In this document: positions 1-64,000 of the stretch, piece after piece
How the letters are laid out: each line of letters begins with the position of its first letter
How positions within the stretch are numbered: the stretch's first letter is position 1
DNA from: Physcia stellaris
Lineage: Eukaryota > Ascomycota > Lecanoromycetes > Caliciales > Physciaceae
DNA: 64,000 nucleotides
Reading direction: 5' to 3'
NCBI GenBank assembly: GCA_018902385.1
Contig: JABSSW010000006.1
Coordinates: 806,001 to 870,000 of the forward strand
Notes under the pieces: generated by a model
Seen by the model: the letters and a program-made list of their open reading frames with translations, nothing else
What the model was told of the DNA's origin: nothing
Databases searched by the model: none
Translations under genes and position numbers: made by a program

Positions 1-394
1 AAGTGGCATCGCTCGGGTAGGAGTATGAAATGATAATCAAACACATTGAACGCCCACTTAATGTCTATTAGATTTCTAAGTGACTTTTGGGTCTGAGTGT
101 AAAGTAGTAAAGCAACTTGCAGATTTTAGAAACCAGTATGATATGCTGCCGATCTTTCTCTCTCCTTTCCATTCGAATCACTTAGCTATTCGACATGATA
201 GGCAAAGTTAGCTAAATGCTCCACGTACAAGCTTGGTATCTTCATCCCATCCAGCAGAGTTTCCGCTTCTCTGCAAGTATGAGATGACAACTAACCCTAT
301 AAGCTTTAACCCTAAATTAGCTACGCGTCTTGTCGCGTCGTCAAAAGTACGTAGAGACTGACTTTTGGCACTTCAGATTCATACCAATTTCGTC
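1..394. other. Intergenic / 5' flank of RFC5
   Basis: I see no convincing coding region here. The stretch is the upstream flank of the RFC5 gene and contains an ACGCGT motif (annotated separately) and a telo-box-like AACCCTA near 309-315. A gene ending to the left of the window cannot be excluded. Confidence 0.5.
323..328 (+). promoter_or_regulatory. MluI cell-cycle box (ACGCGT) upstream of RFC5
   Basis: A perfect palindromic ACGCGT lies 67 bp upstream of the RFC5 start codon. In yeasts this motif binds MBF and drives G1/S transcription of DNA-replication genes, which fits the downstream gene. The motif is seen directly; its function is inference. A further CGCG core follows a few bases downstream. 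Confidence 0.45.
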
Positions 395-1654
395 ATGGCA
401 CTCCTGGTGGACAAATATCGGCCTCGCTCCCTGGAGGCTCTAACCTACCACGAGGACCTTTCCGAACGCCTGCGAAGTCTCGCACAAAGCGGCGACTTCC
501 CCCATCTCCTCGTCTATGGTCCTTCAGGTGCAGGCAAGAAGACAAGGATTGTCACCACTCTGAGGGAGCTTTATGGACCCGGTGTTGAGAAGATAAAAAT
601 CGATTCTCGAATATTCCAAACCACGTCAAACCGCAAGCTCGAGTTCAACATTGTTGCATCAGTGTACCACCTTGAGATCACGCCTTCAGATGTGGGACAT
701 TTTGACAGAGTAGTGGTCCAGGACCTATTGAAAGAGGTTGCGCAGACACAACAGGTCGACCAGTCAGCGCGACAGCGATTCAAGGTTGTGGTCATCAATG
801 AGGCAGATCACCTTACCCGGGATGCGCAAGCAGCGCTCAGGAGAACGATGGAGAAATACAGTCCCAACCTACGTTTAATCTTACTGGCGAACAGCACGGC
901 GAATATTATTGCGCCTATTCGGTCAAGAACGCTGTTAGTCAGGGTTGCCGCTCCCACCCATGATGACATCTGCAAAGTCTTGAAGAAAGTCGGAAAGTCA
1001 GAGGGCTGGCCGGAGGCAGAGGGATTGAATAGGAGAATAGCACAAGACAGCGGAAGAAATCTTCGGCGAGCGTTACTGATGTTTGAGACCGTCCACGCTC
1101 AAAAGTAAGACTCAGGCCCTCTCGATCTATGGCCAGAGAGACTAACAAGGCGACCCAGTGAGCAAGTCACGGATAAGACACCCATACCACCACCAGATTG
1201 GGAAGCCCTTGTCGCGCAGATAGCAGACGACATCATGGCAGAACATACACCTGCGCAGATTCTGATTGTCCGCGCCAAGCTGTATGATCTTTTGAGTCAT
1301 TGCATACCACCAACGACCATACTCAAGGTAGTCTCTCTCTACGTGCCTCGCGGTGAAGCTGATCGAAAGACGTAGACTTTGACCTTCAAGCTGATCCCGA
1401 AGATTGACGACGCCCTTAAAGGAGATGTAATTAAATGGTCTGCTTTCTACGAACATCGCATCCGAACGGGCAGTGTAAGTTTGTGGTCCTCCGGGCTAAA
1501 GGCGGAATTAATTGACCCAGAAACACATCTTTCATCTCGAAGCGTTTGTCGCAAAATTCATGAGGATACTGGAAAGGTCTGTTGCACGTCTGCTGTGTTC
1601 GTGACTAGACAATGCTGACATTTGCATAGCTATCTGATGGGGATGGATTTCTAG
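395..1654 (+). CDS. RFC5: Replication factor C subunit 5 (Rfc5; S. pombe Rfc3 / human RFC3 orthologue)
   Basis: Small AAA+ subunit of the RFC clamp loader, which opens PCNA and loads it at primer-template junctions in the nucleus. Spliced exons are 395-1104, 1159-1327, 1376-1474, 1521-1576 and 1630-1654, giving 352 residues, the usual length of the family. The start ATG gives MALLVDKYRP; an upstream in-frame TTG is not a start. Seen: Walker A GPSGAGKKT (about residue 44; the GKKT form is usual for this subunit), the ITPSDVG block, VINEADHLT as Walker B, ALRRTMEKY, and a sensor region with RSRT where RSRC is common in the family. The last exon of 25 bp encodes the conserved tail YLMGMDF. All four introns are 46-54 bp. 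It lies 2 kb from RFC1, the large subunit of the same complex. Confidence 0.95.
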
Positions 1655-1955
1655 TATCATTTTCATGTCTTTCGAGCATGGCGTTGGTGTTGCATTCTAG
1701 CGAAAGCGTTGTTATTGCAGAGGGCACTTTCCTAATGAATGAGATTCTATTGACTGAAGCTTTGGCTCCAACCCAACAAGAAACGCAAGTACGACGTCAT
1801 TTGCCGAGCTTCACTGCACTGTAAATCAGGGACCTTCGACATTAGAAATATTATTGGTGCATAGCTCCTTTCAACAACATAACCTGCCTCCAGCAAAGAA
1901 CACTGACACTCTTGATCTGATATACCTTCCTTGTCATTGATACCCACATATCAAG

Positions 1956-2509
1956 ATGTCTTCAGGGTTAATGGACACAGCGCCAGGCGGCGAAAGCACT
2001 CAGTACTGCCCTCTCGTAGCTCTCCACGATGCACTGAGGCTTACGAAGCCGTTCTAGGTACGAGTCAATCCAGACAGTGACAAAGCCACATTCAAAGCAA
2101 GGTGGTCAAATGGGTGGTCAGTTCCCCGGCTCCGATTACACGCGCTGTGCTGAATCCCGAACTGTAGAGTCAGAAACGCAAGTCGACGCAGTGGATGAGC
2201 AACAAGAGCAGGCAAAGGCCGAGCGTGGTGAGAAGACGGCGGAGAATGTGAGATACGGGCAGAACATCTCAGAGGGAGGAATGGGCGGTATGACTACCGA
2301 CTCACAAGGCGGTGGTAACCAAGGTATGTGGTGCATATCCATGTCTAAAATGCTGTCTTCCGTGTAAGGAAGGGTTTTTTCTAACATCCCTGGTTGCAGA
2401 AGGCGGCTTTGGTGGAACGGAGGACCAGACTGGAACTGGTAGTGACCGCGAAGCTGCCGAGACGAGGCAGCAACAAGACTATGGCTCTGGAAGTGGCGTC
2501 GGTGCGTGA
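1956..2509 (+). CDS. Small Gly/Gln-rich hypothetical protein
   Basis: Family not recognised. A consistent gene model exists: exons 1956-2002, 2058-2323 and 2400-2509 join in frame to a 140-residue protein starting MSSGLMDTAPGG. Introns are 55 and 76 bp; the second has a CTAAC branch site. The product is hydrophilic and of low complexity, rich in Gly, Gln, Glu and Thr, with GGQMGGQ and GGFGG stretches and an acidic middle, and has no membrane segment or signal peptide. It is probably intrinsically disordered. Its 3' end is only 63 bp from the convergent uL16m gene. The coordinated splice sites and lack of stops support a real gene; function is unknown. Confidence 0.65.
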
Positions 2510-2572
2510 TCTTGGACCAATTTCACGGGAAATGTAGCATTGGGCCTTTATTACATTTCGGATAGTCGCTGC

Positions 2573-3378
2573 TTATGTAGTAGCCGGTAGCCTCCCTGCC
2601 GACACAGGCAATGAAGGCGGTGGCAGCTTTATTCGCGGCTTCATCACCTCTTCTCTCGTTAAGCCGTTTTCCAGCTTCGTGATGCCCATCACCGGTGGAT
2701 CGCCTTTGCGGACAAACTCATACAGCCCTAGAGCCTCACGTCAGACATTTGCTATAATGCATCAACGTCGAAGAAATTCCAGAGGAACTCACCAGGCATT
2801 TTATTCGCAGCCAACCGAAACGCGTCCCTGACAATCTCTTCGTGCAACTCTCCCTTCAACTCAAACAGCACCTTGCTGACCGCAACCCTACTGGCCCAAT
2901 GGTCAAAGCTCCCCTTCCCCTTCCCCATTCTCATCTCATTCCCAGAAGTATAAACCCCAATATTCGCACATACTCTAGTGTACAGCCGATATCGCTGCCC
3001 ACGCAGCCGTCTCTTGATAGTCTCAGCACCAAGGTTTAGCTGAGCGGCGGAGATCCGCCGGTCGTGGTCTCGCATGCGTATACCCCAATCGCCCCATATT
3101 ACTGTCGTCCCGCGCGTGCTACCTCCCGTGGGGACTCGGGGCTTGCCTTTGCGGTTCTTCTGCGTGTGGCCGCGTTTGGGCGCGAGCCAGTTGTGAGAGT
3201 GCGGGGTGGTTGTGAAGGAGCGCGATGGATATTGGGAGGGTCGTAACGAGGTGCAATGAGGTATTATGACGCCTGATAGTGGGTGTGTTCTTCGCAGTGA
3301 CACGCAGTTGAATCGTGATGTCGACACAGGCTTGATCGGGGTGAGACAAGTCATTGACAGTGCTATTCGAGGCCTCAT
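2573..3378 (-). CDS. MRPL16: Mitochondrial ribosomal protein uL16m (MRPL16)
   Basis: Large-subunit mitoribosomal protein of the bacterial L16 family. Exon 1 (3378-2793) encodes an Arg/Ser-rich presumed mitochondrial presequence of about 60 residues, then the L16 core (GKPRVPTGGSTRGT, RRLRGQRYRLYTRV, MRMGKGKGSFDHWASRV, RDAFRLAANKMPG). Exon 2 (2727-2573), after a 65-bp intron, adds LYEFVRKGDPPVMGITKL and a short tail, giving 246 residues. Reading through the intron instead gives a premature stop after GEFLWNFF, so the spliced form is preferred. Its start faces RFC1 across about 325 bp, forming a divergent promoter. Confidence 0.93.
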
Positions 3379-3589
3379 TGTGGGGGCAGTACGAAGGCGT
3401 CTTTAAAGAAGGTCGCTTTGCTGAGCGCGCATAGATGAGAGCTTAGATGCTTTTGGTCCCTGCGCTCTTACAGAGCCGTGCAGTAGCTAAGTGATTCTCT
3501 TCCCACATGCGCATTAAAGCAATTCGCGCTTGTCAGCTTCAGGACTAGCTTTTAGCTGCAGGGCTTAGCGGAATCAAAGCCGCCACTAT

Positions 3590-3602
3590 ACGCGAAGCGC
3601 GT
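3590..3602. promoter_or_regulatory. Paired ACGCG cores in the RFC1/uL16m divergent promoter
   Basis: ACGCGA on the plus strand (3590-3595) is followed at once by ACGCGC on the minus strand (3602-3597), about 100 bp before the RFC1 start. The cores match the centre of MBF/MluI-box sites. The sequence is seen; a cell-cycle role is inferred from the RFC5 promoter, which has the full ACGCGT. Confidence 0.35.
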
Positions 3603-3703
3603 CCTCTTTCTCAGTACTACTGCCTATCGAAGGCGCACCTTGTTTATCGCCAATTGACGTTTCTGTTAGCTTTCTCTTTGAAGTCGGGCTCCCCGTTACT
3701 GAG

Positions 3704-6667
3704 ATGCCGTCAGATATTCGCGGATTCTTTGGAGCAAAGGCAGGGCAGACAACAAAGAAGGACCAGGAGAAAGCCACTGCAAAGAGTCCTGCTAAAACGC
3801 CCGTGAAGACGCCAGTGAAGGTATCGCGCAAAAGGAAATCCATCGAGCTTGACGACGACGACGATGACGAAGAAGTTATAGCGCCCAAAGCGAGAAAGGG
3901 CGGCTCTCGGAAGGTTAGAAAAGTGGTTGACGATGACGATGACGAAGAGGATGACTTTGAGCCGTCTCCGAAAAAGTCCAGTGCAAAGAAGAGTAGGAAG
4001 ATATCGTACGTTCTCTGATCCGTTTTTCTTCAATAGAGGACTGACTCAGAGGTCTGGACAGGGATGATGAGGACGACGAAGAAATCATTCCACCCCCCAA
4101 AAAGAGAGGTCCCAAAAAGGCGGTAAAGACGGAGAGTGCCGATGGGAACAACGGCGTAACTCCTGAGAAAAAGAAGAGAGCTCCCAAGAAGCCTAAGAAA
4201 GAAGAAGAGGAAGAGGCGAAACCGTCCGCCGTACAGGGTATACTGGATAGTATTCCAACCGTACGGCCGCCGACACCGCCCCCTCGAGATACATCAAAGA
4301 AGTTCGATTACAGAGCTCATGCCAATAACGCGATTCCTCCACCTGCTGCGGGCACTGTGGAGAAGCCTACAGGTGCCGAAAATTGCCTTGCCGGGCTGAC
4401 TTTTGTCTTTACCGGTGTCTTGGGCGCCTTAGGTCGTGAAGAAGGCCAGGAGCTGGTAAAACAGCACGGAGGAAAAGTTACTGGGGCACCAAGCAAAAAG
4501 ACAAGTTACGTTGTTCTCGGCAGCGACGCTGGACCAAAGAAGCTTGAAACCATCGCCCAATATGGACTTAAAACTATCAACGAAGAGGGACTTTTCGAGC
4601 TTATTCGCCGCCTCCCTGCTAACGGGGAGACAGCAAGGCCGCTGGGCAGTTCAAGGAAAAGCAGGACAAGGAGGCAAAACAAGTGGAGAAGGCGGCCAAG
4701 GAGATGGAGCAGCAAGAAAAGAAACAAGCCAAGGCCTCATCAATTGGTAGCGCCGGTGTAAAGACACCTAAAAAGGACGATAGCAAGGGCTCGGCAGATC
4801 TCGAAAGCCGCTTATGGACAGTCAAGTACGCCCCTACAGCCGTAAGCATGATTTGCGGCAACAAAGGTGCGGTCGAAAAGCTTCAGAGATGGCTTAGGGC
4901 GTGGCAATCCAATGCCAAAATAGGCTTCAGGAAGGCTGGCGCAGATATGTCCGGTGTTTTTCGAGCCATAATGATACACGGGCCCCCTGGAATCGGGAAG
5001 ACAACCGCTGCTCATCTTGCTGCTCGACTTGAAGGTTACGACATCGTGGAGAGTAACGCCAGCGACACGAGAAGCAAGAAGCTTGTGGAGACTGGATTGA
5101 AGGGTGTGCTCGATACAACTTCGCTATTCGGCTACTTTGCAGGGGATGGCAAAAAGGTCGAAGCACAAAGGAAGAAACTCGTCTTGATCATGGATGAAGT
5201 GGACGGGATGTCTGCTGGGGACCGTGGTGGTGTCGGTGCTCTCGCAGCTGTCTGCAAGAAAACTCATGTTCCTATGATATTGATATGTAACGAGCGGAAG
5301 CTACCGAAGATGAGGCCATTCGATCACGTTACATATGACCTGCCTTTCAGAAAGCCGACGACCGACCAGGTCAGGTCTAGGATTATGACTATCTGCTACC
5401 GAGAAGGCCTCAATATACCCGCTAATGTTGTCAATGCACTGATAGAGGGCAGTCGCGCCGACATAAGACAGATAATCAACATGCTGTCAACAGCTAAGCT
5501 TGATCAAGCTTCTATGGATTTCGAGGGAGGAAAGAAAATGTCCAAAGCATGGGAAAAGCACGTCATCCTTAAGCCATGGGATATCGTAAGCAAGATCCTA
5601 GGAGGCGGAATGTTTGCTCCTAGTAGTACGTCGACATTGAACGACAAGATCGAACTGTATTTCAACGATCATGAATTCAGCTCGCTCATGCTCCAAGAGA
5701 ATTACCTTGGAACAAACCCGATGCTTTCCAATGGGTTTAGCGGAAAGGAGAAGAATCTGAAACAGCTGGAGCTTGCGGACAAAGCTGCGGAAAGCATCAG
5801 TGACGGCGACCTTGTAGATCGGATGATTCACGGTTCACAATCTCAATGGAGTCTAATGCCTACTCACGCTGTCTTCAGCTTTGTTCGACCCGCCAGCTTC
5901 GTATCTGGTAGTCAAGCAGGGAGTCAAACGCGGTTTACTTCCTGGCTAGGTCAAAACAGCAAGCACGGTACGAGAATTGACTGTCGTAATTATTCGTGGC
6001 TTCATGCTAATGATACCCAGGCAAACTCATGCGCTTCATCAAAGAGATTCAAGGCCACATGCGCCTGCGAGCCTCCGGTGATCGACATGAAATTCGGCAG
6101 CAATACCTACCATTGCTCTGGTATAAACTCATCCGCGAAATGCGTGATCGAGGCAAGGACAGCGTGGAAGACATCATTGAGTTAATGGATAGCTACTTCC
6201 TGACAAAAGATGATTGGGATGCCATCCTGGAACTTGGGGTTGGCCCAATGAACATGGATGATGTCAAGCTTGATAGCCAAGCTAAATCCACTTTCACCAG
6301 GCTCTACAACCAAAAGTCACACCCCCTACCTTTTATGAAAGCCAGTCAAGTAGTGGCTCCAAAGAATCTGAAGAAGGTGCAGCCTGACCTTGAAGAGGCT
6401 ATCGATGGGTCGGACGAGAACGATGTTGCTTTCGTGGAGTCCGATGCTGGCGAGGAGGATGAAGAGGAGGCCTTGGACTTGAAGAAAGACAAGTTCGTCA
6501 AGGTGCCAAAGGCTAAGAAGACAGCGGCTCCCAAGGGCAAGGGAGCGAGTAAGAAAGCCAAAGCTGCAGACGACGAAGCCAACGACATGGCCGAAAGCGA
6601 GGAAGATGTCAAGCCGAAGAAGGGAAGAGGCGCTGGTAAGGCGACGAGGGGCAGAGGGAAGAAGTAA
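3704..6667 (+). CDS. RFC1: Replication factor C subunit 1 (large clamp-loader subunit), apparent 1-nt frameshift
   Basis: Large subunit of the PCNA clamp loader. Exons are 3704-4005, 4062-5967 and 6021-6667, about 951 residues if the frame is continuous. Seen in order: an N-terminal PCNA-binding-like DIRGFFG; a Lys/Asp-rich disordered region; a BRCT domain (about 4357-4610, GLTFVFTGVLG..., TSYVVLGSDAG); AAA+ with Walker A HGPPGIGKTT (near 4977) and Walker B IMDEVDGM; the RFC1 C-terminal domain (LTKDDWDAI...); and a basic tail PKKGRGAGKATRGRGKK. The frame changes between LIRRLPANG and the following KAAGQFKEKQ segment at a four-G run (4624-4627). No GT..AG intron can bridge it, and one more G would restore the family-like reading. 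This is either an assembly error or a true lesion. Confidence 0.93.
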
Positions 6668-7964
6668 CATTTACAAAACGAGAGCGCGGTTCACCGCGCT
6701 ACAGGGACAAGAAGGCCTTCTAATTCTGAAGTACCGTTTGATATATTGCCGCTGCTTTGAGCTTTTACCTGAGCATAGAGATGTATATTACGTTGGCATG
6801 AGCGTTGCATTCGGCTCGACAACTTACTTAGGAAGAAAACAGCACAGGGGCAACTGATGGCCCCGCAGCTTCGTCAAGAAAAAAGACTGGTCTCTTTTCT
6901 TGTCTGCGATCAGCGGTACGAGGTAGATTGCGCGTGGGTGTCAAGGGACTTTGCGGCTTTTCGCAAGGCTCACTTTCTAGTCTGGTTTTCCCCGGAAGCG
7001 TGACCTTTTTCTCGCTTCTTTGCTTTTGGCCCTGCACACAACAGGGCTGCATTGTTCCTCGAAATGCTACGAGGGAAGCGATGGAAAAGAGACCAATGGA
7101 CTTGAGATCCCCACGTGGTGGCTGTGCGGAAATCTTCGAATGCTCCGTGTGGTATCTAATTGTGGGACAACGTCAAGCGGTGGTACGGGCAATTAATCGC
7201 GCACGCTTCTCATTGCTTCAATAATCTCCTGCTGGCCAAGCACAGTTGAAAGGCTTACTACGTCACTGGAAAGTAGGCAGTATGCAGTGCCGTTTCAAGG
7301 CATCAGATACCCCTGACTGCTCGCTCCAATTCCCAAGTCGCCGAAACGGGGAAACACTCATGGAGTTTCGTCCTTAGCTAAAGGCTGGTATTCTATTTTC
7401 TGCGAAGCTGTCTCATGGACTAACAATCACCAGACCGTTTCCCAGACTGTTTTCGAGTTCGCTGCAATCTTCACAGATTAGTCAAGAGGAAGGAAGGATG
7501 ACACGGATGGTCGTCGCTATCCGTGAAGGAATAATTCTACGGAGGTAGATAGGGCTTAGCGTAAATTGCATGCCCCATCCCCACACACCGCGCGAGAGAT
7601 GAGCCATGGCCCATGGGCGAGCTAGCTACTCAGCCCCAATGACAAGGGAGTCTCGTGGGATTATCTTCCAGCTCCCCGGCCGTCACACCATGGCTTCCTC
7701 TGCATTTCATCCTTCCCATATTCCTTCCCAATTCCTCCTCTCCTCCTCCCGAACGGCTTGCAACAGTTGGTACTTAACCTTGCTGGGAACGCCGTCGTCG
7801 CGAAAGCACCTTCGTCGACGGAAGATCAGCCTCATCCACGCGAGCAACCGATATCAAATCCAACAAGGCTGCTCGCCTAGTTGGGGTTAACATCAATTGT
7901 GCTCGACCAACACACGCTACCAGCAAATCCGGCAGCGCCTAAGATTGACCCACAATCAGCGAGA
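6668..7964. other. Intergenic region upstream of the sugar transporter
   Basis: About 1.3 kb of ordinary base composition. Open frames of up to 98 codons (6928-7224, 7606-7890) lack family resemblance and splice support. From about 7700 the DNA is pyrimidine-rich (TCC/CTT runs), as in many fungal core promoters and leaders, so it is probably RFC1 3' flank plus the transporter promoter. Confidence 0.5.
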
Positions 7965-10098
7965 ATGCCTATCTCGCACCGAAACAGCGACTCTTCGGGT
8001 ATCTCACATACGAAGTTCGAAGTTCAATACGAGCACGATGAGCGTAATCATACTGGCGGCCAGCCTGTTCGGCAGGCCTCCATCAGCGCTGCAGAGCGCG
8101 AGAGACTACGTGCAAACGCCAGGCTAGCCAATCCTCTTGCGCGAATCAGCCATGCCCAATTGGAAGATATGGGAGAGAAGTATGCGAGGAAACATCAAAT
8201 TGGAGACCAAGAAGACATTCGAGCCTTCCAGAAAGGCGCTGTGCTCGCTCAAGACCCTACCAAATACGACTCCGTGGAGGGTCTGACTCCAGAAGAGAAG
8301 ATTGTTCTCCGCAAAGAATTCACAAACCGATGGTCCCAACCCAAGCTGATGTATATCGTGATCATCTTGTGCTCTACCTGCGCGGCCGTTCAGGGGATGG
8401 GTACGTCTCCTAACCTTTACTCCGATGTTCTCCTTGCTAACCGTCTGCAGATGAGACGGTCGTCAATGGCGGCCAGCTCTTTTACAAACCCCAATTTGGC
8501 ATCGACGGGAAAGATTCGCGCTCCACCTGGCTGACGGGACTGCTAAATAGTGCCCCGTATTTGTGTTGCGCGACGATAGGATGTTGGTTGACGGTACCTT
8601 TCAACAATATCTTTGGTCGACGAGGCACCATCTTCATCACTTGCTTGTTCTCGGCCCTTGCCTGCTTCTGGCAGGGATTTGTGAATACCTGGTGGCATAT
8701 GTTCATCGCCAGATTTTTCCTGGGCTTCGGGATCGGTCCCAAGTCAGCGACGGTACCCATCTATGCCGCAGAGACAACACCTCCTGCTATCAGAGGAGCT
8801 CTCGTCATGCAATGGCAGATGTGGACAGCATTTGGTATCATGTTAGGTTATGTCTCCGATCTGGCTTTTTACAAAGTCGCCGATCCGCCTGGAGTTGTTG
8901 GTCTCAACTGGCGTCTCATGATGGCGTCCGCTATGCTGCCAGCTGTGATCGTCATATGCTTCGTCTTTCTGTGCCCGGAATCTCCTCGGTGGTACATGAG
9001 CAAGGGCAGGCACTACAAAGCTTATGAGTCTATGTGCAAACTTCGATACCTCAAAATTCAGGCCGCTCGTGATACGTTCTATATGCATACTCTGCTGGAA
9101 GCAGAAAGTGAAATTCAAGTGGGGAGGAACAAGATCTTGGAGCTGATCACTGTGCCTCGCAATCGCAGGGCTTTGGTTGCTTCTGAGATTGTGATGTTCA
9201 TGCAGCAAGTAAGTAAAGATTTCGAGACGCACCTTTCGCACGGCTAATAGGGATGGATCCAGTTTTGCGGTGTGAATGTAATCGCCTACTACTCATCACA
9301 GATATTCCTTGACGGTGGCTTCTCCCCCATCTCTGCTCTTTCGGCCTCTCTTGGCTTCGGTCTCGTAAACTGGTTGTTCGCCATTCCAGCGGTTTACACT
9401 ATTGATACCTTTGGCCGGCGAAATCTACTTCTGACCACTTTCCCACTGGTGAGTCTTAACATTTTCCACAATCACCCTCTTTTCATTGCTAAGCGGTTCC
9501 GAATATTCGAGCACGAGGCAACATGGATGACTCGAAGCTAATATCCTGGCAGATGTCGATATTCATGTTCTTCACTGGCTTCAGCTTCTTTATTCCGGAC
9601 GAAACAAACCACACCGCCAGGATAGCATGCATAGCACTTGGCATCTATCTCTTCGGCGTTTGCTATTCACCTGGAGAGGGTCCGGTACCGTTCACTTACT
9701 CGGCTGAAGCTTACCCGTTGTACGTTCGGGCGTACGGTATGTCGTTGGCCACAGCTACGACGTGGTTCTTCAACTTTGTGCTCTCGATCACATGGCCCAG
9801 CCTGCAGACAGCGTTTACCACACAGGGAGCCTTTGCGTGGTACGGCACTTGGAACCTGATAGGGTTCGTGCTTGTCCTTCTCTTCATGCCAGAGACGAAG
9901 GGCAAGACGCTGGAAGAGTTGGACCAGGTCTTCTCTGTGCCGACACGACTCCATGCACTCTATGGTATCAAGCAGATTCCTTATTTTTTCAAGCGATATC
10001 TCTTGAGGCAACATGTCGAGCCACAACGGCTTTACGAACACGAGGACCTGTCCGACCCAGATACTGGATACGACTTCGACGCGGAGAAGGGAACGTGA
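7965..10098 (+). CDS. MFS sugar/polyol transporter (Pfam Sugar_tr type)
   Basis: Plasma-membrane proton-coupled sugar or polyol transporter, 12 membrane helices expected. Exons are 7965-8400, 8451-9208, 9263-9448 and 9553-10098 (641 residues). Family marks: helix-1 segment with QGMDETVVNGGQLFY across intron 1; NNIFGRRG after helix 2; ETTPPAIRG; PESPRWY closing the first half; QQFCGVNVIAYYS across intron 2; IDTFGRR; SAEAYPLYVRAYG; and PETKGKTLEELDQVF near the C-terminus. The cytosolic N-terminal extension of about 110 residues is long for the family. The chosen start is the first ATG in frame (an upstream TTG at 7881 is not a start). Substrate cannot be told from sequence. Confidence 0.93.
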
Positions 10099-10844
10099 AG
10101 CTTGTGGGAATCTGAGTACCTACCATTTGGATCAGGAACTCATTTTGTTTGGAGTTGGAATAATGATCAGTGATGATGTTTAAATATACCCTTGCGATCA
10201 GCGCTTTTGGATGACCTTGTATCTTAAATTATTTCTGCTATATCGTTGCATCCATAGTTTTAATGTACCTTACCTTTAAAGCCGAGAAATGTATCTGTTC
10301 TATAGAGTGATCAGATATTTGCCCTAGTAGTGTCGCTTGCCAAGCCTACATACCTCTTCGATGCAAGATAAATACTTACCTCTACGAATCTCTCAACCGC
10401 CGGGCTTCTGCAAATTGCCCTCTCAAACTTGTAATTGAAACGAGGCTGATATAAGATATGCTGAATTAATACAGTTGAAACAACGTCAGAAATGATCTTT
10501 CGACGGTGGTCGAATAGAAGAACAGCGGGCAGAGCCTGGGGATCATTCATCTACTCTCTGGACCCATGGATTGGTTGAGCCTGCAAGAACTGTATTCGTA
10601 CACTTGCATGTCCATTCATCACGTCCCTTTTCACCAGGGTCTTCGCCTTCCATCGATCCCTTGTTCTTCTCCCTTCGACAACACAGTGTCGTCGCGTCTA
10701 GTCTAAGAAGTCTCGGTTTTTCTTCTCCTGGGCTTTTTAATTCGTCGTCATGTAAAATCAAAGTACATCACACTTCCCAGGTGTACGTACTGGATACCTT
10801 GAGTTGCAAGCTCACTGTCGCCTTTCCCCGATCCTGTAACAGCC
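10099..10844. other. Intergenic: transporter 3' flank and DCL2 promoter
   Basis: About 745 bp without a supported gene. The first 350 bp are AT-richer, as expected for a 3' flank. From 10,600 the sequence is pyrimidine-rich with TCTTC/TCC runs, like a fungal promoter and 5' leader for the Dicer gene starting at 10,845. Confidence 0.5.
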
Positions 10845-13800
10845 ATGGCTTTCAGCAAAGCTGTCCGGCAGCCTATGGACTTATCTGCCGCTACTGAGAG
10901 AACGCCAGAATTTGGAGAAACTAAGGATGGAGAGGCTATTCTTCGCCCCCGCTACTATCAACTGGAAATGTTAGAAGAAAGCATGAGAGTCGGTCATATA
11001 GTTACCTTATTCCTCAGTGCCGTTAGTTGATTAATCAAATATAGAGGAACATCATTGTCGCTGTGAGAACAGCCCTTTTAGGACCCTGCTTTTGTACTTA
11101 CAGATGACAAGATGGATACGGGGAGTGGGAAGTCGTTGATGTACATGACCTTGCTCTCTCCATTCAACACACCCAGATAGCTGCTAATATCCAACGTCCG
11201 CAGGTACCTTTCCAGTTCATTGGTCTTCACGTATTTCTAAACAATTTTCAGCGCAGTATTACGTATTCAAGAGGAACTGGATCGGGCTTCAGCCGAGAAG
11301 GTCTGATAGTTCTGTCACTTACTACGTAATAGACACCGTTGACAATTCCAGTTCATCTTCGTCCTTGTACCAACTGTTGCATTGGCGGCACAGTGGCACA
11401 GCGTGATCTCTGCTCAGCTTCCTGCTGTTCAGTCTAGATTTCTCTCAGGGGCTGACGGAGTTGACCGCTGGTCAGAACAATGGATCTGGGATGAATTTCT
11501 TCATGATGTGAGAGTGGTCGCTTGCACCTATCAGGTACAAAACAGTCCCCATAACTATAGCAAGGAGTTTGCCTCTCACTTTGATGACTTAGGTCCTTCT
11601 CGACACCTTGGTTCATGGCTTCATTCGAATGTCTGGCTTAGCCCTTCTCGTCTTCGACGAAGGTTGGTTTCTATGTTGTGCTTCCAGGCCGATTTTCACA
11701 TTATCATAGCCCATCATTGCATGGCCTCTCACCCTGCAAATCGCATCATGCGAGACTTCTACCATACTACGGAAAGCAATAGTCGTCCCGCGATTCTCGG
11801 TCTAACAGCTAGTCCTCAAACAAAGAGCAAAACCGGGGACCTAGAGTACGCCTTGTTTCACCGTATGACAGCCTAGGCAAAATTGCTAATTCCATTAGGC
11901 GCGTCGAGAGTAATATTGATGCTATTGCGAGGACACCAAGATTGCATCGTGAAGAATTACTGCGACATGTTGTTCAACCAGAACTTATAAAGCTACAATA
12001 TTCAACGGATCCGGCTGAATCCGCAGCCTTGCAGAAGCTCATTGAGGTACATACAAATCTCGACATAGAGCAGGATCCCTATGTCATAAAGCTTAGAGCG
12101 GATCCATCAATGCGCAACTCAAAGCAAATGAAAAAGGCGCTGGCCAGTCGCAAAACCTACTGCCAAGACCAGCTCAAGAGTCTCTGCATGAAGTCAGTGG
12201 CTATCTTCGAAGAACTTGGAGCTTGGGCCACCCAATTCTATATTTATACAAGCATAGAGAAGTTCTGCTCAAAGACTATAGTGGATGACTTCTTCCTGCT
12301 TGACGCACTGGATGATACCGAGAAATTGTATCTCAGAAAGATATTGCGAAGCATCAAGAGCCCGAACCAAAGAGCAGAGAGCCTCCAAGAATGGCTTCGT
12401 CACGAGAGCGTTCAGACGGGCCCAAGCCTTTGCAGAGGTGCCAGTCTTTCTAAGAAGGTGTTGAGCCTCGTTGACTATCTCGCTAAAGTAGAGGCGAAAG
12501 ACTTTAGAGGAATTGTATTCGTCAAAACACGAGCTAGCTGCGCGGTCCTTCAACATATACTCTCTACGCATCCCAAAACAAAGGATGATCTTCGTATTGG
12601 CACTTTTGTCGGCATCTCGTCGAGTCCTAACAGGAAATTCGACATGGGCGAACTTATCGATGTTAAGGAACAGACGGATACTTTAGAGAGCTTCCGACGA
12701 GGAGACAAAAATCTAGTCATAGCCACAAGTGTTTTGGAGGAGGGGATAGACGTCTCTGCGTGTAATTTTGTCATTTGTTTTGAGAAACCGCCAAACCTGA
12801 AAGCCTTCATACAGCGAAGAGGTCGCGCGAGGAAGTCGCAATCAAAATATGTCATAATGTTTCCGGAAGATGACGACCTGTCAGGGCTAGCGACGTGGCA
12901 ACGGCTAGAAGACGAGATGAGGCAAAGGTATATGGACGAGATGAGACGAATTGAAAAACTCCGCATACTAGAGGAGGCAGATACCGGCAGGAGAGAGTTT
13001 TTCGTCGAATCGACTGGGTAAGCAATGTTATAGATACTACGCATATTTGCAGACTACAAAAGCTACCATACTGATTCTAGTTCATTAGGGCAAAGCTCAC
13101 GCTTGAAGATGCGGTACAGCATCTCTATCATTTCTGCGCTACTCTTCCCAGCGATGCTTACGTTGACCTCAAACCAATATTCACCTTTACTGAGGGATTC
13201 GAGGAAGATTCGGTTAGAGGTGAGTTAGCAGTTTCGAATTTATTATCATACACATCCTCCCTTAAATGTTGTTCTTCACATCGTCATCCGTGTATTACAC
13301 CTGCAGTCGAGCACCTTTCGGTCTGCGTTTTGGACCTACTCAATGATAGGCTTGAGACGCTCCAGACATATTTTCGATACTATCCATTGGCCTGGCATGG
13401 CCTACATTATCAAAATTATGCTGTGCCATGTACGCTACCAATTACCCGATCATTAACTAGATACAAATTTTACTTGGGATTGTCAATCCCAATGTACTGA
13501 ATTATTGAGGGAAAACTTTTTGATAACTATTGAATCGTCTAGATAAGATCGCTGATTTCTAGTAACCTGCTAGCAAGGGTCAGCCTTCCAAACTCTGTCG
13601 ATTCCACCCTTCGAGAGGCTTGCAGTCCCTCGGAATGGGTCTCGGAAAAGCTAGCTAAGAGAGATGCCGCTTTCGAGGCTTACATTGCATTGTACCATGC
13701 TGGCCTGGTATCTGACAACCTTCTCCCATTACGGGGACACGGTGACGAAGATCTCGCTGAAGCCCAGGGTAGAGTTGAGAAAATCGTTAGTCTCGTCGAA

Positions 13801-16447
13801 ATTGATGAGCAGTTCAGCATTTGGCCTCTGATTGCTCGAGAATGGTGTGGCGGATCAGCTATGCACACATCTACAGTGCGGATTACTAAAGATGGAAAGC
13901 CCTTGGTACAGATGTTGATGATCCTTCCGCGGCCTTTATCAGACACCCTTGAAATTGATTTATACTGGGACGCCTTCACAGCTCTGAAAGCTACAGTAGA
14001 TCCCGGTCCCGTAATGCCACAGAATAGCATTGACCCGCGAGCAATAGCCGACTGCACCGGCTTAATACTTCGGTCTGTCTTCGAACCGAGAATGGACTGT
14101 GAAAATACGGATTTTGTGGCCCAATTCATCCCAGCCGAGGTTAAGGACCTTTTTGCGTGGCATAATCAATACCATGGAGCAGCGGCAGGGAGTACGACCG
14201 TTGATAAAGGCTTACTTATGGATGCCGTAGGGATTGTAAGGGATCTTACCTCGAATGGAGTGCCTCACATTTTTGGCGGTATTGAATGGATATAGCCACG
14301 CTGTGCGAACGACCAGCTCGATGGAGCGATGCAAAGCGTCCAGGATGATGGAGTCGTCGAGTCAGAGTTATACCTCAAGGCTCGGAGATTACCAAAGCGT
14401 GCAGATTTTCTACATCCGATTCCATTGCAAGATCGTAATCAGGTCTCCTTGAGCTCAAGTCTTCTACGGGTATGTCTCCTTGGAGATCCTTCTCTTTCTT
14501 TCTTGGAAAATGAATCAATTGATAAAACACGTGAGAGAAGTGAAGTGCCTTAAGTCATGTCTGATAGTGCAGCGTTTACTGATATGGAAACTGACATCGA
14601 CATCTCCCATAGGCAAGTGACTGTATGATAGACAAGCTACCGTTCGTCTATTCGCAATTCGCGCTGCTCATCCCCTCACTCCTACATAGAGTCGAAATCA
14701 ACATGATCGCAGAAGATCTATGCAAGAATGTTTTACCCTCAGTCAGGTTTAGCAACCTCTCGGTTGTTCTCACTGCAATCAGCACAACTGCCTCTCAAGC
14801 ACCGACGAATTACCAACGACTTGAGTTCCTCGGTGACTCGATCTTAAAGACTTTCACTTCGCTAATGCTACTCGCTACACATCTAAACTGGCATGAGGGT
14901 GTCTTATCGCACAAAAAAGACCATATAGTCTCGAACGCAAATCTCGCTCGTGCCACTCTAGCCAAGGGTTTGGACAAGTATATACTTACTAAACCCTTCA
15001 CTGGACACAAGTGGCGGCCTCTCTATATTTCAAACCTTGTGACCGACCGGGCTCCAGCTATTCGTCAGCTGTCGACGAAGACCCTTGCCGATGTTGTGGA
15101 GTCCTTGATTGGTGCAGGTACGTCTCTATTTACTTGTTGATTGTGCCTCTTGAGATTACACAGGGAGGCATAGTTCGAACCATTGAGTTACTGTGATGAA
15201 ATAGAACCTTTACTAAGATGATTCAATGGTAGCCTACCTCGATGGTGGTGAGTCCAAAGCCCTGGCCTGCCTTGAAGCCTTGCTTCCCGGGTCGCCTTGG
15301 ACGCCGTTGGATCAGCTTTGTGAGACTCTCCATACTACTTACGATATTCAAATATCTCTTCCTCCACCCTACCAGCCTCTTGAGACAATGATTGGTTATG
15401 TTTTCAAGCTCCCATCCTCGCTGCTCGAAGCAATCACACATCCGTCTCACCATGGTCCGACACCCTCATACCAGCGCCTCGAATTCGTCGGCGACAGCAT
15501 TCTCGACCGAATCGTCACCATCACAGCATTCAGCCACACGCCTCCGATTCGAGTACACACCCTTCACCTCATGTAAGCTTGTCCCCTCCAAATCTCACCA
15601 TCAACGGAGGTTTCGCTGAATGTCATACCAAATCCACCTCTACTCTTCGATAACACACAGCAAGAGCTGACAGAACACTCCCCCTAGCCGTACCGCCCTC
15701 GTCAACGCCAACTTCCTCGCCTTCTGCTGCCTCACCCTCTCCACCCCCGTCTCCAAAACCTCCATCACCGACAATCCAGACGGCACACTGACCTCCATCC
15801 AAATAACCTCCTCGCTCGCCCTCTGGAAATTCATGCGCCACTCCTCGCCCGCCGTCCGCACCGCCCAAGCCGCTACTAACGCCCGCTACCAAGCGCTCAA
15901 AGACCCAATCACGGACCTCCTCCGCGACGGCGATCACTACCCCTGGTCCCTCCTCGCCGCGCTCGAAGCCCCCAAATTCTTCTCCGACATCATCGAATCC
16001 ATCATCGGGGCGATCTACATCGATACCCTGGGCTCGATACCGGCCTGCGAGGCGTTTTTGGAGAAATTGGGCCTCTTGGGGTATTTGCGACGCGTGATGC
16101 AGAGGGGGGAAGGAGCGGTGGCGATGAAGCACCCGAAGGAGGAGCTGGGGGTCGTGGCTGATACGGAGAGGGTCCGGTACGAGGTTTTTAGGGCTAAGAA
16201 TGGAGAGGTCGGCGAGGAGCGAGGGAAGGGAGAGGTAAAAGAAGAAGAAGATGAAGAAAAAGAGAAAGGGAAGGGCGAGCTGAGATGTCGGGTTTGGGTC
16301 GGTGAGAGGATGGTTGTGGAAGTTGGACACGGGATTAGTGGGATTGAGGTCGAGACCAGGGGCGCGGAGGAGGCGGTGAGGGTATTGAAAGAGGAGAAGG
16401 AGGCGGATATGCAAATTGATGAGGAGGGAGGAGTACGGCTTGAATAG
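10845..16447 (+). CDS. DCL2: Dicer-like protein 2
   Basis: RNA-interference endonuclease; fungal DCL2 proteins mainly serve antiviral and transposon-directed silencing. Fifteen exons fit: 10845-10988, 11045-11062, 11112-11140, 11252-11300, 11352-11534, 11593-11662, 11710-11845, 11899-13017, 13089-13219, 13307-13493, 13563-14235, 14296-14469, 14613-15117, 15233-15572, 15688-16447, giving 1505 residues. Seen: Walker A MDTGSGKS; LVPTVALAAQWH; VFDEAHHCM split by an intron; LGLTASP; helicase-C ATSVLEEGIDV and QRRGRARK; a Dicer dimerisation-type domain (13089-13500); RNase IIIa NYQRLEFLGDSILK; RNase IIIb SYQRLEFVGDSILD plus FFSDIIESIIGAIYID. The C-terminus is charged (Glu/Lys) with no clear dsRNA-binding domain. 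Less certain parts: the AAG acceptor before 11112, the 13494-13562 intron, and 14236-14295, which is either an intron or contains an in-frame TAG. Confidence 0.92.
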
Positions 16448-17536
16448 ATTGAGAGGGGAAAGATTGGGATGGTGATAGAGAGAGAGGTAGGATAACGACT
16501 TTTACGACTTTCAATTCCTTTGGATGGAGATGCTGCTAGACGATCACGATGAAAGCTCTCTCCTTCACTGTCTTGCAGGACTGAATGTTTTCTGACGCCG
16601 TCTCTCACGAATAAATGTCTTGTGTTGCCGCGAAAGCAGTCCAACGTTGTGAAAAGCCTCAAGACGGCAGGATTCCTCCCCAACCATAAAAACCCATCTT
16701 GACCCATTCCTTCACGGCGATCCAAACCGTGAGAGCGACGAGGCGTGATTCCATTCAACACAGCGCCCAAACCTGCTGATAACCACCAACCAGCCCATCA
16801 TCACATCCCCGCCAAACAAATAACAAAAGTCTACTCCCACAGAGCAAGGAAGCCGGCGTGGCTTCCCCTCGGTAGGAGCTACACAAACCCCGTCAGGGAT
16901 TTCCAGTTTCGAAAGGGGGAATCGAACCCGGGACCACCTTTGACCTGAAATCAGCATTTTGAGCCGCCGGGTGGATGGAGCATGATACCGATCGTACCTG
17001 CTGTACCTGATTAGTTGAAATCGATCTGGCGAATTTGGAGATATGAGGGGGGAATTTCGGAGCGTTGGTGTTGTGTTAGTACGAGTACTCCTGAGCTTGA
17101 GCTTGCGTCTCTTAACACATGCGATATAACTCTGACAGAGAAGTGGGATTAGCAAGCTGTAGACTTGCCCCCAGGTCTTTCGAATAGTCAAAAGCATAGG
17201 TATGCACTCGCCCCTCACGCGAACGTAGGAGCCCTGAGTCGTGTAAGTGAAACAACAGATCGACATCAAGCGGTCAGATCGCAATACCTCGCCGTGTTCA
17301 ACAGGATCTCGAACCAGGAATGGCTAGATTCTTGTCTTTTGCCTCCAAAATAAGGATAGTTGCCTAAACCTCTATGCCACCTTGTAGCTAAATGTGACAT
17401 TGTAGAAGTAAGTACCTGGTCGTAGGTAGCAGCAATAAAGCAAGGTAAGATGTCTTCGAACCATGCAGCGGAGAGGCTGGCTGTATGCCGTAGCAAAGCC
17501 GCAAATCTGGCGATACGTTGTATGACAACTCTTTGT
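16448..17536. other. Intergenic between convergent DCL2 and SPO22
   Basis: About 1.1 kb of 3' flanks. Around 16,905-16,945 the minus strand has a tRNA B-box-like GGTTCGATTCC, but no convincing cloverleaf forms. No supported gene. Confidence 0.5.
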
Positions 17537-20500
17537 TCAGCCCTCCCAGCTCAATCCTCCGTATTTCTCCATGAGTAATGTCCGCAATGCACCACCATCA
17601 CCACACAGCTCCGCCATCTCCAATGCTCTTTCTGCCCACCGGCGACACGCTTCGTCTTGAGAGGAGCAATAGAAGTCTACGGCGCGGTTGAAGGTGGTGG
17701 TGGCGAGGTATTCGAGCTCTTCGGGTGGGTAAGGAGCTGCTGTCTACACACCGCAGTTAGCTGGAGTAATTACGGCGTGCGCCAAGATTAGACTGTAGGA
17801 GGGCCTATAGCTTACCGCTTTCGCACCAGTGGCAATGGTGATGACCTGGGAGAGCAGATGCTCTGCGAGTTCGGGCGCTGATGTAAGGGCAAGAGAGAAG
17901 AGACAGCGGATCCAGCGCGAGAGTTGAGAGACATCGTTGCCGTTGATCCGACAGGTAGCGTTGATGATTTGCTGCAATATTCAGCTACTAATACCCACTC
18001 GTACTATAACGTCGTGTCTCACGTACTTGCAGCGTCGCAATAGTCACTTGTGGCTGTCAGCAGGGGCCAAAATATTGAGCGACGAAAGTACGAATACTCA
18101 CCCTCAGTAGGCGCCTCGGCAGACAGCACGATATCGGCCATTATGCCGTAGATGCCTGGAGCAGTCTCGGGCTGGCAATCCTGTGTCGGTGATAGTCAGC
18201 GTAATCTTGACGTGGCGTTTCAAAATGGCTATTGCTGACCTTGATGAGTTGCTCAAGACTGTCCCACGCCTTGAGACGGGCGGCTGCCTCAAAATCAAAT
18301 GCGAGTAAGCTGTTGTTCTTTTTAAGAAGGTCATCTTTCGCGCCTCCTTGTAGCCTCTCCATTTGTTCGGGCAATCTTTTTCGGAAGTCCCCAGCAACTT
18401 TTCTCACCCCAATGTAGTATTGCAGCTGCAGCAGTCAGTAGCTTCTTCCTACCAGCAGCAGGGTAACCTACCTGAATCTCTAAGTTATCCTCGCTACGTG
18501 CCATCATCACCAACAGGGATGCGCGCAAGAAATCGCAGAAGAGCCGTCGAAGCGAAAGGTCGACAAGAATGTCAGAATGCGTATCGGATGGGTAGAGGTC
18601 GAGAAACTGCAGATTCATCAAATGATGCTTTGCGACACACGGCGGCGTCTACGTACTTTCAGAGAAGCCGAAATCAGTCGCTCGGTCTGATAAAGCTCCC
18701 AGTCTGTGCAGGCCTTCAGGGCAAGATTGTAGCTGTTTCTTGAGAACCAATCAAGCTCAGCTACGGAAAATAAAGTTTCCTTGGAGTTGTGTCTCGACGC
18801 TTTTGCTTGTGTGGCGGCTGCAGTATATTAGCCGGGTTAAGTAGCTTAGATCAGTAAAGTAGGTGACCGTTAACCTCCTTCAAAGAGCTTGCATATCTCT
18901 TCGACACCGATGCTTTGGCTGCTTTCAGCGCTTTCAATTCCCTGTATAAGCATTCGAGCAGTACATCTAGACTCGTCAACTTATGTAACACAGGGCTGGT
19001 CCGTTACATTACCGGAGCAGAGCTGGGAGATGCACACCACCGGGCGCGCCATACTCATATTTTTCGAGTACGCGCTGCATAGAAGCAACGCTTTGGATAC
19101 GATCACCAGCACGCTGCGCTTCTAGAACGCATGCATACAGCAGTGTGGCGTCTTTGGTTGAATGGGCACAGATCCCTTCAAGGCACTGGGCCGCTGTGTC
19201 CTGAGCTTTAGCGTAGCATAAGAGAAGGTGCTCAACGGATCTACCTAATTCAGCGTTTTGAGACCTTAGAGCGACCTTGTAGAGGAGATACTGCGTAGAT
19301 GGGTGCCTTTTATTCGCCTCGGCCATCGTTGAATGGGCGTCGAGAGCCTTCCGAATGTCGGCCATTCCAAGCGCGCAAATCATCAGCTTCCTAGCGATAG
19401 GTGAGTAGCTGTAAAGCGTTGATCGAGGTGTATGCTTTCACCTTTGCAGCTTCCCTGTATTGAGGTTCCCAGCATTCACAAAGATTGGGTGGAGTGACAG
19501 ACGACACCAGCTCTCAGCAACGTCATAAGCCTCTTGATTATAGCTCGCGTCGATTCGTTTGCACAAAAGCTACCCTTCCATTAGCATTATACAATAAGAT
19601 GCTTCCTGGTTCAGGCAGCCCGGACACACCACTTGTGCAGCATGCGTAGCCGACTGACCCATAGCTCTGCCTGTATCGGCGAGCACTGTGTTGAACACGT
19701 CGTTGAGTAGATCGTGTGCATCAGTAAGGTCCGTTGACGTTGTACAATTCCAAGTAATAGTCATCATGGTTTTGTCTAGCCATGTAAACTGGTCTGTACC
19801 AATCAGTCTTTCGGTCGCTAGTGACACGAGGACCGTATGAGCTATGCGTGGACTTTTGCTTCGTAGTTTGTGAACATAATGTAAAGCTGTCTTGATATTC
19901 CTTTCCGTTAGATGTACTGTGCGAACTATTTTGTGGAGAACATCGCCGAATTCTTGAGATGAGAAGGCCGGATCAAGTGCATGTAGATCCAATTTTAAGA
20001 GCAATACGGCTAGCCGATCACCATGTGCAATGTCTAATTCCTGTATGATGTTCCAAGCTTTTCTTCTGCTTTCTTCACCATCCTTGTCCATCAAGGCTTT
20101 GACCATCGCGTGCATAATGGCGACTTGCAGCTCACCGGCGTCGCTGCTTAGGGTATTGATATCCTGGCTGACGATAACGTCGTGAGCTTTTGTTAGCCAT
20201 TTGATAGCGTCTTCTTGATGTTTCCTCTTCGATTGATCTTTTCCTATTTCGAAGAACAAATCGGCAAGAGTTTCAGCCATAGAAGAATGAACATAACCGT
20301 CTCCAGATCCTAGCTTTGTGAGCCATAGATCCGCAAGGTCTAGACGCTCTTGTCGCCATGCCTATAAGTCGCTCCATTCAGTATAATAGGCGAAGCATGT
20401 AGTAGTGCGTTCGTACCAGAGTAATTCGCAAGGTATAGTACTCCTTGGTTAACAGGTGAAATTGGGCTGGAACCTCCCGTGAGTGGTACTTTTCGGCGGC

Positions 20501-21310
20501 TCCCAATTTTTCCTCATATGCGGCGGCTCTCTCCACGACTCTCTCAGCCAAAACTAATTGATGTTGTCCTATCATCACGTCAGCACGCTGGTAAACCTCG
20601 GCCGCAAGGACGCACCAAGGCAGTGCTTTGATGCCCTGAGAAGCGACTTCAGAACGCGGACATCATCTTCAAATGACAAATACATTCAGTATAAGTCTTG
20701 TAGAGTATGCAAGATCGCGTACTCATAGTAGGGCCATGTGCACATTGTTGCGCATAGTCGATGAGCAAGCAGGCAAAGACCCGTACTGAATGATCTCTTA
20801 ACAAATGCTCGGCGAAGCAAAAGCTGCATATCTTTACCCAGGCATACCAGCTCTCCAGATTTTGCATCATCTTTCTTAAGTTTCGAAGCTAGGTTCCAAA
20901 GCTTCGTGCCTCTTCTATCCAGGTCATTTGGCTGGTTTGGAATATGTGGCAGTGCAAGGAGCTTGTCGATATGGGTATAGATGAGATGGGCTCGCGAAGA
21001 AGACAGATTATTCGACCGTACGCTGTCCTCGAGGTCTGCCGCAAAAGCTGCAGGGAATCTTGTCAGGCTACATGCATGTGATTAGTTGTACATGCAGCTC
21101 ACCGAGCATTGGCTTCAGTCTGTCCTCCCTCTCGCCCCGCATCTTCATGGGCGGAAGGGACTGAGCATGACTGGAAAAGGGCAGGCAGCTGTTCTGGCGC
21201 TCAGAGTAGCAGTGGAGGTATATTAAGTGGAAAGATTGAAGATACAGGATGACGGCTTCGGCCAAAGCCGGTAGCATTTCTCGAACCCCACCCTGCTCAA
21301 TTCGCATCAC
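17537..21310 (-). CDS. SPO22: Meiosis protein SPO22/ZIP4-like (TPR)
   Basis: Meiotic TPR-like scaffold; in yeast Zip4/Spo22 promotes crossovers and synaptonemal complex assembly. The multi-exon minus-strand gene was recognised from several coherent blocks: LDRRGTKLWNLASKLKK and VRVFACLLIDYAQQC near 20,750-20,950 (joined by a short intron); the long exon 20280-19615 (ADLFFEIGK..., DAIKWLTKAHDVI); a block with SYNQEAYDVAESWCRLSLHP near 19,450-19,560; the 19383-19009 exon (HPSTQYLLYKVALRS); and the C-terminal exon (YPPEELEYLATTTFNRAVDF, ERALEMAELCGDGG) ending with TGA at 17537. Many short introns separate them. The 5' end is unresolved: the first ATG-containing exon near 21,310 does not join in a simple phase to the next. 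Helical repeats throughout, no membrane segments. Confidence 0.75.
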
Positions 21311-21531
21311 GGAGTTAGGTATCGGTCAACATGTAGAGCTAAACAGGAAACAATAGACACGTATCCAACAGCTAGGTATTAGTCACGATTGGAAACCAGT
21401 CCTCGCTGGGTACACGCCCACAACCAAGCCAAAAACTCATAGGCAAGCACTGGAATGGCGCTGCAACAGTAATTACTTTAGGGGAGTACCTAGACGCAGT
21501 TCTTGATATTTACAGATTGAGGGAGATCGGA

Positions 21532-23449
21532 TCAAGACTTGGTGGGCTTCTGGGGCAGGAAGTTGCCCACAATTAATGCCGGTCTAGCCTGAAGTGTCAG
21601 AGTACTCTCAGCTAAACGGACGAAGCGAGTCTTACATGTTATGGTTGTCTCTCCTCACGGTAAACGAAAAGCAACAATGGATCTCGGGATAATTCGAATT
21701 CACATCCGGACTCTTCAGCGAACAGCTAGTCAACATGGCTTTTTGCGTGGTATCGAATGCAATATTTCCAAACTTCTCCCAGTAGCTGACTAGATGAGCT
21801 TCGACGATAATCTCATGCAGTGCCAGGGTACCCTGTCAAGGATTCAGTCAATAAGCACTATCGAAAGCCCTCGTAGCTTACGTCTCTGAGCATTTCTATG
21901 GGCACGTGGATGAGCTCGGCCATCTCCCTATTTCCGCGAAAAATCTCACCCGTCCTCCGCCAAGCGCACGCAGGAACGGCCATGCTTGCAAAGACTCGTT
22001 CATACTCCATCAAGCTTCGCTCGAACCACATTTCAACGAGTATAAGCTCATACTCGGTCAAAATGGCCATGCGGTTCCGAAACTCGGGTCGGAATCTGTC
22101 CACTTGCCGCCTGATCTTCTGGCGCGATCCTGGCTGCATATGCTTGTCCATATATGTAAGGAGTCGCGCCCACCCGTTCACGTAGTTGAAAGGTCGCAGC
22201 ATGCCTGCGTCAACCTTAGCCTTAAGCAGTTTGTTCATGCGTTCCTCGGGAGTGTCGCTTCCGGAAGGATCGGCGGCGGTCATGTAATAGGTCTCCGTTG
22301 CTTTATCGGTGGACACATTCGTGGCTGCACGTGACTCGGTTCTTCCTTGAGGAGCTGGCGTTTGGAAAAAGCCGGACCGCTGACTCTGTTGATGCTGGGA
22401 ATACATTTTTTCAGCGCTACCGTTTGTACTGGTTGCCACAGTATTGATTAGAGATGGGTCGGAATAGAGGCCTTGGACATCGTCACCAGACAGAAGTCCC
22501 CCTTCGTCAAGCAAGCTAGTACTCAGAAAATCGTTAAGAAGATTGTACTCGTTGGTGACTTCGGGTGCATTGAACATATATGACGGATGATAATTGTGCA
22601 TGTCATGGAAAGGATTTTGACTACCAGCGCCCCAGTCACTGTAGCCGAGAGCTTCACTGCTGTCAGTGAGGTGCAATATTGAAATATCTACTTAGTCAGC
22701 TTACATTGCTGATCCTTGGTTGCTGCGGTTTGAGCCTGAGCTCCAAGGACTGGAGACGACGATTCCAGCTGTGCAGGATCTGCTCGAGTGACTATGGGTA
22801 ACGCGGAAGTGCTCAAATTCAGGTTAGGGTCTTGCAGCAACTGCTGATCGACCTGTTGCTGGTCCGAGGATTGTGGCATGTCATTAGGCTGCATGCCATC
22901 CGACTTAAGAGCCTCCACCACGCCATTGTCCTGCTCGCCTTTTGCCGCTTTGCCGGGCTCTCTGGGCTCGTCGTGGCACAGATGACCGATGCTTCGCTTG
23001 ACACATCTGGCACATGGGCGGTCCTATACGGCGATCAAAAAGTCAGAAATACTGTCAATCAGGCACCAAACCAATCAGAAGGCGTACCAAATCGCAAGTC
23101 ATATGCTATCATTGGCAAGAAGCCGAATGGATCAGCCTTTCGTAACCACATTTTCGCCAAACTCTAAAACAGGTGGGTATGCTGTGTAGCATTGGGAGCG
23201 AGGAAAACGGCAAGAAAGCAGCTAAGGTGGCTCACCGAGCGCCGGCAGTAGATACATGCTACACCCTGTGTCAGTGGTTGATTTGAAGGTTCAGGAGAGC
23301 GTCATAAAATCCTCCGTACCATGATTGACCTTGCGTCGCTTCTTCGGGCTCGCGTCATTCGCATCATGATTGTCGGTGGCCCTAGCTTGGGCCTGCGCGC
23401 TTCTTTTGACAGCCAGTTTGTGCGTGAAACGATTCCCTGATCCGGCCCT
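21532..23449 (-). CDS. Zn2Cys6-PAS transcription factor, ERT1/AcuK (gluconeogenesis) family, 5' end unresolved
   Basis: Sequence-specific activator; family members (yeast Ert1/Rds2, Aspergillus AcuK/AcuM) switch on gluconeogenic genes. Exons from 5' to 3': up to 23320, 23258-23236 (23 bp), 23105-23088 (18 bp), 23023-22705, 22651-21882, 21832-21636, 21583-21532. Spliced, they give a complete zinc cluster: KKRRKVNH, ACIYCRRS, HMTCDL, DRPCARCVKRSIGHLC, with spacing C-X2-C-X6-C-X5-C-X2-C-X8-C. Later: GYSDWGAG, PEVTNEYNLLNDFLS, MNKLLKAK, the PAS-like segment FASMAVPACAWRRTGEIFRGN, HEIIVEAHLVSYWEKFG, and the terminal IPALIVGNFLP. The first exon is open only up to an in-frame TAA at 23453-23455 and has no ATG, so an upstream start exon is missing from this model. 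Confidence 0.88.
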
Positions 23450-26203
23450 CTGTTACCCTACTCAGCTGCTCGCAACGGAACACATGAGTGAATTGGGCGA
23501 AGCTGGAGGCAGGTAAAGATACGAGAAACCAATAGCTGCTGATCATGGTAAGGACGGACAGTGGCTTCATGCAGCGAAGAGGGGCGCGCTGCATGGCAGC
23601 AGGGTGCCGCGACTGCTGAATTGACCAAGTTCGAGGCCTTCTGTGGCGACAGGTTCAGCTTGGTAGTTACTTTACAACTCATGATTATTTCGACATTATG
23701 TACGCTGTCATAAGTTTGCAGCTGAGTCCAGACTTTTAGTCTTCTGTCCACTACTCGTACATGCAACCTAACGAATAGACTTCGTGCCGCCTACTTCCCT
23801 TGCATCCACGGCAATACCAGCTTCCGATATGAGTATACTATCAACATCTTATTGACAGAGATTACAGTTGAGATCTGGAGGGAACGCGGTCTCGCGGACA
23901 AAACTTGTGTCCCGGAAGTCGCCAGAGCAACCGAGAGCCTTCTTCTGACCCTTGGATTCCCAATCAGGATTCAATACCTTATGGACGAGGCTTTTCAGGC
24001 AGGGCATGTCATCGCGATTCGCGCGCAGCAAACCGTTGACGCTAATGCGTCCTCAATGTTATTTCTGCGAAGCATGCTTTTACTGCACGCTAGATTGGTG
24101 GGTCCTCACCCGAGAGGTCAAATCCTCCAGAGTCTAGATGCTCATCCACATCCAGGGTGCTAACTGACATCGTGATCCTCCTCAAGGTTTAATGCGACCG
24201 AAGCATAGCCATAAGCGCTATTACTGCCAAGGTCCGCACCTGAAGCTTCTGAGCGTGAATTATGGCCAACATCAACGAGCAAGTGTGAATCCTTTCGTAT
24301 GCTGAAGAGTACGACTCCATCCTCAGTTTTCAAATCACTCGACCAAGCACCATCGGGCATAACTCGGCCTTTTCCCTTGATCTAGACGTGGGAGTCGTTG
24401 AGTTGAGAACCTCAATGATGCTGCGTACTCTACGAACCACCATCGAATACTTCTCGATTGTTACTTCGCCTTTCTCCAATTTGGTAATTACGGACCCGTC
24501 ACTCCTCGCTAACCTGGAATCAGAATGTTAATGGGCTAGTACCTGTGGGGATGCCATCATACATTGGTCCCACCTTGTTCCCTTACCTCTTTGGACCGCA
24601 TCGACTCAAGATGTCCTATCGTGGAGTCAGACGTCAGCGGCTTGCTGCTGAAGCTGGAGTAGAGCATGCACCGTAGGCTTTCCAGTAGGGCTTCTCTTCT
24701 GGATGAGCCAGATCTTGACCGTCCAACCGGCAATCTACAGATCCTCATATACGCTGCACGGTTCGATCCGATGCCTTAGCGCGTCAACCTTTTCACTGAA
24801 AAGCAGTGAGTGTAGCTCGCTAGCAGAGGAATCCAGCACCTTGACGCATTAATGACTGCAATCAACTGTCATTGGAAAGATTCTCTTGTTGATGTCGAGG
24901 GCAAGGGCGTCTGAGTACCTTAATGCATTGGTCCTACACGTGACAAAGGAACATGTCCCACGGCTTGGCACAACGTTCAATCTCCCTGGCCAAGTTGGAG
25001 CGCTGCAAAGAGACGATGAACGATGAGCTCATGGTAGCTCGTTCTGGAAATACTGACCGTTACATTATAAGACATGAATGGGTCTTGAAAACTGATCTTA
25101 TTCCCAGACCGGACTGCTACGCGTTCTTATCGCTCTGGGGCTCTATTTAGTCCGGAGCGAATGGTGTTGTAATGTCTCTACTACTTTTTTAAAAGGCCTG
25201 ATTGCGCTCCACTCATCGCTTTGTCCTGCATTCACTGATTCCGCCAAAGGTTGTGGGGTTTTTCCTCCATCGCTGAAAAAGAACTATCCAAAGGCCCCAA
25301 ATCTGGCTTAGAGCGTGAGTTCTGAACCGTACATGAACCCTTTTTCTCGGAACCCAATCATCGTTGGACTGGCCTATCTGTCATGTATGAGCTGACCGTA
25401 GAGGAGCTCGCCTGGATTGAGACTCGAATTAGCTCTCATTGTGCTCGGCCTCGAGAACATGATCCACTCAAAGCCGTCAACGTCACTGAAGAGGCGCGAG
25501 AGGCTGCGTTGGGGACCAGGGTACCATCGTCACTCACTGCGTGGTGACGAACTTTTTGAATGTCGCCCATGACAGGCTGAACGATTTCCTCAGTCAGGGG
25601 ATTGGCCTTGGTAAGGTAAAGCACTAACTTTAAGTGATAATAAAAAATAGCGTACATCATTCTTGATTGCACTTTAGTCAACTTAAATATATTAAGTGTC
25701 TCTGCTCGGGTTCTGTCTAAGGAGAGGCTCGCGGAAAACGCCAAGAGAGCACGACTAAGGTGTTCTGTAATTGCATGCTTTCAAAACCACGGTTGCTTCT
25801 CATTGATAGCTAGACGTTTGAAAGGTAGTGGGTTATCAAAGTCTTATGCAAGTGAGAACAAGGCTCGAGCAAGGGAACGAACAGGCTGGAGAGCGAGGAG
25901 AGGCGAGATTTTCGTGATGGCACGGCCCGAAGTAAAGCCGAAAATTAATGTCCTGCCTGTCCAAATATCTGATACCATTGTCATGAGTTTGTAAACATTG
26001 AGTAAAAGTGCTGGCGGCGCAGACTGAAAATCATCTCATCTGGACTATTATACCGTAATTCGACCATGATGATCGAGCATGTGCACAAACTACGCGGTCA
26101 ATGCTTCATATTGCCGAGACCGAATTTGCTGAATTCAATTGGTCATGAAACCAATCGCAGGAACCGCGACATCAGAACAACATAAGGCGCGTTAATATCA
26201 AGG
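23450..26203. other. 2.7-kb region with no supported gene
   Basis: Normal base composition and no sign of the CpY hypermutation seen at the right end. Only short, disjoint open frames occur (for example 23852-24163 +, 24160-24360 -, 25436-25744 -). One minus-strand stretch near 24,370-24,510 is open for about 60 codons with a balanced, charged composition, but I could not join it to neighbouring exons in phase. It probably holds the upstream control region of the ERT1/AcuK-type gene and possibly a fast-evolving or non-coding transcript. Confidence 0.4.
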
Positions 26204-29200
26204 ATGAGCGCGCCTCACCACACTACTTATCATCGGCTCACGCCTCGAAGTAAAGTTCTGTCGCCACCAAAACAGGGTTTCGATAATGGTGACAATCTTC
26301 GCCTATCTTTGAACAGAGTCATTGGTACGACAATATTAGCCGCAAATGCCATCGATTGTCTGCAGGATCGTGGCATGATAGTCACATGCTGTGGGCAAGC
26401 CGCAGTCGTATCTCATGTTGACGAGCACCTCAATGTTACTCAGCGCATATTCCGTGCTGGACTGAACTCGGTTGCTCCCAACACGTCTCCTTCGTTCTAC
26501 CATCCTGGTACACCTCCTGCTATTCGAGACCTGGCTGCCAGACAATCCATCGTAAGAGATGCTGGATCGGGGATCTCTGTATCAGGCCACACCGATTTGG
26601 TCGCAGACTCTCCCGGAAGGACAAAAGCAAATACTCGTACCCGAAGCGCGAGTTGTCTTTCTGTGAGTCGTGACGGAAGACTCTTAGCTGTAGGAGAGGT
26701 ATGTCTACATCTCAGACATCGATTCCAAGCTAAATGGAGCAGAATGGCGTGCATCCGAGGATCAGTATTTTCTCCCTAGCCGATGATGCACCCCTCGACA
26801 CGCCACTAACCACTCTCAACGAGCATAGCAATTTTGGTATTCGATCGGTAGCTTTCTCTGCAGATTCCCGATGGCTTTGTTCACTTGGCAATGTCAATGA
26901 TGGCTTTATCTTCTTATGGTCCATCTCAAAGACTGGTTCTGCCAGATTACATGCAAGTAATAAATGCGTTTCAAGCGTTCAAGAAATTGCGTGGATGGGG
27001 ACTAGTGTCATCAGTGTAGGTACCCGGCATGTCAAGGTCTGGCGGCATGATCCCGAGCCTGCTTCGCCTACCAAAGGTAGACCGGAGCTGATCAAAGGAT
27101 ATGAAATACCCCCTGCAAGTCCGGTACCAAAAGCATTTTCGGGCAGAAACTGTATTCTAGGCTCTCTCATTGATGCAGTCTTTACATCTGTGGTAGCGAT
27201 CTCCCAGAGTAAAGCCATATTGTGTGAGTAGTTTTAGAGTCCTCAATTCTTCCTTTGTACTGTGAAGTGCTTGATTCTAGAGAAGAGCGGATTGGAAAAG
27301 ATCTCAGTTCTGTATCAACTCATAAAACATCTCTAGAACACATTGCTGACTCCCGAATTTACTCAGGTACTGAGCAGGGTGACATCTGTTTGCTGGACGA
27401 CGAAGATCAAAGTCAGCGGCTTGAGAAAGTCGCTCACGTTGATTTCAGGGTGCTGTGCGTCTCAGTCGGGGCAAGCCAAGACTCTGTGATCGTAGCAGGC
27501 TCAGAAGGACTAGTCAAGATCTTATCAATGCAAGATTTAGAGAGATCTGAGGTGATCCCAGATCCTGCCGATCTCTCATCAAGAAGTAGTCCTACACCGG
27601 GCAACGTAGGACTCCACAGAACGCTTCCCAGCATTCTGGCGGTTGGCTATTTATGTAAGGACCGGATTTTCACAGTGGATTCGGCCCATACTTTATGTAT
27701 AAGAAGGGTTGAACAAGCTGAAGACGAGGATCCGACCAAATGCCTGAAGCAAATAGTCGCACATGACAGTGCGGTCTTAGGGGTTAGTGTTCTGCAGCAG
27801 CCCAATAAACAAGCCGCAGATTTCTTTACTTGGTCTTCTCAAGGCACGGCCTTGTTCTGGACGCTTGATGGCACATGCACATACACAATCCAGGTATCAT
27901 TGGAGCAGGAAAGCATCACTGAATTTGGTGATGCCAACGAGCTAAAGGTACTGAGAGCGTCCCCGACTGATGGTCTGTTCGTCTTTGGCGACAAATATGG
28001 AAACATTGGCATCCCGCTGCCTTCTGGACAAACCATAAAAGCACATAACGGAGAGATCAATGATCTCGCCGTAGTAAAGGTCGAGCAGGAGCACACGCTA
28101 GTAGCGAGTTGTGGCCGAGACCGGATTTTGCAGCTTTTCCAGCTCCAAGACGGAGCCCTAAAACTCCTACAGACCATAGAGAACGAGCACGCCGCATCTA
28201 TCAACAATCTTTTGTTTCTGAACAACGGCTCAACACTTGTATCATCCTCTGCTGATCGTACAGTAGTGATTCGGACACGAGCCTCGGTGCAAGGTCAAGA
28301 TGCCGCTTACATACCAACGAAAATCCTGACTTTGAAGTCTAGCCCCGTAGCACTTACTCATACGCCAGACAAACCTAAACATTTGACAGTCTCAACCATG
28401 GACCGGCAGATATTGACCTTCGACATAGACACTGGTCATGTCATCCAAAGCTTCAAAGCTACGGATTTCCAAAGTCGCGATGCCGTCATAGTAGGCTCAA
28501 TGACTTCCCAGAATGTGGATACTGAAGCTTCGAAGGCGCTTGTGATATTTGGGGTCTCGTCAAATGATAGGTCGATTCGAGCATATGACTCAGGCACGGG
28601 CATTTTGCTTGCTATAGAATACGGACAGCTCGCAATTAGCGATATCGCCGTCCTCGAAGCGACTGATCAGCGCAGATTCGACTCCCCGATCATCATTACT
28701 ACGGGTCTTGATAGTACAATCATGATTTGGACTCTCTCAGCGACTCCAACTCCCCAACAAGCTATTGACGGTGGTCGTGGTAGTCAGGACATTCTGAGTG
28801 ATCGTAATAGATCTTCAAAGCCGCTCAGGCGGGTGCTTTCCAAGTCCACATTGTCGGACCTTCAAAGATCACTGGACCGAGAGCCCACCACCCCAACACG
28901 TAGTCAAAACCCCTCTCGCTTACGCAAGAAACCATCAAAGCTCACTCTAGGAAGCATATCGAAACAAGCTGGCCTCAAAGTATCGAAGAGTGCGCGCCAT
29001 TCACCTTCATCAAGTGCTCAAGACGTTGGCCAGAATGCGCTGCGTGATCCTTCGCCTCCTTTCACCATTCAGAAAGTAACTCTGGCCTCACGCACCAAAC
29101 GCGCTTCCTCCGACGCTGCCAGACATCACTCTGGTACTAGTCAGAGTCCGGATGATGTCGCGCCAACCGCGGAAACTCTATGCAGATATCTCCATGCTTT

Positions 29201-29426
29201 TCGAAGCAGGCTTGAGATCTCAGCGGAAAAGCTTGAGTCAGAAATCGGCCAAAGGCTAGAGCGAGAACTCGTTCAAACTATGAATGTTGTTGGGCAGCAG
29301 ACGCAAGGAACTCAGCCAATGAGTAGCGAGGCGAGCACAACTAATCCCATAGATGGATGGCTCGCCAGGCTCATAGACGAGCGGCTCGCGCTTAGATTAG
29401 GGGACACTGTTAATGAGAATGACTAA
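26204..29426 (+). CDS. WD40-repeat protein (MABP1/WDR62-like)
   Basis: Exons 26204-26698, 26743-27223 and 27268-29426 give 1044 residues. The first 750 or so hold degenerate WD40 repeats (FGIRSVAFSADSRWLCSLG..., VASCGRDRILQLFQL, HAASINNLLFLNNGSTLVSSSADRTVVIR, SNDRSIRAYDSGTG, ITTGLDSTIMIWTL), enough for two propellers. The next 200 residues are Ser/Arg-rich and disordered with RKKPSKLTLGS-type stretches, and the last 80 look coiled-coil (LCRYLHAFRSRLEISAEKLESEIGQ). Two propellers plus a C-terminal coiled coil match the MABP1/WDR62 scaffold family by architecture. The fungal role is not established from sequence. Start is the first ATG in the frame. Confidence 0.8.
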
Positions 29427-29893
29427 GACCTCGTTGGTGAACCATGTCCATAATCCACTATTGTGGGTGTCTAGTTTCCGGAGGTGGCGCGAAGCCAATC
29501 GCGGTTTGAGTCGACACTTGATTCTATGTGACTTTGGGCTTAAGCGGTCGCGATTGGCTATTGTTGCGCTGATAATTTGGCACAAGACATAAAGCAAAGA
29601 GATCCATCGATGGACACAGACAGACACACCGTTGGCCAACGCTGGAAAAAATAATGACTCTGGTCGTGATCCACCATTCGGAGAGGAGCTCAATTCACAT
29701 CCTCTGTCATTCCAAATTTGGGTGACAGCCTTTCCAATCCTACGTATGACTTGTCGTTCCTCGCATCGACAACGTCTTTCGGTTGATCTTAACATTTGCT
29801 TCCAAGGCTCAAGGCCATCCGAAAGATTGTTTCTACCCAAGCGAACACTCCGGGTAGGCCCGAGAGGCCGCCAGGTCTTTCTGCTTGATCGTG

Positions 29894-31522
29894 TCAACTT
29901 GCCCATTCCAACAGGGCTCTAATTAAGGAGCCCGTCACTCGGAGACCAAAGTATCCACAGACGCCCAACAAGCCACAGCCAATGGCGAACGCCTGAAGGT
30001 TCCTTCGTTCAACCCCTGATTGCTTGAGACCGCTCTCTTCGGGTTCCTCCATTTGCGTGTTTCTCGAGAAGTCCGGTATGTATTTGAAGTCAAAGGTGGT
30101 CTCGGCACCAAGGCCGCTTTTACTCTCGATTATGACAGCCCAGAAAATTCTTCTCAAAGCCTGTCAGGTGATGATCAGTATTGGTTCATCGACTGGAAAC
30201 AGCGAATCGGAAGATTACTTTGATCTTTCGCCTGTCCAGACGAGGTATAAGCCTATACGTATAGCATAGTGCCATGAAGAACAGGCACTGGCCGCCCACA
30301 AGACATGAATAGTAGATACTAGGCCTACCAAGGCCAAGACCGTCACACAGCTCGTTTCCATTCAACCACCGACTACTCGCCTCAAGGAATGGTTTTGAGG
30401 CATAGGTTGGCGGCTGCGCCATGAGACATTTAATGATATTGTTTGCAAGAATCCTTGATGTGTCCGATGGATTAATTTCATAGAGCAACAGAACCTCCAT
30501 AATGGTCCTTGCCTTCTCTGGTGTCTCAAAAAATTCAGTCGGAGTTCCCATCAGGTAAGCAACATAGCGCCATAGGTGTATGTAGTCAGCTGTTTCTTGC
30601 CTTGTCAGATATATGCCTTGGCGTGGCAGACTACGGAAAATCATTAAAGCGGAAAACGTCCCTATAGTTCCGATGCAGTCGAGATCGTTAATGGGTATAC
30701 CAAACTTTTTTACATCATAATAGTCAGGCCGCGTTTGAGCTAGTTTCATAATCTTTTGACGGACAGCGGCGTGTAGCAACCTAACGCGCAGCGCAGACGC
30801 ATGGCCGGCACCACCTGGCTGTATCGATTGTAGGGACTGAGTTATTTGGAGCACAAGTTGGGTTGTCTCGAACAGTCGGTGTCTTGCTACCTTGGTGGAG
30901 AACCCGCCCTTTTCAAATCAGTGCCATACGTCACATTGTTGATCTATCTAACCTACCGTTCTGGCCAATACTTCAACCACTCGGGTAGCACCCTTAGACA
31001 AAACTCATTAGCTCCGGAATTCGATGAGTCGACATCATGACCTCTTACCAAGCCCCCAAGCAACGACTGGAAGGCCAGACCTGTCAACGCCGGGCCTCCG
31101 TACCTATAAAAGACGTCTTGGCCGCGAGCCACTTGATCCCAATTCACCCACGGAGGTACTCTATTGGCTTCCGCCCACAGTTCGCCGAGCACGACATCGG
31201 TCCCAGCGTTGTCCCGGAGCAGAATGTACAAATCTCGCTTGGGAACAATCACCGTTTGGTCAGCTTTGCCATGATCAGGTGAAGCGTTGTATTCCTGGTT
31301 CGGTTTCTCCGGAATTGGGGGAACTTTCCGTAGAATCAGAGGTTGTGCTGGAGGCGAAAGAGTATTCAACCTTTCTAATGCTTTCTCTCCTAGAACGTCA
31401 TAAGAGAACTTCAAAGGAAGTGTCTGTTCTGGAGTCAGGTGCTCCTCTGTAAGCTGAAAGGTATAGCCCCAACAGTGCCTTGTGTTCTCATCCTGGCGTC
31501 GGAAAGGATTAGGCCATGCCAT
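29894..31522 (-). CDS. mpaB-like ER-bound oxygenase (DUF2236)
   Basis: Exons 31522-31049, 30992-30957 (36 bp), 30908-30219 and 30160-29894 give 488 residues; all junctions are phase 0. The protein has the features of the mpaB / latex-clearing-protein oxygenase family (DUF2236), thought to be haem-dependent: VNWDQVARGQDVFYRYGGPA, GATRVVEVLARTGGFS, VRLLHAAVRQKI, INDLDCIGTIGTFSALM, YLMGTPTEFFETPEKA. Hydrophobic segments near the middle and C-terminus suggest membrane association. Substrate unknown. No secondary-metabolite genes lie nearby, so a stand-alone role is more likely. Confidence 0.82.
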
Positions 31523-32184
31523 TGCTACTTATCACTCTGTCCAGGCATCAAGGTACAGGACTCCGATTACCAGGTCCGCGGTATTTGCCTTTGGAATTAG
31601 CAGGCATGGATAAAGTCTGAACACAAGATGCTTCAAGAAACCTTATCCGGAGACTCCTGATGCTGTGGGTACATGAGGAGTCTTCCACTAAAGAAATGGG
31701 AAAGAAATTTATATAACATGGAAAGAAAGCGATAAAAGGCGACAGAGAAGCACCTGATTTAGGTAGAGTGGCGAGTGTCAAGAGTCCAGGTGCTTCGATT
31801 TACAAAACCTCAATTGCAAGCGTCATGACCGAAGCACTAGCTCCATTGCAAGCCCCTTCCAGACCCCTTGTGCAGCACCCTGGATGTTCAGCATGTCACT
31901 TAGTCATTCAGTAAGAAAGCTAGAATGAAAGTTGAACATGTCTCATGTTCACAAGGTCGCCTCAACAATTCTCCATGCCCAGCGCAGCTTTGAAGACTTT
32001 ACCTCGGTAATAGGAAGGACAACTCGTTCCACTTCATGTCTTTATCACATGATCCGTACCTGAGGCTTAGAACTAGCTTGTTCGGGCCGACTCGCCGTGT
32101 CCTGTGCAGATGCTGTGTGCAGACTGCATTTCGTCGGAAATAGGTACTTATGCTGACGACCGATTGTTTCCAATTGCACTCCCA
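31523..32184. other. Divergent promoter region, oxygenase / RRG9
   Basis: About 660 bp between divergent starts. No gene is supported. The frame that reads into RRG9 is open upstream of its preferred ATG from about 32,104, so a slightly longer N-terminus is possible. Confidence 0.5.
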
Positions 32185-33288
32185 ATGCCCTGCTCTACCT
32201 GTGCGACCGCTTCGCTTCGTATTTTCCTCGGCTCAGTCGCCCTTGTTAATGCTCAAAGCTTGCAACGGCCACTTCTAGACTTCGGAGTCAGGACTAGACG
32301 CTCCTTTCACACATCCCCTTGTTTACGCATAAGAGCAACCGAAAATGTGTCAGACAGCTCACAGCCTTCGAGCCTACATTCATCGAGTACCATCGATGAC
32401 ACGTACGTTCCCTTCGACTTGAGGTTGCCTTCACAACATGATTCACATCCAGACTTCAGCTCCTCATCTCGAGCTTGGGGACGCCATAGCACAAACAGGT
32501 CTATACCTCAGAGAGTTCAACAGCAGTTGGTGAAACGTCTGCGAGACAATCCAGAGCCCGAGATCCAGCTGTTAGACCTAAGCGGTGGGGGCTCAATGGA
32601 AGCAGGCGACGCCCTCAATGCAGACCAGGTCAGGGTCAACGTTGTTACTAAAAGCGATTACGGCACAAAGTCCAAAAACAGTACTGTAGGACCAACTCAA
32701 GCAGCTTTAAGGCAGTCAGGGGACAATGCTTCGATAGGAGCTGTGAGGAAGGCCAAACACTATACGATTGGCAACCGGGAGCGCGAGACCTGGCAAATCC
32801 AGAAACAGGCGCTATCAGAGAAGTTTGGTCGTTCGGGCTGGGCTCCTCGCAAAAGGCTCTCGCCAGATGCTTTAGAGGGTATCCGCGCGCTTCACGCCCA
32901 ATATCCCGAAAAATATACAACCCCGGAGTTAGCGCAACAGTTCGCAGTATCCCCAGAGGCAATCAGGAGAATCCTGAAAAGTAAGTGGAAGCCAAATGAA
33001 GAGCAAGAAATCGACAGGCGCAGACGGTGGGACAAAAGAGGCGAGGCTATATGGACTCAAATGGTCGAGATCGGAATTAAGCCTCCTAAGAAATGGAGGC
33101 AGATGGGGGTTGGCAAAGATCATGTACCTATGCATAAACGGAGAGGTCGAACTACCGCTAAGCAGACTGGGCCTGGGAAGCAGGATGCTGATACGTTTGC
33201 GTTCGAGACACGGCCAATATCGCAAGCCGTATCATCCTTCGGGCGTTCACACGGCGCGAATGCGCCCTTGTCCGAGAGAATACTTTAA
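32185..33288 (+). CDS. RRG9: Required for respiratory growth protein 9 (neugrin-like, mitochondrial)
   Basis: Intronless, 367 residues from the chosen ATG, which begins [14 protein letters not shown], a plausible mitochondrial targeting sequence ending near RRSFHTSP. An in-frame ATG at 32110 would add 25 residues without targeting character. The C-terminal half carries the neugrin/RRG9 signature: [87 protein letters not shown]. In yeast Rrg9 is needed to keep mitochondrial DNA; human neugrin acts in mitoribosome/16S rRNA biogenesis. With uL16m this is the second mitochondrial gene-expression factor in the window. Confidence 0.92.
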
Positions 33289-33712
33289 GTATCTCCGTGG
33301 AGATCAAGTTAGTCCAAGAACTTCCGACTAGACCCGCAGAATGGATATCAATTGTAATGTAGAGCTTAGCATAGAATGTGACCACAAACTCAGATCAAGG
33401 AATCAAAGCTGATCGGATGTACGGGACCGTAGAATTGCAGAATAAATGTTGGCAGGGAGCCAAGTTTTGTAGCAAAGTGCATGTCCTGATATTCACGGAC
33501 AGACACACCCTTTGCGTGAATCAAATGTTAAGAATGGCACAAAAATTACGTCCAGTATCCTTGATGATAGCAACTAATAGGCGACTCTATTCAGAACATT
33601 TTTTATTACCAGAGTTGCGAGCTAACCGAACAATCCAGCACCCACATCGCCTTGCTGGCTCCATGATTTCCTTCTACGGAGGGAACGGCCCTCGAATCGC
33701 AAACTTCACGTT
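33289..33712. other. Intergenic RRG9-RGP1
   Basis: About 420 bp, no supported gene; RRG9 3' flank and RGP1 promoter. Confidence 0.5.
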
Positions 33713-36309
33713 ATGTCAGATATACGAGTATCGGTTCAATGGAAAAGTTCTAGTGTATTCGCCGGCGAAGAGGTTGAATGCATCATAACCTTCAGAAACG
33801 TTTCTCCGGGACATCGCACTTCCAACTCGCACCCTCCGAACTCTCGGCCACGAGGTATCAGTTCAGGCCGAGAACGCTGGAAAGAGAGTCTGCCCCAGCA
33901 GAGTGGACAGAAATCTGTAGGGCACACCCGAAACAACTCAGTCTCGAACGCTGGGGGCCACCATCCAGCGATCTCCAGAAGTCATAAGCCAGCACTTTCA
34001 CTTAGTACACCGCATGGTAGTCGACAAACTTCTGCTATCAACCTAAAGGGTTCAAACACGTCTGATGCAAACGGCGGACATGGTGGAAAACACAGGAAAT
34101 CAGTCTCCATTGTTTCGCTCGGCGGTGATCCATTGATCAGCGAATGGAATTCCGAGGGACAGGTCCCGACTTCTAAACGCACTGATCGTAGTCATGCTCG
34201 AGCCGCAAGCCTTCAAGGGTTGCCTTGGAGGAGTAGCACTGGGAAACTTGGACCAACGCCAGGTAAATTCGGAGCTCGCATTGCACTTTTCTTTGACTAA
34301 GCTCCTCCTTGCTAGCTCAAGTGAACGGCCGTCCGATATTTCCTACGCCTCTACTAAGAGCCTCGACATCCTCGTCTATTGAGAATCGAAGTCCGAGTCC
34401 TAACCATGATTCTTCTACGTCTTGCAACCAATCTCTCGACCGAAATGCTACAGCACCCAGAGCTTTCAGAAGTGCTTCAAATTCCGGACCCACCAACTTC
34501 AGGTTACCTGACATAGCTAGTCCGATAAGGGAGGGCACAACAGAACATTCAGTTCAAGAAAAAGCGAAAGAATCGAGCCCTGCGTTGAGAGGACAGTCAA
34601 TTCGCCCAGTCGAAGGCAGTAATGGGCTGGATCGTATGAACCCTGTAACGAGGGTGCTTTCTGACACAAGCGTAAGTGGAACTCCACGAAGTAGTGCCGA
34701 GTTCTACTCATTGAGTAACAACTCCACTGAGACTTTGGCATCCGAATATACTACGCATGATAGGGTCCGCCAGCCTTTGCGGTCCATGCATAGCCGACAA
34801 ACGTCCTTACTCAATCCCAACAAACTATTCAAGGCACCAGAAACACTAATGATGGGATACGGCCATATCACAGGTTCGTTTACCCTAGACTCCTCCTTGA
34901 TCAACCAGGGGCCCTTTGAGGAGGTAAAGAGAAAGGACATCATAGGCGACCAGGGGGGTGGAGGCGTTGTCAGGGTAGAAAATCGAAAGCGCGATAGTGG
35001 TGTCTTTGGCTTCTCCGGATGGGGCAATATTGGGGAAAGTCTTGGAGGATTTCTAGGTGGCCGTGAACTGAGCAGCATCAAAGAGACGAGAGTCAGCAGC
35101 AATTCAAAATCAATACCCATACTATCAACGCCACAATCAATCTTATTCGTGGATCTTCAGCTTCAGCCTGGAGAGAGCCGAAGCTACAAGTACCGCCACT
35201 CCTTACCAAGGGGCTTGCCACCTACTCATCGAGGCAGGGCCATAAAAGTAACGTACAATCTCGTCGTTGGCACCCAGCGGGCAGCCAGAGGGGGATCTGA
35301 GCTCAATGTTCGCCATGTAGATATTCCATTCCGAGTCTTACCTGGAGTCAATGGTTAGTCTGACTTCCTACGATAAAGACGCCTTTTCTGATCTACTGCA
35401 GGTCGTGGTGATGTCCTGGGCCATGATCTTATGTCGCCCCATATTATTCTAAAGAGTAACGCAACCATATCAAGCATAGCAGAGACGCAGGAATGGTCCC
35501 ACATTGCTTCAAAACTACCGTCTTCTCAGGAAGGTAACGACTCTCCTCAAGATTTTCTCTCTTACGTGGAGACAATGCTTGAAAGGCGTCGGCAAAGCTC
35601 AGGTCTCGGCCTTCTATCTCCAACAGAGGGCGGCTATCGCTCGATCACTCCCACGGCAGAGGAGCCAGCCACTATGAAAGAGGCAATTGATCTTGCGATA
35701 CTGCAAAGTACGACAATCACATCGTCAAGGAAAAGTGCCAATCGGTTCGAAATCACTCGGAGCGGGTATCGCGTGGCAGTAATAATGCTAGCTCGGCCAG
35801 CCTATCGGCTTGGAGAAACTGTATCCGTTGCCGTTGCCTTTGACGATACCGACATTCCATGCTATTCACTCCATGCAACATTGGAGTCAGCCGAAACTAT
35901 CGATCCTGCAATAGCACTTCGCTCAAAAGCCAGTATACAACGAGTAACACGCCGTGTTCACGCGGCGCGGACAGAGTCCACGATATTCTCGTGTAGGGTG
36001 GTCTTCAGTCCAGTAATACCCATCAGCGGAACTCCAACTTTCATAACGTCAGGAGTAAGTCATGAGTGGAGATTGAGATTCGAGTTTGTTACCAGCCAAA
36101 CTAAGAACGTAGAGGAACCTGACACCAGTGCTGAGGACTTGCTGGAGGAGATCACCCCTCGGGATGACAAAGAGAGGGAGAGGGGAAGAATCATGGCTGG
36201 GGTCGAGGCAATGGCCTGCGAGACTTTTGAGGTCACCGTTCCTCTGGAAGTATACGGAAGCACCGCAGCGTTTGACGAGCAGCAGGATGCTGGAGAATTC
36301 GCCGTATAA
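33713..36309 (+). CDS. RGP1: Rgp1-like subunit of the Ric1-Rgp1 Ypt6/Rab6 GEF
   Basis: Exons 33713-34262, 34316-35353 and 35402-36309 give 831 residues. The arrestin-like fold characteristic of Rgp1 starts at once (IRVSVQWKSSSVFAGEEVECIITFRNV) and resumes near 35,140 (SILFVDLQLQPGESRSYKY, RGRAIKVTYNLVVGTQR) and 35,740 (FEITRSGYRVAVIMLARPAYRLGETV, SHEWRLRFEFVTS, PLEVYGST). Between them is a 350-residue Ser/Asn-rich insert expected to be disordered, typical of filamentous-fungal forms. In yeast the complex activates Ypt6 for retrograde traffic to the Golgi. Introns are 53 and 48 bp. Confidence 0.88.
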
Positions 36310-36758
36310 CAGACCCATCCTGTCTACTCACCTACAATTGTACTACAGAAGGCACGAACAATGAACATCAATAGCTGTCTTTTGTGAGTTCTCATGAACT
36401 AGATTACTAACACTGGACTCTGAATAGAGGTACATTTGAATCAAGCTCGTAATGTGTAGAAGAGAAGCCCGAGCCCTACGACGCTTCGGCTACACGGCCC
36501 GAGACAACGAATGTCGTTGTGCCAACTTCATGTGCCAAACAAACATCGATCCACCCCCTGAAGTTTGCCATCATCACATTCCAACAATTTCCAGCAGACA
36601 GATTTATGCGATTTATTGGTCACCGGGGTAAAACTGAAGTAGGCAGGTATACCAAGCCTTAGTTGGGAACTCTGGCAACTGATACGCTGGAATGAAGCAG
36701 GGCTCTCATTCACTGCTCTGGCGCGCTCAAGGATACTTCAACCTCCCATTCCCACGCC
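36310..36758. other. Intergenic RGP1-MOB1
   Basis: About 450 bp; no supported gene. Confidence 0.5.
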
Positions 36759-37778
36759 ATGACGTCCTTCATCACCACAATGTTCGTCTCCGCCCCTTTT
36801 CCCGATACTTCCCCCAGGGCTCTGCCTCCTATTACCACACTTGCACAGTCTTCATCCAGCCTCTCCCTGAACAGTCAATACGTTGCTTGCGAGCCTGAAG
36901 CAGAAGTCAAACTTTCACCTGAGGAGCAAAGTGGCGAACTGTCAAGCTTACCCCCTCATTTGAACAGAAATGCGCGAACAAGAAATCAATTTAAGCCACG
37001 AAATACGAACAAGGGCTCAAGTAGCTATCAGCTGAGACAATTTGCGGAAGCGACCCTTGGAAGCGGAAGCCTGAGAAAGGCTGTCAAACTGCCAAAAGAT
37101 GAAGACTTGAACGAGTGGCTAGCAGTAAATGGTTGGGCTCAAGCCAATCGTGATTGGATCGAAATTGGAGGCTGATAGACATAGTCGTCGACTTCTACAA
37201 TCAAATTAACCTACTCTACGGCTCCATAACGGAATTTTGCTCCCCACAGTCATGTCCGGAGATGAAGGCAACGGACGAGTAGTGATGTCTTCCTGCTGAT
37301 ACAGAAAGTATCGCTAACACTTCTAGGTTCGAATACCTATGGCAAGACTCCGAAAACTTCAAGCGTCCAACCAAGATGCCCGCCCCTGAATACGTCGAAC
37401 ATCTGATGGCTTGGGTTCAGGGTAACGTTGATAATGAGTCTATGTTTCCCAGCAGAATCGGTACGATATACCTTGCTTTGATCAACTAGCTTTCCAAACG
37501 GTCCCCTACATTCATGCTGAGTACCGATCGAAACAGGCGTGCCGTTCCCAAAAACCTTTCCGACATTGATACGCCAAATCTTCAAGCGTCTTTACCGAGT
37601 CTACGCCCATATTTATTGCCACCACTACCCGGTTATCGTTCAGTTGGGTCTGGAACCACACCTCAACACCAGTTTCAAGCATTATGTGCTCTTCATTGAC
37701 GAGCACAGTCTGGCGAGTGGTAAGGACTTCTGGGGGCCATTGGGAGACCTGGTAGACAGCATGTTGAAGAGTGATTGA
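36759..37778 (+). CDS. MOB1: MOB kinase activator 1
   Basis: Co-activator of NDR/LATS-family kinases in mitotic exit and septation. Exons 36759-36781, 36968-37131, 37179-37278, 37327-37460 and 37537-37778 give 220 residues, the usual length. Reads MTSFITTI, then [46 protein letters not shown], the zinc-ligand Cys pair in [29 protein letters not shown] and the zinc-ligand His region [10 protein letters not shown]. The first intron is 186 bp, a multiple of three and free of stops, so the unspliced frame stays open; only the spliced form matches the family N-terminus. Confidence 0.95.
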
Positions 37779-38178
37779 AGTTCAGCACATTGGTCCTTCG
37801 AGATATGGATATCGACCCATTGGGGACGAAACCAAGATAATGGATAGGAAGTTAAGGTGGTGGGAAGCATGACTCTTGGCGGCAATGCATTGATAGGTTG
37901 GCAAATAGCGTGGTAAGGACGGACCAGGGGATGGCATGAACATCTCAAGAATTTATGCCTGCAATGATACTCTTTCACAGATTCATTTGATGATGATACT
38001 TGGCAGAAATCGTGATCTGGCATTTGACAGCGCGCTGAAAGGTAGCTAACTCTACACGGAAGGTAATAGTAGCAGCTAATTCCCTATTCCTTGCTCACCA
38101 CTGACCCGACAGTCCAGCTGACGGTGCTTCCGCTCCCTCAGATTTGCAAGCTTGGTGCTGTCATCTGATATATTGGCA

Positions 38179-39351
38179 TCATTCGTCATCGCTAACCTCC
38201 ACCATCTTACCAGCCTTCAGAACCTCAATGACCGGCCTCCTAATCTCTACCTTCCTCGTCTTGACCCGATGAGTTAATTCCTGCAGCATTGCGGTCCTCA
38301 TCCTCGCATCCCCAGCCACCTTTACAGAGAATATTTTAGCCACATCCAAGTTCAGCAGCGCTTGACATACAACGCCTTCTTTCGATAACCGGAATTTCTT
38401 CCAGCCATACCAAGTCAGCTCGAACATGTCCAGCCTAGTCTTCTCCCTCGAGAAAGTACTATTGAGCAAATCGGCAACCCATTGATCCTGCCCATTTTCC
38501 GCCTCCCGTGAGATTACACTGACTTTGACGCGTTTCAGCAAGCCGAGATACTTCTCCGGCAGCATATTTCTAGGATCACGGTACCCGGCCTTGTGATCGC
38601 TTCGAAACTTGAAAACGTTATTGCCGTAAAGAATGGTGGTGGCTTCTTGATGAACCTGCTTGCTGGTCTGGAGGATCTCAAGGAAGATGGTCTTGAAGCT
38701 TCGTCGCGCTTTGGCGGTTTTGCATTTGGCGAAGTCATCGGTGCGTTTGGCAGTTGTTTGACGAGCGCGAGTCAACTCGATAGGGTCGAAGGTTGTGAGA
38801 AGGAGGCCGTAGACGCGATTGCGAAGTTCGGGTGGAAGCTGAAGGAAGTTGAATGGTTGGCGAGATCGTTTGAGGCGTGGTGTGACTGGTGTGGTTGTAG
38901 CAGGCGTAGCGGAGTCGGCGGTCCCAGCAATATCTGGGATATAGATCGCACGAGGAGGTATGAATGCGACACTTGCCTTAGGTGTGAGACTCGTCCCATT
39001 GTTTGAATCTTTTCTTGCAGAGGGAATTGTGGGTTGATGTGGCTTCCTCGGAGTCTTTCCATTCTCGACACGATGACTCGGTCGGGCGGTCTGAGCTTTA
39101 GGCTGCGGGACGAGAAAATCAACCACCGCTTGCATATGGTCATCCTCCAAGTCGGGTAACCTCCAAGCGCGAGGTTTAGCAGTCTTTGGTGAGAGAACTT
39201 TAGCAATGGATGTTGTGTCTTTCCGGTTTTGGGCGGAATCTGCCAAATGAATCAGAGCCTCATTGTCAAGCCCGTCGCTGCCAAAGGGGTCAGAAGGTCC
39301 GAGGGGTCGCTCGACTGCATCATCCTCGGTGAGGTCAATCATGTTGTCCAT
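38179..39351 (-). CDS. 2EXR/F-box-like domain protein with N-terminal SUMO-interaction-like motif
   Basis: Single-exon, 390 residues. The centre has FNFLQLPPELRNRVYGLLL followed by EILQTSKQVHQEATTILYGNNVF, the pattern of the fungus-expanded 2EXR (F-box-like) family. The N-terminus MIDLTEDDAVE is a hydrophobic-acidic stretch of the SUMO-interaction type, and the C-terminus ends MVEVSDDE, another short acidic tail. Both acidic motifs are seen; SUMO binding is inference. Residues 55-150 are Pro/Thr/Lys-rich and likely disordered. A nuclear role is plausible but not shown. It is convergent with MOB1. Confidence 0.75.
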   Translation of the reverse strand: MDNMIDLTEDDAVERPLGPSDPFGSDGLDNEALIHLADSAQNRKDTTSIAKVLSPKTAKPRAWRLPDLEDDHMQAVVDFLVPQPKAQTARPSHRVENGKTPRKPHQPTIPSARKDSNNGTSLTPKASVAFIPPRAIYIPDIAGTADSATPATTTPVTPRLKRSRQPFNFLQLPPELRNRVYGLLLTTFDPIELTRARQTTAKRTDDFAKCKTAKARRSFKTIFLEILQTSKQVHQEATTILYGNNVFKFRSDHKAGYRDPRNMLPEKYLGLLKRVKVSVISREAENGQDQWVADLLNSTFSREKTRLDMFELTWYGWKKFRLSKEGVVCQALLNLDVAKIFSVKVAGDARMRTAMLQELTHRVKTRKVEIRRPVIEVLKAGKMVEVSDDE

Positions 39352-39818
39352 CTAGAGCGGCTCAAATTGAGCTACTATCAATTGTCAGTGCTGTCTAGCT
39401 ATGAACTGTTGATCACTTACTTGCTTCGCAACGAGTAAGGAGTCGGACCGGATACTCCCGAGTAATGTGGGGTCCCGGGTCGGAGACTTGCTGCAGCAAA
39501 CGCCGCTAAGATAATGCAGATGGATAAGATAACGTTAAACCCTATCGCCGATGCGGCCTAAAACAGCCCTTAATCCTCCGCAGTTTCCCAAAATTCCATT
39601 AAACAGGAGAAAACTTGTTGCTCCTTCCGAAAAAGCCTATCATGGCAAACCGTGCACCAGTTTTGCTCGTTGCGAGCAGGTGCCGTATATATTATTCTGT
39701 CCCAGAGGCTTACTTTCCCTCAAGCTCATCATCCTCCTTATCTTTACGAGTATACCATAAGCACTAACATCCTCTATTCTTATACCCTTATCTGCTATTG
39801 TCGTCTCGAGTGTCGAAA
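39352..39818. other. Divergent promoter, 2EXR protein / GH63-like gene
   Basis: 467 bp between divergent start codons. Pyrimidine-rich from 39,720 onward (CCTTATCTTT-like runs). No gene supported. Confidence 0.5.
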
Positions 39819-42800
39819 ATGGTCGTAGTAGACCAGCATGAATACCTGAGCGAAGAGGAAAAGCGTCTGAAACAGGACCGAGAGCGAAAGAAATATTGGA
39901 AGAAATGGTATTAGACTTCTAATTCCACATACTCCCCAACTGCATGGAGCATCTACTCGGTCTTGCATTGCTAATACTTTCCTATGAAGGGGACCTTACG
40001 TTGCGGAGAGACAGTGGGCCACAGGTAAACCCAACTCTGTAGAGATCCCGATTCTTGGCTGACACCGAATTAGTTAGAGAAGATTACTCGTGAGTCGAAC
40101 TCTTCAACATTGAAGATTTGGAATTGAACCATTGAGTAGGGAGAATGGAGATGCCTGGAGCCGTGAGTAGACGTTCGCGGATCGAAAATTTTGGACATTA
40201 ACGAGATGTGAAGATTTCTCCTATGACCACGCACGTGCAAGAGCTTTCAGATGGGGTGAAGACGGCATAGCCGGAGTCTCTGATACCCATGGGTTGTTGA
40301 ATGTAGCATTCAGCTTCTGGAACGAGAAAGATGACTTCTTGAAAGAGAGACTGTTTGGGCTCTCGAACCCGCAGGGTAACCATGGCGAATCCATCAAAGA
40401 GGCCCACTTTCACCTCGACAATACACCCACACATTCCTACATGAAATACCTATACAAATACCCGCAAAGAAGATTTCCATATGAGGACCTGATAGCCAAG
40501 AATTCTAAGCTCACAAAGACAGAAAAGGAGTATCAGCTCATCGATACCGGCATCTTCGAAGATGATAGATATTTCGATATCTTCATCGAAACAGCCAAAG
40601 AGACAGAAGACGAGGAAGAGTTACTGTTCCGGGTCACAGCCTACAATCGAGGTCCAGAGGCCGCTCCACTCCATATCATACCGCATGTCTGGTTTCGTAA
40701 CACGTGGACATGGAACCGGGAAAAGGATGGCAAGAAGCCATCAATCCGGCAGATCGCCCCACTAACTGCACAGTCAAAACATCATAAGCTTGGGGACCGG
40801 TTCTTTCAGTTGTCGCCATCGCCAGGGATTGGCAATAGTGGCGACGATATTCAACCACAGCTGCTGTTCACAGAGAACGATACCAATTTCAAGTCCCTCT
40901 ACGGCGGTCAAAATCCACAACCATACGTTAAAGACGCTTTTCATAGGCACATTGTCGACGGTGAACTCGGAGCTATCAATCCACTCTGCAGGGGCACTAA
41001 AAGTGCTGCATGGTATGCATTCGATGAAGGCGACGGTGTGGCACCAGGCGAATGCGCTGTCGTTCGTTTTCGACTTTCCAAAAAGCATCAAGGTTATTTG
41101 GACGAAGAAACGTTCGACGACATTATTGAGTTACGGCGCACTGAAGCTGATGAATTCTTCTGGCGAATCAGTCCTCTTCCGATGGCTGATGATCTGCGTA
41201 ACATTCAACGGCAAGCCCTTAGTGGAATGATGTGGTGTAAGCAGTACTACCATTTCGTTTGGGATGAGTGGGCGAATGGAGATCCTGGTCAGCCACCACC
41301 TCCTCCTCAGAGGAAATCAATCCGCAACCAGAATTGGAAGCATCTGCATCTTGATGATGTTCTCTCTATGCCGGACTCTTGGGAGTACCCTTTTTTCTGT
41401 GCATGGGACACAGCATTCCATTGTATACCTCTCGCGATGATTGATCCGGAGTTTGCCAAAAGACAGCTTGACATTCTGACACGCGAGTGGTACATGCACC
41501 CAAATGGGCAATTACCCGCCTACGAATGGAACTTTGGTGATGTCAACCCTCCAGTCCATGCCTGGGCTGTTTTCCGTACATTCAAGATTGAAAGGAAACT
41601 GTACGGTCGCAGCGATCTAGACTTTCTGGAAAGGGTATTCCAAAAGCTTTTACTCAACTTCACCTGGTGGGTAAACCGCAAGGACTTCGACGGGAAAAAT
41701 GTCTTCGAGGGTGGCTTCCTTGGCCTGGATAACATTGGTCTCTTCAATCGTTCTGACCCTCTGCCGACTGGTGGCACTCTTGAGCAAGCTGATTCAACAG
41801 GATGGATGGCTTTCTACTGCTTGTCTATGTTGAACATTGCACTTGAACTTGCCAAACATCGAAGAATCTACGAAGACATCGCCTCGAAATTCTTCGAGCA
41901 TTTTATCCTCATCAGCGATGCGATGACCTATCGAGCTGGAGAGAAGGAGACTTCGCTTTGGAACGATGATGATGGCTTCTATTATGACGCTATCTCCTGG
42001 GGTGGCCCGTGGACTCAACAGCTTCCAGTTCGGTCGCTAGTCGGACTGATACCGCTCTATGCTGTCCTCACTCTGGAGCCTGCCATGATCGAAAAATTCC
42101 CTTCGTTCAAGAGACGTATGGATTGGTTCATCGAAAACCGTCAGGACGTTGCTGGACGTAATACCGCGAGTATGAAACAACGGGGAAAAGGCGACAGAGT
42201 ACTACTGTCACTTGTCAGCAAGGAAAGACTTGTCAAGATTCTCAAACGTATGCTAGACGAGACCGAATTTCTTTCTGAGCACGGCATCCGTTCTCTGTCC
42301 AAACACCATGAAAAACACCCTTACTCCATGGAGGTGAATGGTCAAAAATTCGAGGTGGCATATCTTTCCGGAGAGTCTGATAGTGGTCTCTTTGGTGGAA
42401 ACAGCAATTGGCGAGGGCCGATCTGGCTCTGCGTCAATTTTCTGCTTGTCGAGTCTCTGTTGCGTTTCTACATGTTTTATGGCAAGTCTCTCCAGATTGA
42501 ATGCCCAACCGGATCCGGTGACTACATGCATCTAGGCCATGTGGCCGAGGAGATTCAACACCGACTTCAACATCTGTTCGCACGAGGCGACGATGGCAGA
42601 AGAGCGGTCAACAACGGCAACGAGATGCTGGACTTTGATCCTCATTGGAAAGACTACCTGTGGTTTTACGAATATTTCGATGGAGATGATGGTCGAGGCC
42701 TAGGGGCAAGTCACCAATGTGGTTGGTCTGGTCTCATCGCCAAAATGATACATGACACAGGGTAAGCTCAATCTGTCAGGTATCATTAGGTGTGAGTATG

Positions 42801-43179
42801 TTTGACTAACAGCTCGTTTAGTATCAACTGCCGTCTACCGCAAACTCCACGAACACCGACCGCAGCAGCGGCACATTACTTTGACGACGTCTTTGCCAAG
42901 CCAATGGGCACGATGCCTAAGATCCGACGGTCATCCACCACGAGATCTATAGGTGACCGGAGTAGCTTCAACGTAAGTGCTAATGGTGATCCGCTTGATG
43001 AGGACGAGGACGAGCTTCAGTCGACTGTTGGGTCCGTGCGAAAAGAGAACGCGGAGAAAGAAAGACGAAAAAGCGAAGCAAACGAGCACATTGCAAAGTA
43101 CGTTACAGAACAACTCGAACGTATTCAGAGCAACGAGTCTGTCTTTGACGAAGATGAATTTGAGGCGCAACTGGAATAG
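39819..43179 (+). CDS. GH63-like glycoside hydrolase (yeast YMR196W family)
   Basis: Exons 39819-39907, 39990-40024, 40074-40089 (16 bp), 40140-40162 (23 bp), 40214-42761 and 42822-43179 give 1022 residues. Spliced N-terminus: EYLSEEEKRLKQDRERKKYWKKW, GPYVAERQWATVREDYSENGD, AWSHFSYDHARARAFRWGEDG. The main exon contains WNEKDDFLKERLFGL, NTPTHSYMKYLYKYPQ, WDTAFHCIPLAMIDPEFAK, NGQLPAYEWNFGDVNPPVHAW, TLEQADSTGWMAFYCL and GLFGGNSNWRGPIW, the (alpha/alpha)6-barrel pattern of the GH63/MGH1-like group. The last exon is a charged tail (EDEDELQST...FEAQLE). The substrate of the yeast homologue is not known to me. No signal peptide, so probably cytosolic. Confidence 0.9.
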
Positions 43180-45249
43180 GTGGGCATAGACTTAGATACC
43201 CTGGAAGTGAGCATCTCTCTGGGATAGGGACTCGAGAAATCCTAGATCATGAGCGTTTCGAGAGTACAGCGCAGGCGTTAGGGAATTAGAAGCTCAATTC
43301 GACCGTGTTCGACTAGTAGATTTTTGCCTCAAGGCCTGTTTTCTGACCCTTTTATGTCTACTACAACGTGAAGATACAGTAGATAAAAATGTCAGGTTCA
43401 CCTTGGGCTGTGTGAAGGTAAGGTATTCTAAGCTATTCCCCAAGAATGGAGGGAGTCGTTATACTTCAGGCGTTTTGTATTTTTCATTACCTGAATTACC
43501 AGATGGTGAAGAGAATCAATGCGATGACTGCAATGCGCACGACTCATCAATTTAACTAGTAAACAACAATTGAGTCAAACACTTTTTTTTTTTTTCATTT
43601 TTTCATCATTTTTTGATTTGAATTGATTTCGTCGTCGTCATTTGTATAAAATTTGTGATGTTGAATTTTTGATTGCAAATTTTTTTTTTTTTTATCGTCA
43701 TGAATATCACATCGCAACAACACGTCGTCGTCGCGAAATTTCAAAATTCGTTGTCGTTCGAAAATTCGTCGTCGTCGAATTTTGAAAATCAATTGAGCGA
43801 TTTCATCGACGAATTGAACAATCAATTCAATATCGCGAAAAAAAAATTCGTTTTTTTTTTTTCAATGATTTCATTTTGATCAAAAATTCATCACACATCG
43901 AAATTATTCGTCGTCATTTGTTTTTTGAACATTTTTTTTGTTTAATTCGAAACGAAATGAAATATGTACTTTTTATACGTCAATAATTTTTGAATACACA
44001 ATCAAATCAATAAATTCATTCGCAAAAACATCGTTATCGTATATTGATAATGTCGATTTTGACGTGATACAATGAAATTCGCTGACATTGATAAAAAATT
44101 AAAAAAAATTCGTGACGTGTTCAAATGCATTTGCATCATGAAAATGATGAAACAATTCAATACGATAAAAAAAATGAAATTCATGACGTTGTCATTGAAT
44201 AAAAATCAATATAATCATGATCAAAATTTCGTTAATCGCATCAAATTTAACGAGAAAATTAATCAATTTTTCAAAACAAAAATTGAAAAAAACTATACGT
44301 TTGTCGAAATGCATAAAAATGTTCAAAACATTCATCGAAACGTCAATGTCGTCGTTTTGAAAATTGCTGAAAATTCAATTTTGATTTTTCAAAATGTTTA
44401 TAACGTCGATAAAAATTATTTTCGACGAAATAAAAATTCACGCATTTTGAACGTTCGTAACGAATGAAAACAACAAATGACGAATTGTTATGAATTTTTA
44501 CAAAATCAAAACGAAAAAATGTTGTCAAAAATATTGATTGCGAAACGTTTTATTGACGAACAAATTAATCATATCGTCGTTTTTGCACATCGAAATCAAT
44601 TGTTGTTTTTATTCGAATTTTTTTTATGTATTTTAACGTCACGCGTTTCGTTCACATTTTGATACAAAACATTTGAATATGTTAATGAAACGAAATTATT
44701 TGTTTTTCATGAATTTCATTCACAATATCAACGCGTTCAAATAAAAGTTTTTTATCGTCATGATACGAAACGAATACGAACGTTATTGATTTTGCGATCA
44801 CATGTTAAACAACAATGAAAATGATAATATTATTGTCGTTTTTTTGAAATGTTTACAAAAATGATACAAAATTTGACATTTTCGATATGCAATTATCGAC
44901 GATTTCGCGATCGAACAAAAAACAATGAAATTTGTTTTTCGAAATTTTCGCGTTGACGAACAAAAAATGTTTCATTTTTTATGCAAAATTCATTCGAAAC
45001 GAACGTTCAATCGCAAGTTGATTGAAAATAAATGCAAACAATTCAAAAAACATTTGTATCGAACGTTTTATTTTCGAAAAATTCGCGACGATATTGAAAA
45101 CAACGTCAATGAAACATTAACATTCGTTTTTGACGATGTCATTCACAAATATATTAAAAATAATTGATATGTTACGTTATCGATGTGAACTAATTACGTT
45201 CGTCAGCATTTTTGCATTTTGTTGCAATGCATGATTACGAATATTGTGA
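43180..45249. other. Junction into hypermutated AT-rich DNA; unidentified degenerate sequence
   Basis: From 43,180 to about 43,550 composition is normal 3' flank. Near 43,550 it changes abruptly: CC, GG, CT and AG become rare, CA and CG remain, and poly-T/poly-A runs appear. Between 43,670 and 45,170 the plus strand has open stretches (43673-43879, 44072-44467, 44477-44662, 44925-45167) that could be fragments of one mutated protein gene. I cannot assign a family. It forms the left shoulder of the element nest and is outside the C duplication at 45,250-45,254. Confidence 0.5.
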
Positions 45250-45254
45250 AATTC

Positions 45255-45401
45255 TGTTACGATACATCGTGATGTGAATGAATAATATGTTTGATTGTTT
45301 TATCTAGAAAATTGTCGAACACATATGAAAACTTTGAGACGAACGTTAATTTTTTTTGATCAAACTATTCACAAAATTCAACTCTGATTTTACGCTTTGC
45401 A
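45255..45401. repeat. Element C lower-coordinate LTR, first part (interrupted)
   Basis: First 147 bp of the 172-bp repeat, cut after cgctttgca by insertion of element B. It aligns without gaps to 59854-60000. Confidence 0.85.
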
Positions 45402-45608
45402 TGTGAAATGTCATGCATTGATATGATATTAATACATAACTACACGAGAATATCGAAGTGAAAAGCAAATATCTAATAGATTTGCGAAAACATATGTAGA
45501 AGATTTGATTCTCTGAATGCGTCAAGACGAATTTCGACTCTGTCATTCGATGTGATAAAATAAAAATGTTAGTTTTGCAGATGTTGAATTCGATGCACGC
45601 TCGTCACA
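45402..45608 (-). repeat. Element B 3' LTR
   Basis: 207 bp; differs from 57620-57826 at about 16 sites, all C/T or G/A and all in CpT or CpC context. No length change. Confidence 0.88.
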
Positions 45609-45902
45609 TTACTTCTCGTTTTTTTTCAGTTTCGCTTCGAAACGATCAACTGAATTTCTTTTTTCTTATCGATGAACGTCTCATGCGATCTCGATGACTT
45701 GTTGAATGACGTTGAAACGAGCGATCGCTGAAACATCGAGAATCAAAACAAACGCGAAAACGATGAAGACGATCAAGTCTTGATGCGAAAACGTTGACTC
45801 GATGATCATTAGTAAGCAATTGAGAATTTTGTTGAAAATTTTGTTGATCAATTTGTATGCATTCGAACTTCAGACATTCTGTTACTTTCTCATAGTTCAA
45901 TA

Positions 45903-45980
45903 AGATCGAGCAACAATCTCTGAAGATGTTTTTGACACGATTCAGTTTTTCATGCGCCGTAAGTTCTGACTGTAAATAAC
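45903..45980 (-). repeat. Block shared with elements A and D
   Basis: About 78 bp containing ttttgacacgattcag and catgcgccgtaa; near-copies lie at 51231-51311 and 61085-61161, each on the 3' LTR side of a different element. Confidence 0.7.
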
Positions 45981-46939
45981 ACAGAAACGATAGAGTAAAA
46001 GCTTGAGAAAAAGACTATTAGAGATCAACGAAAGAGTGAGTATGTAGCGAATCTGAAATTGACGTGATGTTTTCTAATTGATTACAGATTTCAGAAACAT
46101 TTCAGTTTCGTTTCGAAGCGATTAATTCATTGCTTTTTCTTTTTTCATCGATCGACAGAATACGTGATTGAAGTGAAGTCGACGAAAACGACGAAGACGA
46201 CGAAAAAGACTTCTGCATGTTTATGTGACTAGAAAGTTCACTTTTTGAATCGTAACGAAAAGATTATTAAGACATCGAATAAGCGAAAATATCACGTCAT
46301 TTCGTATGATGAACGAACGTTTTTTCTTCTGCAAATTTCTGAGCATGCATGCGATGTTCATTAATGATTAGTACAAATACAAAATAAAAAAAATGAAAAC
46401 GTTTTCGAATCTCAATTCGAAATCTCGCATCACGGCATGAACAATGATATTTGCAATTAGATGATATAATACGTCACTTTCGAAATATTCGAGATCAAAA
46501 ATCTCAACGCAGAAACGAAAAACGCGTAGCGATTTGCTTTTTTCAAATCTTTGATATGAATAGAGATATTTAGAATTTGATGACGTCTGTAAGCTAATGC
46601 GAAATATCTGATGTCGAATTCATTGAAGCGATAATTGATCGAAGTTTCGAATAAAAGACTTGAAATAATAAACAGTATGCTCACGATGTAATCTCTGCAT
46701 GCTTTGAGTCGATTCTGTATTTAAGAAACGAAAAATCTCAACGATTTAATGAGAAATCTGATCTGAAACATATCGTAGTGAAAAATGTAAAAGATGTTGA
46801 AGCAAGCGAACAATTGAATGCTAATTTCTTCAAGATTCGATATGTAGTTTTGAGATGTAAAGAATCGAAAATTCGAACTTTTCGATGTAATGAAGACATT
46901 GATGTAAATGTTTCGTATTAATGTAAACGTTGAATCTTT

Positions 46940-47290
46940 GCAACATCAAATCGATTATATGATGAGACGAGCAATTTCGTCATGTTGATAGAATTTTCGC
47001 AACAGCGTTTAATGCATTGATATTTACGCATATGCGAAAATTGATGTGTACATTGCATTCAACAAAGCATGAATGTAATGAATTTTCTGAAAGATGATCA
47101 GTTCATACAATCTTTTACGAGTAATTTCGACGATCATTTGTAAGCAAACAACATCTTAGATCGATTATATCATGAGACAAGCAATTTCACTGTATTAACA
47201 AAATTCGCGTAACAACGATTAACGTATCGATACTTGAGCGCATGCGATAGTCGATGTGTACGATTCATTCAATAGAACGTAAATGCACAA
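46940..47290. repeat. Imperfect tandem pair in element B
   Basis: Two units with a period of about 209 bp, each starting near caacatc and containing gatcgattatat, tgagac-agcaattt and a gtgtac..attcattcaa-like end. A similar pair is in element D (60545-60990). Confidence 0.55.
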
Positions 47291-47339
47291 AAAGATGTTT
47301 CGTGACTGAATATTCGAGCAGTTTATTTCTCGTCTCTTT

Positions 47340-49316
47340 TCAGTTTCGTCTCGAAGCGATAAATTTCATATTGACACGATCAATGATCGAAATGACTTGT
47401 TCGTTGACGATAATGCAACTTATTGTTGCAATTGACACGATCGAAACGATTGCAAAAACAAGAAGAAAAGCCGAAAAAAAACGAAGAAATATGAAAATGA
47501 AAAAGACGATTTTTGCAGTCTTATTCGAATTCGAAAGTTTCAAATGACAGAAGACATCTGACAATTTGTGTGATAAATCGATCAATTTTTCAAACAAGTT
47601 TTTGCTGAAGACAGTACGATTTGATTTCGCAAACATGTGCTGATTCAAACTTTTCGATTTTGAGCTTTTTGAATCTTGACTAATCGACGACTTTTGATTG
47701 ATTTTAGACTTGAAATAAACGATGATTCGCATTTGATTTGAAAATGTTTGAAAAGACACGTTGCTTTGATTCTGAAATAGGTTTTTTTTTTTGAATTTCT
47801 CATTGAACATTTCGAACAGATTTTCGATAATGAGATGAGATTTGATCGAGCGAAATTGACGAATGCCGAAGTTCTGTTGAGACGAAGCGAAATTTTGATG
47901 CTGTTGCAAATCAAATGATCTAGACTTTTCATCAAACATGTGAATGAAATCATTCATAATCAGATAGAATTTCTGAAAATGAAACTCGTGATGTTTTCGA
48001 ACTGAAATTTGAGAAAATGAGAATGAAAGAATAAATGAGCAATTGATTAATAGTTTTTTCATGAATTTTGATGTGATATTGAATGTCGCAATAGAGAAAT
48101 GCGAACACTTTGATGATTCTGATTCAGATATCGATGCAAGACAAAATATCGACTTTGATGTTGCAAAGAAAATAGACGAAACAGACGAAGCAGATTCGCA
48201 AATAAATGTTGATTTCTTCTTGATTTTACATGTAGATTCTGATGTGAGAATTCGAAAATTGAAATTTTTGACAAGTTTTCGAGCATGATGTTCGCGAATA
48301 TGTTCGTGAAACTTGTTATTGAAATTGAAATTCTGATTGCAACGCTTGCAGATTCGTCGAACGCATGTGATTTTCTGATTTGATGCGCTTTTTCTTGATT
48401 TTGACATGATTTCAGATGCTGTAATCGAAAGATTCAAACATATTGATGAAATTGATCGATTAATAGTTTTTTTAATTTCTGTTTGCTTTCGAGTTTTTTG
48501 ATTTCGTTGATGTGTTCGACGAGCGAGTTGTTGTTTTAATCGACGACGTAATGTTTCATCACACGAATGAAATTCGAAATAATGCTTTTGTATTGAAAGA
48601 ACATTGACTCGACAAATGTGACAACTTTTCTTGAAAACTGAAGAAAGAATAAATGATTTCTGTGAAATAATAGAGCATTGAGTTGATTTGTTTTTCATCG
48701 ACTTCGATACAGTATCTGATGCACTAGATGAAAGATGCGAAATCTTCGATGAAGTGATTGCTTCGGAAATCAAAACAGACTCGAATTCTTGCTTTGATGT
48801 TGCAGAAGAATTGTCAGGTTTCTGCGAAGCAGACGAATCAGTGACAATTGACTTTTTCATCGTTTTGCATACTAAATTGACTGCATTGATCGAGAAATAA
48901 AAGTCTTTGACGAGCTTCAAAGTTTCATGATTGCGAATATGCTCGTATAACTTTCTGTTGAAGTTGAGACTCTGCTCGAAAAGCTTGCAAATTGTTCGAG
49001 TATTTGTGATTTCTTGATTTGATACGCTTTTCATCGATTTTGATGCAAAATTGAATGCATGTAGCTGAAGATTCGAGCATCTTGACGAAACAGACTGCGA
49101 AGATGTTTCTGTATCGAGTATATGATTTCTGAAAATGACAAAGATCAATGATTCAACGAAAATGATGAATGATTTTTTCTTGATTTCGCATATTGACTTG
49201 ACTGTATCGACTGAAAAAGACGAGCGATTGAGCGACTTTTTTGCATGTTGCTCGCGCACGTGCTCGCGAAACTTTTTCTTGAAATTGAAATTTGAATCGC
49301 AACGCATGCAAATCAT
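47340..49316 (-). pseudogene. C2H2-finger protein of element B (658-codon open frame, hypermutated)
   Basis: Open for 658 codons from an internal ATG, and open further upstream. Contains at least four C2H2-type fingers (CMRCDSNFNFKKKFREHVREQH; CKLFEQSLNFNRKLYEH; CHICRVNVLSIQKHYFEFH; CKRCNQNFNFNNKFHEHIREHH), of which the second lacks a Cys. They are followed by two copies of a YLIMNDFIHMF / HLIIENLFEMF module, a MRIIVYFKSKINQ...SKSLNQHMFAKS module, and a hydrophobic stretch near the C-terminus (FFIFIFLRFFSAFLLVFAIV). No Trp and almost no Pro or Gly remain. The long frame is expected from the CpY-only mutation pattern and is not evidence of selection. The hydrophobic stretch may partly be a mutation product. 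Family function is unknown to me. Confidence 0.65.
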
Positions 49317-50383
49317 ATTTGCAGTTTTGATCTTTGCAAATGAGACATTCGCGAAATCGACTCGTAAGATATTAATTCACTTACTTAATGATGTTGAGTT
49401 CATGATTGTTTGTCTATCGAATCAGATATCGAAAGCAGAATTTCAAAGACAAGTGAACAACAACATGAGCAAATCTGACTTTCGATATAGATGCTGACAG
49501 TGTTGAAGATGTTGCAAAAAGTTCACGACTTCATTGAACAGTTCAGCATTCAAGTCTTCAAAAATGAATTCTGAATAGAAAATATCGATATGTTGAATCA
49601 TTGAAGTCATCGTGAAAACTGAAGAAAAACAATCGATTGATAAGAAAATAAATACGTTTTCGAACTGATTTCGAACGAACGAGATGATGAGAATTTTGAA
49701 TATTGAAGAAGATTCTAAGAATCGATATGAGTTTTTTGAATTGAAGTGATATTGACTTTATCGCAGAAACTGGAAATCAGAATCGATTTGCTAGACAAAC
49801 AGACGTGATTTTTGAATATTTTCAAACATTTCAGATGATGTTGATATCGAATGCGACGAGAAAGCTTCACTAGAAGATTCTAGACGTTGAAGACTTGATA
49901 TTGAGTTTAACAATGAGACAGAAAACAAATGCTGATTTGCTAGATAAATAGATGAAATATCGAAAGACTTTCGAAAGAGAAAAATGATTGCAATACTTGA
50001 TGCTGATGAAAATTCGAACGATCTTTGAAATCGGTACTGAGATTATCGTTGAAATCAGAAAGTATGATCGATTAGAAAGAAAAACAGATAAGATTTCGCA
50101 ATGTTCTCGAAGAAGACGAATGATCTCAGTACTGAATTCTTGTCGAAATATTGACCGAAGATATGAGAAATCTGAAAAACTGATCTGAGATCTGAATTCG
50201 GAATGTTATCAACTTCATCATCGATGCTGAAAAGATCTAGCTGATTTGCCTGACGAACAGATGTGATTTCTGAAATCTCTCAAGAAATAAGAATGTTTCA
50301 GATACTGATATGAAACTGTCGATACTGAAGATTCTGTAAAAGAATTGATTGATTTTCTAATTCGAGTATTGATGTTATCACTG

Positions 50384-50692
50384 TGTAAAATTCAAGAAAT
50401 GTGACATCAGAAATGTATAGCAGAAACGATTGTATGACTAGACTAATAATTGCAAAATTAACTATTTTACAGATTTTTGTTTATATAGTCAATCAATCTG
50501 CTCAATCGTACACACACTTCGAAATCTATTCGAAAATATGAACTTGTTGAATTCAATCGAAAATTTGATGTTGACGTGATCAAACTGATCGTTTTCATGA
50601 TTTATCGAATTTCGATGATCGAATTGCTTGATATAATTTTATCGAAATTCGATTCGCAATGTTCTGTTGATTTGAATTCTGAATGCTTTACA
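50384..50692 (-). repeat. Element A 3' LTR
   Basis: 309 bp, heavily mutated; aligned gap-free to 56592-56900 with about 27 transitions and no transversions. Confidence 0.9.
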
Positions 50693-51230
50693 TGCGTTTC
50701 TTTTTTAGCATCGAAATTTTTTGAAATGATCAACATTTTTCGACATGTTTCGCAATAGAAATTCGTTAAGCTTGTGTAAATATGTTTTTTTCTTGAAACT
50801 TGAAAAATCGTTGTAATCGCGATTTTCGCATTCGAAATCGTTGAATTGAAAAATCACTGTCATCGTGATTTTCGCATCTGAATATCTTTCATCTCGATCT
50901 CTAATCAATTTGCGTTAAAAATCTGAAAATACATCTTTTTGAATGATTCAAAAAAAACATGATTTGATGATTTCACTATCTGTTGCTTTCAGAATCGAAA
51001 ATTTGATTTCGTACAATTCACAATTCTCGATTTGATGACTGACAGCTAACTGATTGACAGTAAGTTTTGAATTCGAGTCATTTTTTATCTTTCTGTTTCT
51101 TTTTTTCGTATATCGAATTCATGAAAAATTTAAACGCGAAAAACGTCGTTGTCGCGATCGCATTCGATATATCAAATTTCGAAAATCTTTTTGATTTTTT
51201 TTTTCATTTCACATTCTACTCGTCGTTCAG

Positions 51231-51311
51231 TCAGATCGAACAACAATTTTTGAAAATATTTTTGACACGATTCAATTTTTCATGCGTCGTAAATTCTAGA
51301 CAGTAAATAAC
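51231..51311 (-). repeat. Block shared with elements B and D
   Basis: About 80 bp with tttttgacacgattcaat and catgcgtcgtaaatt, matching 45903-45980 and 61085-61161. Confidence 0.7.
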
Positions 51312-51812
51312 ATTGAATTACATATGAAAATTGAATTTTCTTGTCAACGATTTCATCGTGAAAATTACATTTATTTGACGTCGAACGCGTCGACGATTGA
51401 TGATTTTGCTTGTATCGTTTTTTTTCGAATTATTCATGTGAAATTCGCGAAGCATATTTCTTAAATGTTTAATCATTGCAATTGACTTTCAAATACGTTT
51501 TTCGTAATTTTTTCATTGAATCAAATAATAGAGTTTTGATTCATTGTATGATTTATTCGAAATCTGATTTTCTTTATAGATTTTGCTGTTCAAAATGACT
51601 TCAATTCAAAATTTTTCGTTCGTGAATTCTTCGTCATTTTCGATATTCGATTGATACGTGAATTTTAGCGAAACTTTTTTTTTCTTTTTAGATTTGACTT
51701 TTTTCAGCAATGAGACGTGAAAAACGTCATGAATTCGTCAACGTTTGAATATTTCGAATTGATATGTTTGATTTTTTATTGTTTTGAATATTTTGAATGA
51801 ATCGAAAAACTT

Positions 51813-52133
51813 TCATTCGAGTTTTTTGTTGCGTTTGATGCGAATGTTTTTGTCATTGACGTTGACGTAATTTTTTACGTCGAAATTTTTTATTTTTGTC
51901 TTTGCATTTTTGTATTTGATTTGTTGTTTTTGTGTTTGTGCTAAATTGATTTTTAATATTTTTATCAATTCGATCAGTTTTTCGACATATTTTTTTGCAA
52001 ATTTTGACTTAATTTTGAAATTTGCAAATTTTTCGAATGACATTTTCGAAATATATTTTTGCATTGTTTCAAAAAACGACATTTGCGTGAACGCATGTTT
52101 ATTATTGTTGTAAACAAATTCAATCATCGACAA
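51813..52133 (-). pseudogene. Element A integrase C-terminal part
   Basis: EFVYNNNKHAFTQMSFFE matches the end of the Ty3 integrase core, followed by the linker NLAQTQKQQIKYKNAK and KNYVNVNDKNIRIKRNKKLE. The frame then stops at a TGA (51813-51815) where a conserved Trp is expected. Confidence 0.8.
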
Positions 52134-53584
52134 TAGTTTTACTCAATTATTTTGTTGAAAATTGACGAAAATTTTGAAATATTGTTTCATGATTGAATTT
52201 TGACGTTTCGTCTGATCATTTGTTTGCGAATGATAAATCGTTGATAATTTAAACTTGATTTTTAAAACGTAACACAAAACGTCGTGATATTTTGAAATAA
52301 AAATCGAATTTTTGTTTGTTGTTATCGAAAAAAAAAATCATGAAATTTAATGATTTTTCGAATTAATATTTCGACGAAATTTTCTGCGATCATTGTTTTT
52401 TTGATCGAAATGTAATGTGTCATTTTCGTCAGACGATTTACGACAACGAATATTGCATCATACGTTGTTTCGTTTCATGCTTTGTTTTCAGATAGATTTG
52501 TCACGAAATTCATTGTAATGTCAACTCATTTGAATTTCGATATAAAAAAAGATGATAATTTTTCATATGATTTGTGACGAAATGTTTTGCTTTTTTTGCA
52601 GATTGCACATGTTTCGCAATATTTTTTTATTTGTGCACGTATGTTTGAATCGTGCTCGACGTCAACGATTTTATTTTGATTCGATCAATAATATTTTCTT
52701 CGTATTAACTTTAAAATGCGTTTTACATCGAAGTGATTTGCGAAAAAATTGTCGTGATTTGATTTTATGACATTTTTTTTCAAATTCGATGAAACGTACA
52801 AACAGTTTTCATGTCATAATATTTCTTTTTCGTCTATTCAAGACGAGTGTGATTTTTCAAAAATAGTTAATTTTTGTCTCACTTGAATCGCACAAAGATT
52901 TTTTTTTAACAATGAACGAATCAACTCGACAAGATTGTCAATGATGTTATCGTCGTATGTTGCATCATGTTCATGAATATGCTTTCGCGCAATCATTTCA
53001 TCGATCGATTCGAAAATCGTTGCACTATTCAATATTAATGTTTTTCACTCGTTGATAATCACGTCTGATGTATTTAAAGCGAAAAAAAAATCATTCGAAA
53101 AATTGTTCTTTTCATTTTTTTCAAAAAATTCGCACGCGAATATTTCACTTTCATTGAATTCGAACATCGTAATTCTAATTTCGTTCACATAAATCGAAAA
53201 CTCGTTCGAATTTGTTTGTAAAAACTGTCGCAAACGCGTCAAAATTTGATGATTGTTTTCAATTTTATTTTTTGTGATCGTCATGTGATCAAATCGTTTT
53301 GACAAGTCGTTCGCAAAATTCTTGTTGTCGAAACGATAATCGATGACAAAATTGTAACGTGATAATTCTTGTGTTCATCGTATTTGTCGAAATGATAATT
53401 TCGTTGTAATCATAAAACGATTGAGATTTCGATGATTCGTCAAAACGAAAATTTGATGTTTCGCTTTTTTCAAATAATGACGTCAATGCTTGAATGCGAA
53501 AACTATGATCAAAAACTTTTTGTCGTGAATTTCATAATTACATTTCGCGAATATCATTTTTTTTGAAAAGTAAATTATCGAATG
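52134..53584 (-). pseudogene. Element A RNase H C-terminal half / integrase N-terminal half, broken
   Basis: Short open pieces (53486-53289, 53305-53045, 53032-52838) lie between the RNase H and integrase end fragments, in the expected place for the rest of RNase H, the zinc-binding HHCC region and the integrase core. The piece at 53305 (FDHMTITKNKIENNHQILTRL) resembles the RNase H-integrase connector. Individual domains cannot be delimited by eye. Confidence 0.5.
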
Positions 53585-53935
53585 TCAATGATCTTTGTCG
53601 TCTGATTGACAAAGTATTTTTTTTATTGTTTTATTCGAAACGTCGATTTTCACACGAATGAACTTAGTCGAGTCGAAATGTTGCAAAACAGAAATTTTCA
53701 TAAACGTTTTGCGTAGTCGTTTGAATGATTCGAAAATTTCGAAAATCAAGAATTCGTTCGATAATCGTTCTTTATTGTGATTTTTATTTCGATTTCGCTT
53801 TTTTTTAGTTTTTTTCTTGTGAAGTTTTGCTGATTCTTTTAGCATGAAAATCAAGAATAATGTCAACTTACTGAAGTTCTTGATAAATCGTTTATAGAAA
53901 TTGCACAAATCGAGAAACTCGAAAATTTCGAACAC
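53585..53935 (-). pseudogene. Element A RT thumb / RNase H start
   Basis: FLDLCNFYKRFIKNFSKLT is the characteristic Ty3 RT thumb segment, followed by LSNEFLIFEIFESFKRLRK and VLQHFDSTKFIRVKIDVSNKTIKKILCQ, the start of RNase H with its first catalytic Asp (KIDVSN). Confidence 0.88.
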
Positions 53936-54188
53936 GTTTCTAGGTGCAGATCAATTTTGTATAATTTCGATTTTGTTCTGTTGCATTTGCATTTTTTTCG
54001 ATGAAACGATAAAGCTCAGAAATTCGATACTATCTTTAAAGAATTTACATTTTTTCATGTTAAGAAAAGTTTGTGCTTTTTTAAACGACTTAGTATTCAT
54101 TTGACGTTTTCGACGTGTTGTGCTTCGTCTTTAAAATAGATAATTATATCGTTCAGATAGACAATGATCGACAAATTTAATCGCTCGA

Positions 54189-54944
54189 TCAGAATTTTGT
54201 TAACGAAATTCTGAAACGTTGCAAATGCATTAGTGAAATCGAAAAACATAACGATATATTCAAAATGTTCGTATCGTGTTTTGAACGTTGTTTTTCATTC
54301 GTTTTTTTTTTAATACGAAGTCGATTGTAAATCGTTATCATGTCAAGATTTGTATATTTGCGAACTTTGCTTAAACGATTCAGATTTTCATCGATTAATG
54401 ATAAAGAATATCTATTCTTGATCGTTAAAAAATTAAGACTTTTGTAATTTACGCACAATCGTAAAATTTCGTTTTTTTTTTTAACGAACAAAATCGAAAC
54501 GCTCGCAAAAAAAATGAAAAATCGAATAAATTCGTTTTTCAAATGTTTATTCAAATATGCTCGCAAAACTTTGAGTTCGTTTTCGAACAATGCGTAAATG
54601 AATTTATACGATGATTTCTTGTCTGATTTTAAATTTATTGCGTGATCGTCGAATTCATGATCAAATAACTCGTATGTTTTGTTCTCATTTGTCATGTCAG
54701 CGAATTCTTTCAAAATTTCAAATAGAGAATTCTTGATATTTTTTTTTTTCATTTTCGCGAAAACAAAATCGATTTGTGATCGTCGCTCGATGTGTACGTC
54801 ATTCAAGTACTTTATCTCGTCAAAAATCATTTGTACGAACATGACAAAAACATGTTCTTCTTCATTGAAAGTTGCGTTGATTAATTTTTTTGATTCGATT
54901 TTCTCGATACGATTCGTGATGAAAAAAAATGATTTTACAATCAT
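54189..54944 (-). pseudogene. Element A reverse transcriptase
   Basis: FDDHAINLKSDKKSSYKFIYALFENELKVLRAYL and SILFVKKKNEILRLCVNYKSLNFLTIKNRYSLSLIDENL are the fingers/palm of a Ty3 RT with G-to-A and C-to-T replacements throughout; LDMITIYNRLRIKK covers motif A. After it a frame slip at an A run is followed, in the shifted frame, by NE then TGA (54295-54297) at the position of the conserved Trp. Confidence 0.9.
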
Positions 54945-55025
54945 CGATCATGATTTGATCTTGTCGATATTTCAATTCACGTCGATCTCAAATAATTGTA
55001 TTCAAAATAAATTTAAAATCATGCT

Positions 55026-55448
55026 TCAGTTTAAATTCGTTTCTAGAAAATTATCGTTAAAAAAACGATTCACGTCGTTTTCGTTCTGTATTTCGAATTG
55101 TACAAAGTAAATTTCATAATTCTTGAATGAGTTGTTTTTTATGATCACTGTTTCGCAATTCGATACGTTGAATGATTTTAACTCGAATCGTTTAACAAGC
55201 TTTTGATTTATTAAACTGATTTTTGCTTTTGAATTCATAACGATTTCGAATTTCAATTTACTCTTCTCGTCAAATGTTTTATTTATTTTGATTTTTGTTT
55301 TTTTGCATTTGATCGTGCGAAATTTTCTAAAACGACGTTTTGCGTTTTTGATTTCGATAGTGAACGTATTGAATTCGTTCGAATTTGAATCGATGCGATC
55401 ATTTGTTATTGAGTTTTTTTTCGTATCAACTTGATTGAAAATTATCAA
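55026..55448 (-). pseudogene. Element A protease region
   Basis: KFEIVMNSKAKISLINQKLVKRFEL has the position and hydrophobic pattern of the aspartic protease active-site region just upstream of RT. The catalytic Asp-Ser/Thr-Gly is lost (NSKA), which fits G-to-A mutation of Asp and Gly codons. Confidence 0.7.
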
Positions 55449-55519
55449 GTCGATTATTTTTTTGATTTAAAATCTGAAAAAATCTTCTCGAAAAAAACGA
55501 TATTCGATTTGATATTTTT

Positions 55520-56542
55520 ACATTTTTTAATATTGCATTTCGACTTATCGCAGTCGATGCATTTATTGTTATTCACGATATTTTTGTATTCAATTCTGAT
55601 TCAGCGTCATAGTTTCTTGAACTTGATTGTCTCGCGATTAAAATTGTCAAATTTGAGTTTTTTATCGCTTTTTCGATTTTTTCGTCGATTTTTGTTAAAT
55701 CGACGATTGTTTTTTCCGTTCTCATCGAAGTTATTTTCGTTTTTTTTGCGCTTGTTAAAATCGTCATCAATTTTATTCTGATTGACGTTGCGCTGCTTTT
55801 TGCGCTGAAAGTCTTTTCGTTGTTTGAAACGTTTCAAAATCACGTTTTTATCGTCTTCAATTTCTTGTTCAATCAAAAAGTTCTGATTATTTTGAATTAA
55901 ATTCAATACGAAATTCTGTAACTTTATTGCTGATGAAAACTTCATAATTGAATGTAAATTCGAAAACAGAGCGATGCGATGTGCATCGTAATTCTTTATT
56001 GATTGATTGATTTTCTGTTTGTAATTTCTATATTTTTCGAAGTTATTCTTCTTTTTGATGAAAATTTTTTTGATGTTTTTTTTGAAAAAGTCGACATATT
56101 TTTTTCAAATATAGTTTTTTTTTGAATTGTTTTTGACTCTGACACTTCATAATAACTGTGCAGTAGATTTTTTCTTTAGAAAAATGACAACAAAAAAGAA
56201 TTTGATTTTGTCAAAATTCTTGACGTAATCGTTCACTTGATTCATGTCGAATTGATTTTTCATTTTTCAAACGTATTGAGTTCATTCTTTATAATTGTTC
56301 TCAAAAAATAGTTTTGACTTGTCGCTCATTATCTTGATATAGAACGATTTTTTCCTAATGACAGAAACTTGAACGACTGAAAATGTAAATGTAAATGCAT
56401 TCTGTAGTGCTTTCATTCGAGCATGTTGTTGTTGAATGTATGCTCGATATTTTTTCATGATGACATTTGATTTTGATGAATTCAGAATGAATTCATCTTC
56501 AAAATTCGTGAGAATACTCATATTAATGAAGAATGTAAACAT
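55520..56542 (-). pseudogene. Element A gag region
   Basis: Lys/Arg/Asn-rich fragments (55945-55607, RRFNKNRRKNRKSDKK) precede a zinc-knuckle-like motif at 55561-55520 reading KCIDCDKSKCNIKKC. Its spacing C-X2-C-X4-C-X4-C equals the retroviral-type knuckle except for Cys in place of His. The 56542-56282 fragment, near the 5' LTR, includes YIQQQHARMKALQ. Confidence 0.6.
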
Positions 56543-56591
56543 GCTGTATACACGAATGATGCTAATTTATGAATTATGATAATTATTAAAA

Positions 56592-56900
56592 TGTAAGATT
56601 CAAGAAGTGTGACATCAAAAATGTATAACAGAAACGATTGTATGACTAAACTAATAATTGCAAAACTAATTACTTTACAGATTTTTGTTTATATAGTCAA
56701 TCAATCTGCTCAATCGTACACACATTTCGAAATCTATTCGAAAGTATGAACTTGTTGAGTTCAATCGAAGATCTGATGCTGACGTGATCAAACTGATCGT
56801 TTTCATGATTTATCGAATTTCGATGATCGAATTGCTTGATATAATCTTATCGGAATTCGGCTCGCAGTGCTTTGCTGACCTGAACTCTGAGTGCCTTACA
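56592..56900 (-). repeat. Element A 5' LTR
   Basis: 309 bp. The last 60 bp (from about 56840) are nearly unmutated, with GC-rich words such as ggctcgcagtgc, while the matching bases in the 3' LTR carry the C-to-T changes. Confidence 0.9.
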
Positions 56901-57619
56901 CACTGAGACAGAAGAGGAAAACTGAAGTAGGTGCTGATTGATAGGCTTTCCGACTGACTCTCGAGCAAAGCGAATAGCTTCGATGTTGTTGTATTGACGA
57001 AGTGTGGAATCGAGATATGTAGGCTTCTTGACTCGATATCACAGTCACTTCCGTACAGCTTCCTGATTAAAGTATTAAAGCAATCCAAAGGATAGGAAAG
57101 AATGGTCGAGTTGCTAGTAAAATAGATCTGATTCTGAAGAATTCTCAAAGAAGGTAGATGATCCGAGTTCGATCGAGAAAGTGAGAACGGTGTTTCGTGT
57201 ATTGATGATCAAGAACCTGATTTCTGGCTCAACGGCGGAGTTACTGGTCCGGCCACTGCTCAGGTATTTCTGGTATAGTGTTTTCTTGACGTAAGGGGAT
57301 TTGTTAACTTGGTGGCCTAGGCCTGATTTATTGCTTAATGGGTTTCTGATAAATCTGTTTGACGACTGCCTTTGCAATTCGTCCTTCGGTTTTACATCGG
57401 CTTTCGCGATAGACACTTCCTTGGAAGTTCTGCACAGCACTAGAGCGAGCTAATTGCTCTTTGTTCTCTCTTTGCTGACCCGCTGAATAGAGTCGAGCCT
57501 CCTTGTTCAGTCTGACTTTGGGAGTGACGTCTTAGGTCTTCGCGTTGATTTGGGGTCTTGTTTATTGAGTAAGCTGTCGTACTCCGAGCAGCTTGAAGGA
57601 ATGAGTGACTTCGATATAA

Positions 57620-57826
57620 TGTGAGATGTCATGCATTGATATGGTACTAATACATAACTACACGAGAATATCGAAGTGAAAAGCAAATATCTAGTAGACT
57701 TGCGAGAACATATGTAGGAAATTTGATTCTCTGAATGCGTCAAGACGAACCTCGACCCTGTCACTCGATGTGATAAGATAAGAATGTTAGTTCTGCAGAT
57801 GTTGAATCCGATGCACGCTCGTCACA
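57620..57826 (-). repeat. Element B 5' LTR
   Basis: 207 bp TGTGAGATGT...TCGTCACA; the less mutated of the two B LTRs, retaining words such as gaacctcgaccctg. Confidence 0.88.
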
Positions 57827-57831
57827 CTGCA

Positions 57832-57856
57832 TGCGTAGCATGCAAAATTCATAACA
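57832..57856. repeat. Element C lower-coordinate LTR, second part
   Basis: 25 bp completing the interrupted C repeat (tgcgtagcatgcaaaa...ataaca). 147 + 25 equals the 172 bp of the intact copy. Confidence 0.85.
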
Positions 57857-57866
57857 AATGCTCACG

Positions 57867-57896
57867 AAAAAAAAAAAAGACTGCGTTTTCGCAGTC
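57867..57896 (+). repeat. A12 run and perfect 7-bp hairpin next to the C LTR
   Basis: Twelve A residues (57867-57878) are followed by GACTGCG-TTTT-CGCAGTC (57879-57896), a perfect stem with a TTTT loop, 10 bp inside element C. On the minus strand this reads stem-loop then T-run, like an intrinsic-terminator shape; in a fungus it could mark an RNA 3' end. Function unknown. Confidence 0.6.
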
Positions 57897-58044
57897 ATGC
57901 CATCTGTCGAAAAGAAAATGTGAAATTCATCGCTGAGAAATCTATTAGTAATACACGTAAAGAAGTAAAAAATTCATCGAGATTTTCGTTCGTTGACTCA
58001 GATATCTCTGTAAATTGCGTCCGAGACGAGATTTAAATCTTTCT

Positions 58045-58740
58045 TTAGAGCTGATCCAAACGTTGATCAGAAAATTTCCGTTCGACGAAACGACGATGAC
58101 GATGCTTCAAATGCGTGCAGCGAAAATGCTCATGCAAATCGTTGTTGAAACGAAAAATTCGAAAACAACGACGACATGTGTGAAAGTTGAATTTCTTGAT
58201 CAAGATCATTAATGAGATATTCGAAATCTGACGATCAACGTAATGTTCAGCAAATATACGTTCTGATTTCGATTTCGAATCGTGCATTGAATCAACGTAA
58301 TACGCGACTTTTGATTAATTGAATCGTTGAAATTCGATTCATTGATTGCAAAGTTTGAAATCTTGATTGACGTTGTTTGAATAAAAAGCAACTGTAAATG
58401 ATATGTCATCGAAAATAAAAAACATTTTGTATGACAAAATTCTCGATTTCTTTGACGTGATTTCGAAAAAAGATATGAATTTCGTGCAAATCGATTTCGC
58501 AAACATGAGTTGATGAAAACTTTTCGAATTTGAAATTTTCGAATTTTGATTAATCGATGCGTTCTGATTGATTGCGAACTTGAAATAGACGATGATTTTG
58601 ACTTGATAGAAAATCTTTGAAAAAGATGAATTCTTTTTGATGTGTAACAGACTCATTTTTTTCGACTTTTTTGCGAACATTTCGTACAGATCATCGATGA
58701 TCAGATAAAGTTTCTGATGTTTTCGAAACGAAATGAATAA
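58045..58740 (-). pseudogene. Element C protein remains: EMF module and C2H2 finger
   Basis: On the minus strand: KLYLIIDDLYEMFAKKSKK (near 58730-58670), KIIVYFKFAINQNASINQ...SKSFHQLMFAKS (58610-58500), then CRRCFRIFRFNNDLHEHFRCTH (near 58180-58110) and HRRFVERKFSDQRLDQL. The first two modules match those in the element B protein (HLIIENLFEMF, IVYFKSKINQ, SLNQHMFAKS), and the finger resembles its fingers, but here it follows the modules rather than preceding them. Frames shift between pieces. Confidence 0.6.
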
Positions 58741-59549
58741 ACGAGTAATTGATGCGATCTTCAGCGCTTTTGATGTTGATTTAAATGCAAAAATTGAGAA
58801 ACGTGAAAACTTTGATACAACGACTGAACGTGAAACGATTTCGACTCAAAATAATGACTTTCTTGATGTTGCAACTGATGAAATTGATGAAATCATAAAA
58901 AAAATATCGAAAAGTGAATTCTTCGAAATCACTTCTGAAAAAATAATAAATGATGTGAGCATCAATGTTGACTCATTTCGTGATGTTGCAAAAAATGTTG
59001 ACATTGCGATCATTGCTTTTGATCGTTCGATTGATTCAACAGATGACTGCTTTGATGTAAAAAAAAGTGTAAACATTGCAAATTCGCTTCGAGAAAAAAT
59101 AAAAAATGCGAGCATCGTTTTTGATGAAACATTTGCAAATCGCGTTTGTTGTTGCAATTCTGTCTTGTGCTTTTTGACTCGCAGAAGTTTCAACTTTTCT
59201 TGTTCGTAAAAATCAAACTTCTGATACAACACTTTGCACAGAATATCGAATTTCTGCGTCAAATAATCTTGTAAATATGACGTTTGATCAAAGAATCATT
59301 GTTCAACAGAATTTTTGAAACAAAAACGAACGATAAAGTATGATTGAGCTTTTGAATTCTGTTTCGTCTTTTTCTCAAAATTCGCTAAAAAGTTGTTGAC
59401 GTCGCGATAAATCGCACATGATCACGTCTTGTCGATCAGAATTCGATTCTCAAAATATTTGTTGAATACATGAAGATTGAAATAAAAGATGTCGAGCAAT
59501 CGTTGATAAAATGATTCGAAATGCGACATGATGTAAAAAAAGAAATCGT
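58741..59549. other. Element C interior, upstream part
   Basis: Hypermutated. The minus strand is open at 59262-58846 (FDFYEQEKLKLLRVKKHKTE...) and the plus strand at 58733-59209. The minus frame is probably the N-terminal part of the element C protein because it has the same orientation as the modules; no family recognised. Confidence 0.4.
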
Positions 59550-59644
59550 GATCGATCGATAGATCGATAAACAGATCGACAAATAAATAAATAAATAGAT
59601 AGATAGATAAATAAATAAATAAATAGATAAAAAGATAAATAAAT
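59550..59644 (+). repeat. Compound microsatellite (GATC/GATA/AATA)n
   Basis: About 95 bp of atcgatcgatagatcg followed by (AAAT)n and (AGAT)n blocks. Confidence 0.9.
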
Positions 59645-59853
59645 TTGCTGACATCAAATGATTAAATGTTCGATTTGATTTTTAGTACAATAAAATCAAA
59701 TGCAAATATGCTCTCAGCGAAATTGATGATACTTTTCGATTTTGATGCTTATTCAACGACGTTGATACGACTCAACGACGTTGATTGTTGCTAAAAAAAC
59801 TTCTCAAAGACAATCATGAAAGCTGTCAATCGTATATTCGATGATGTTATCAT

Positions 59854-60025
59854 TGTTACGATAAATCGTGATGTGAATGAATAATATGCTTGATTGTTTT
59901 ATTTAGAAAACTGTCGAGCACATATGAAAACTTTGAAACGAACGTTAATCTCTTTTGATCAAACTATTCACAAAATTCAACTCTGATTTTACGCTTTGCA
60001 TGCGTAACATGCAAAATTCATAACA
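59854..60025. repeat. Element C intact LTR (and empty site for element B)
   Basis: 172 bp TGTTACGATA...ATTCATAACA. It contains the undisturbed acgctttgcatgcgtaac junction at 59991-60008, that is, the target of element B before insertion. It differs from the interrupted copy by about eight CpT-context transitions and one transversion. Confidence 0.85.
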
Positions 60026-60124
60026 AATTTTGACACGTTTCGTTGAAAATTCATGACGACGATTAATATTTTTTCATATTTGATGACATTAAATTAACAA
60101 ATTAACAAAAAAACATTTATTATT

Positions 60125-60350
60125 TGTGAAATGTCATGCATTGATTGAACTAATACATAATTACACGAGAATTTCTAAATGAAAAGCAAATACATGAAAA
60201 TTTGTAAAAACATATGTAAAAAATTAAATCGTTTGAATGCGTCAAAGCGAATTTCGATTTTAACATTCGATGTGATAAAATAAAAATGTTAATTTTAATG
60301 ATTGATCAAATGTTGATTTCAAATGTTGAATTCGATGCACGCTCGTCACA
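60125..60350 (-). repeat. Element D 3' LTR (B family)
   Basis: 226 bp starting tgtgaaatgtcatgcattga and ending cgatgcacgctcgtcaca, the same ends as the 207-bp B LTRs. It is more diverged in the middle, with an extra 19 bp near 60,300 containing repeated atgttga words. Confidence 0.82.
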
Positions 60351-60544
60351 TTATTTTTCGTTTTTTTTCAATTTCGTCTCGAAACGATTAATTGATTTTT
60401 TTTCTGAACGTTTTGCGCGATGCAAATATGTCGTTGAATGACGTTGAATTGATTTGTCGTCGAAACAAAAAAATAAACGCGAAACGTCGCGAAATAAATT
60501 TCGTCAACGAAATAGATTCGTCGAAATCTTGAAAACACTCACAT

Positions 60545-60990
60545 GATCATATTTTGAAATAAACAATTCGAACATGTTAATAAAATCGTCGTTACAATTT
60601 TTAATGCATTGAAATTTTCGAATGTGCGAAAATGAATGTGTACATTGCATACGTCAAAACGTAAAATCAATGAATGTTTTGAAAAATAATCAATTCATAC
60701 AATTCGTAAAAAATAATTTCGACGAACATTAATAATTGATGATTCGATTTCGCGTATCGACAAACATGAAAATTTTTGCAACATCAAATTGATATCACGA
60801 AACGAACAATTTGATCACGTCGATAAAATTTGTGTTATCATGATTAACACGTCGACGTTATCGCATATAAAACAATTGATTCGTATAATGCATTCAACGA
60901 AATATGCATGTATTAAATTTTTTGAAAAGCAAATATTTTGTACGAATTTTACAAATAATTTCGCGTGTCATTAATAAGCAATTGAAAATT
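60545..60990. repeat. Imperfect tandem pair in element D
   Basis: Two units with a period of about 230 bp, containing aacatgttaataaaatcg / gatcacgtcgataaaat and the ends gtgtacattgcatacg / taatgcattcaacg. They correspond to the pair in element B at 46940-47290. Confidence 0.5.
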
Positions 60991-61084
60991 TTGTTGACGA
61001 ATTTGTAAATATTCGAATTTTTTGACATTTTGTTGTTTATTCATATCATTGCATGACATTTTATATTATCATTCATTGTTCAAT

Positions 61085-61161
61085 AAAATTTGACGACAAT
61101 TTTTGAAAATGTTTTTGACACGATTCAGTTTTTCATGCGACGTAAATTTTGATTGTAAATA
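61085..61161 (-). repeat. Block shared with elements A and B
   Basis: About 77 bp with gtttttgacacgattcag and catgcgacgtaaat, matching 45903-45980 and 51231-51311. Confidence 0.7.
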
Positions 61162-61806
61162 ACGCAAAATGACAACGAAACGAATGACAAAAAAAAAATC
61201 ATTGACGTCAATCTGAAAATGAATTGTAACGAATTCGATGACAATTTTCTGATTGATTACAAACAGTAAAATTCACGATTTAGTCATTTCGCAAAACAAA
61301 TTTTGTTGTTTTTGAATTAATTTCGTGAAAAACATCGACGATATTTTGAACATTTTGAAATTCATCGTCGTCGACATAATATCAGATGCGATCGTGAAAA
61401 TTTCAATTCGATCATTTACAACGATATTGAAAACGATGATAATGATATCGAAATTGCAATATGTCGTCGAATTTTCATTCGAATGTTTCTTTTGCGATAA
61501 CGAATTTCGAAAAATCGTTGTGTTGTCTTTTCAACGAATCGTTGAAAAAATTTTTTAGCAATCAAAAATGAAAAACGAAATAAATGTGCATGTCATCGAA
61601 CAATTTCAATTCGTAAACAATGTTTCGTTTTTTGACAACGAAATATGAATTCAATTTTTTGTCATTCAGTTTGTCAAATGAACGAATTGTTTTGATATAA
61701 CGACGATTTAATCATACATAATTTTTGTTTCAAAATTGATCGAATAGCGAAATTTGTTGATTCGAATCGTTATTTTTTGTTTAACGTCAACAGCATTGAT
61801 TTTGAT

Positions 61807-62387
61807 TCACTCGATAATGCAATTCATTTTTTCGACGATAAATTCGCTTTGTTTGATCAATAAACGCTTTTTAATGATTTCGTAATCATTTAGATTCGAA
61901 TCAAAAATCATTCGAAAATGATAATTTTTATTGATAAAAAACGAAATGAGATTTGTGATTGCGAAAACGTCATTGTTGTCAGCGAATTTCATGATGTCGA
62001 TTCATTCAATTCAATCGTTTTAACGATAATTGCAATATAAACGTAAACGAATTTTAATGTTTTGATTAGTTCGTTCGATTTGATCATTCGTTTGAAACTG
62101 AAATGTTGTGAACAATTTACATTTGATTTTTAAACGTTTGCAGAAATTTTTCAAACGCGATTCACAAATTGATCATTTCGATTCGAAACGATAAAAAAAA
62201 ATAAATCATGCGTGCGAAATACGTAATGAAACAATATTTTGACGCATGTTTCGATTGTCAAATCGTCATTTTCGATCACACAGAAAACATAATGTCGTTT
62301 TTTGATTAATCGATCGATAATAATGCAAATAACGTTGTTTTTTTTGAATTCAAATAATTCGATTATAAAATTTATCGAAATATTCAT
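61807..62387 (-). pseudogene. Element D integrase
   Basis: ISINFIIELFEFKKNNVICIIIDRLIKKRHYVFCVIEND and FHYVFRTHDLFFFIVSNRNDQFVNRV match the Ty3 integrase core around the second catalytic Asp region. The frame then ends at TGA (62151-62153) at a conserved Trp. KFADNNDVFAITNLISFFINKNYHFRM (61992) is the C-terminal part of the core. Confidence 0.85.
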
Positions 62388-62683
62388 TTATCGTTGATTA
62401 AAAATTGACAATGATGTTAATAATTCATGACGATCATCGTGAAAAATTTTAAAACGTTGACATTTGTGACAATTACGAATGTAACGTTTGATAAATAATC
62501 GCATATTAAATCAATAATAATAACGTTTAATGAGTTTTTCAATGCGATTCATGTTCGAATGAACACAAAAAAATTGATCGTGAACATCGCGAATTATTTC
62601 AATCATGAAATTTAAACGATTTGATATTCATAAATTTTCGTTTTTGAAAAGAACGTTGTTTCGATTTGAACATTTTTGTAAAT

Positions 62684-63470
62684 TTATTTTTCGTTGATGA
62701 TTTGTTCATCGATCAAAATTTGACGATAATTAATGCAATTTTCATTTTTTCGATTGATTTGCATTATTCGTTCGTACAAATCGTTTTGAACGTCAATCGA
62801 ACATAATTGCAATCGAAAAAACGACAACAAAATTTGTTTTTTATAAAGTTTTCGTTCGTCGTTATCGACAAAACGAAATTCAAACATTCGAATCAAAACG
62901 TTCGTTTTAATATTTTTGATTTCGAATTGATATTGAATTTTGATGTTGTAATCGATCAAAATTTTTGCTCGACGTATTTAACGAAAAATAAATTTTTTGT
63001 TTGTCATGAAAATTTTCAAATTTTTGTGATCGATGTAAATTTCGACGAATTCGTCGATGTTTTCGAATTCGAATTTTCAATGTTTCAAACATCGAATAAT
63101 GATTAGAAATTTTTTGTCGTATATTTCGTAATTGCATTCGACAAAAATCATTTTTTTGCTGAAAAAAATCATCGAATAAAAAAATTTTTCGTTATCGTAT
63201 TGCGACAGAATTTCATTCAAACATCAATTCGATGAATCAGTTTCTAATATAATTTTACGATTACGATCGTAATGTCGAAATATGAAAATTTCGATAATTT
63301 GTTTTTTCAATGTTTCGAACGTTTCATTGACGAAATCGATTCATTCGAAATCAATTTTTTTTTTGATCATTCGAATCAAAAGTTTGACGAATTTGAAAAA
63401 TGTTTTGATGAAACGACGATAAAAATTGCAAAAATTCACAAACGTTTGCATTTTTTTAATGCAAATTAAA
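62684..63470 (-). pseudogene. Element D RNase H / connector remains
   Basis: IDYNIKIQYQFEIKNIKTNVLIRMFEF (62959-62880) is the end of RNase H in Ty3 elements, followed by the connector toward integrase. The 63,000-63,470 part is broken. Confidence 0.65.
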
Positions 63471-63475
63471 CGAAT

Positions 63476-63979
63476 TCAATTGACGATATTTTGAATTTTT
63501 TTGAAATTCATACGTAAATTTTCTGTCGTCAATATGACGTTCAAAAATGAGATTTTCGTTTGAAAAAATTCGCATTTCTTGATATCAATTTGAAATTCGA
63601 CTTTTTTCAGTTTTTGAAACATTTGTGTGAAATGTCGTTCATGTTTTTTTTCAATTTTGTTGTAAATAAAAATATCGTTCAAATAAATTTGACAAAAATG
63701 ATTAATATATTCGAACAACAAATCGTTCATGTAATGTTGTCAATTCGTCGAATCATTTGTTAATTCGAAAAATAATACATGATATTTGTAAATGTTCAAC
63801 GAACATATAAAGATAATCAGTTTTTCGTTTTGTGAATTCATTCGAAATTTATTGAAAGTTGATATGATGTTCAATTTGAACAAAAATTTGCAATCTATAA
63901 TTCGAACAAGAATTTTTTCAATCAATGATATAGAATATTCATTGCGCTTGATTATAACGTTCAATTTTCGATAATTCAC
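63476..63979 (-). pseudogene. Element D reverse transcriptase
   Basis: NYRKLNVIIKRNEYSISLIEKIL, KLNIISTFNKFRM and FICSLNIYKYHVLFFELTN give palm motifs. After a frame break, MNDLLFEYINHFCQIYLNDIFIYNK contains the catalytic motif as YLND (second Asp of YxDD mutated to Asn at the first position), then CEFFQTKISFLNVIL. The frame stops at TGA 63476-63478 at a conserved Trp. Confidence 0.88.
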
Positions 63980-64000
63980 ACAAAAATGAAATTGTTCGTT

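Follow-up and report, generated by a model that had tools for sequence, protein, structure and literature searches.

The repeats of Physcia stellaris carry a C-to-T hypermutation on both strands that removes cytosines followed by C or T (CpY) and nearly spares CpA and CpG. The best explanation, and in our judgement a probable one, is repeat-induced point mutation (RIP) with an inverted next-base preference, CpC > CpT >> CpA, CpG, as read from sequence comparisons. The window, i.e., the whole stretch of 64,000 nucleotides analyzed, contains the following features:

1..43500, no strand: flank with normal base composition, serving as internal control (GC 0.49; observed/expected 0.89-1.10 for CN dinucleotides)
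Between about 43,500 and 43,560: compartment edge, sharp, within about 60 bp
43545..64000, no strand: CpY-mutated, repeat-rich AT compartment, delimited on 60-bp and 250-bp profiles
45255..45401, + strand: repeat C copy 1, with 8 differences from 59854-60000, 7 of them transitions
45402..45608, + strand: repeat B copy 1, with 16 transitions relative to 57620-57826
47340..49376, - strand: open frame of 678 codons that survives among mutated repeats (1 Pro, 1 Gly, 0 Trp); a Pfam search of this frame gave no match
50379..50383, + strand: left target-site duplication CACTG, the same 5 bp flanking both sides
50384..50692, + strand: left copy of LTR A (TG...CA), 309 bp, with 27 differences from its partner, all transitions
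53585..53950, - strand: RNase H-like relic of element A (RT_RNaseH_2 at E 1.2e-5; its 25.7 bits fall short of the curated cut-off, 29.8)
54189..54947, - strand: open reverse-transcriptase relic of element A (0 Pro, 0 Gly, 0 Trp); related proteins bear Pfam RVT_1, and a Pfam search of the relic itself gave no match
56592..56900, + strand: right copy of LTR A, partner of 50384..50692
56751..58250, no strand: much less mutated patch (GC 0.38-0.46) overlapping a dispersed family
56901..56905, + strand: right target-site duplication CACTG, the same 5 bp flanking both sides
57620..57826, + strand: repeat B copy 2, less mutated, partner of 45402..45608
59854..60025, + strand: repeat C copy 2, partner of 45255-45401+57832-57856

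Before the compartment edge there are 24 CC plus GG per 250 bp and GC is 0.43-0.5; past it, the count is 0-1 and GC 0.26-0.31. Three stretches probed in the mutated compartment proved to be repeated, while the single unmutated stretch probed, 41001-42200, has 1 genome copy; on these four probes, mutation is confined to duplicated DNA and the single-copy neighbour is spared. LTR A gave 40 scored genome matches among 254 candidates, and the dispersed family at 56950-58100 gave 61, self counted.

The original prediction rested on three repeat pairs (50384-50692/56592-56900, 45402-45608/57620-57826 and 45255-45401+57832-57856/59854-60025), said to align without gaps. A recount by script reproduced this and found 52 differing sites, 51 of which are C/T or G/A transitions, the remaining one being a transversion at 45265. 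The base after the lost C, read from whichever copy retains it, was T in 43 cases, C in 8 and A or G in none, as had been claimed. With the mutated sites restored, the CpY share of C sites in these pairs is about 0.345, so that 51/51 would arise by chance with a probability of about 3e-24, assuming independent sites. The bulk bias described for the compartment was also recovered: at 43551-64000 the observed/expected ratios are 0.09 for CC, 0.54 for CT, 1.24 for CA and 2.42 for CG, and AA/TT is enriched (1.26) as expected, while TA is depleted (0.42). In 58251-64000 there is no CC or GG at all, with 223 expected on base frequencies. Across the four preceding bases, C/(C+T) ranges over 0.02-0.04 when C follows, 0.06-0.21 for T, 0.09-0.65 for A and 0.08-0.51 for G; the low CpA and CpG values occur where C precedes, because the leading C of CCA and CCG is the one lost.

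Counts beyond the window come from samples of the Physcia stellaris assembly, the species being identified by a protein match. One GC-rich copy of a Ty3/gypsy-type element served as the reference for polarising 10 of the 38 other copies scored, in which C was lost at 1361/1468 CpC, 1425/2008 CpT, 96/1822 CpA and 31/1500 CpG sites. C>T and G>A together total 2913 in these copies; transitions in the reverse direction number 133 and transversions 62. Both strands are affected (C>T 1510, G>A 1403). Each copy has 217-319 C>T plus G>A per 1.4 kb and 4-9 transversions. Even the least mutated of the ten has the same order (CpC 118/147, CpT 93/199, CpA 5/183, CpG 1/151), and strong mutation is absent from two GC-rich copies (96% alike). 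Relatives of the element were absent from the prokaryote-genome and viral-contig collections searched. Spectrum, polarity, two-strandedness, the sharp edge and copies graded up to near saturation were all seen on samples.

In 12 LTR A pairs, 187/248 CpT, 8/10 CpC, 27/503 CpA and 4/320 CpG sites were mutated; the 7 of them that have a 5-bp target duplication gave 139/193, 8/10, 11/301 and 2/184. The claim that CpA and CpG are spared therefore needs softening: both are nearly spared, but CpA is weakly touched (27/503 against 187/248 for CpT). In a family alignment of 16 distinct copies from 30 loci, a reduction probably due to low-complexity filtering being on, mutated cells numbered 311/416 at CpT, 28/32 at CpC, 51/699 at CpA and 9/448 at CpG; 19/44 CpA columns vary, and pairwise differences come to 600 at CpA versus 1294 at CpT. 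The CpA share is higher here than in the target-duplication pairs, in our opinion because subfamily differences are included.

The pattern was seen again in every mutated sample examined. CpC was stripped from 139/140 AT-rich 1-kb windows, and CpA or CpG from none of the 140. In 519 AT-rich 250-bp windows, C/(C+T) before C, T, A and G is 0.005, 0.061, 0.497 and 0.482, compared with 0.46, 0.512, 0.607 and 0.449 in 72 GC-normal windows. CpA is weakly lowered in composition too (0.497 versus 0.607). Of twenty 1-kb tiles, each from a different contig and positioned regardless of content, 4 are AT-rich, and all 4 have the CpY pattern; TGA accounts for 250/286 stops in 150 reverse-transcriptase matches. 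Nine loci with raised CpC were considered as counter-evidence and dismissed, as their CC is confined to local stretches (mostly GC 0.35-0.58, some part-mutated) and absent from the CpC-free AT-rich surroundings. CpA was not the dominant context in the genome samples, nor did CpA and CpG take a large share. The observation is confirmed, and its reading as RIP-like, two-stranded C-to-T hypermutation of repeats with CpY specificity is supported by the stop codons as well as by the genome samples, the LTR pairs and the polarised copies.

The following base, and not the preceding one, decides mutation: in the ten Ty3/gypsy-type copies, CpC is mutated at 0.92-0.94 whatever precedes it and CpT at 0.63-0.79. 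AID/APOBEC-type deaminases read the preceding base, and a specificity of that kind is ruled out by this neighbour table. CpG methylation decay was rejected likewise, CpG being intact (31/1500 mutated; observed/expected 2.42). Strand runs and distance correlations of the mutations gave no consistent signal: as to the same-strand clustering that a processive enzyme might leave, autocorrelation was present in 1/4 copies (p 0.0035, uncorrected) and absent in 3/4, and none of the 4 had raised same-strand neighbour counts.

Besides confinement to duplicated DNA on the four probes, two traits of RIP are found in Physcia stellaris, namely directional C-to-T change on both strands with few transversions, and RID and DIM-2 homologues in the genome. 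The canonical trait, a preference for CpA with high TpA/ApT and a low CpA+TpG index, is not, CpA being mutated at 96/1822. Because the next-base rule is opposite to that of classical RIP, the usual RIP tests miss the mutation: none of 247 and none of 39 windows passed RIPper-like thresholds. RIP with a CpC/CpT preference that spares CpA was not found in the literature searched.

We propose that a RIP system is, or was until recently, at work in Physcia stellaris. It would recognise duplicated DNA and turn C into T on both strands, hitting CpC most and CpT next and nearly sparing CpA and CpG. Duplication itself may be the trigger, although the repeats examined are transposable elements, on which 'repeat-induced' and 'element-targeted' are not separable, and mutation would recur round after round as the fungus reproduces sexually. 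Apothecia are abundant in this species (PMC7513301), which is compatible with pre-meiotic action.

By analogy with other ascomycetes, the mutator would belong to the RID family of DNA-methyltransferase-like proteins, whose members are known RIP factors. Inspection of the RID and DIM-2 homologues revealed both kinds, one RID paralogue being unusual. The DIM-2-like gene (E 2e-181 to the solved DNA methyltransferase 9bap) lies on contig C3, RIDa on C5, and RIDb on C6, 13.4 kb left of the window. The RIDb model has three exons and 513 aa without stops, and includes SPPCQSFSPAQ and MEETFGL, which we take to be the PPCQ and E-x-T motifs. RIDb groups with RID-family proteins in a tree whose rows hold no named Neurospora RID, and is assigned from its sequence to the RID/Masc1 class of C5 methyltransferases. 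In the catalytic loop, RIDb and 38/38 of its nearest matches have Gln, and 165/167 other readable RID-family matches have His; the target-recognition region is shortened in the three RIDb-group proteins where it is visible. We infer that RIDb, a divergent paralogue whose nearest relatives share the changed loop, may be the mutator; RIDa looks conventional and could be a candidate too.

Other mechanisms would also yield C-to-T changes. A cytosine deaminase aimed at heterochromatin or repeats, e.g., the product of an OTT_1508-type gene, instead of a RID-family protein, would give C-to-T as its expected product, and three PF14441 (OTT_1508-type deaminase fold) matches exceed the cut-off in the genome. 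We consider it unlikely, since the preceding base is nearly irrelevant at CpC and matters little at CpT, and RID-family genes are present. It is quite unlikely that DIM-2-type 5-methylcytosine, placed in heterochromatin in an odd context, decayed gradually rather than in bursts. The DIM-2 homologue is there, and dim2 promotes C-to-T in Zymoseptoria tritici; however, 5mC in that fungus is reported as CG > CA > CC with nearly none at CT, and its mutations fall at CA (PMC8016269), so CpT mutation and intact CpG do not match, and the 217-319 changes against 4-9 transversions per copy also speak against slow decay.

The reaction may instead not concern cytosine: a repeat-directed enzyme would act on the other strand, modifying guanine in RpG, and O6-modified guanine pairs with T, giving G-to-A. 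The CpC plus CpT spectrum, the inverse of the published RIP contexts found, would then follow from guanine being the modified base, and the alkylation signature SBS11 is described as C>T at the same two contexts (PMC12556801). SBS11 differs in being chemical in origin and not limited to repeats, and a diffuse alkylator would not halt within about 60 bp at the compartment edge. We know of no repeat-directed O6-guanine-modifying enzyme. The genome has a PF01035 gene (E 1.4e-22), presumably encoding the O6-alkylguanine alkyltransferase domain, which argues against this very improbable route; lost alkyltransferase repair as a cause was rejected on the same match. That the pattern is a long-read assembly or base-calling artefact is hardly conceivable. 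Nanopore and Illumina reads were combined in the published assembly (PMC7513301), but GC-rich copies of the same Ty3/gypsy-type family read normally in it, and proteins from other sequence sources include relics depleted of Pro and Gly codons in the same way, some possibly from Physcia stellaris.

RIP with an inverted preference can be set beside known systems. As in Neurospora crassa, where RID acts with DIM-2, repeats of an ascomycete with RID and DIM-2 homologues undergo C-to-T on both strands. The 5S rRNA genes, reported as spared in Neurospora (PMC2621366), appear to be spared here too, as would be expected if short repeats are exempt: 8 dispersed matches pass the cut-off, of which 7 score 77-89 bits and the other 57. 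The reported Neurospora order is CpA>CpT>CpG>CpC (PMC5496416), in contrast to CpC>CpT>>CpA, CpG in Physcia stellaris, and TpA rises there, whereas here it is depleted (0.42) and stops are mainly TGA. Magnaporthe, Botrytis and Sclerotinia share CpT mutation and RID/Masc1-class genes, but in all three CpT accompanies CpA, and the term CpC occurs 0 times in the accessible text (Amselem 2015; PMC4352252). The same source describes element C-to-T bias in non-canonical contexts, TpCpG in Microbotryum and CpG in Tuber; CpG, targeted there, is spared in Physcia stellaris. Among Lecanoromycetes, RIP has been reported in repeats of the lichen fungi Gyalolechia flavorubescens, Cladonia metacorallifera (PMC7882544) and Cladonia rangiformis (PMC12542154). 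In the first two it was called on CpA-based indices; for the third, a TE GC of 10-20% is given, against 0.21-0.34 in 30 LTR-A loci here. Next-base context is absent from the accessible text of both papers.

According to the available text of a screen that covered 1,239 fungal genomes and appeared in 2025, RIP-like defences share a CpA preference (PMC12543289), and published RIP indices rest on CpA (PMC2621366, PMC7882544). Physcia stellaris breaks this rule, its strongest context, CpC, being the weakest reported for Neurospora (PMC5496416), and index-based surveys would score such a genome as RIP-free. In the elements, Pro and Gly codons are erased and TGG becomes TGA, while CAA, CAG and CGA are kept, so that mutated elements retain long open frames; gene finders may mistake these for proteins, or for genes reading TGA as tryptophan. 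The context switch would constitute a natural experiment on next-base choice in the RID family, with the Gln-loop paralogue as a concrete candidate.

A scripted recount of the three repeat pairs in the window (the 309-bp LTR A of element A and repeats B and C) confirmed that the changes separating repeats in the 43.55-64 kb region are C-to-T at CpT or CpC (together CpY): the 52 differences comprised 51 transitions and one transversion, and the predicted next-base counts were exact, with T following the mutated C in 43 cases and C in eight. The dinucleotide bias of the original prediction was also reproduced over 43.55-64 kb, with observed/expected ratios of 0.09 for CC, 0.54 for CT, 1.24 for CA and 2.42 for CG; TA was at 0.42 of expectation. 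Within this compartment, the patch at 56751-58250 is more lightly mutated, with plentiful CpT and some remaining CpC, and is perhaps a younger insertion.

A polarised comparison was made with a Ty3/gypsy-type element, of which two GC-rich copies (GC 0.52-0.53 over 3.5 kb) are present on contigs C5 and C12. The C5 copy (L076), which served as reference, carries a frame of 1024 codons in which RT, RNase H and integrase zinc-binding domains are recognised. Scoring 40 of 226 candidates gave 38 further copies at 72-83% identity, and the ten top-scoring of these were compared with the reference. Pooled C-to-T changes amounted to 1361/1468 at CpC, 1425/2008 at CpT, 96/1822 at CpA and 31/1500 at CpG, and the base 5' of the C was almost without effect at CpC. 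In the least mutated of the ten the counts were 118/147, 93/199, 5/183 and 1/151, respectively, from which the CpC rate is estimated at about 2.5 times the CpT rate (taken as -ln of the fraction left unmutated). Between the other GC-rich copy and the reference there are differences at 5/148 CpC, 7/203 CpT, 4/183 CpA and 1/151 CpG sites; because of these last two values, the CpA and CpG changes may partly be ordinary divergence. The two escaped copies (C5:1166021-1167420 and C12:59812-61211) are 96% alike, and 37 of the 52 transitions between them lie at CpY, as if this pair had been lightly hit.

LTR A had 254 candidate matches in the genome, 40 of which were scored. Twelve pairs differed at 187/248 CpT, 8/10 CpC, 27/503 CpA and 4/320 CpG sites, in addition to 12 transversions and two more sites where the next base was ambiguous; CpA was therefore touched slightly more than CpG. 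A 5-bp target duplication, identical or different by one transition, flanks seven of these pairs (CpT 139/193, CpC 8/10, CpA 11/301, CpG 2/184; eight transversions), and the five pairs lacking it (CpT 48/55, CpA 16/202, CpG 2/136) are possibly not partners from one insertion. In a cruder alignment of 16 LTR A copies the CpA fraction was higher: 19 of 44 CpA columns were variable, with 600 pairwise differences at CpA versus 1294 at CpT. These CpA counts, from the pairs and the 16-copy alignment, are the strongest results against a perfect CpY rule.

When 20 one-kb tiles were placed one per contig irrespective of content, four were AT-rich, each with a CpC count of 0 or 1. Across loci L035-L074, of which L035-L054 were chosen for carrying LTR A and are thus a non-random sample, C/(C+T) by next base (C, T, A and G, in that order) was 0.005, 0.061, 0.497 and 0.482 in 519 AT-rich 250-bp windows, compared with 0.46, 0.512, 0.607 and 0.449 in 72 GC-normal windows. 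The lower CpA ratio in the AT-rich windows may come from slight mutation at CpA or from the composition of the elements themselves. Among 140 AT-rich 1-kb windows from the loci and the window, the CpC ratio was below 0.1 in 139, and a CpA or CpG ratio below 0.3 occurred in none. CpY mutation is genuine and pronounced in all of the mutated samples examined.

The composition switch at the compartment edge spans about 60 bp. Positions 41001-42200 of the unmutated flank are single-copy in the genome, 56950-58100 has 61 matches counting itself, and 44001-45200 has five counting itself. One of the latter, C3:197006-198205, is a full-length 96% copy of this heavily mutated 1.2-kb stretch, suggesting that the sequence was duplicated after mutation or that both copies were mutated jointly. 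Eight dispersed 5S rRNA matches exceeded the cut-off (seven at 77-89 bits, one at 57), which would fit an exemption of short repeats.

The P. stellaris system behaves like repeat-induced point mutation (RIP) but lacks the CpA preference of canonical RIP; the pattern is a RIP-like defence with an inverted next-base preference. In the available portions of the papers cited here, the next-base order is CpA>CpT>CpG>CpC in N. crassa and CpA~CpG above CpT>CpC in Trichoderma reesei (PMC5496416), and dim2-dependent mutation in Z. tritici falls at CA (PMC8016269). The CpT signatures they describe occur alongside CpA within the same species, and individual families of Colletotrichum truncatum favour CpT and have low CpA indices (PMC4352252, PMC10998396, PMC6180176). 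CpG signatures are described for basidiomycetes and Tuber (PMC4352252), and CpA-based indices were the means by which RIP was called in two other Lecanoromycetes (PMC7882544). A search of the literature on RIP, lichen genomes and alkylation signatures, with most subscription papers outside it, gave no example of RIP in which CpC is hit and CpA spared.

Apothecia are abundant in P. stellaris, a lichenised ascomycete of the Physciaceae (Caliciales), and its published genome has 46.57 Mb and 43.32% G+C; the term 'repeat-induced' has no occurrence in the available part of that paper (PMC7513301). Since the assembly analysed here (43.97 Mb, 147 contigs, with the window at C6:806001-870000) differs in size, it may be a filtered version.

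Searching the genome with PF00145 hit three genes, with four matches in all. One, on C3, is a homologue of DIM-2 (E 2e-181 to 9bap, a DNA methyltransferase of solved structure); the others are the RID-family gene RIDa on C5 (P0001) and its divergent paralogue RIDb at C6:790906-792561, 13.4 kb left of the window and stop-free in a two-intron model. In a midpoint-rooted tree of 81 rows (13 others were omitted, the motif being absent), RIDa groups with ordinary Lecanoromycete RIDs, while RIDb and 14 of its 38 nearest hits form a clade (support 100/98), with Heterodermia as its one named member, within the other RID class. The remaining 24 hits are placed by similarity only, and identity over the set is 44-94%. 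All 38 carry Gln in the catalytic loop (27 by pattern, 11 by eye), and the 167 hits with a readable motif among 189 others (P0001-P0120, P0159-P0227) have His (165) or Asn (2) there. This Gln aligns with an Asn of mammalian DNMT1 that adjoins the Met entering the DNA; therefore, a role of the Gln in choosing the next base is plausible. The region preceding motif IX, visible in few RIDb relatives as most sequences are too incomplete, is about 8-9 residues shorter than that of RIDa in RIDb, Heterodermia P0128 and P0146. Beside the Gln change, PPCQ, a catalytic motif, is PPCP in ten relatives of RIDb (P0137, P0140, P0147, P0151, P0152, P0154-P0158). Three OTT_1508-type deaminase-fold matches (C38:375945, C34:399643 and C17:41218) are candidate rival mutators.

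The sole stop that CpY mutation can create is TGA, from TGG. Mutating every CpY of an intact frame in silico gave 13 TGA, no TAA and no TAG, with the loss of 74/74 Pro and 50/50 Gly; CpA mutation of this frame would give 47 TAA/TAG. Of 527 candidate reverse-transcriptase matches 150 were scored; ten of these were stop-free and the other 140 carry 250 TGA, 33 TAA and 3 TAG. In keeping with this, a 678-codon frame with one Pro and one Gly survives in the mutated window, and frames of at least 250 codons there rise from 2 to 12 when TGA is read as Trp. With CAA, CAG and CGA kept, the mutated elements at 43550-64000 resemble genes reading TGA as tryptophan. The database relics P0241, P0242, P0247, P0249 and P0253 have 0% Pro and Gly and a Trp content of 1.2-1.8%, which looks as though a code of this kind had been used in calling them.

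The decayed reverse transcriptase of element A (54189..54947, minus strand) had 234 database matches. Among the 120 listed (P0238-P0357), 109 have Pro+Gly below 2% (pooled Pro 0.04%, Gly 0.09%) and retain Gln (1.98%), His (2.32%) and Arg (4.67%), although the query itself is free of Pro and Gly, which biases the search to similar relics; the remaining 11 have 4.15% Pro and 3.42% Gly. The 109 form seven groups at 60% identity, with 48 from ncbi or jgi rows and 61 from ena or lgn. They nevertheless show decay of this kind in more element families and sequence sources, and the rows may include P. stellaris itself; with 48 of the 109 in ncbi or jgi rows, CpY-type decay may occur in further fungi.

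When thresholds like those of RIPper were applied (TpA/ApT > 1.15, substrate index <= 0.75, composite > 0; values from the available part of PMC7882544), none of the 247 windows taken from 17 mutated loci and none of the 39 across the window were called, and the composite index was negative in 17/17 loci. Such thresholds could therefore miss CpY mutation, and the TGA-as-Trp look of the mutated elements could mislead metagenome gene finders.
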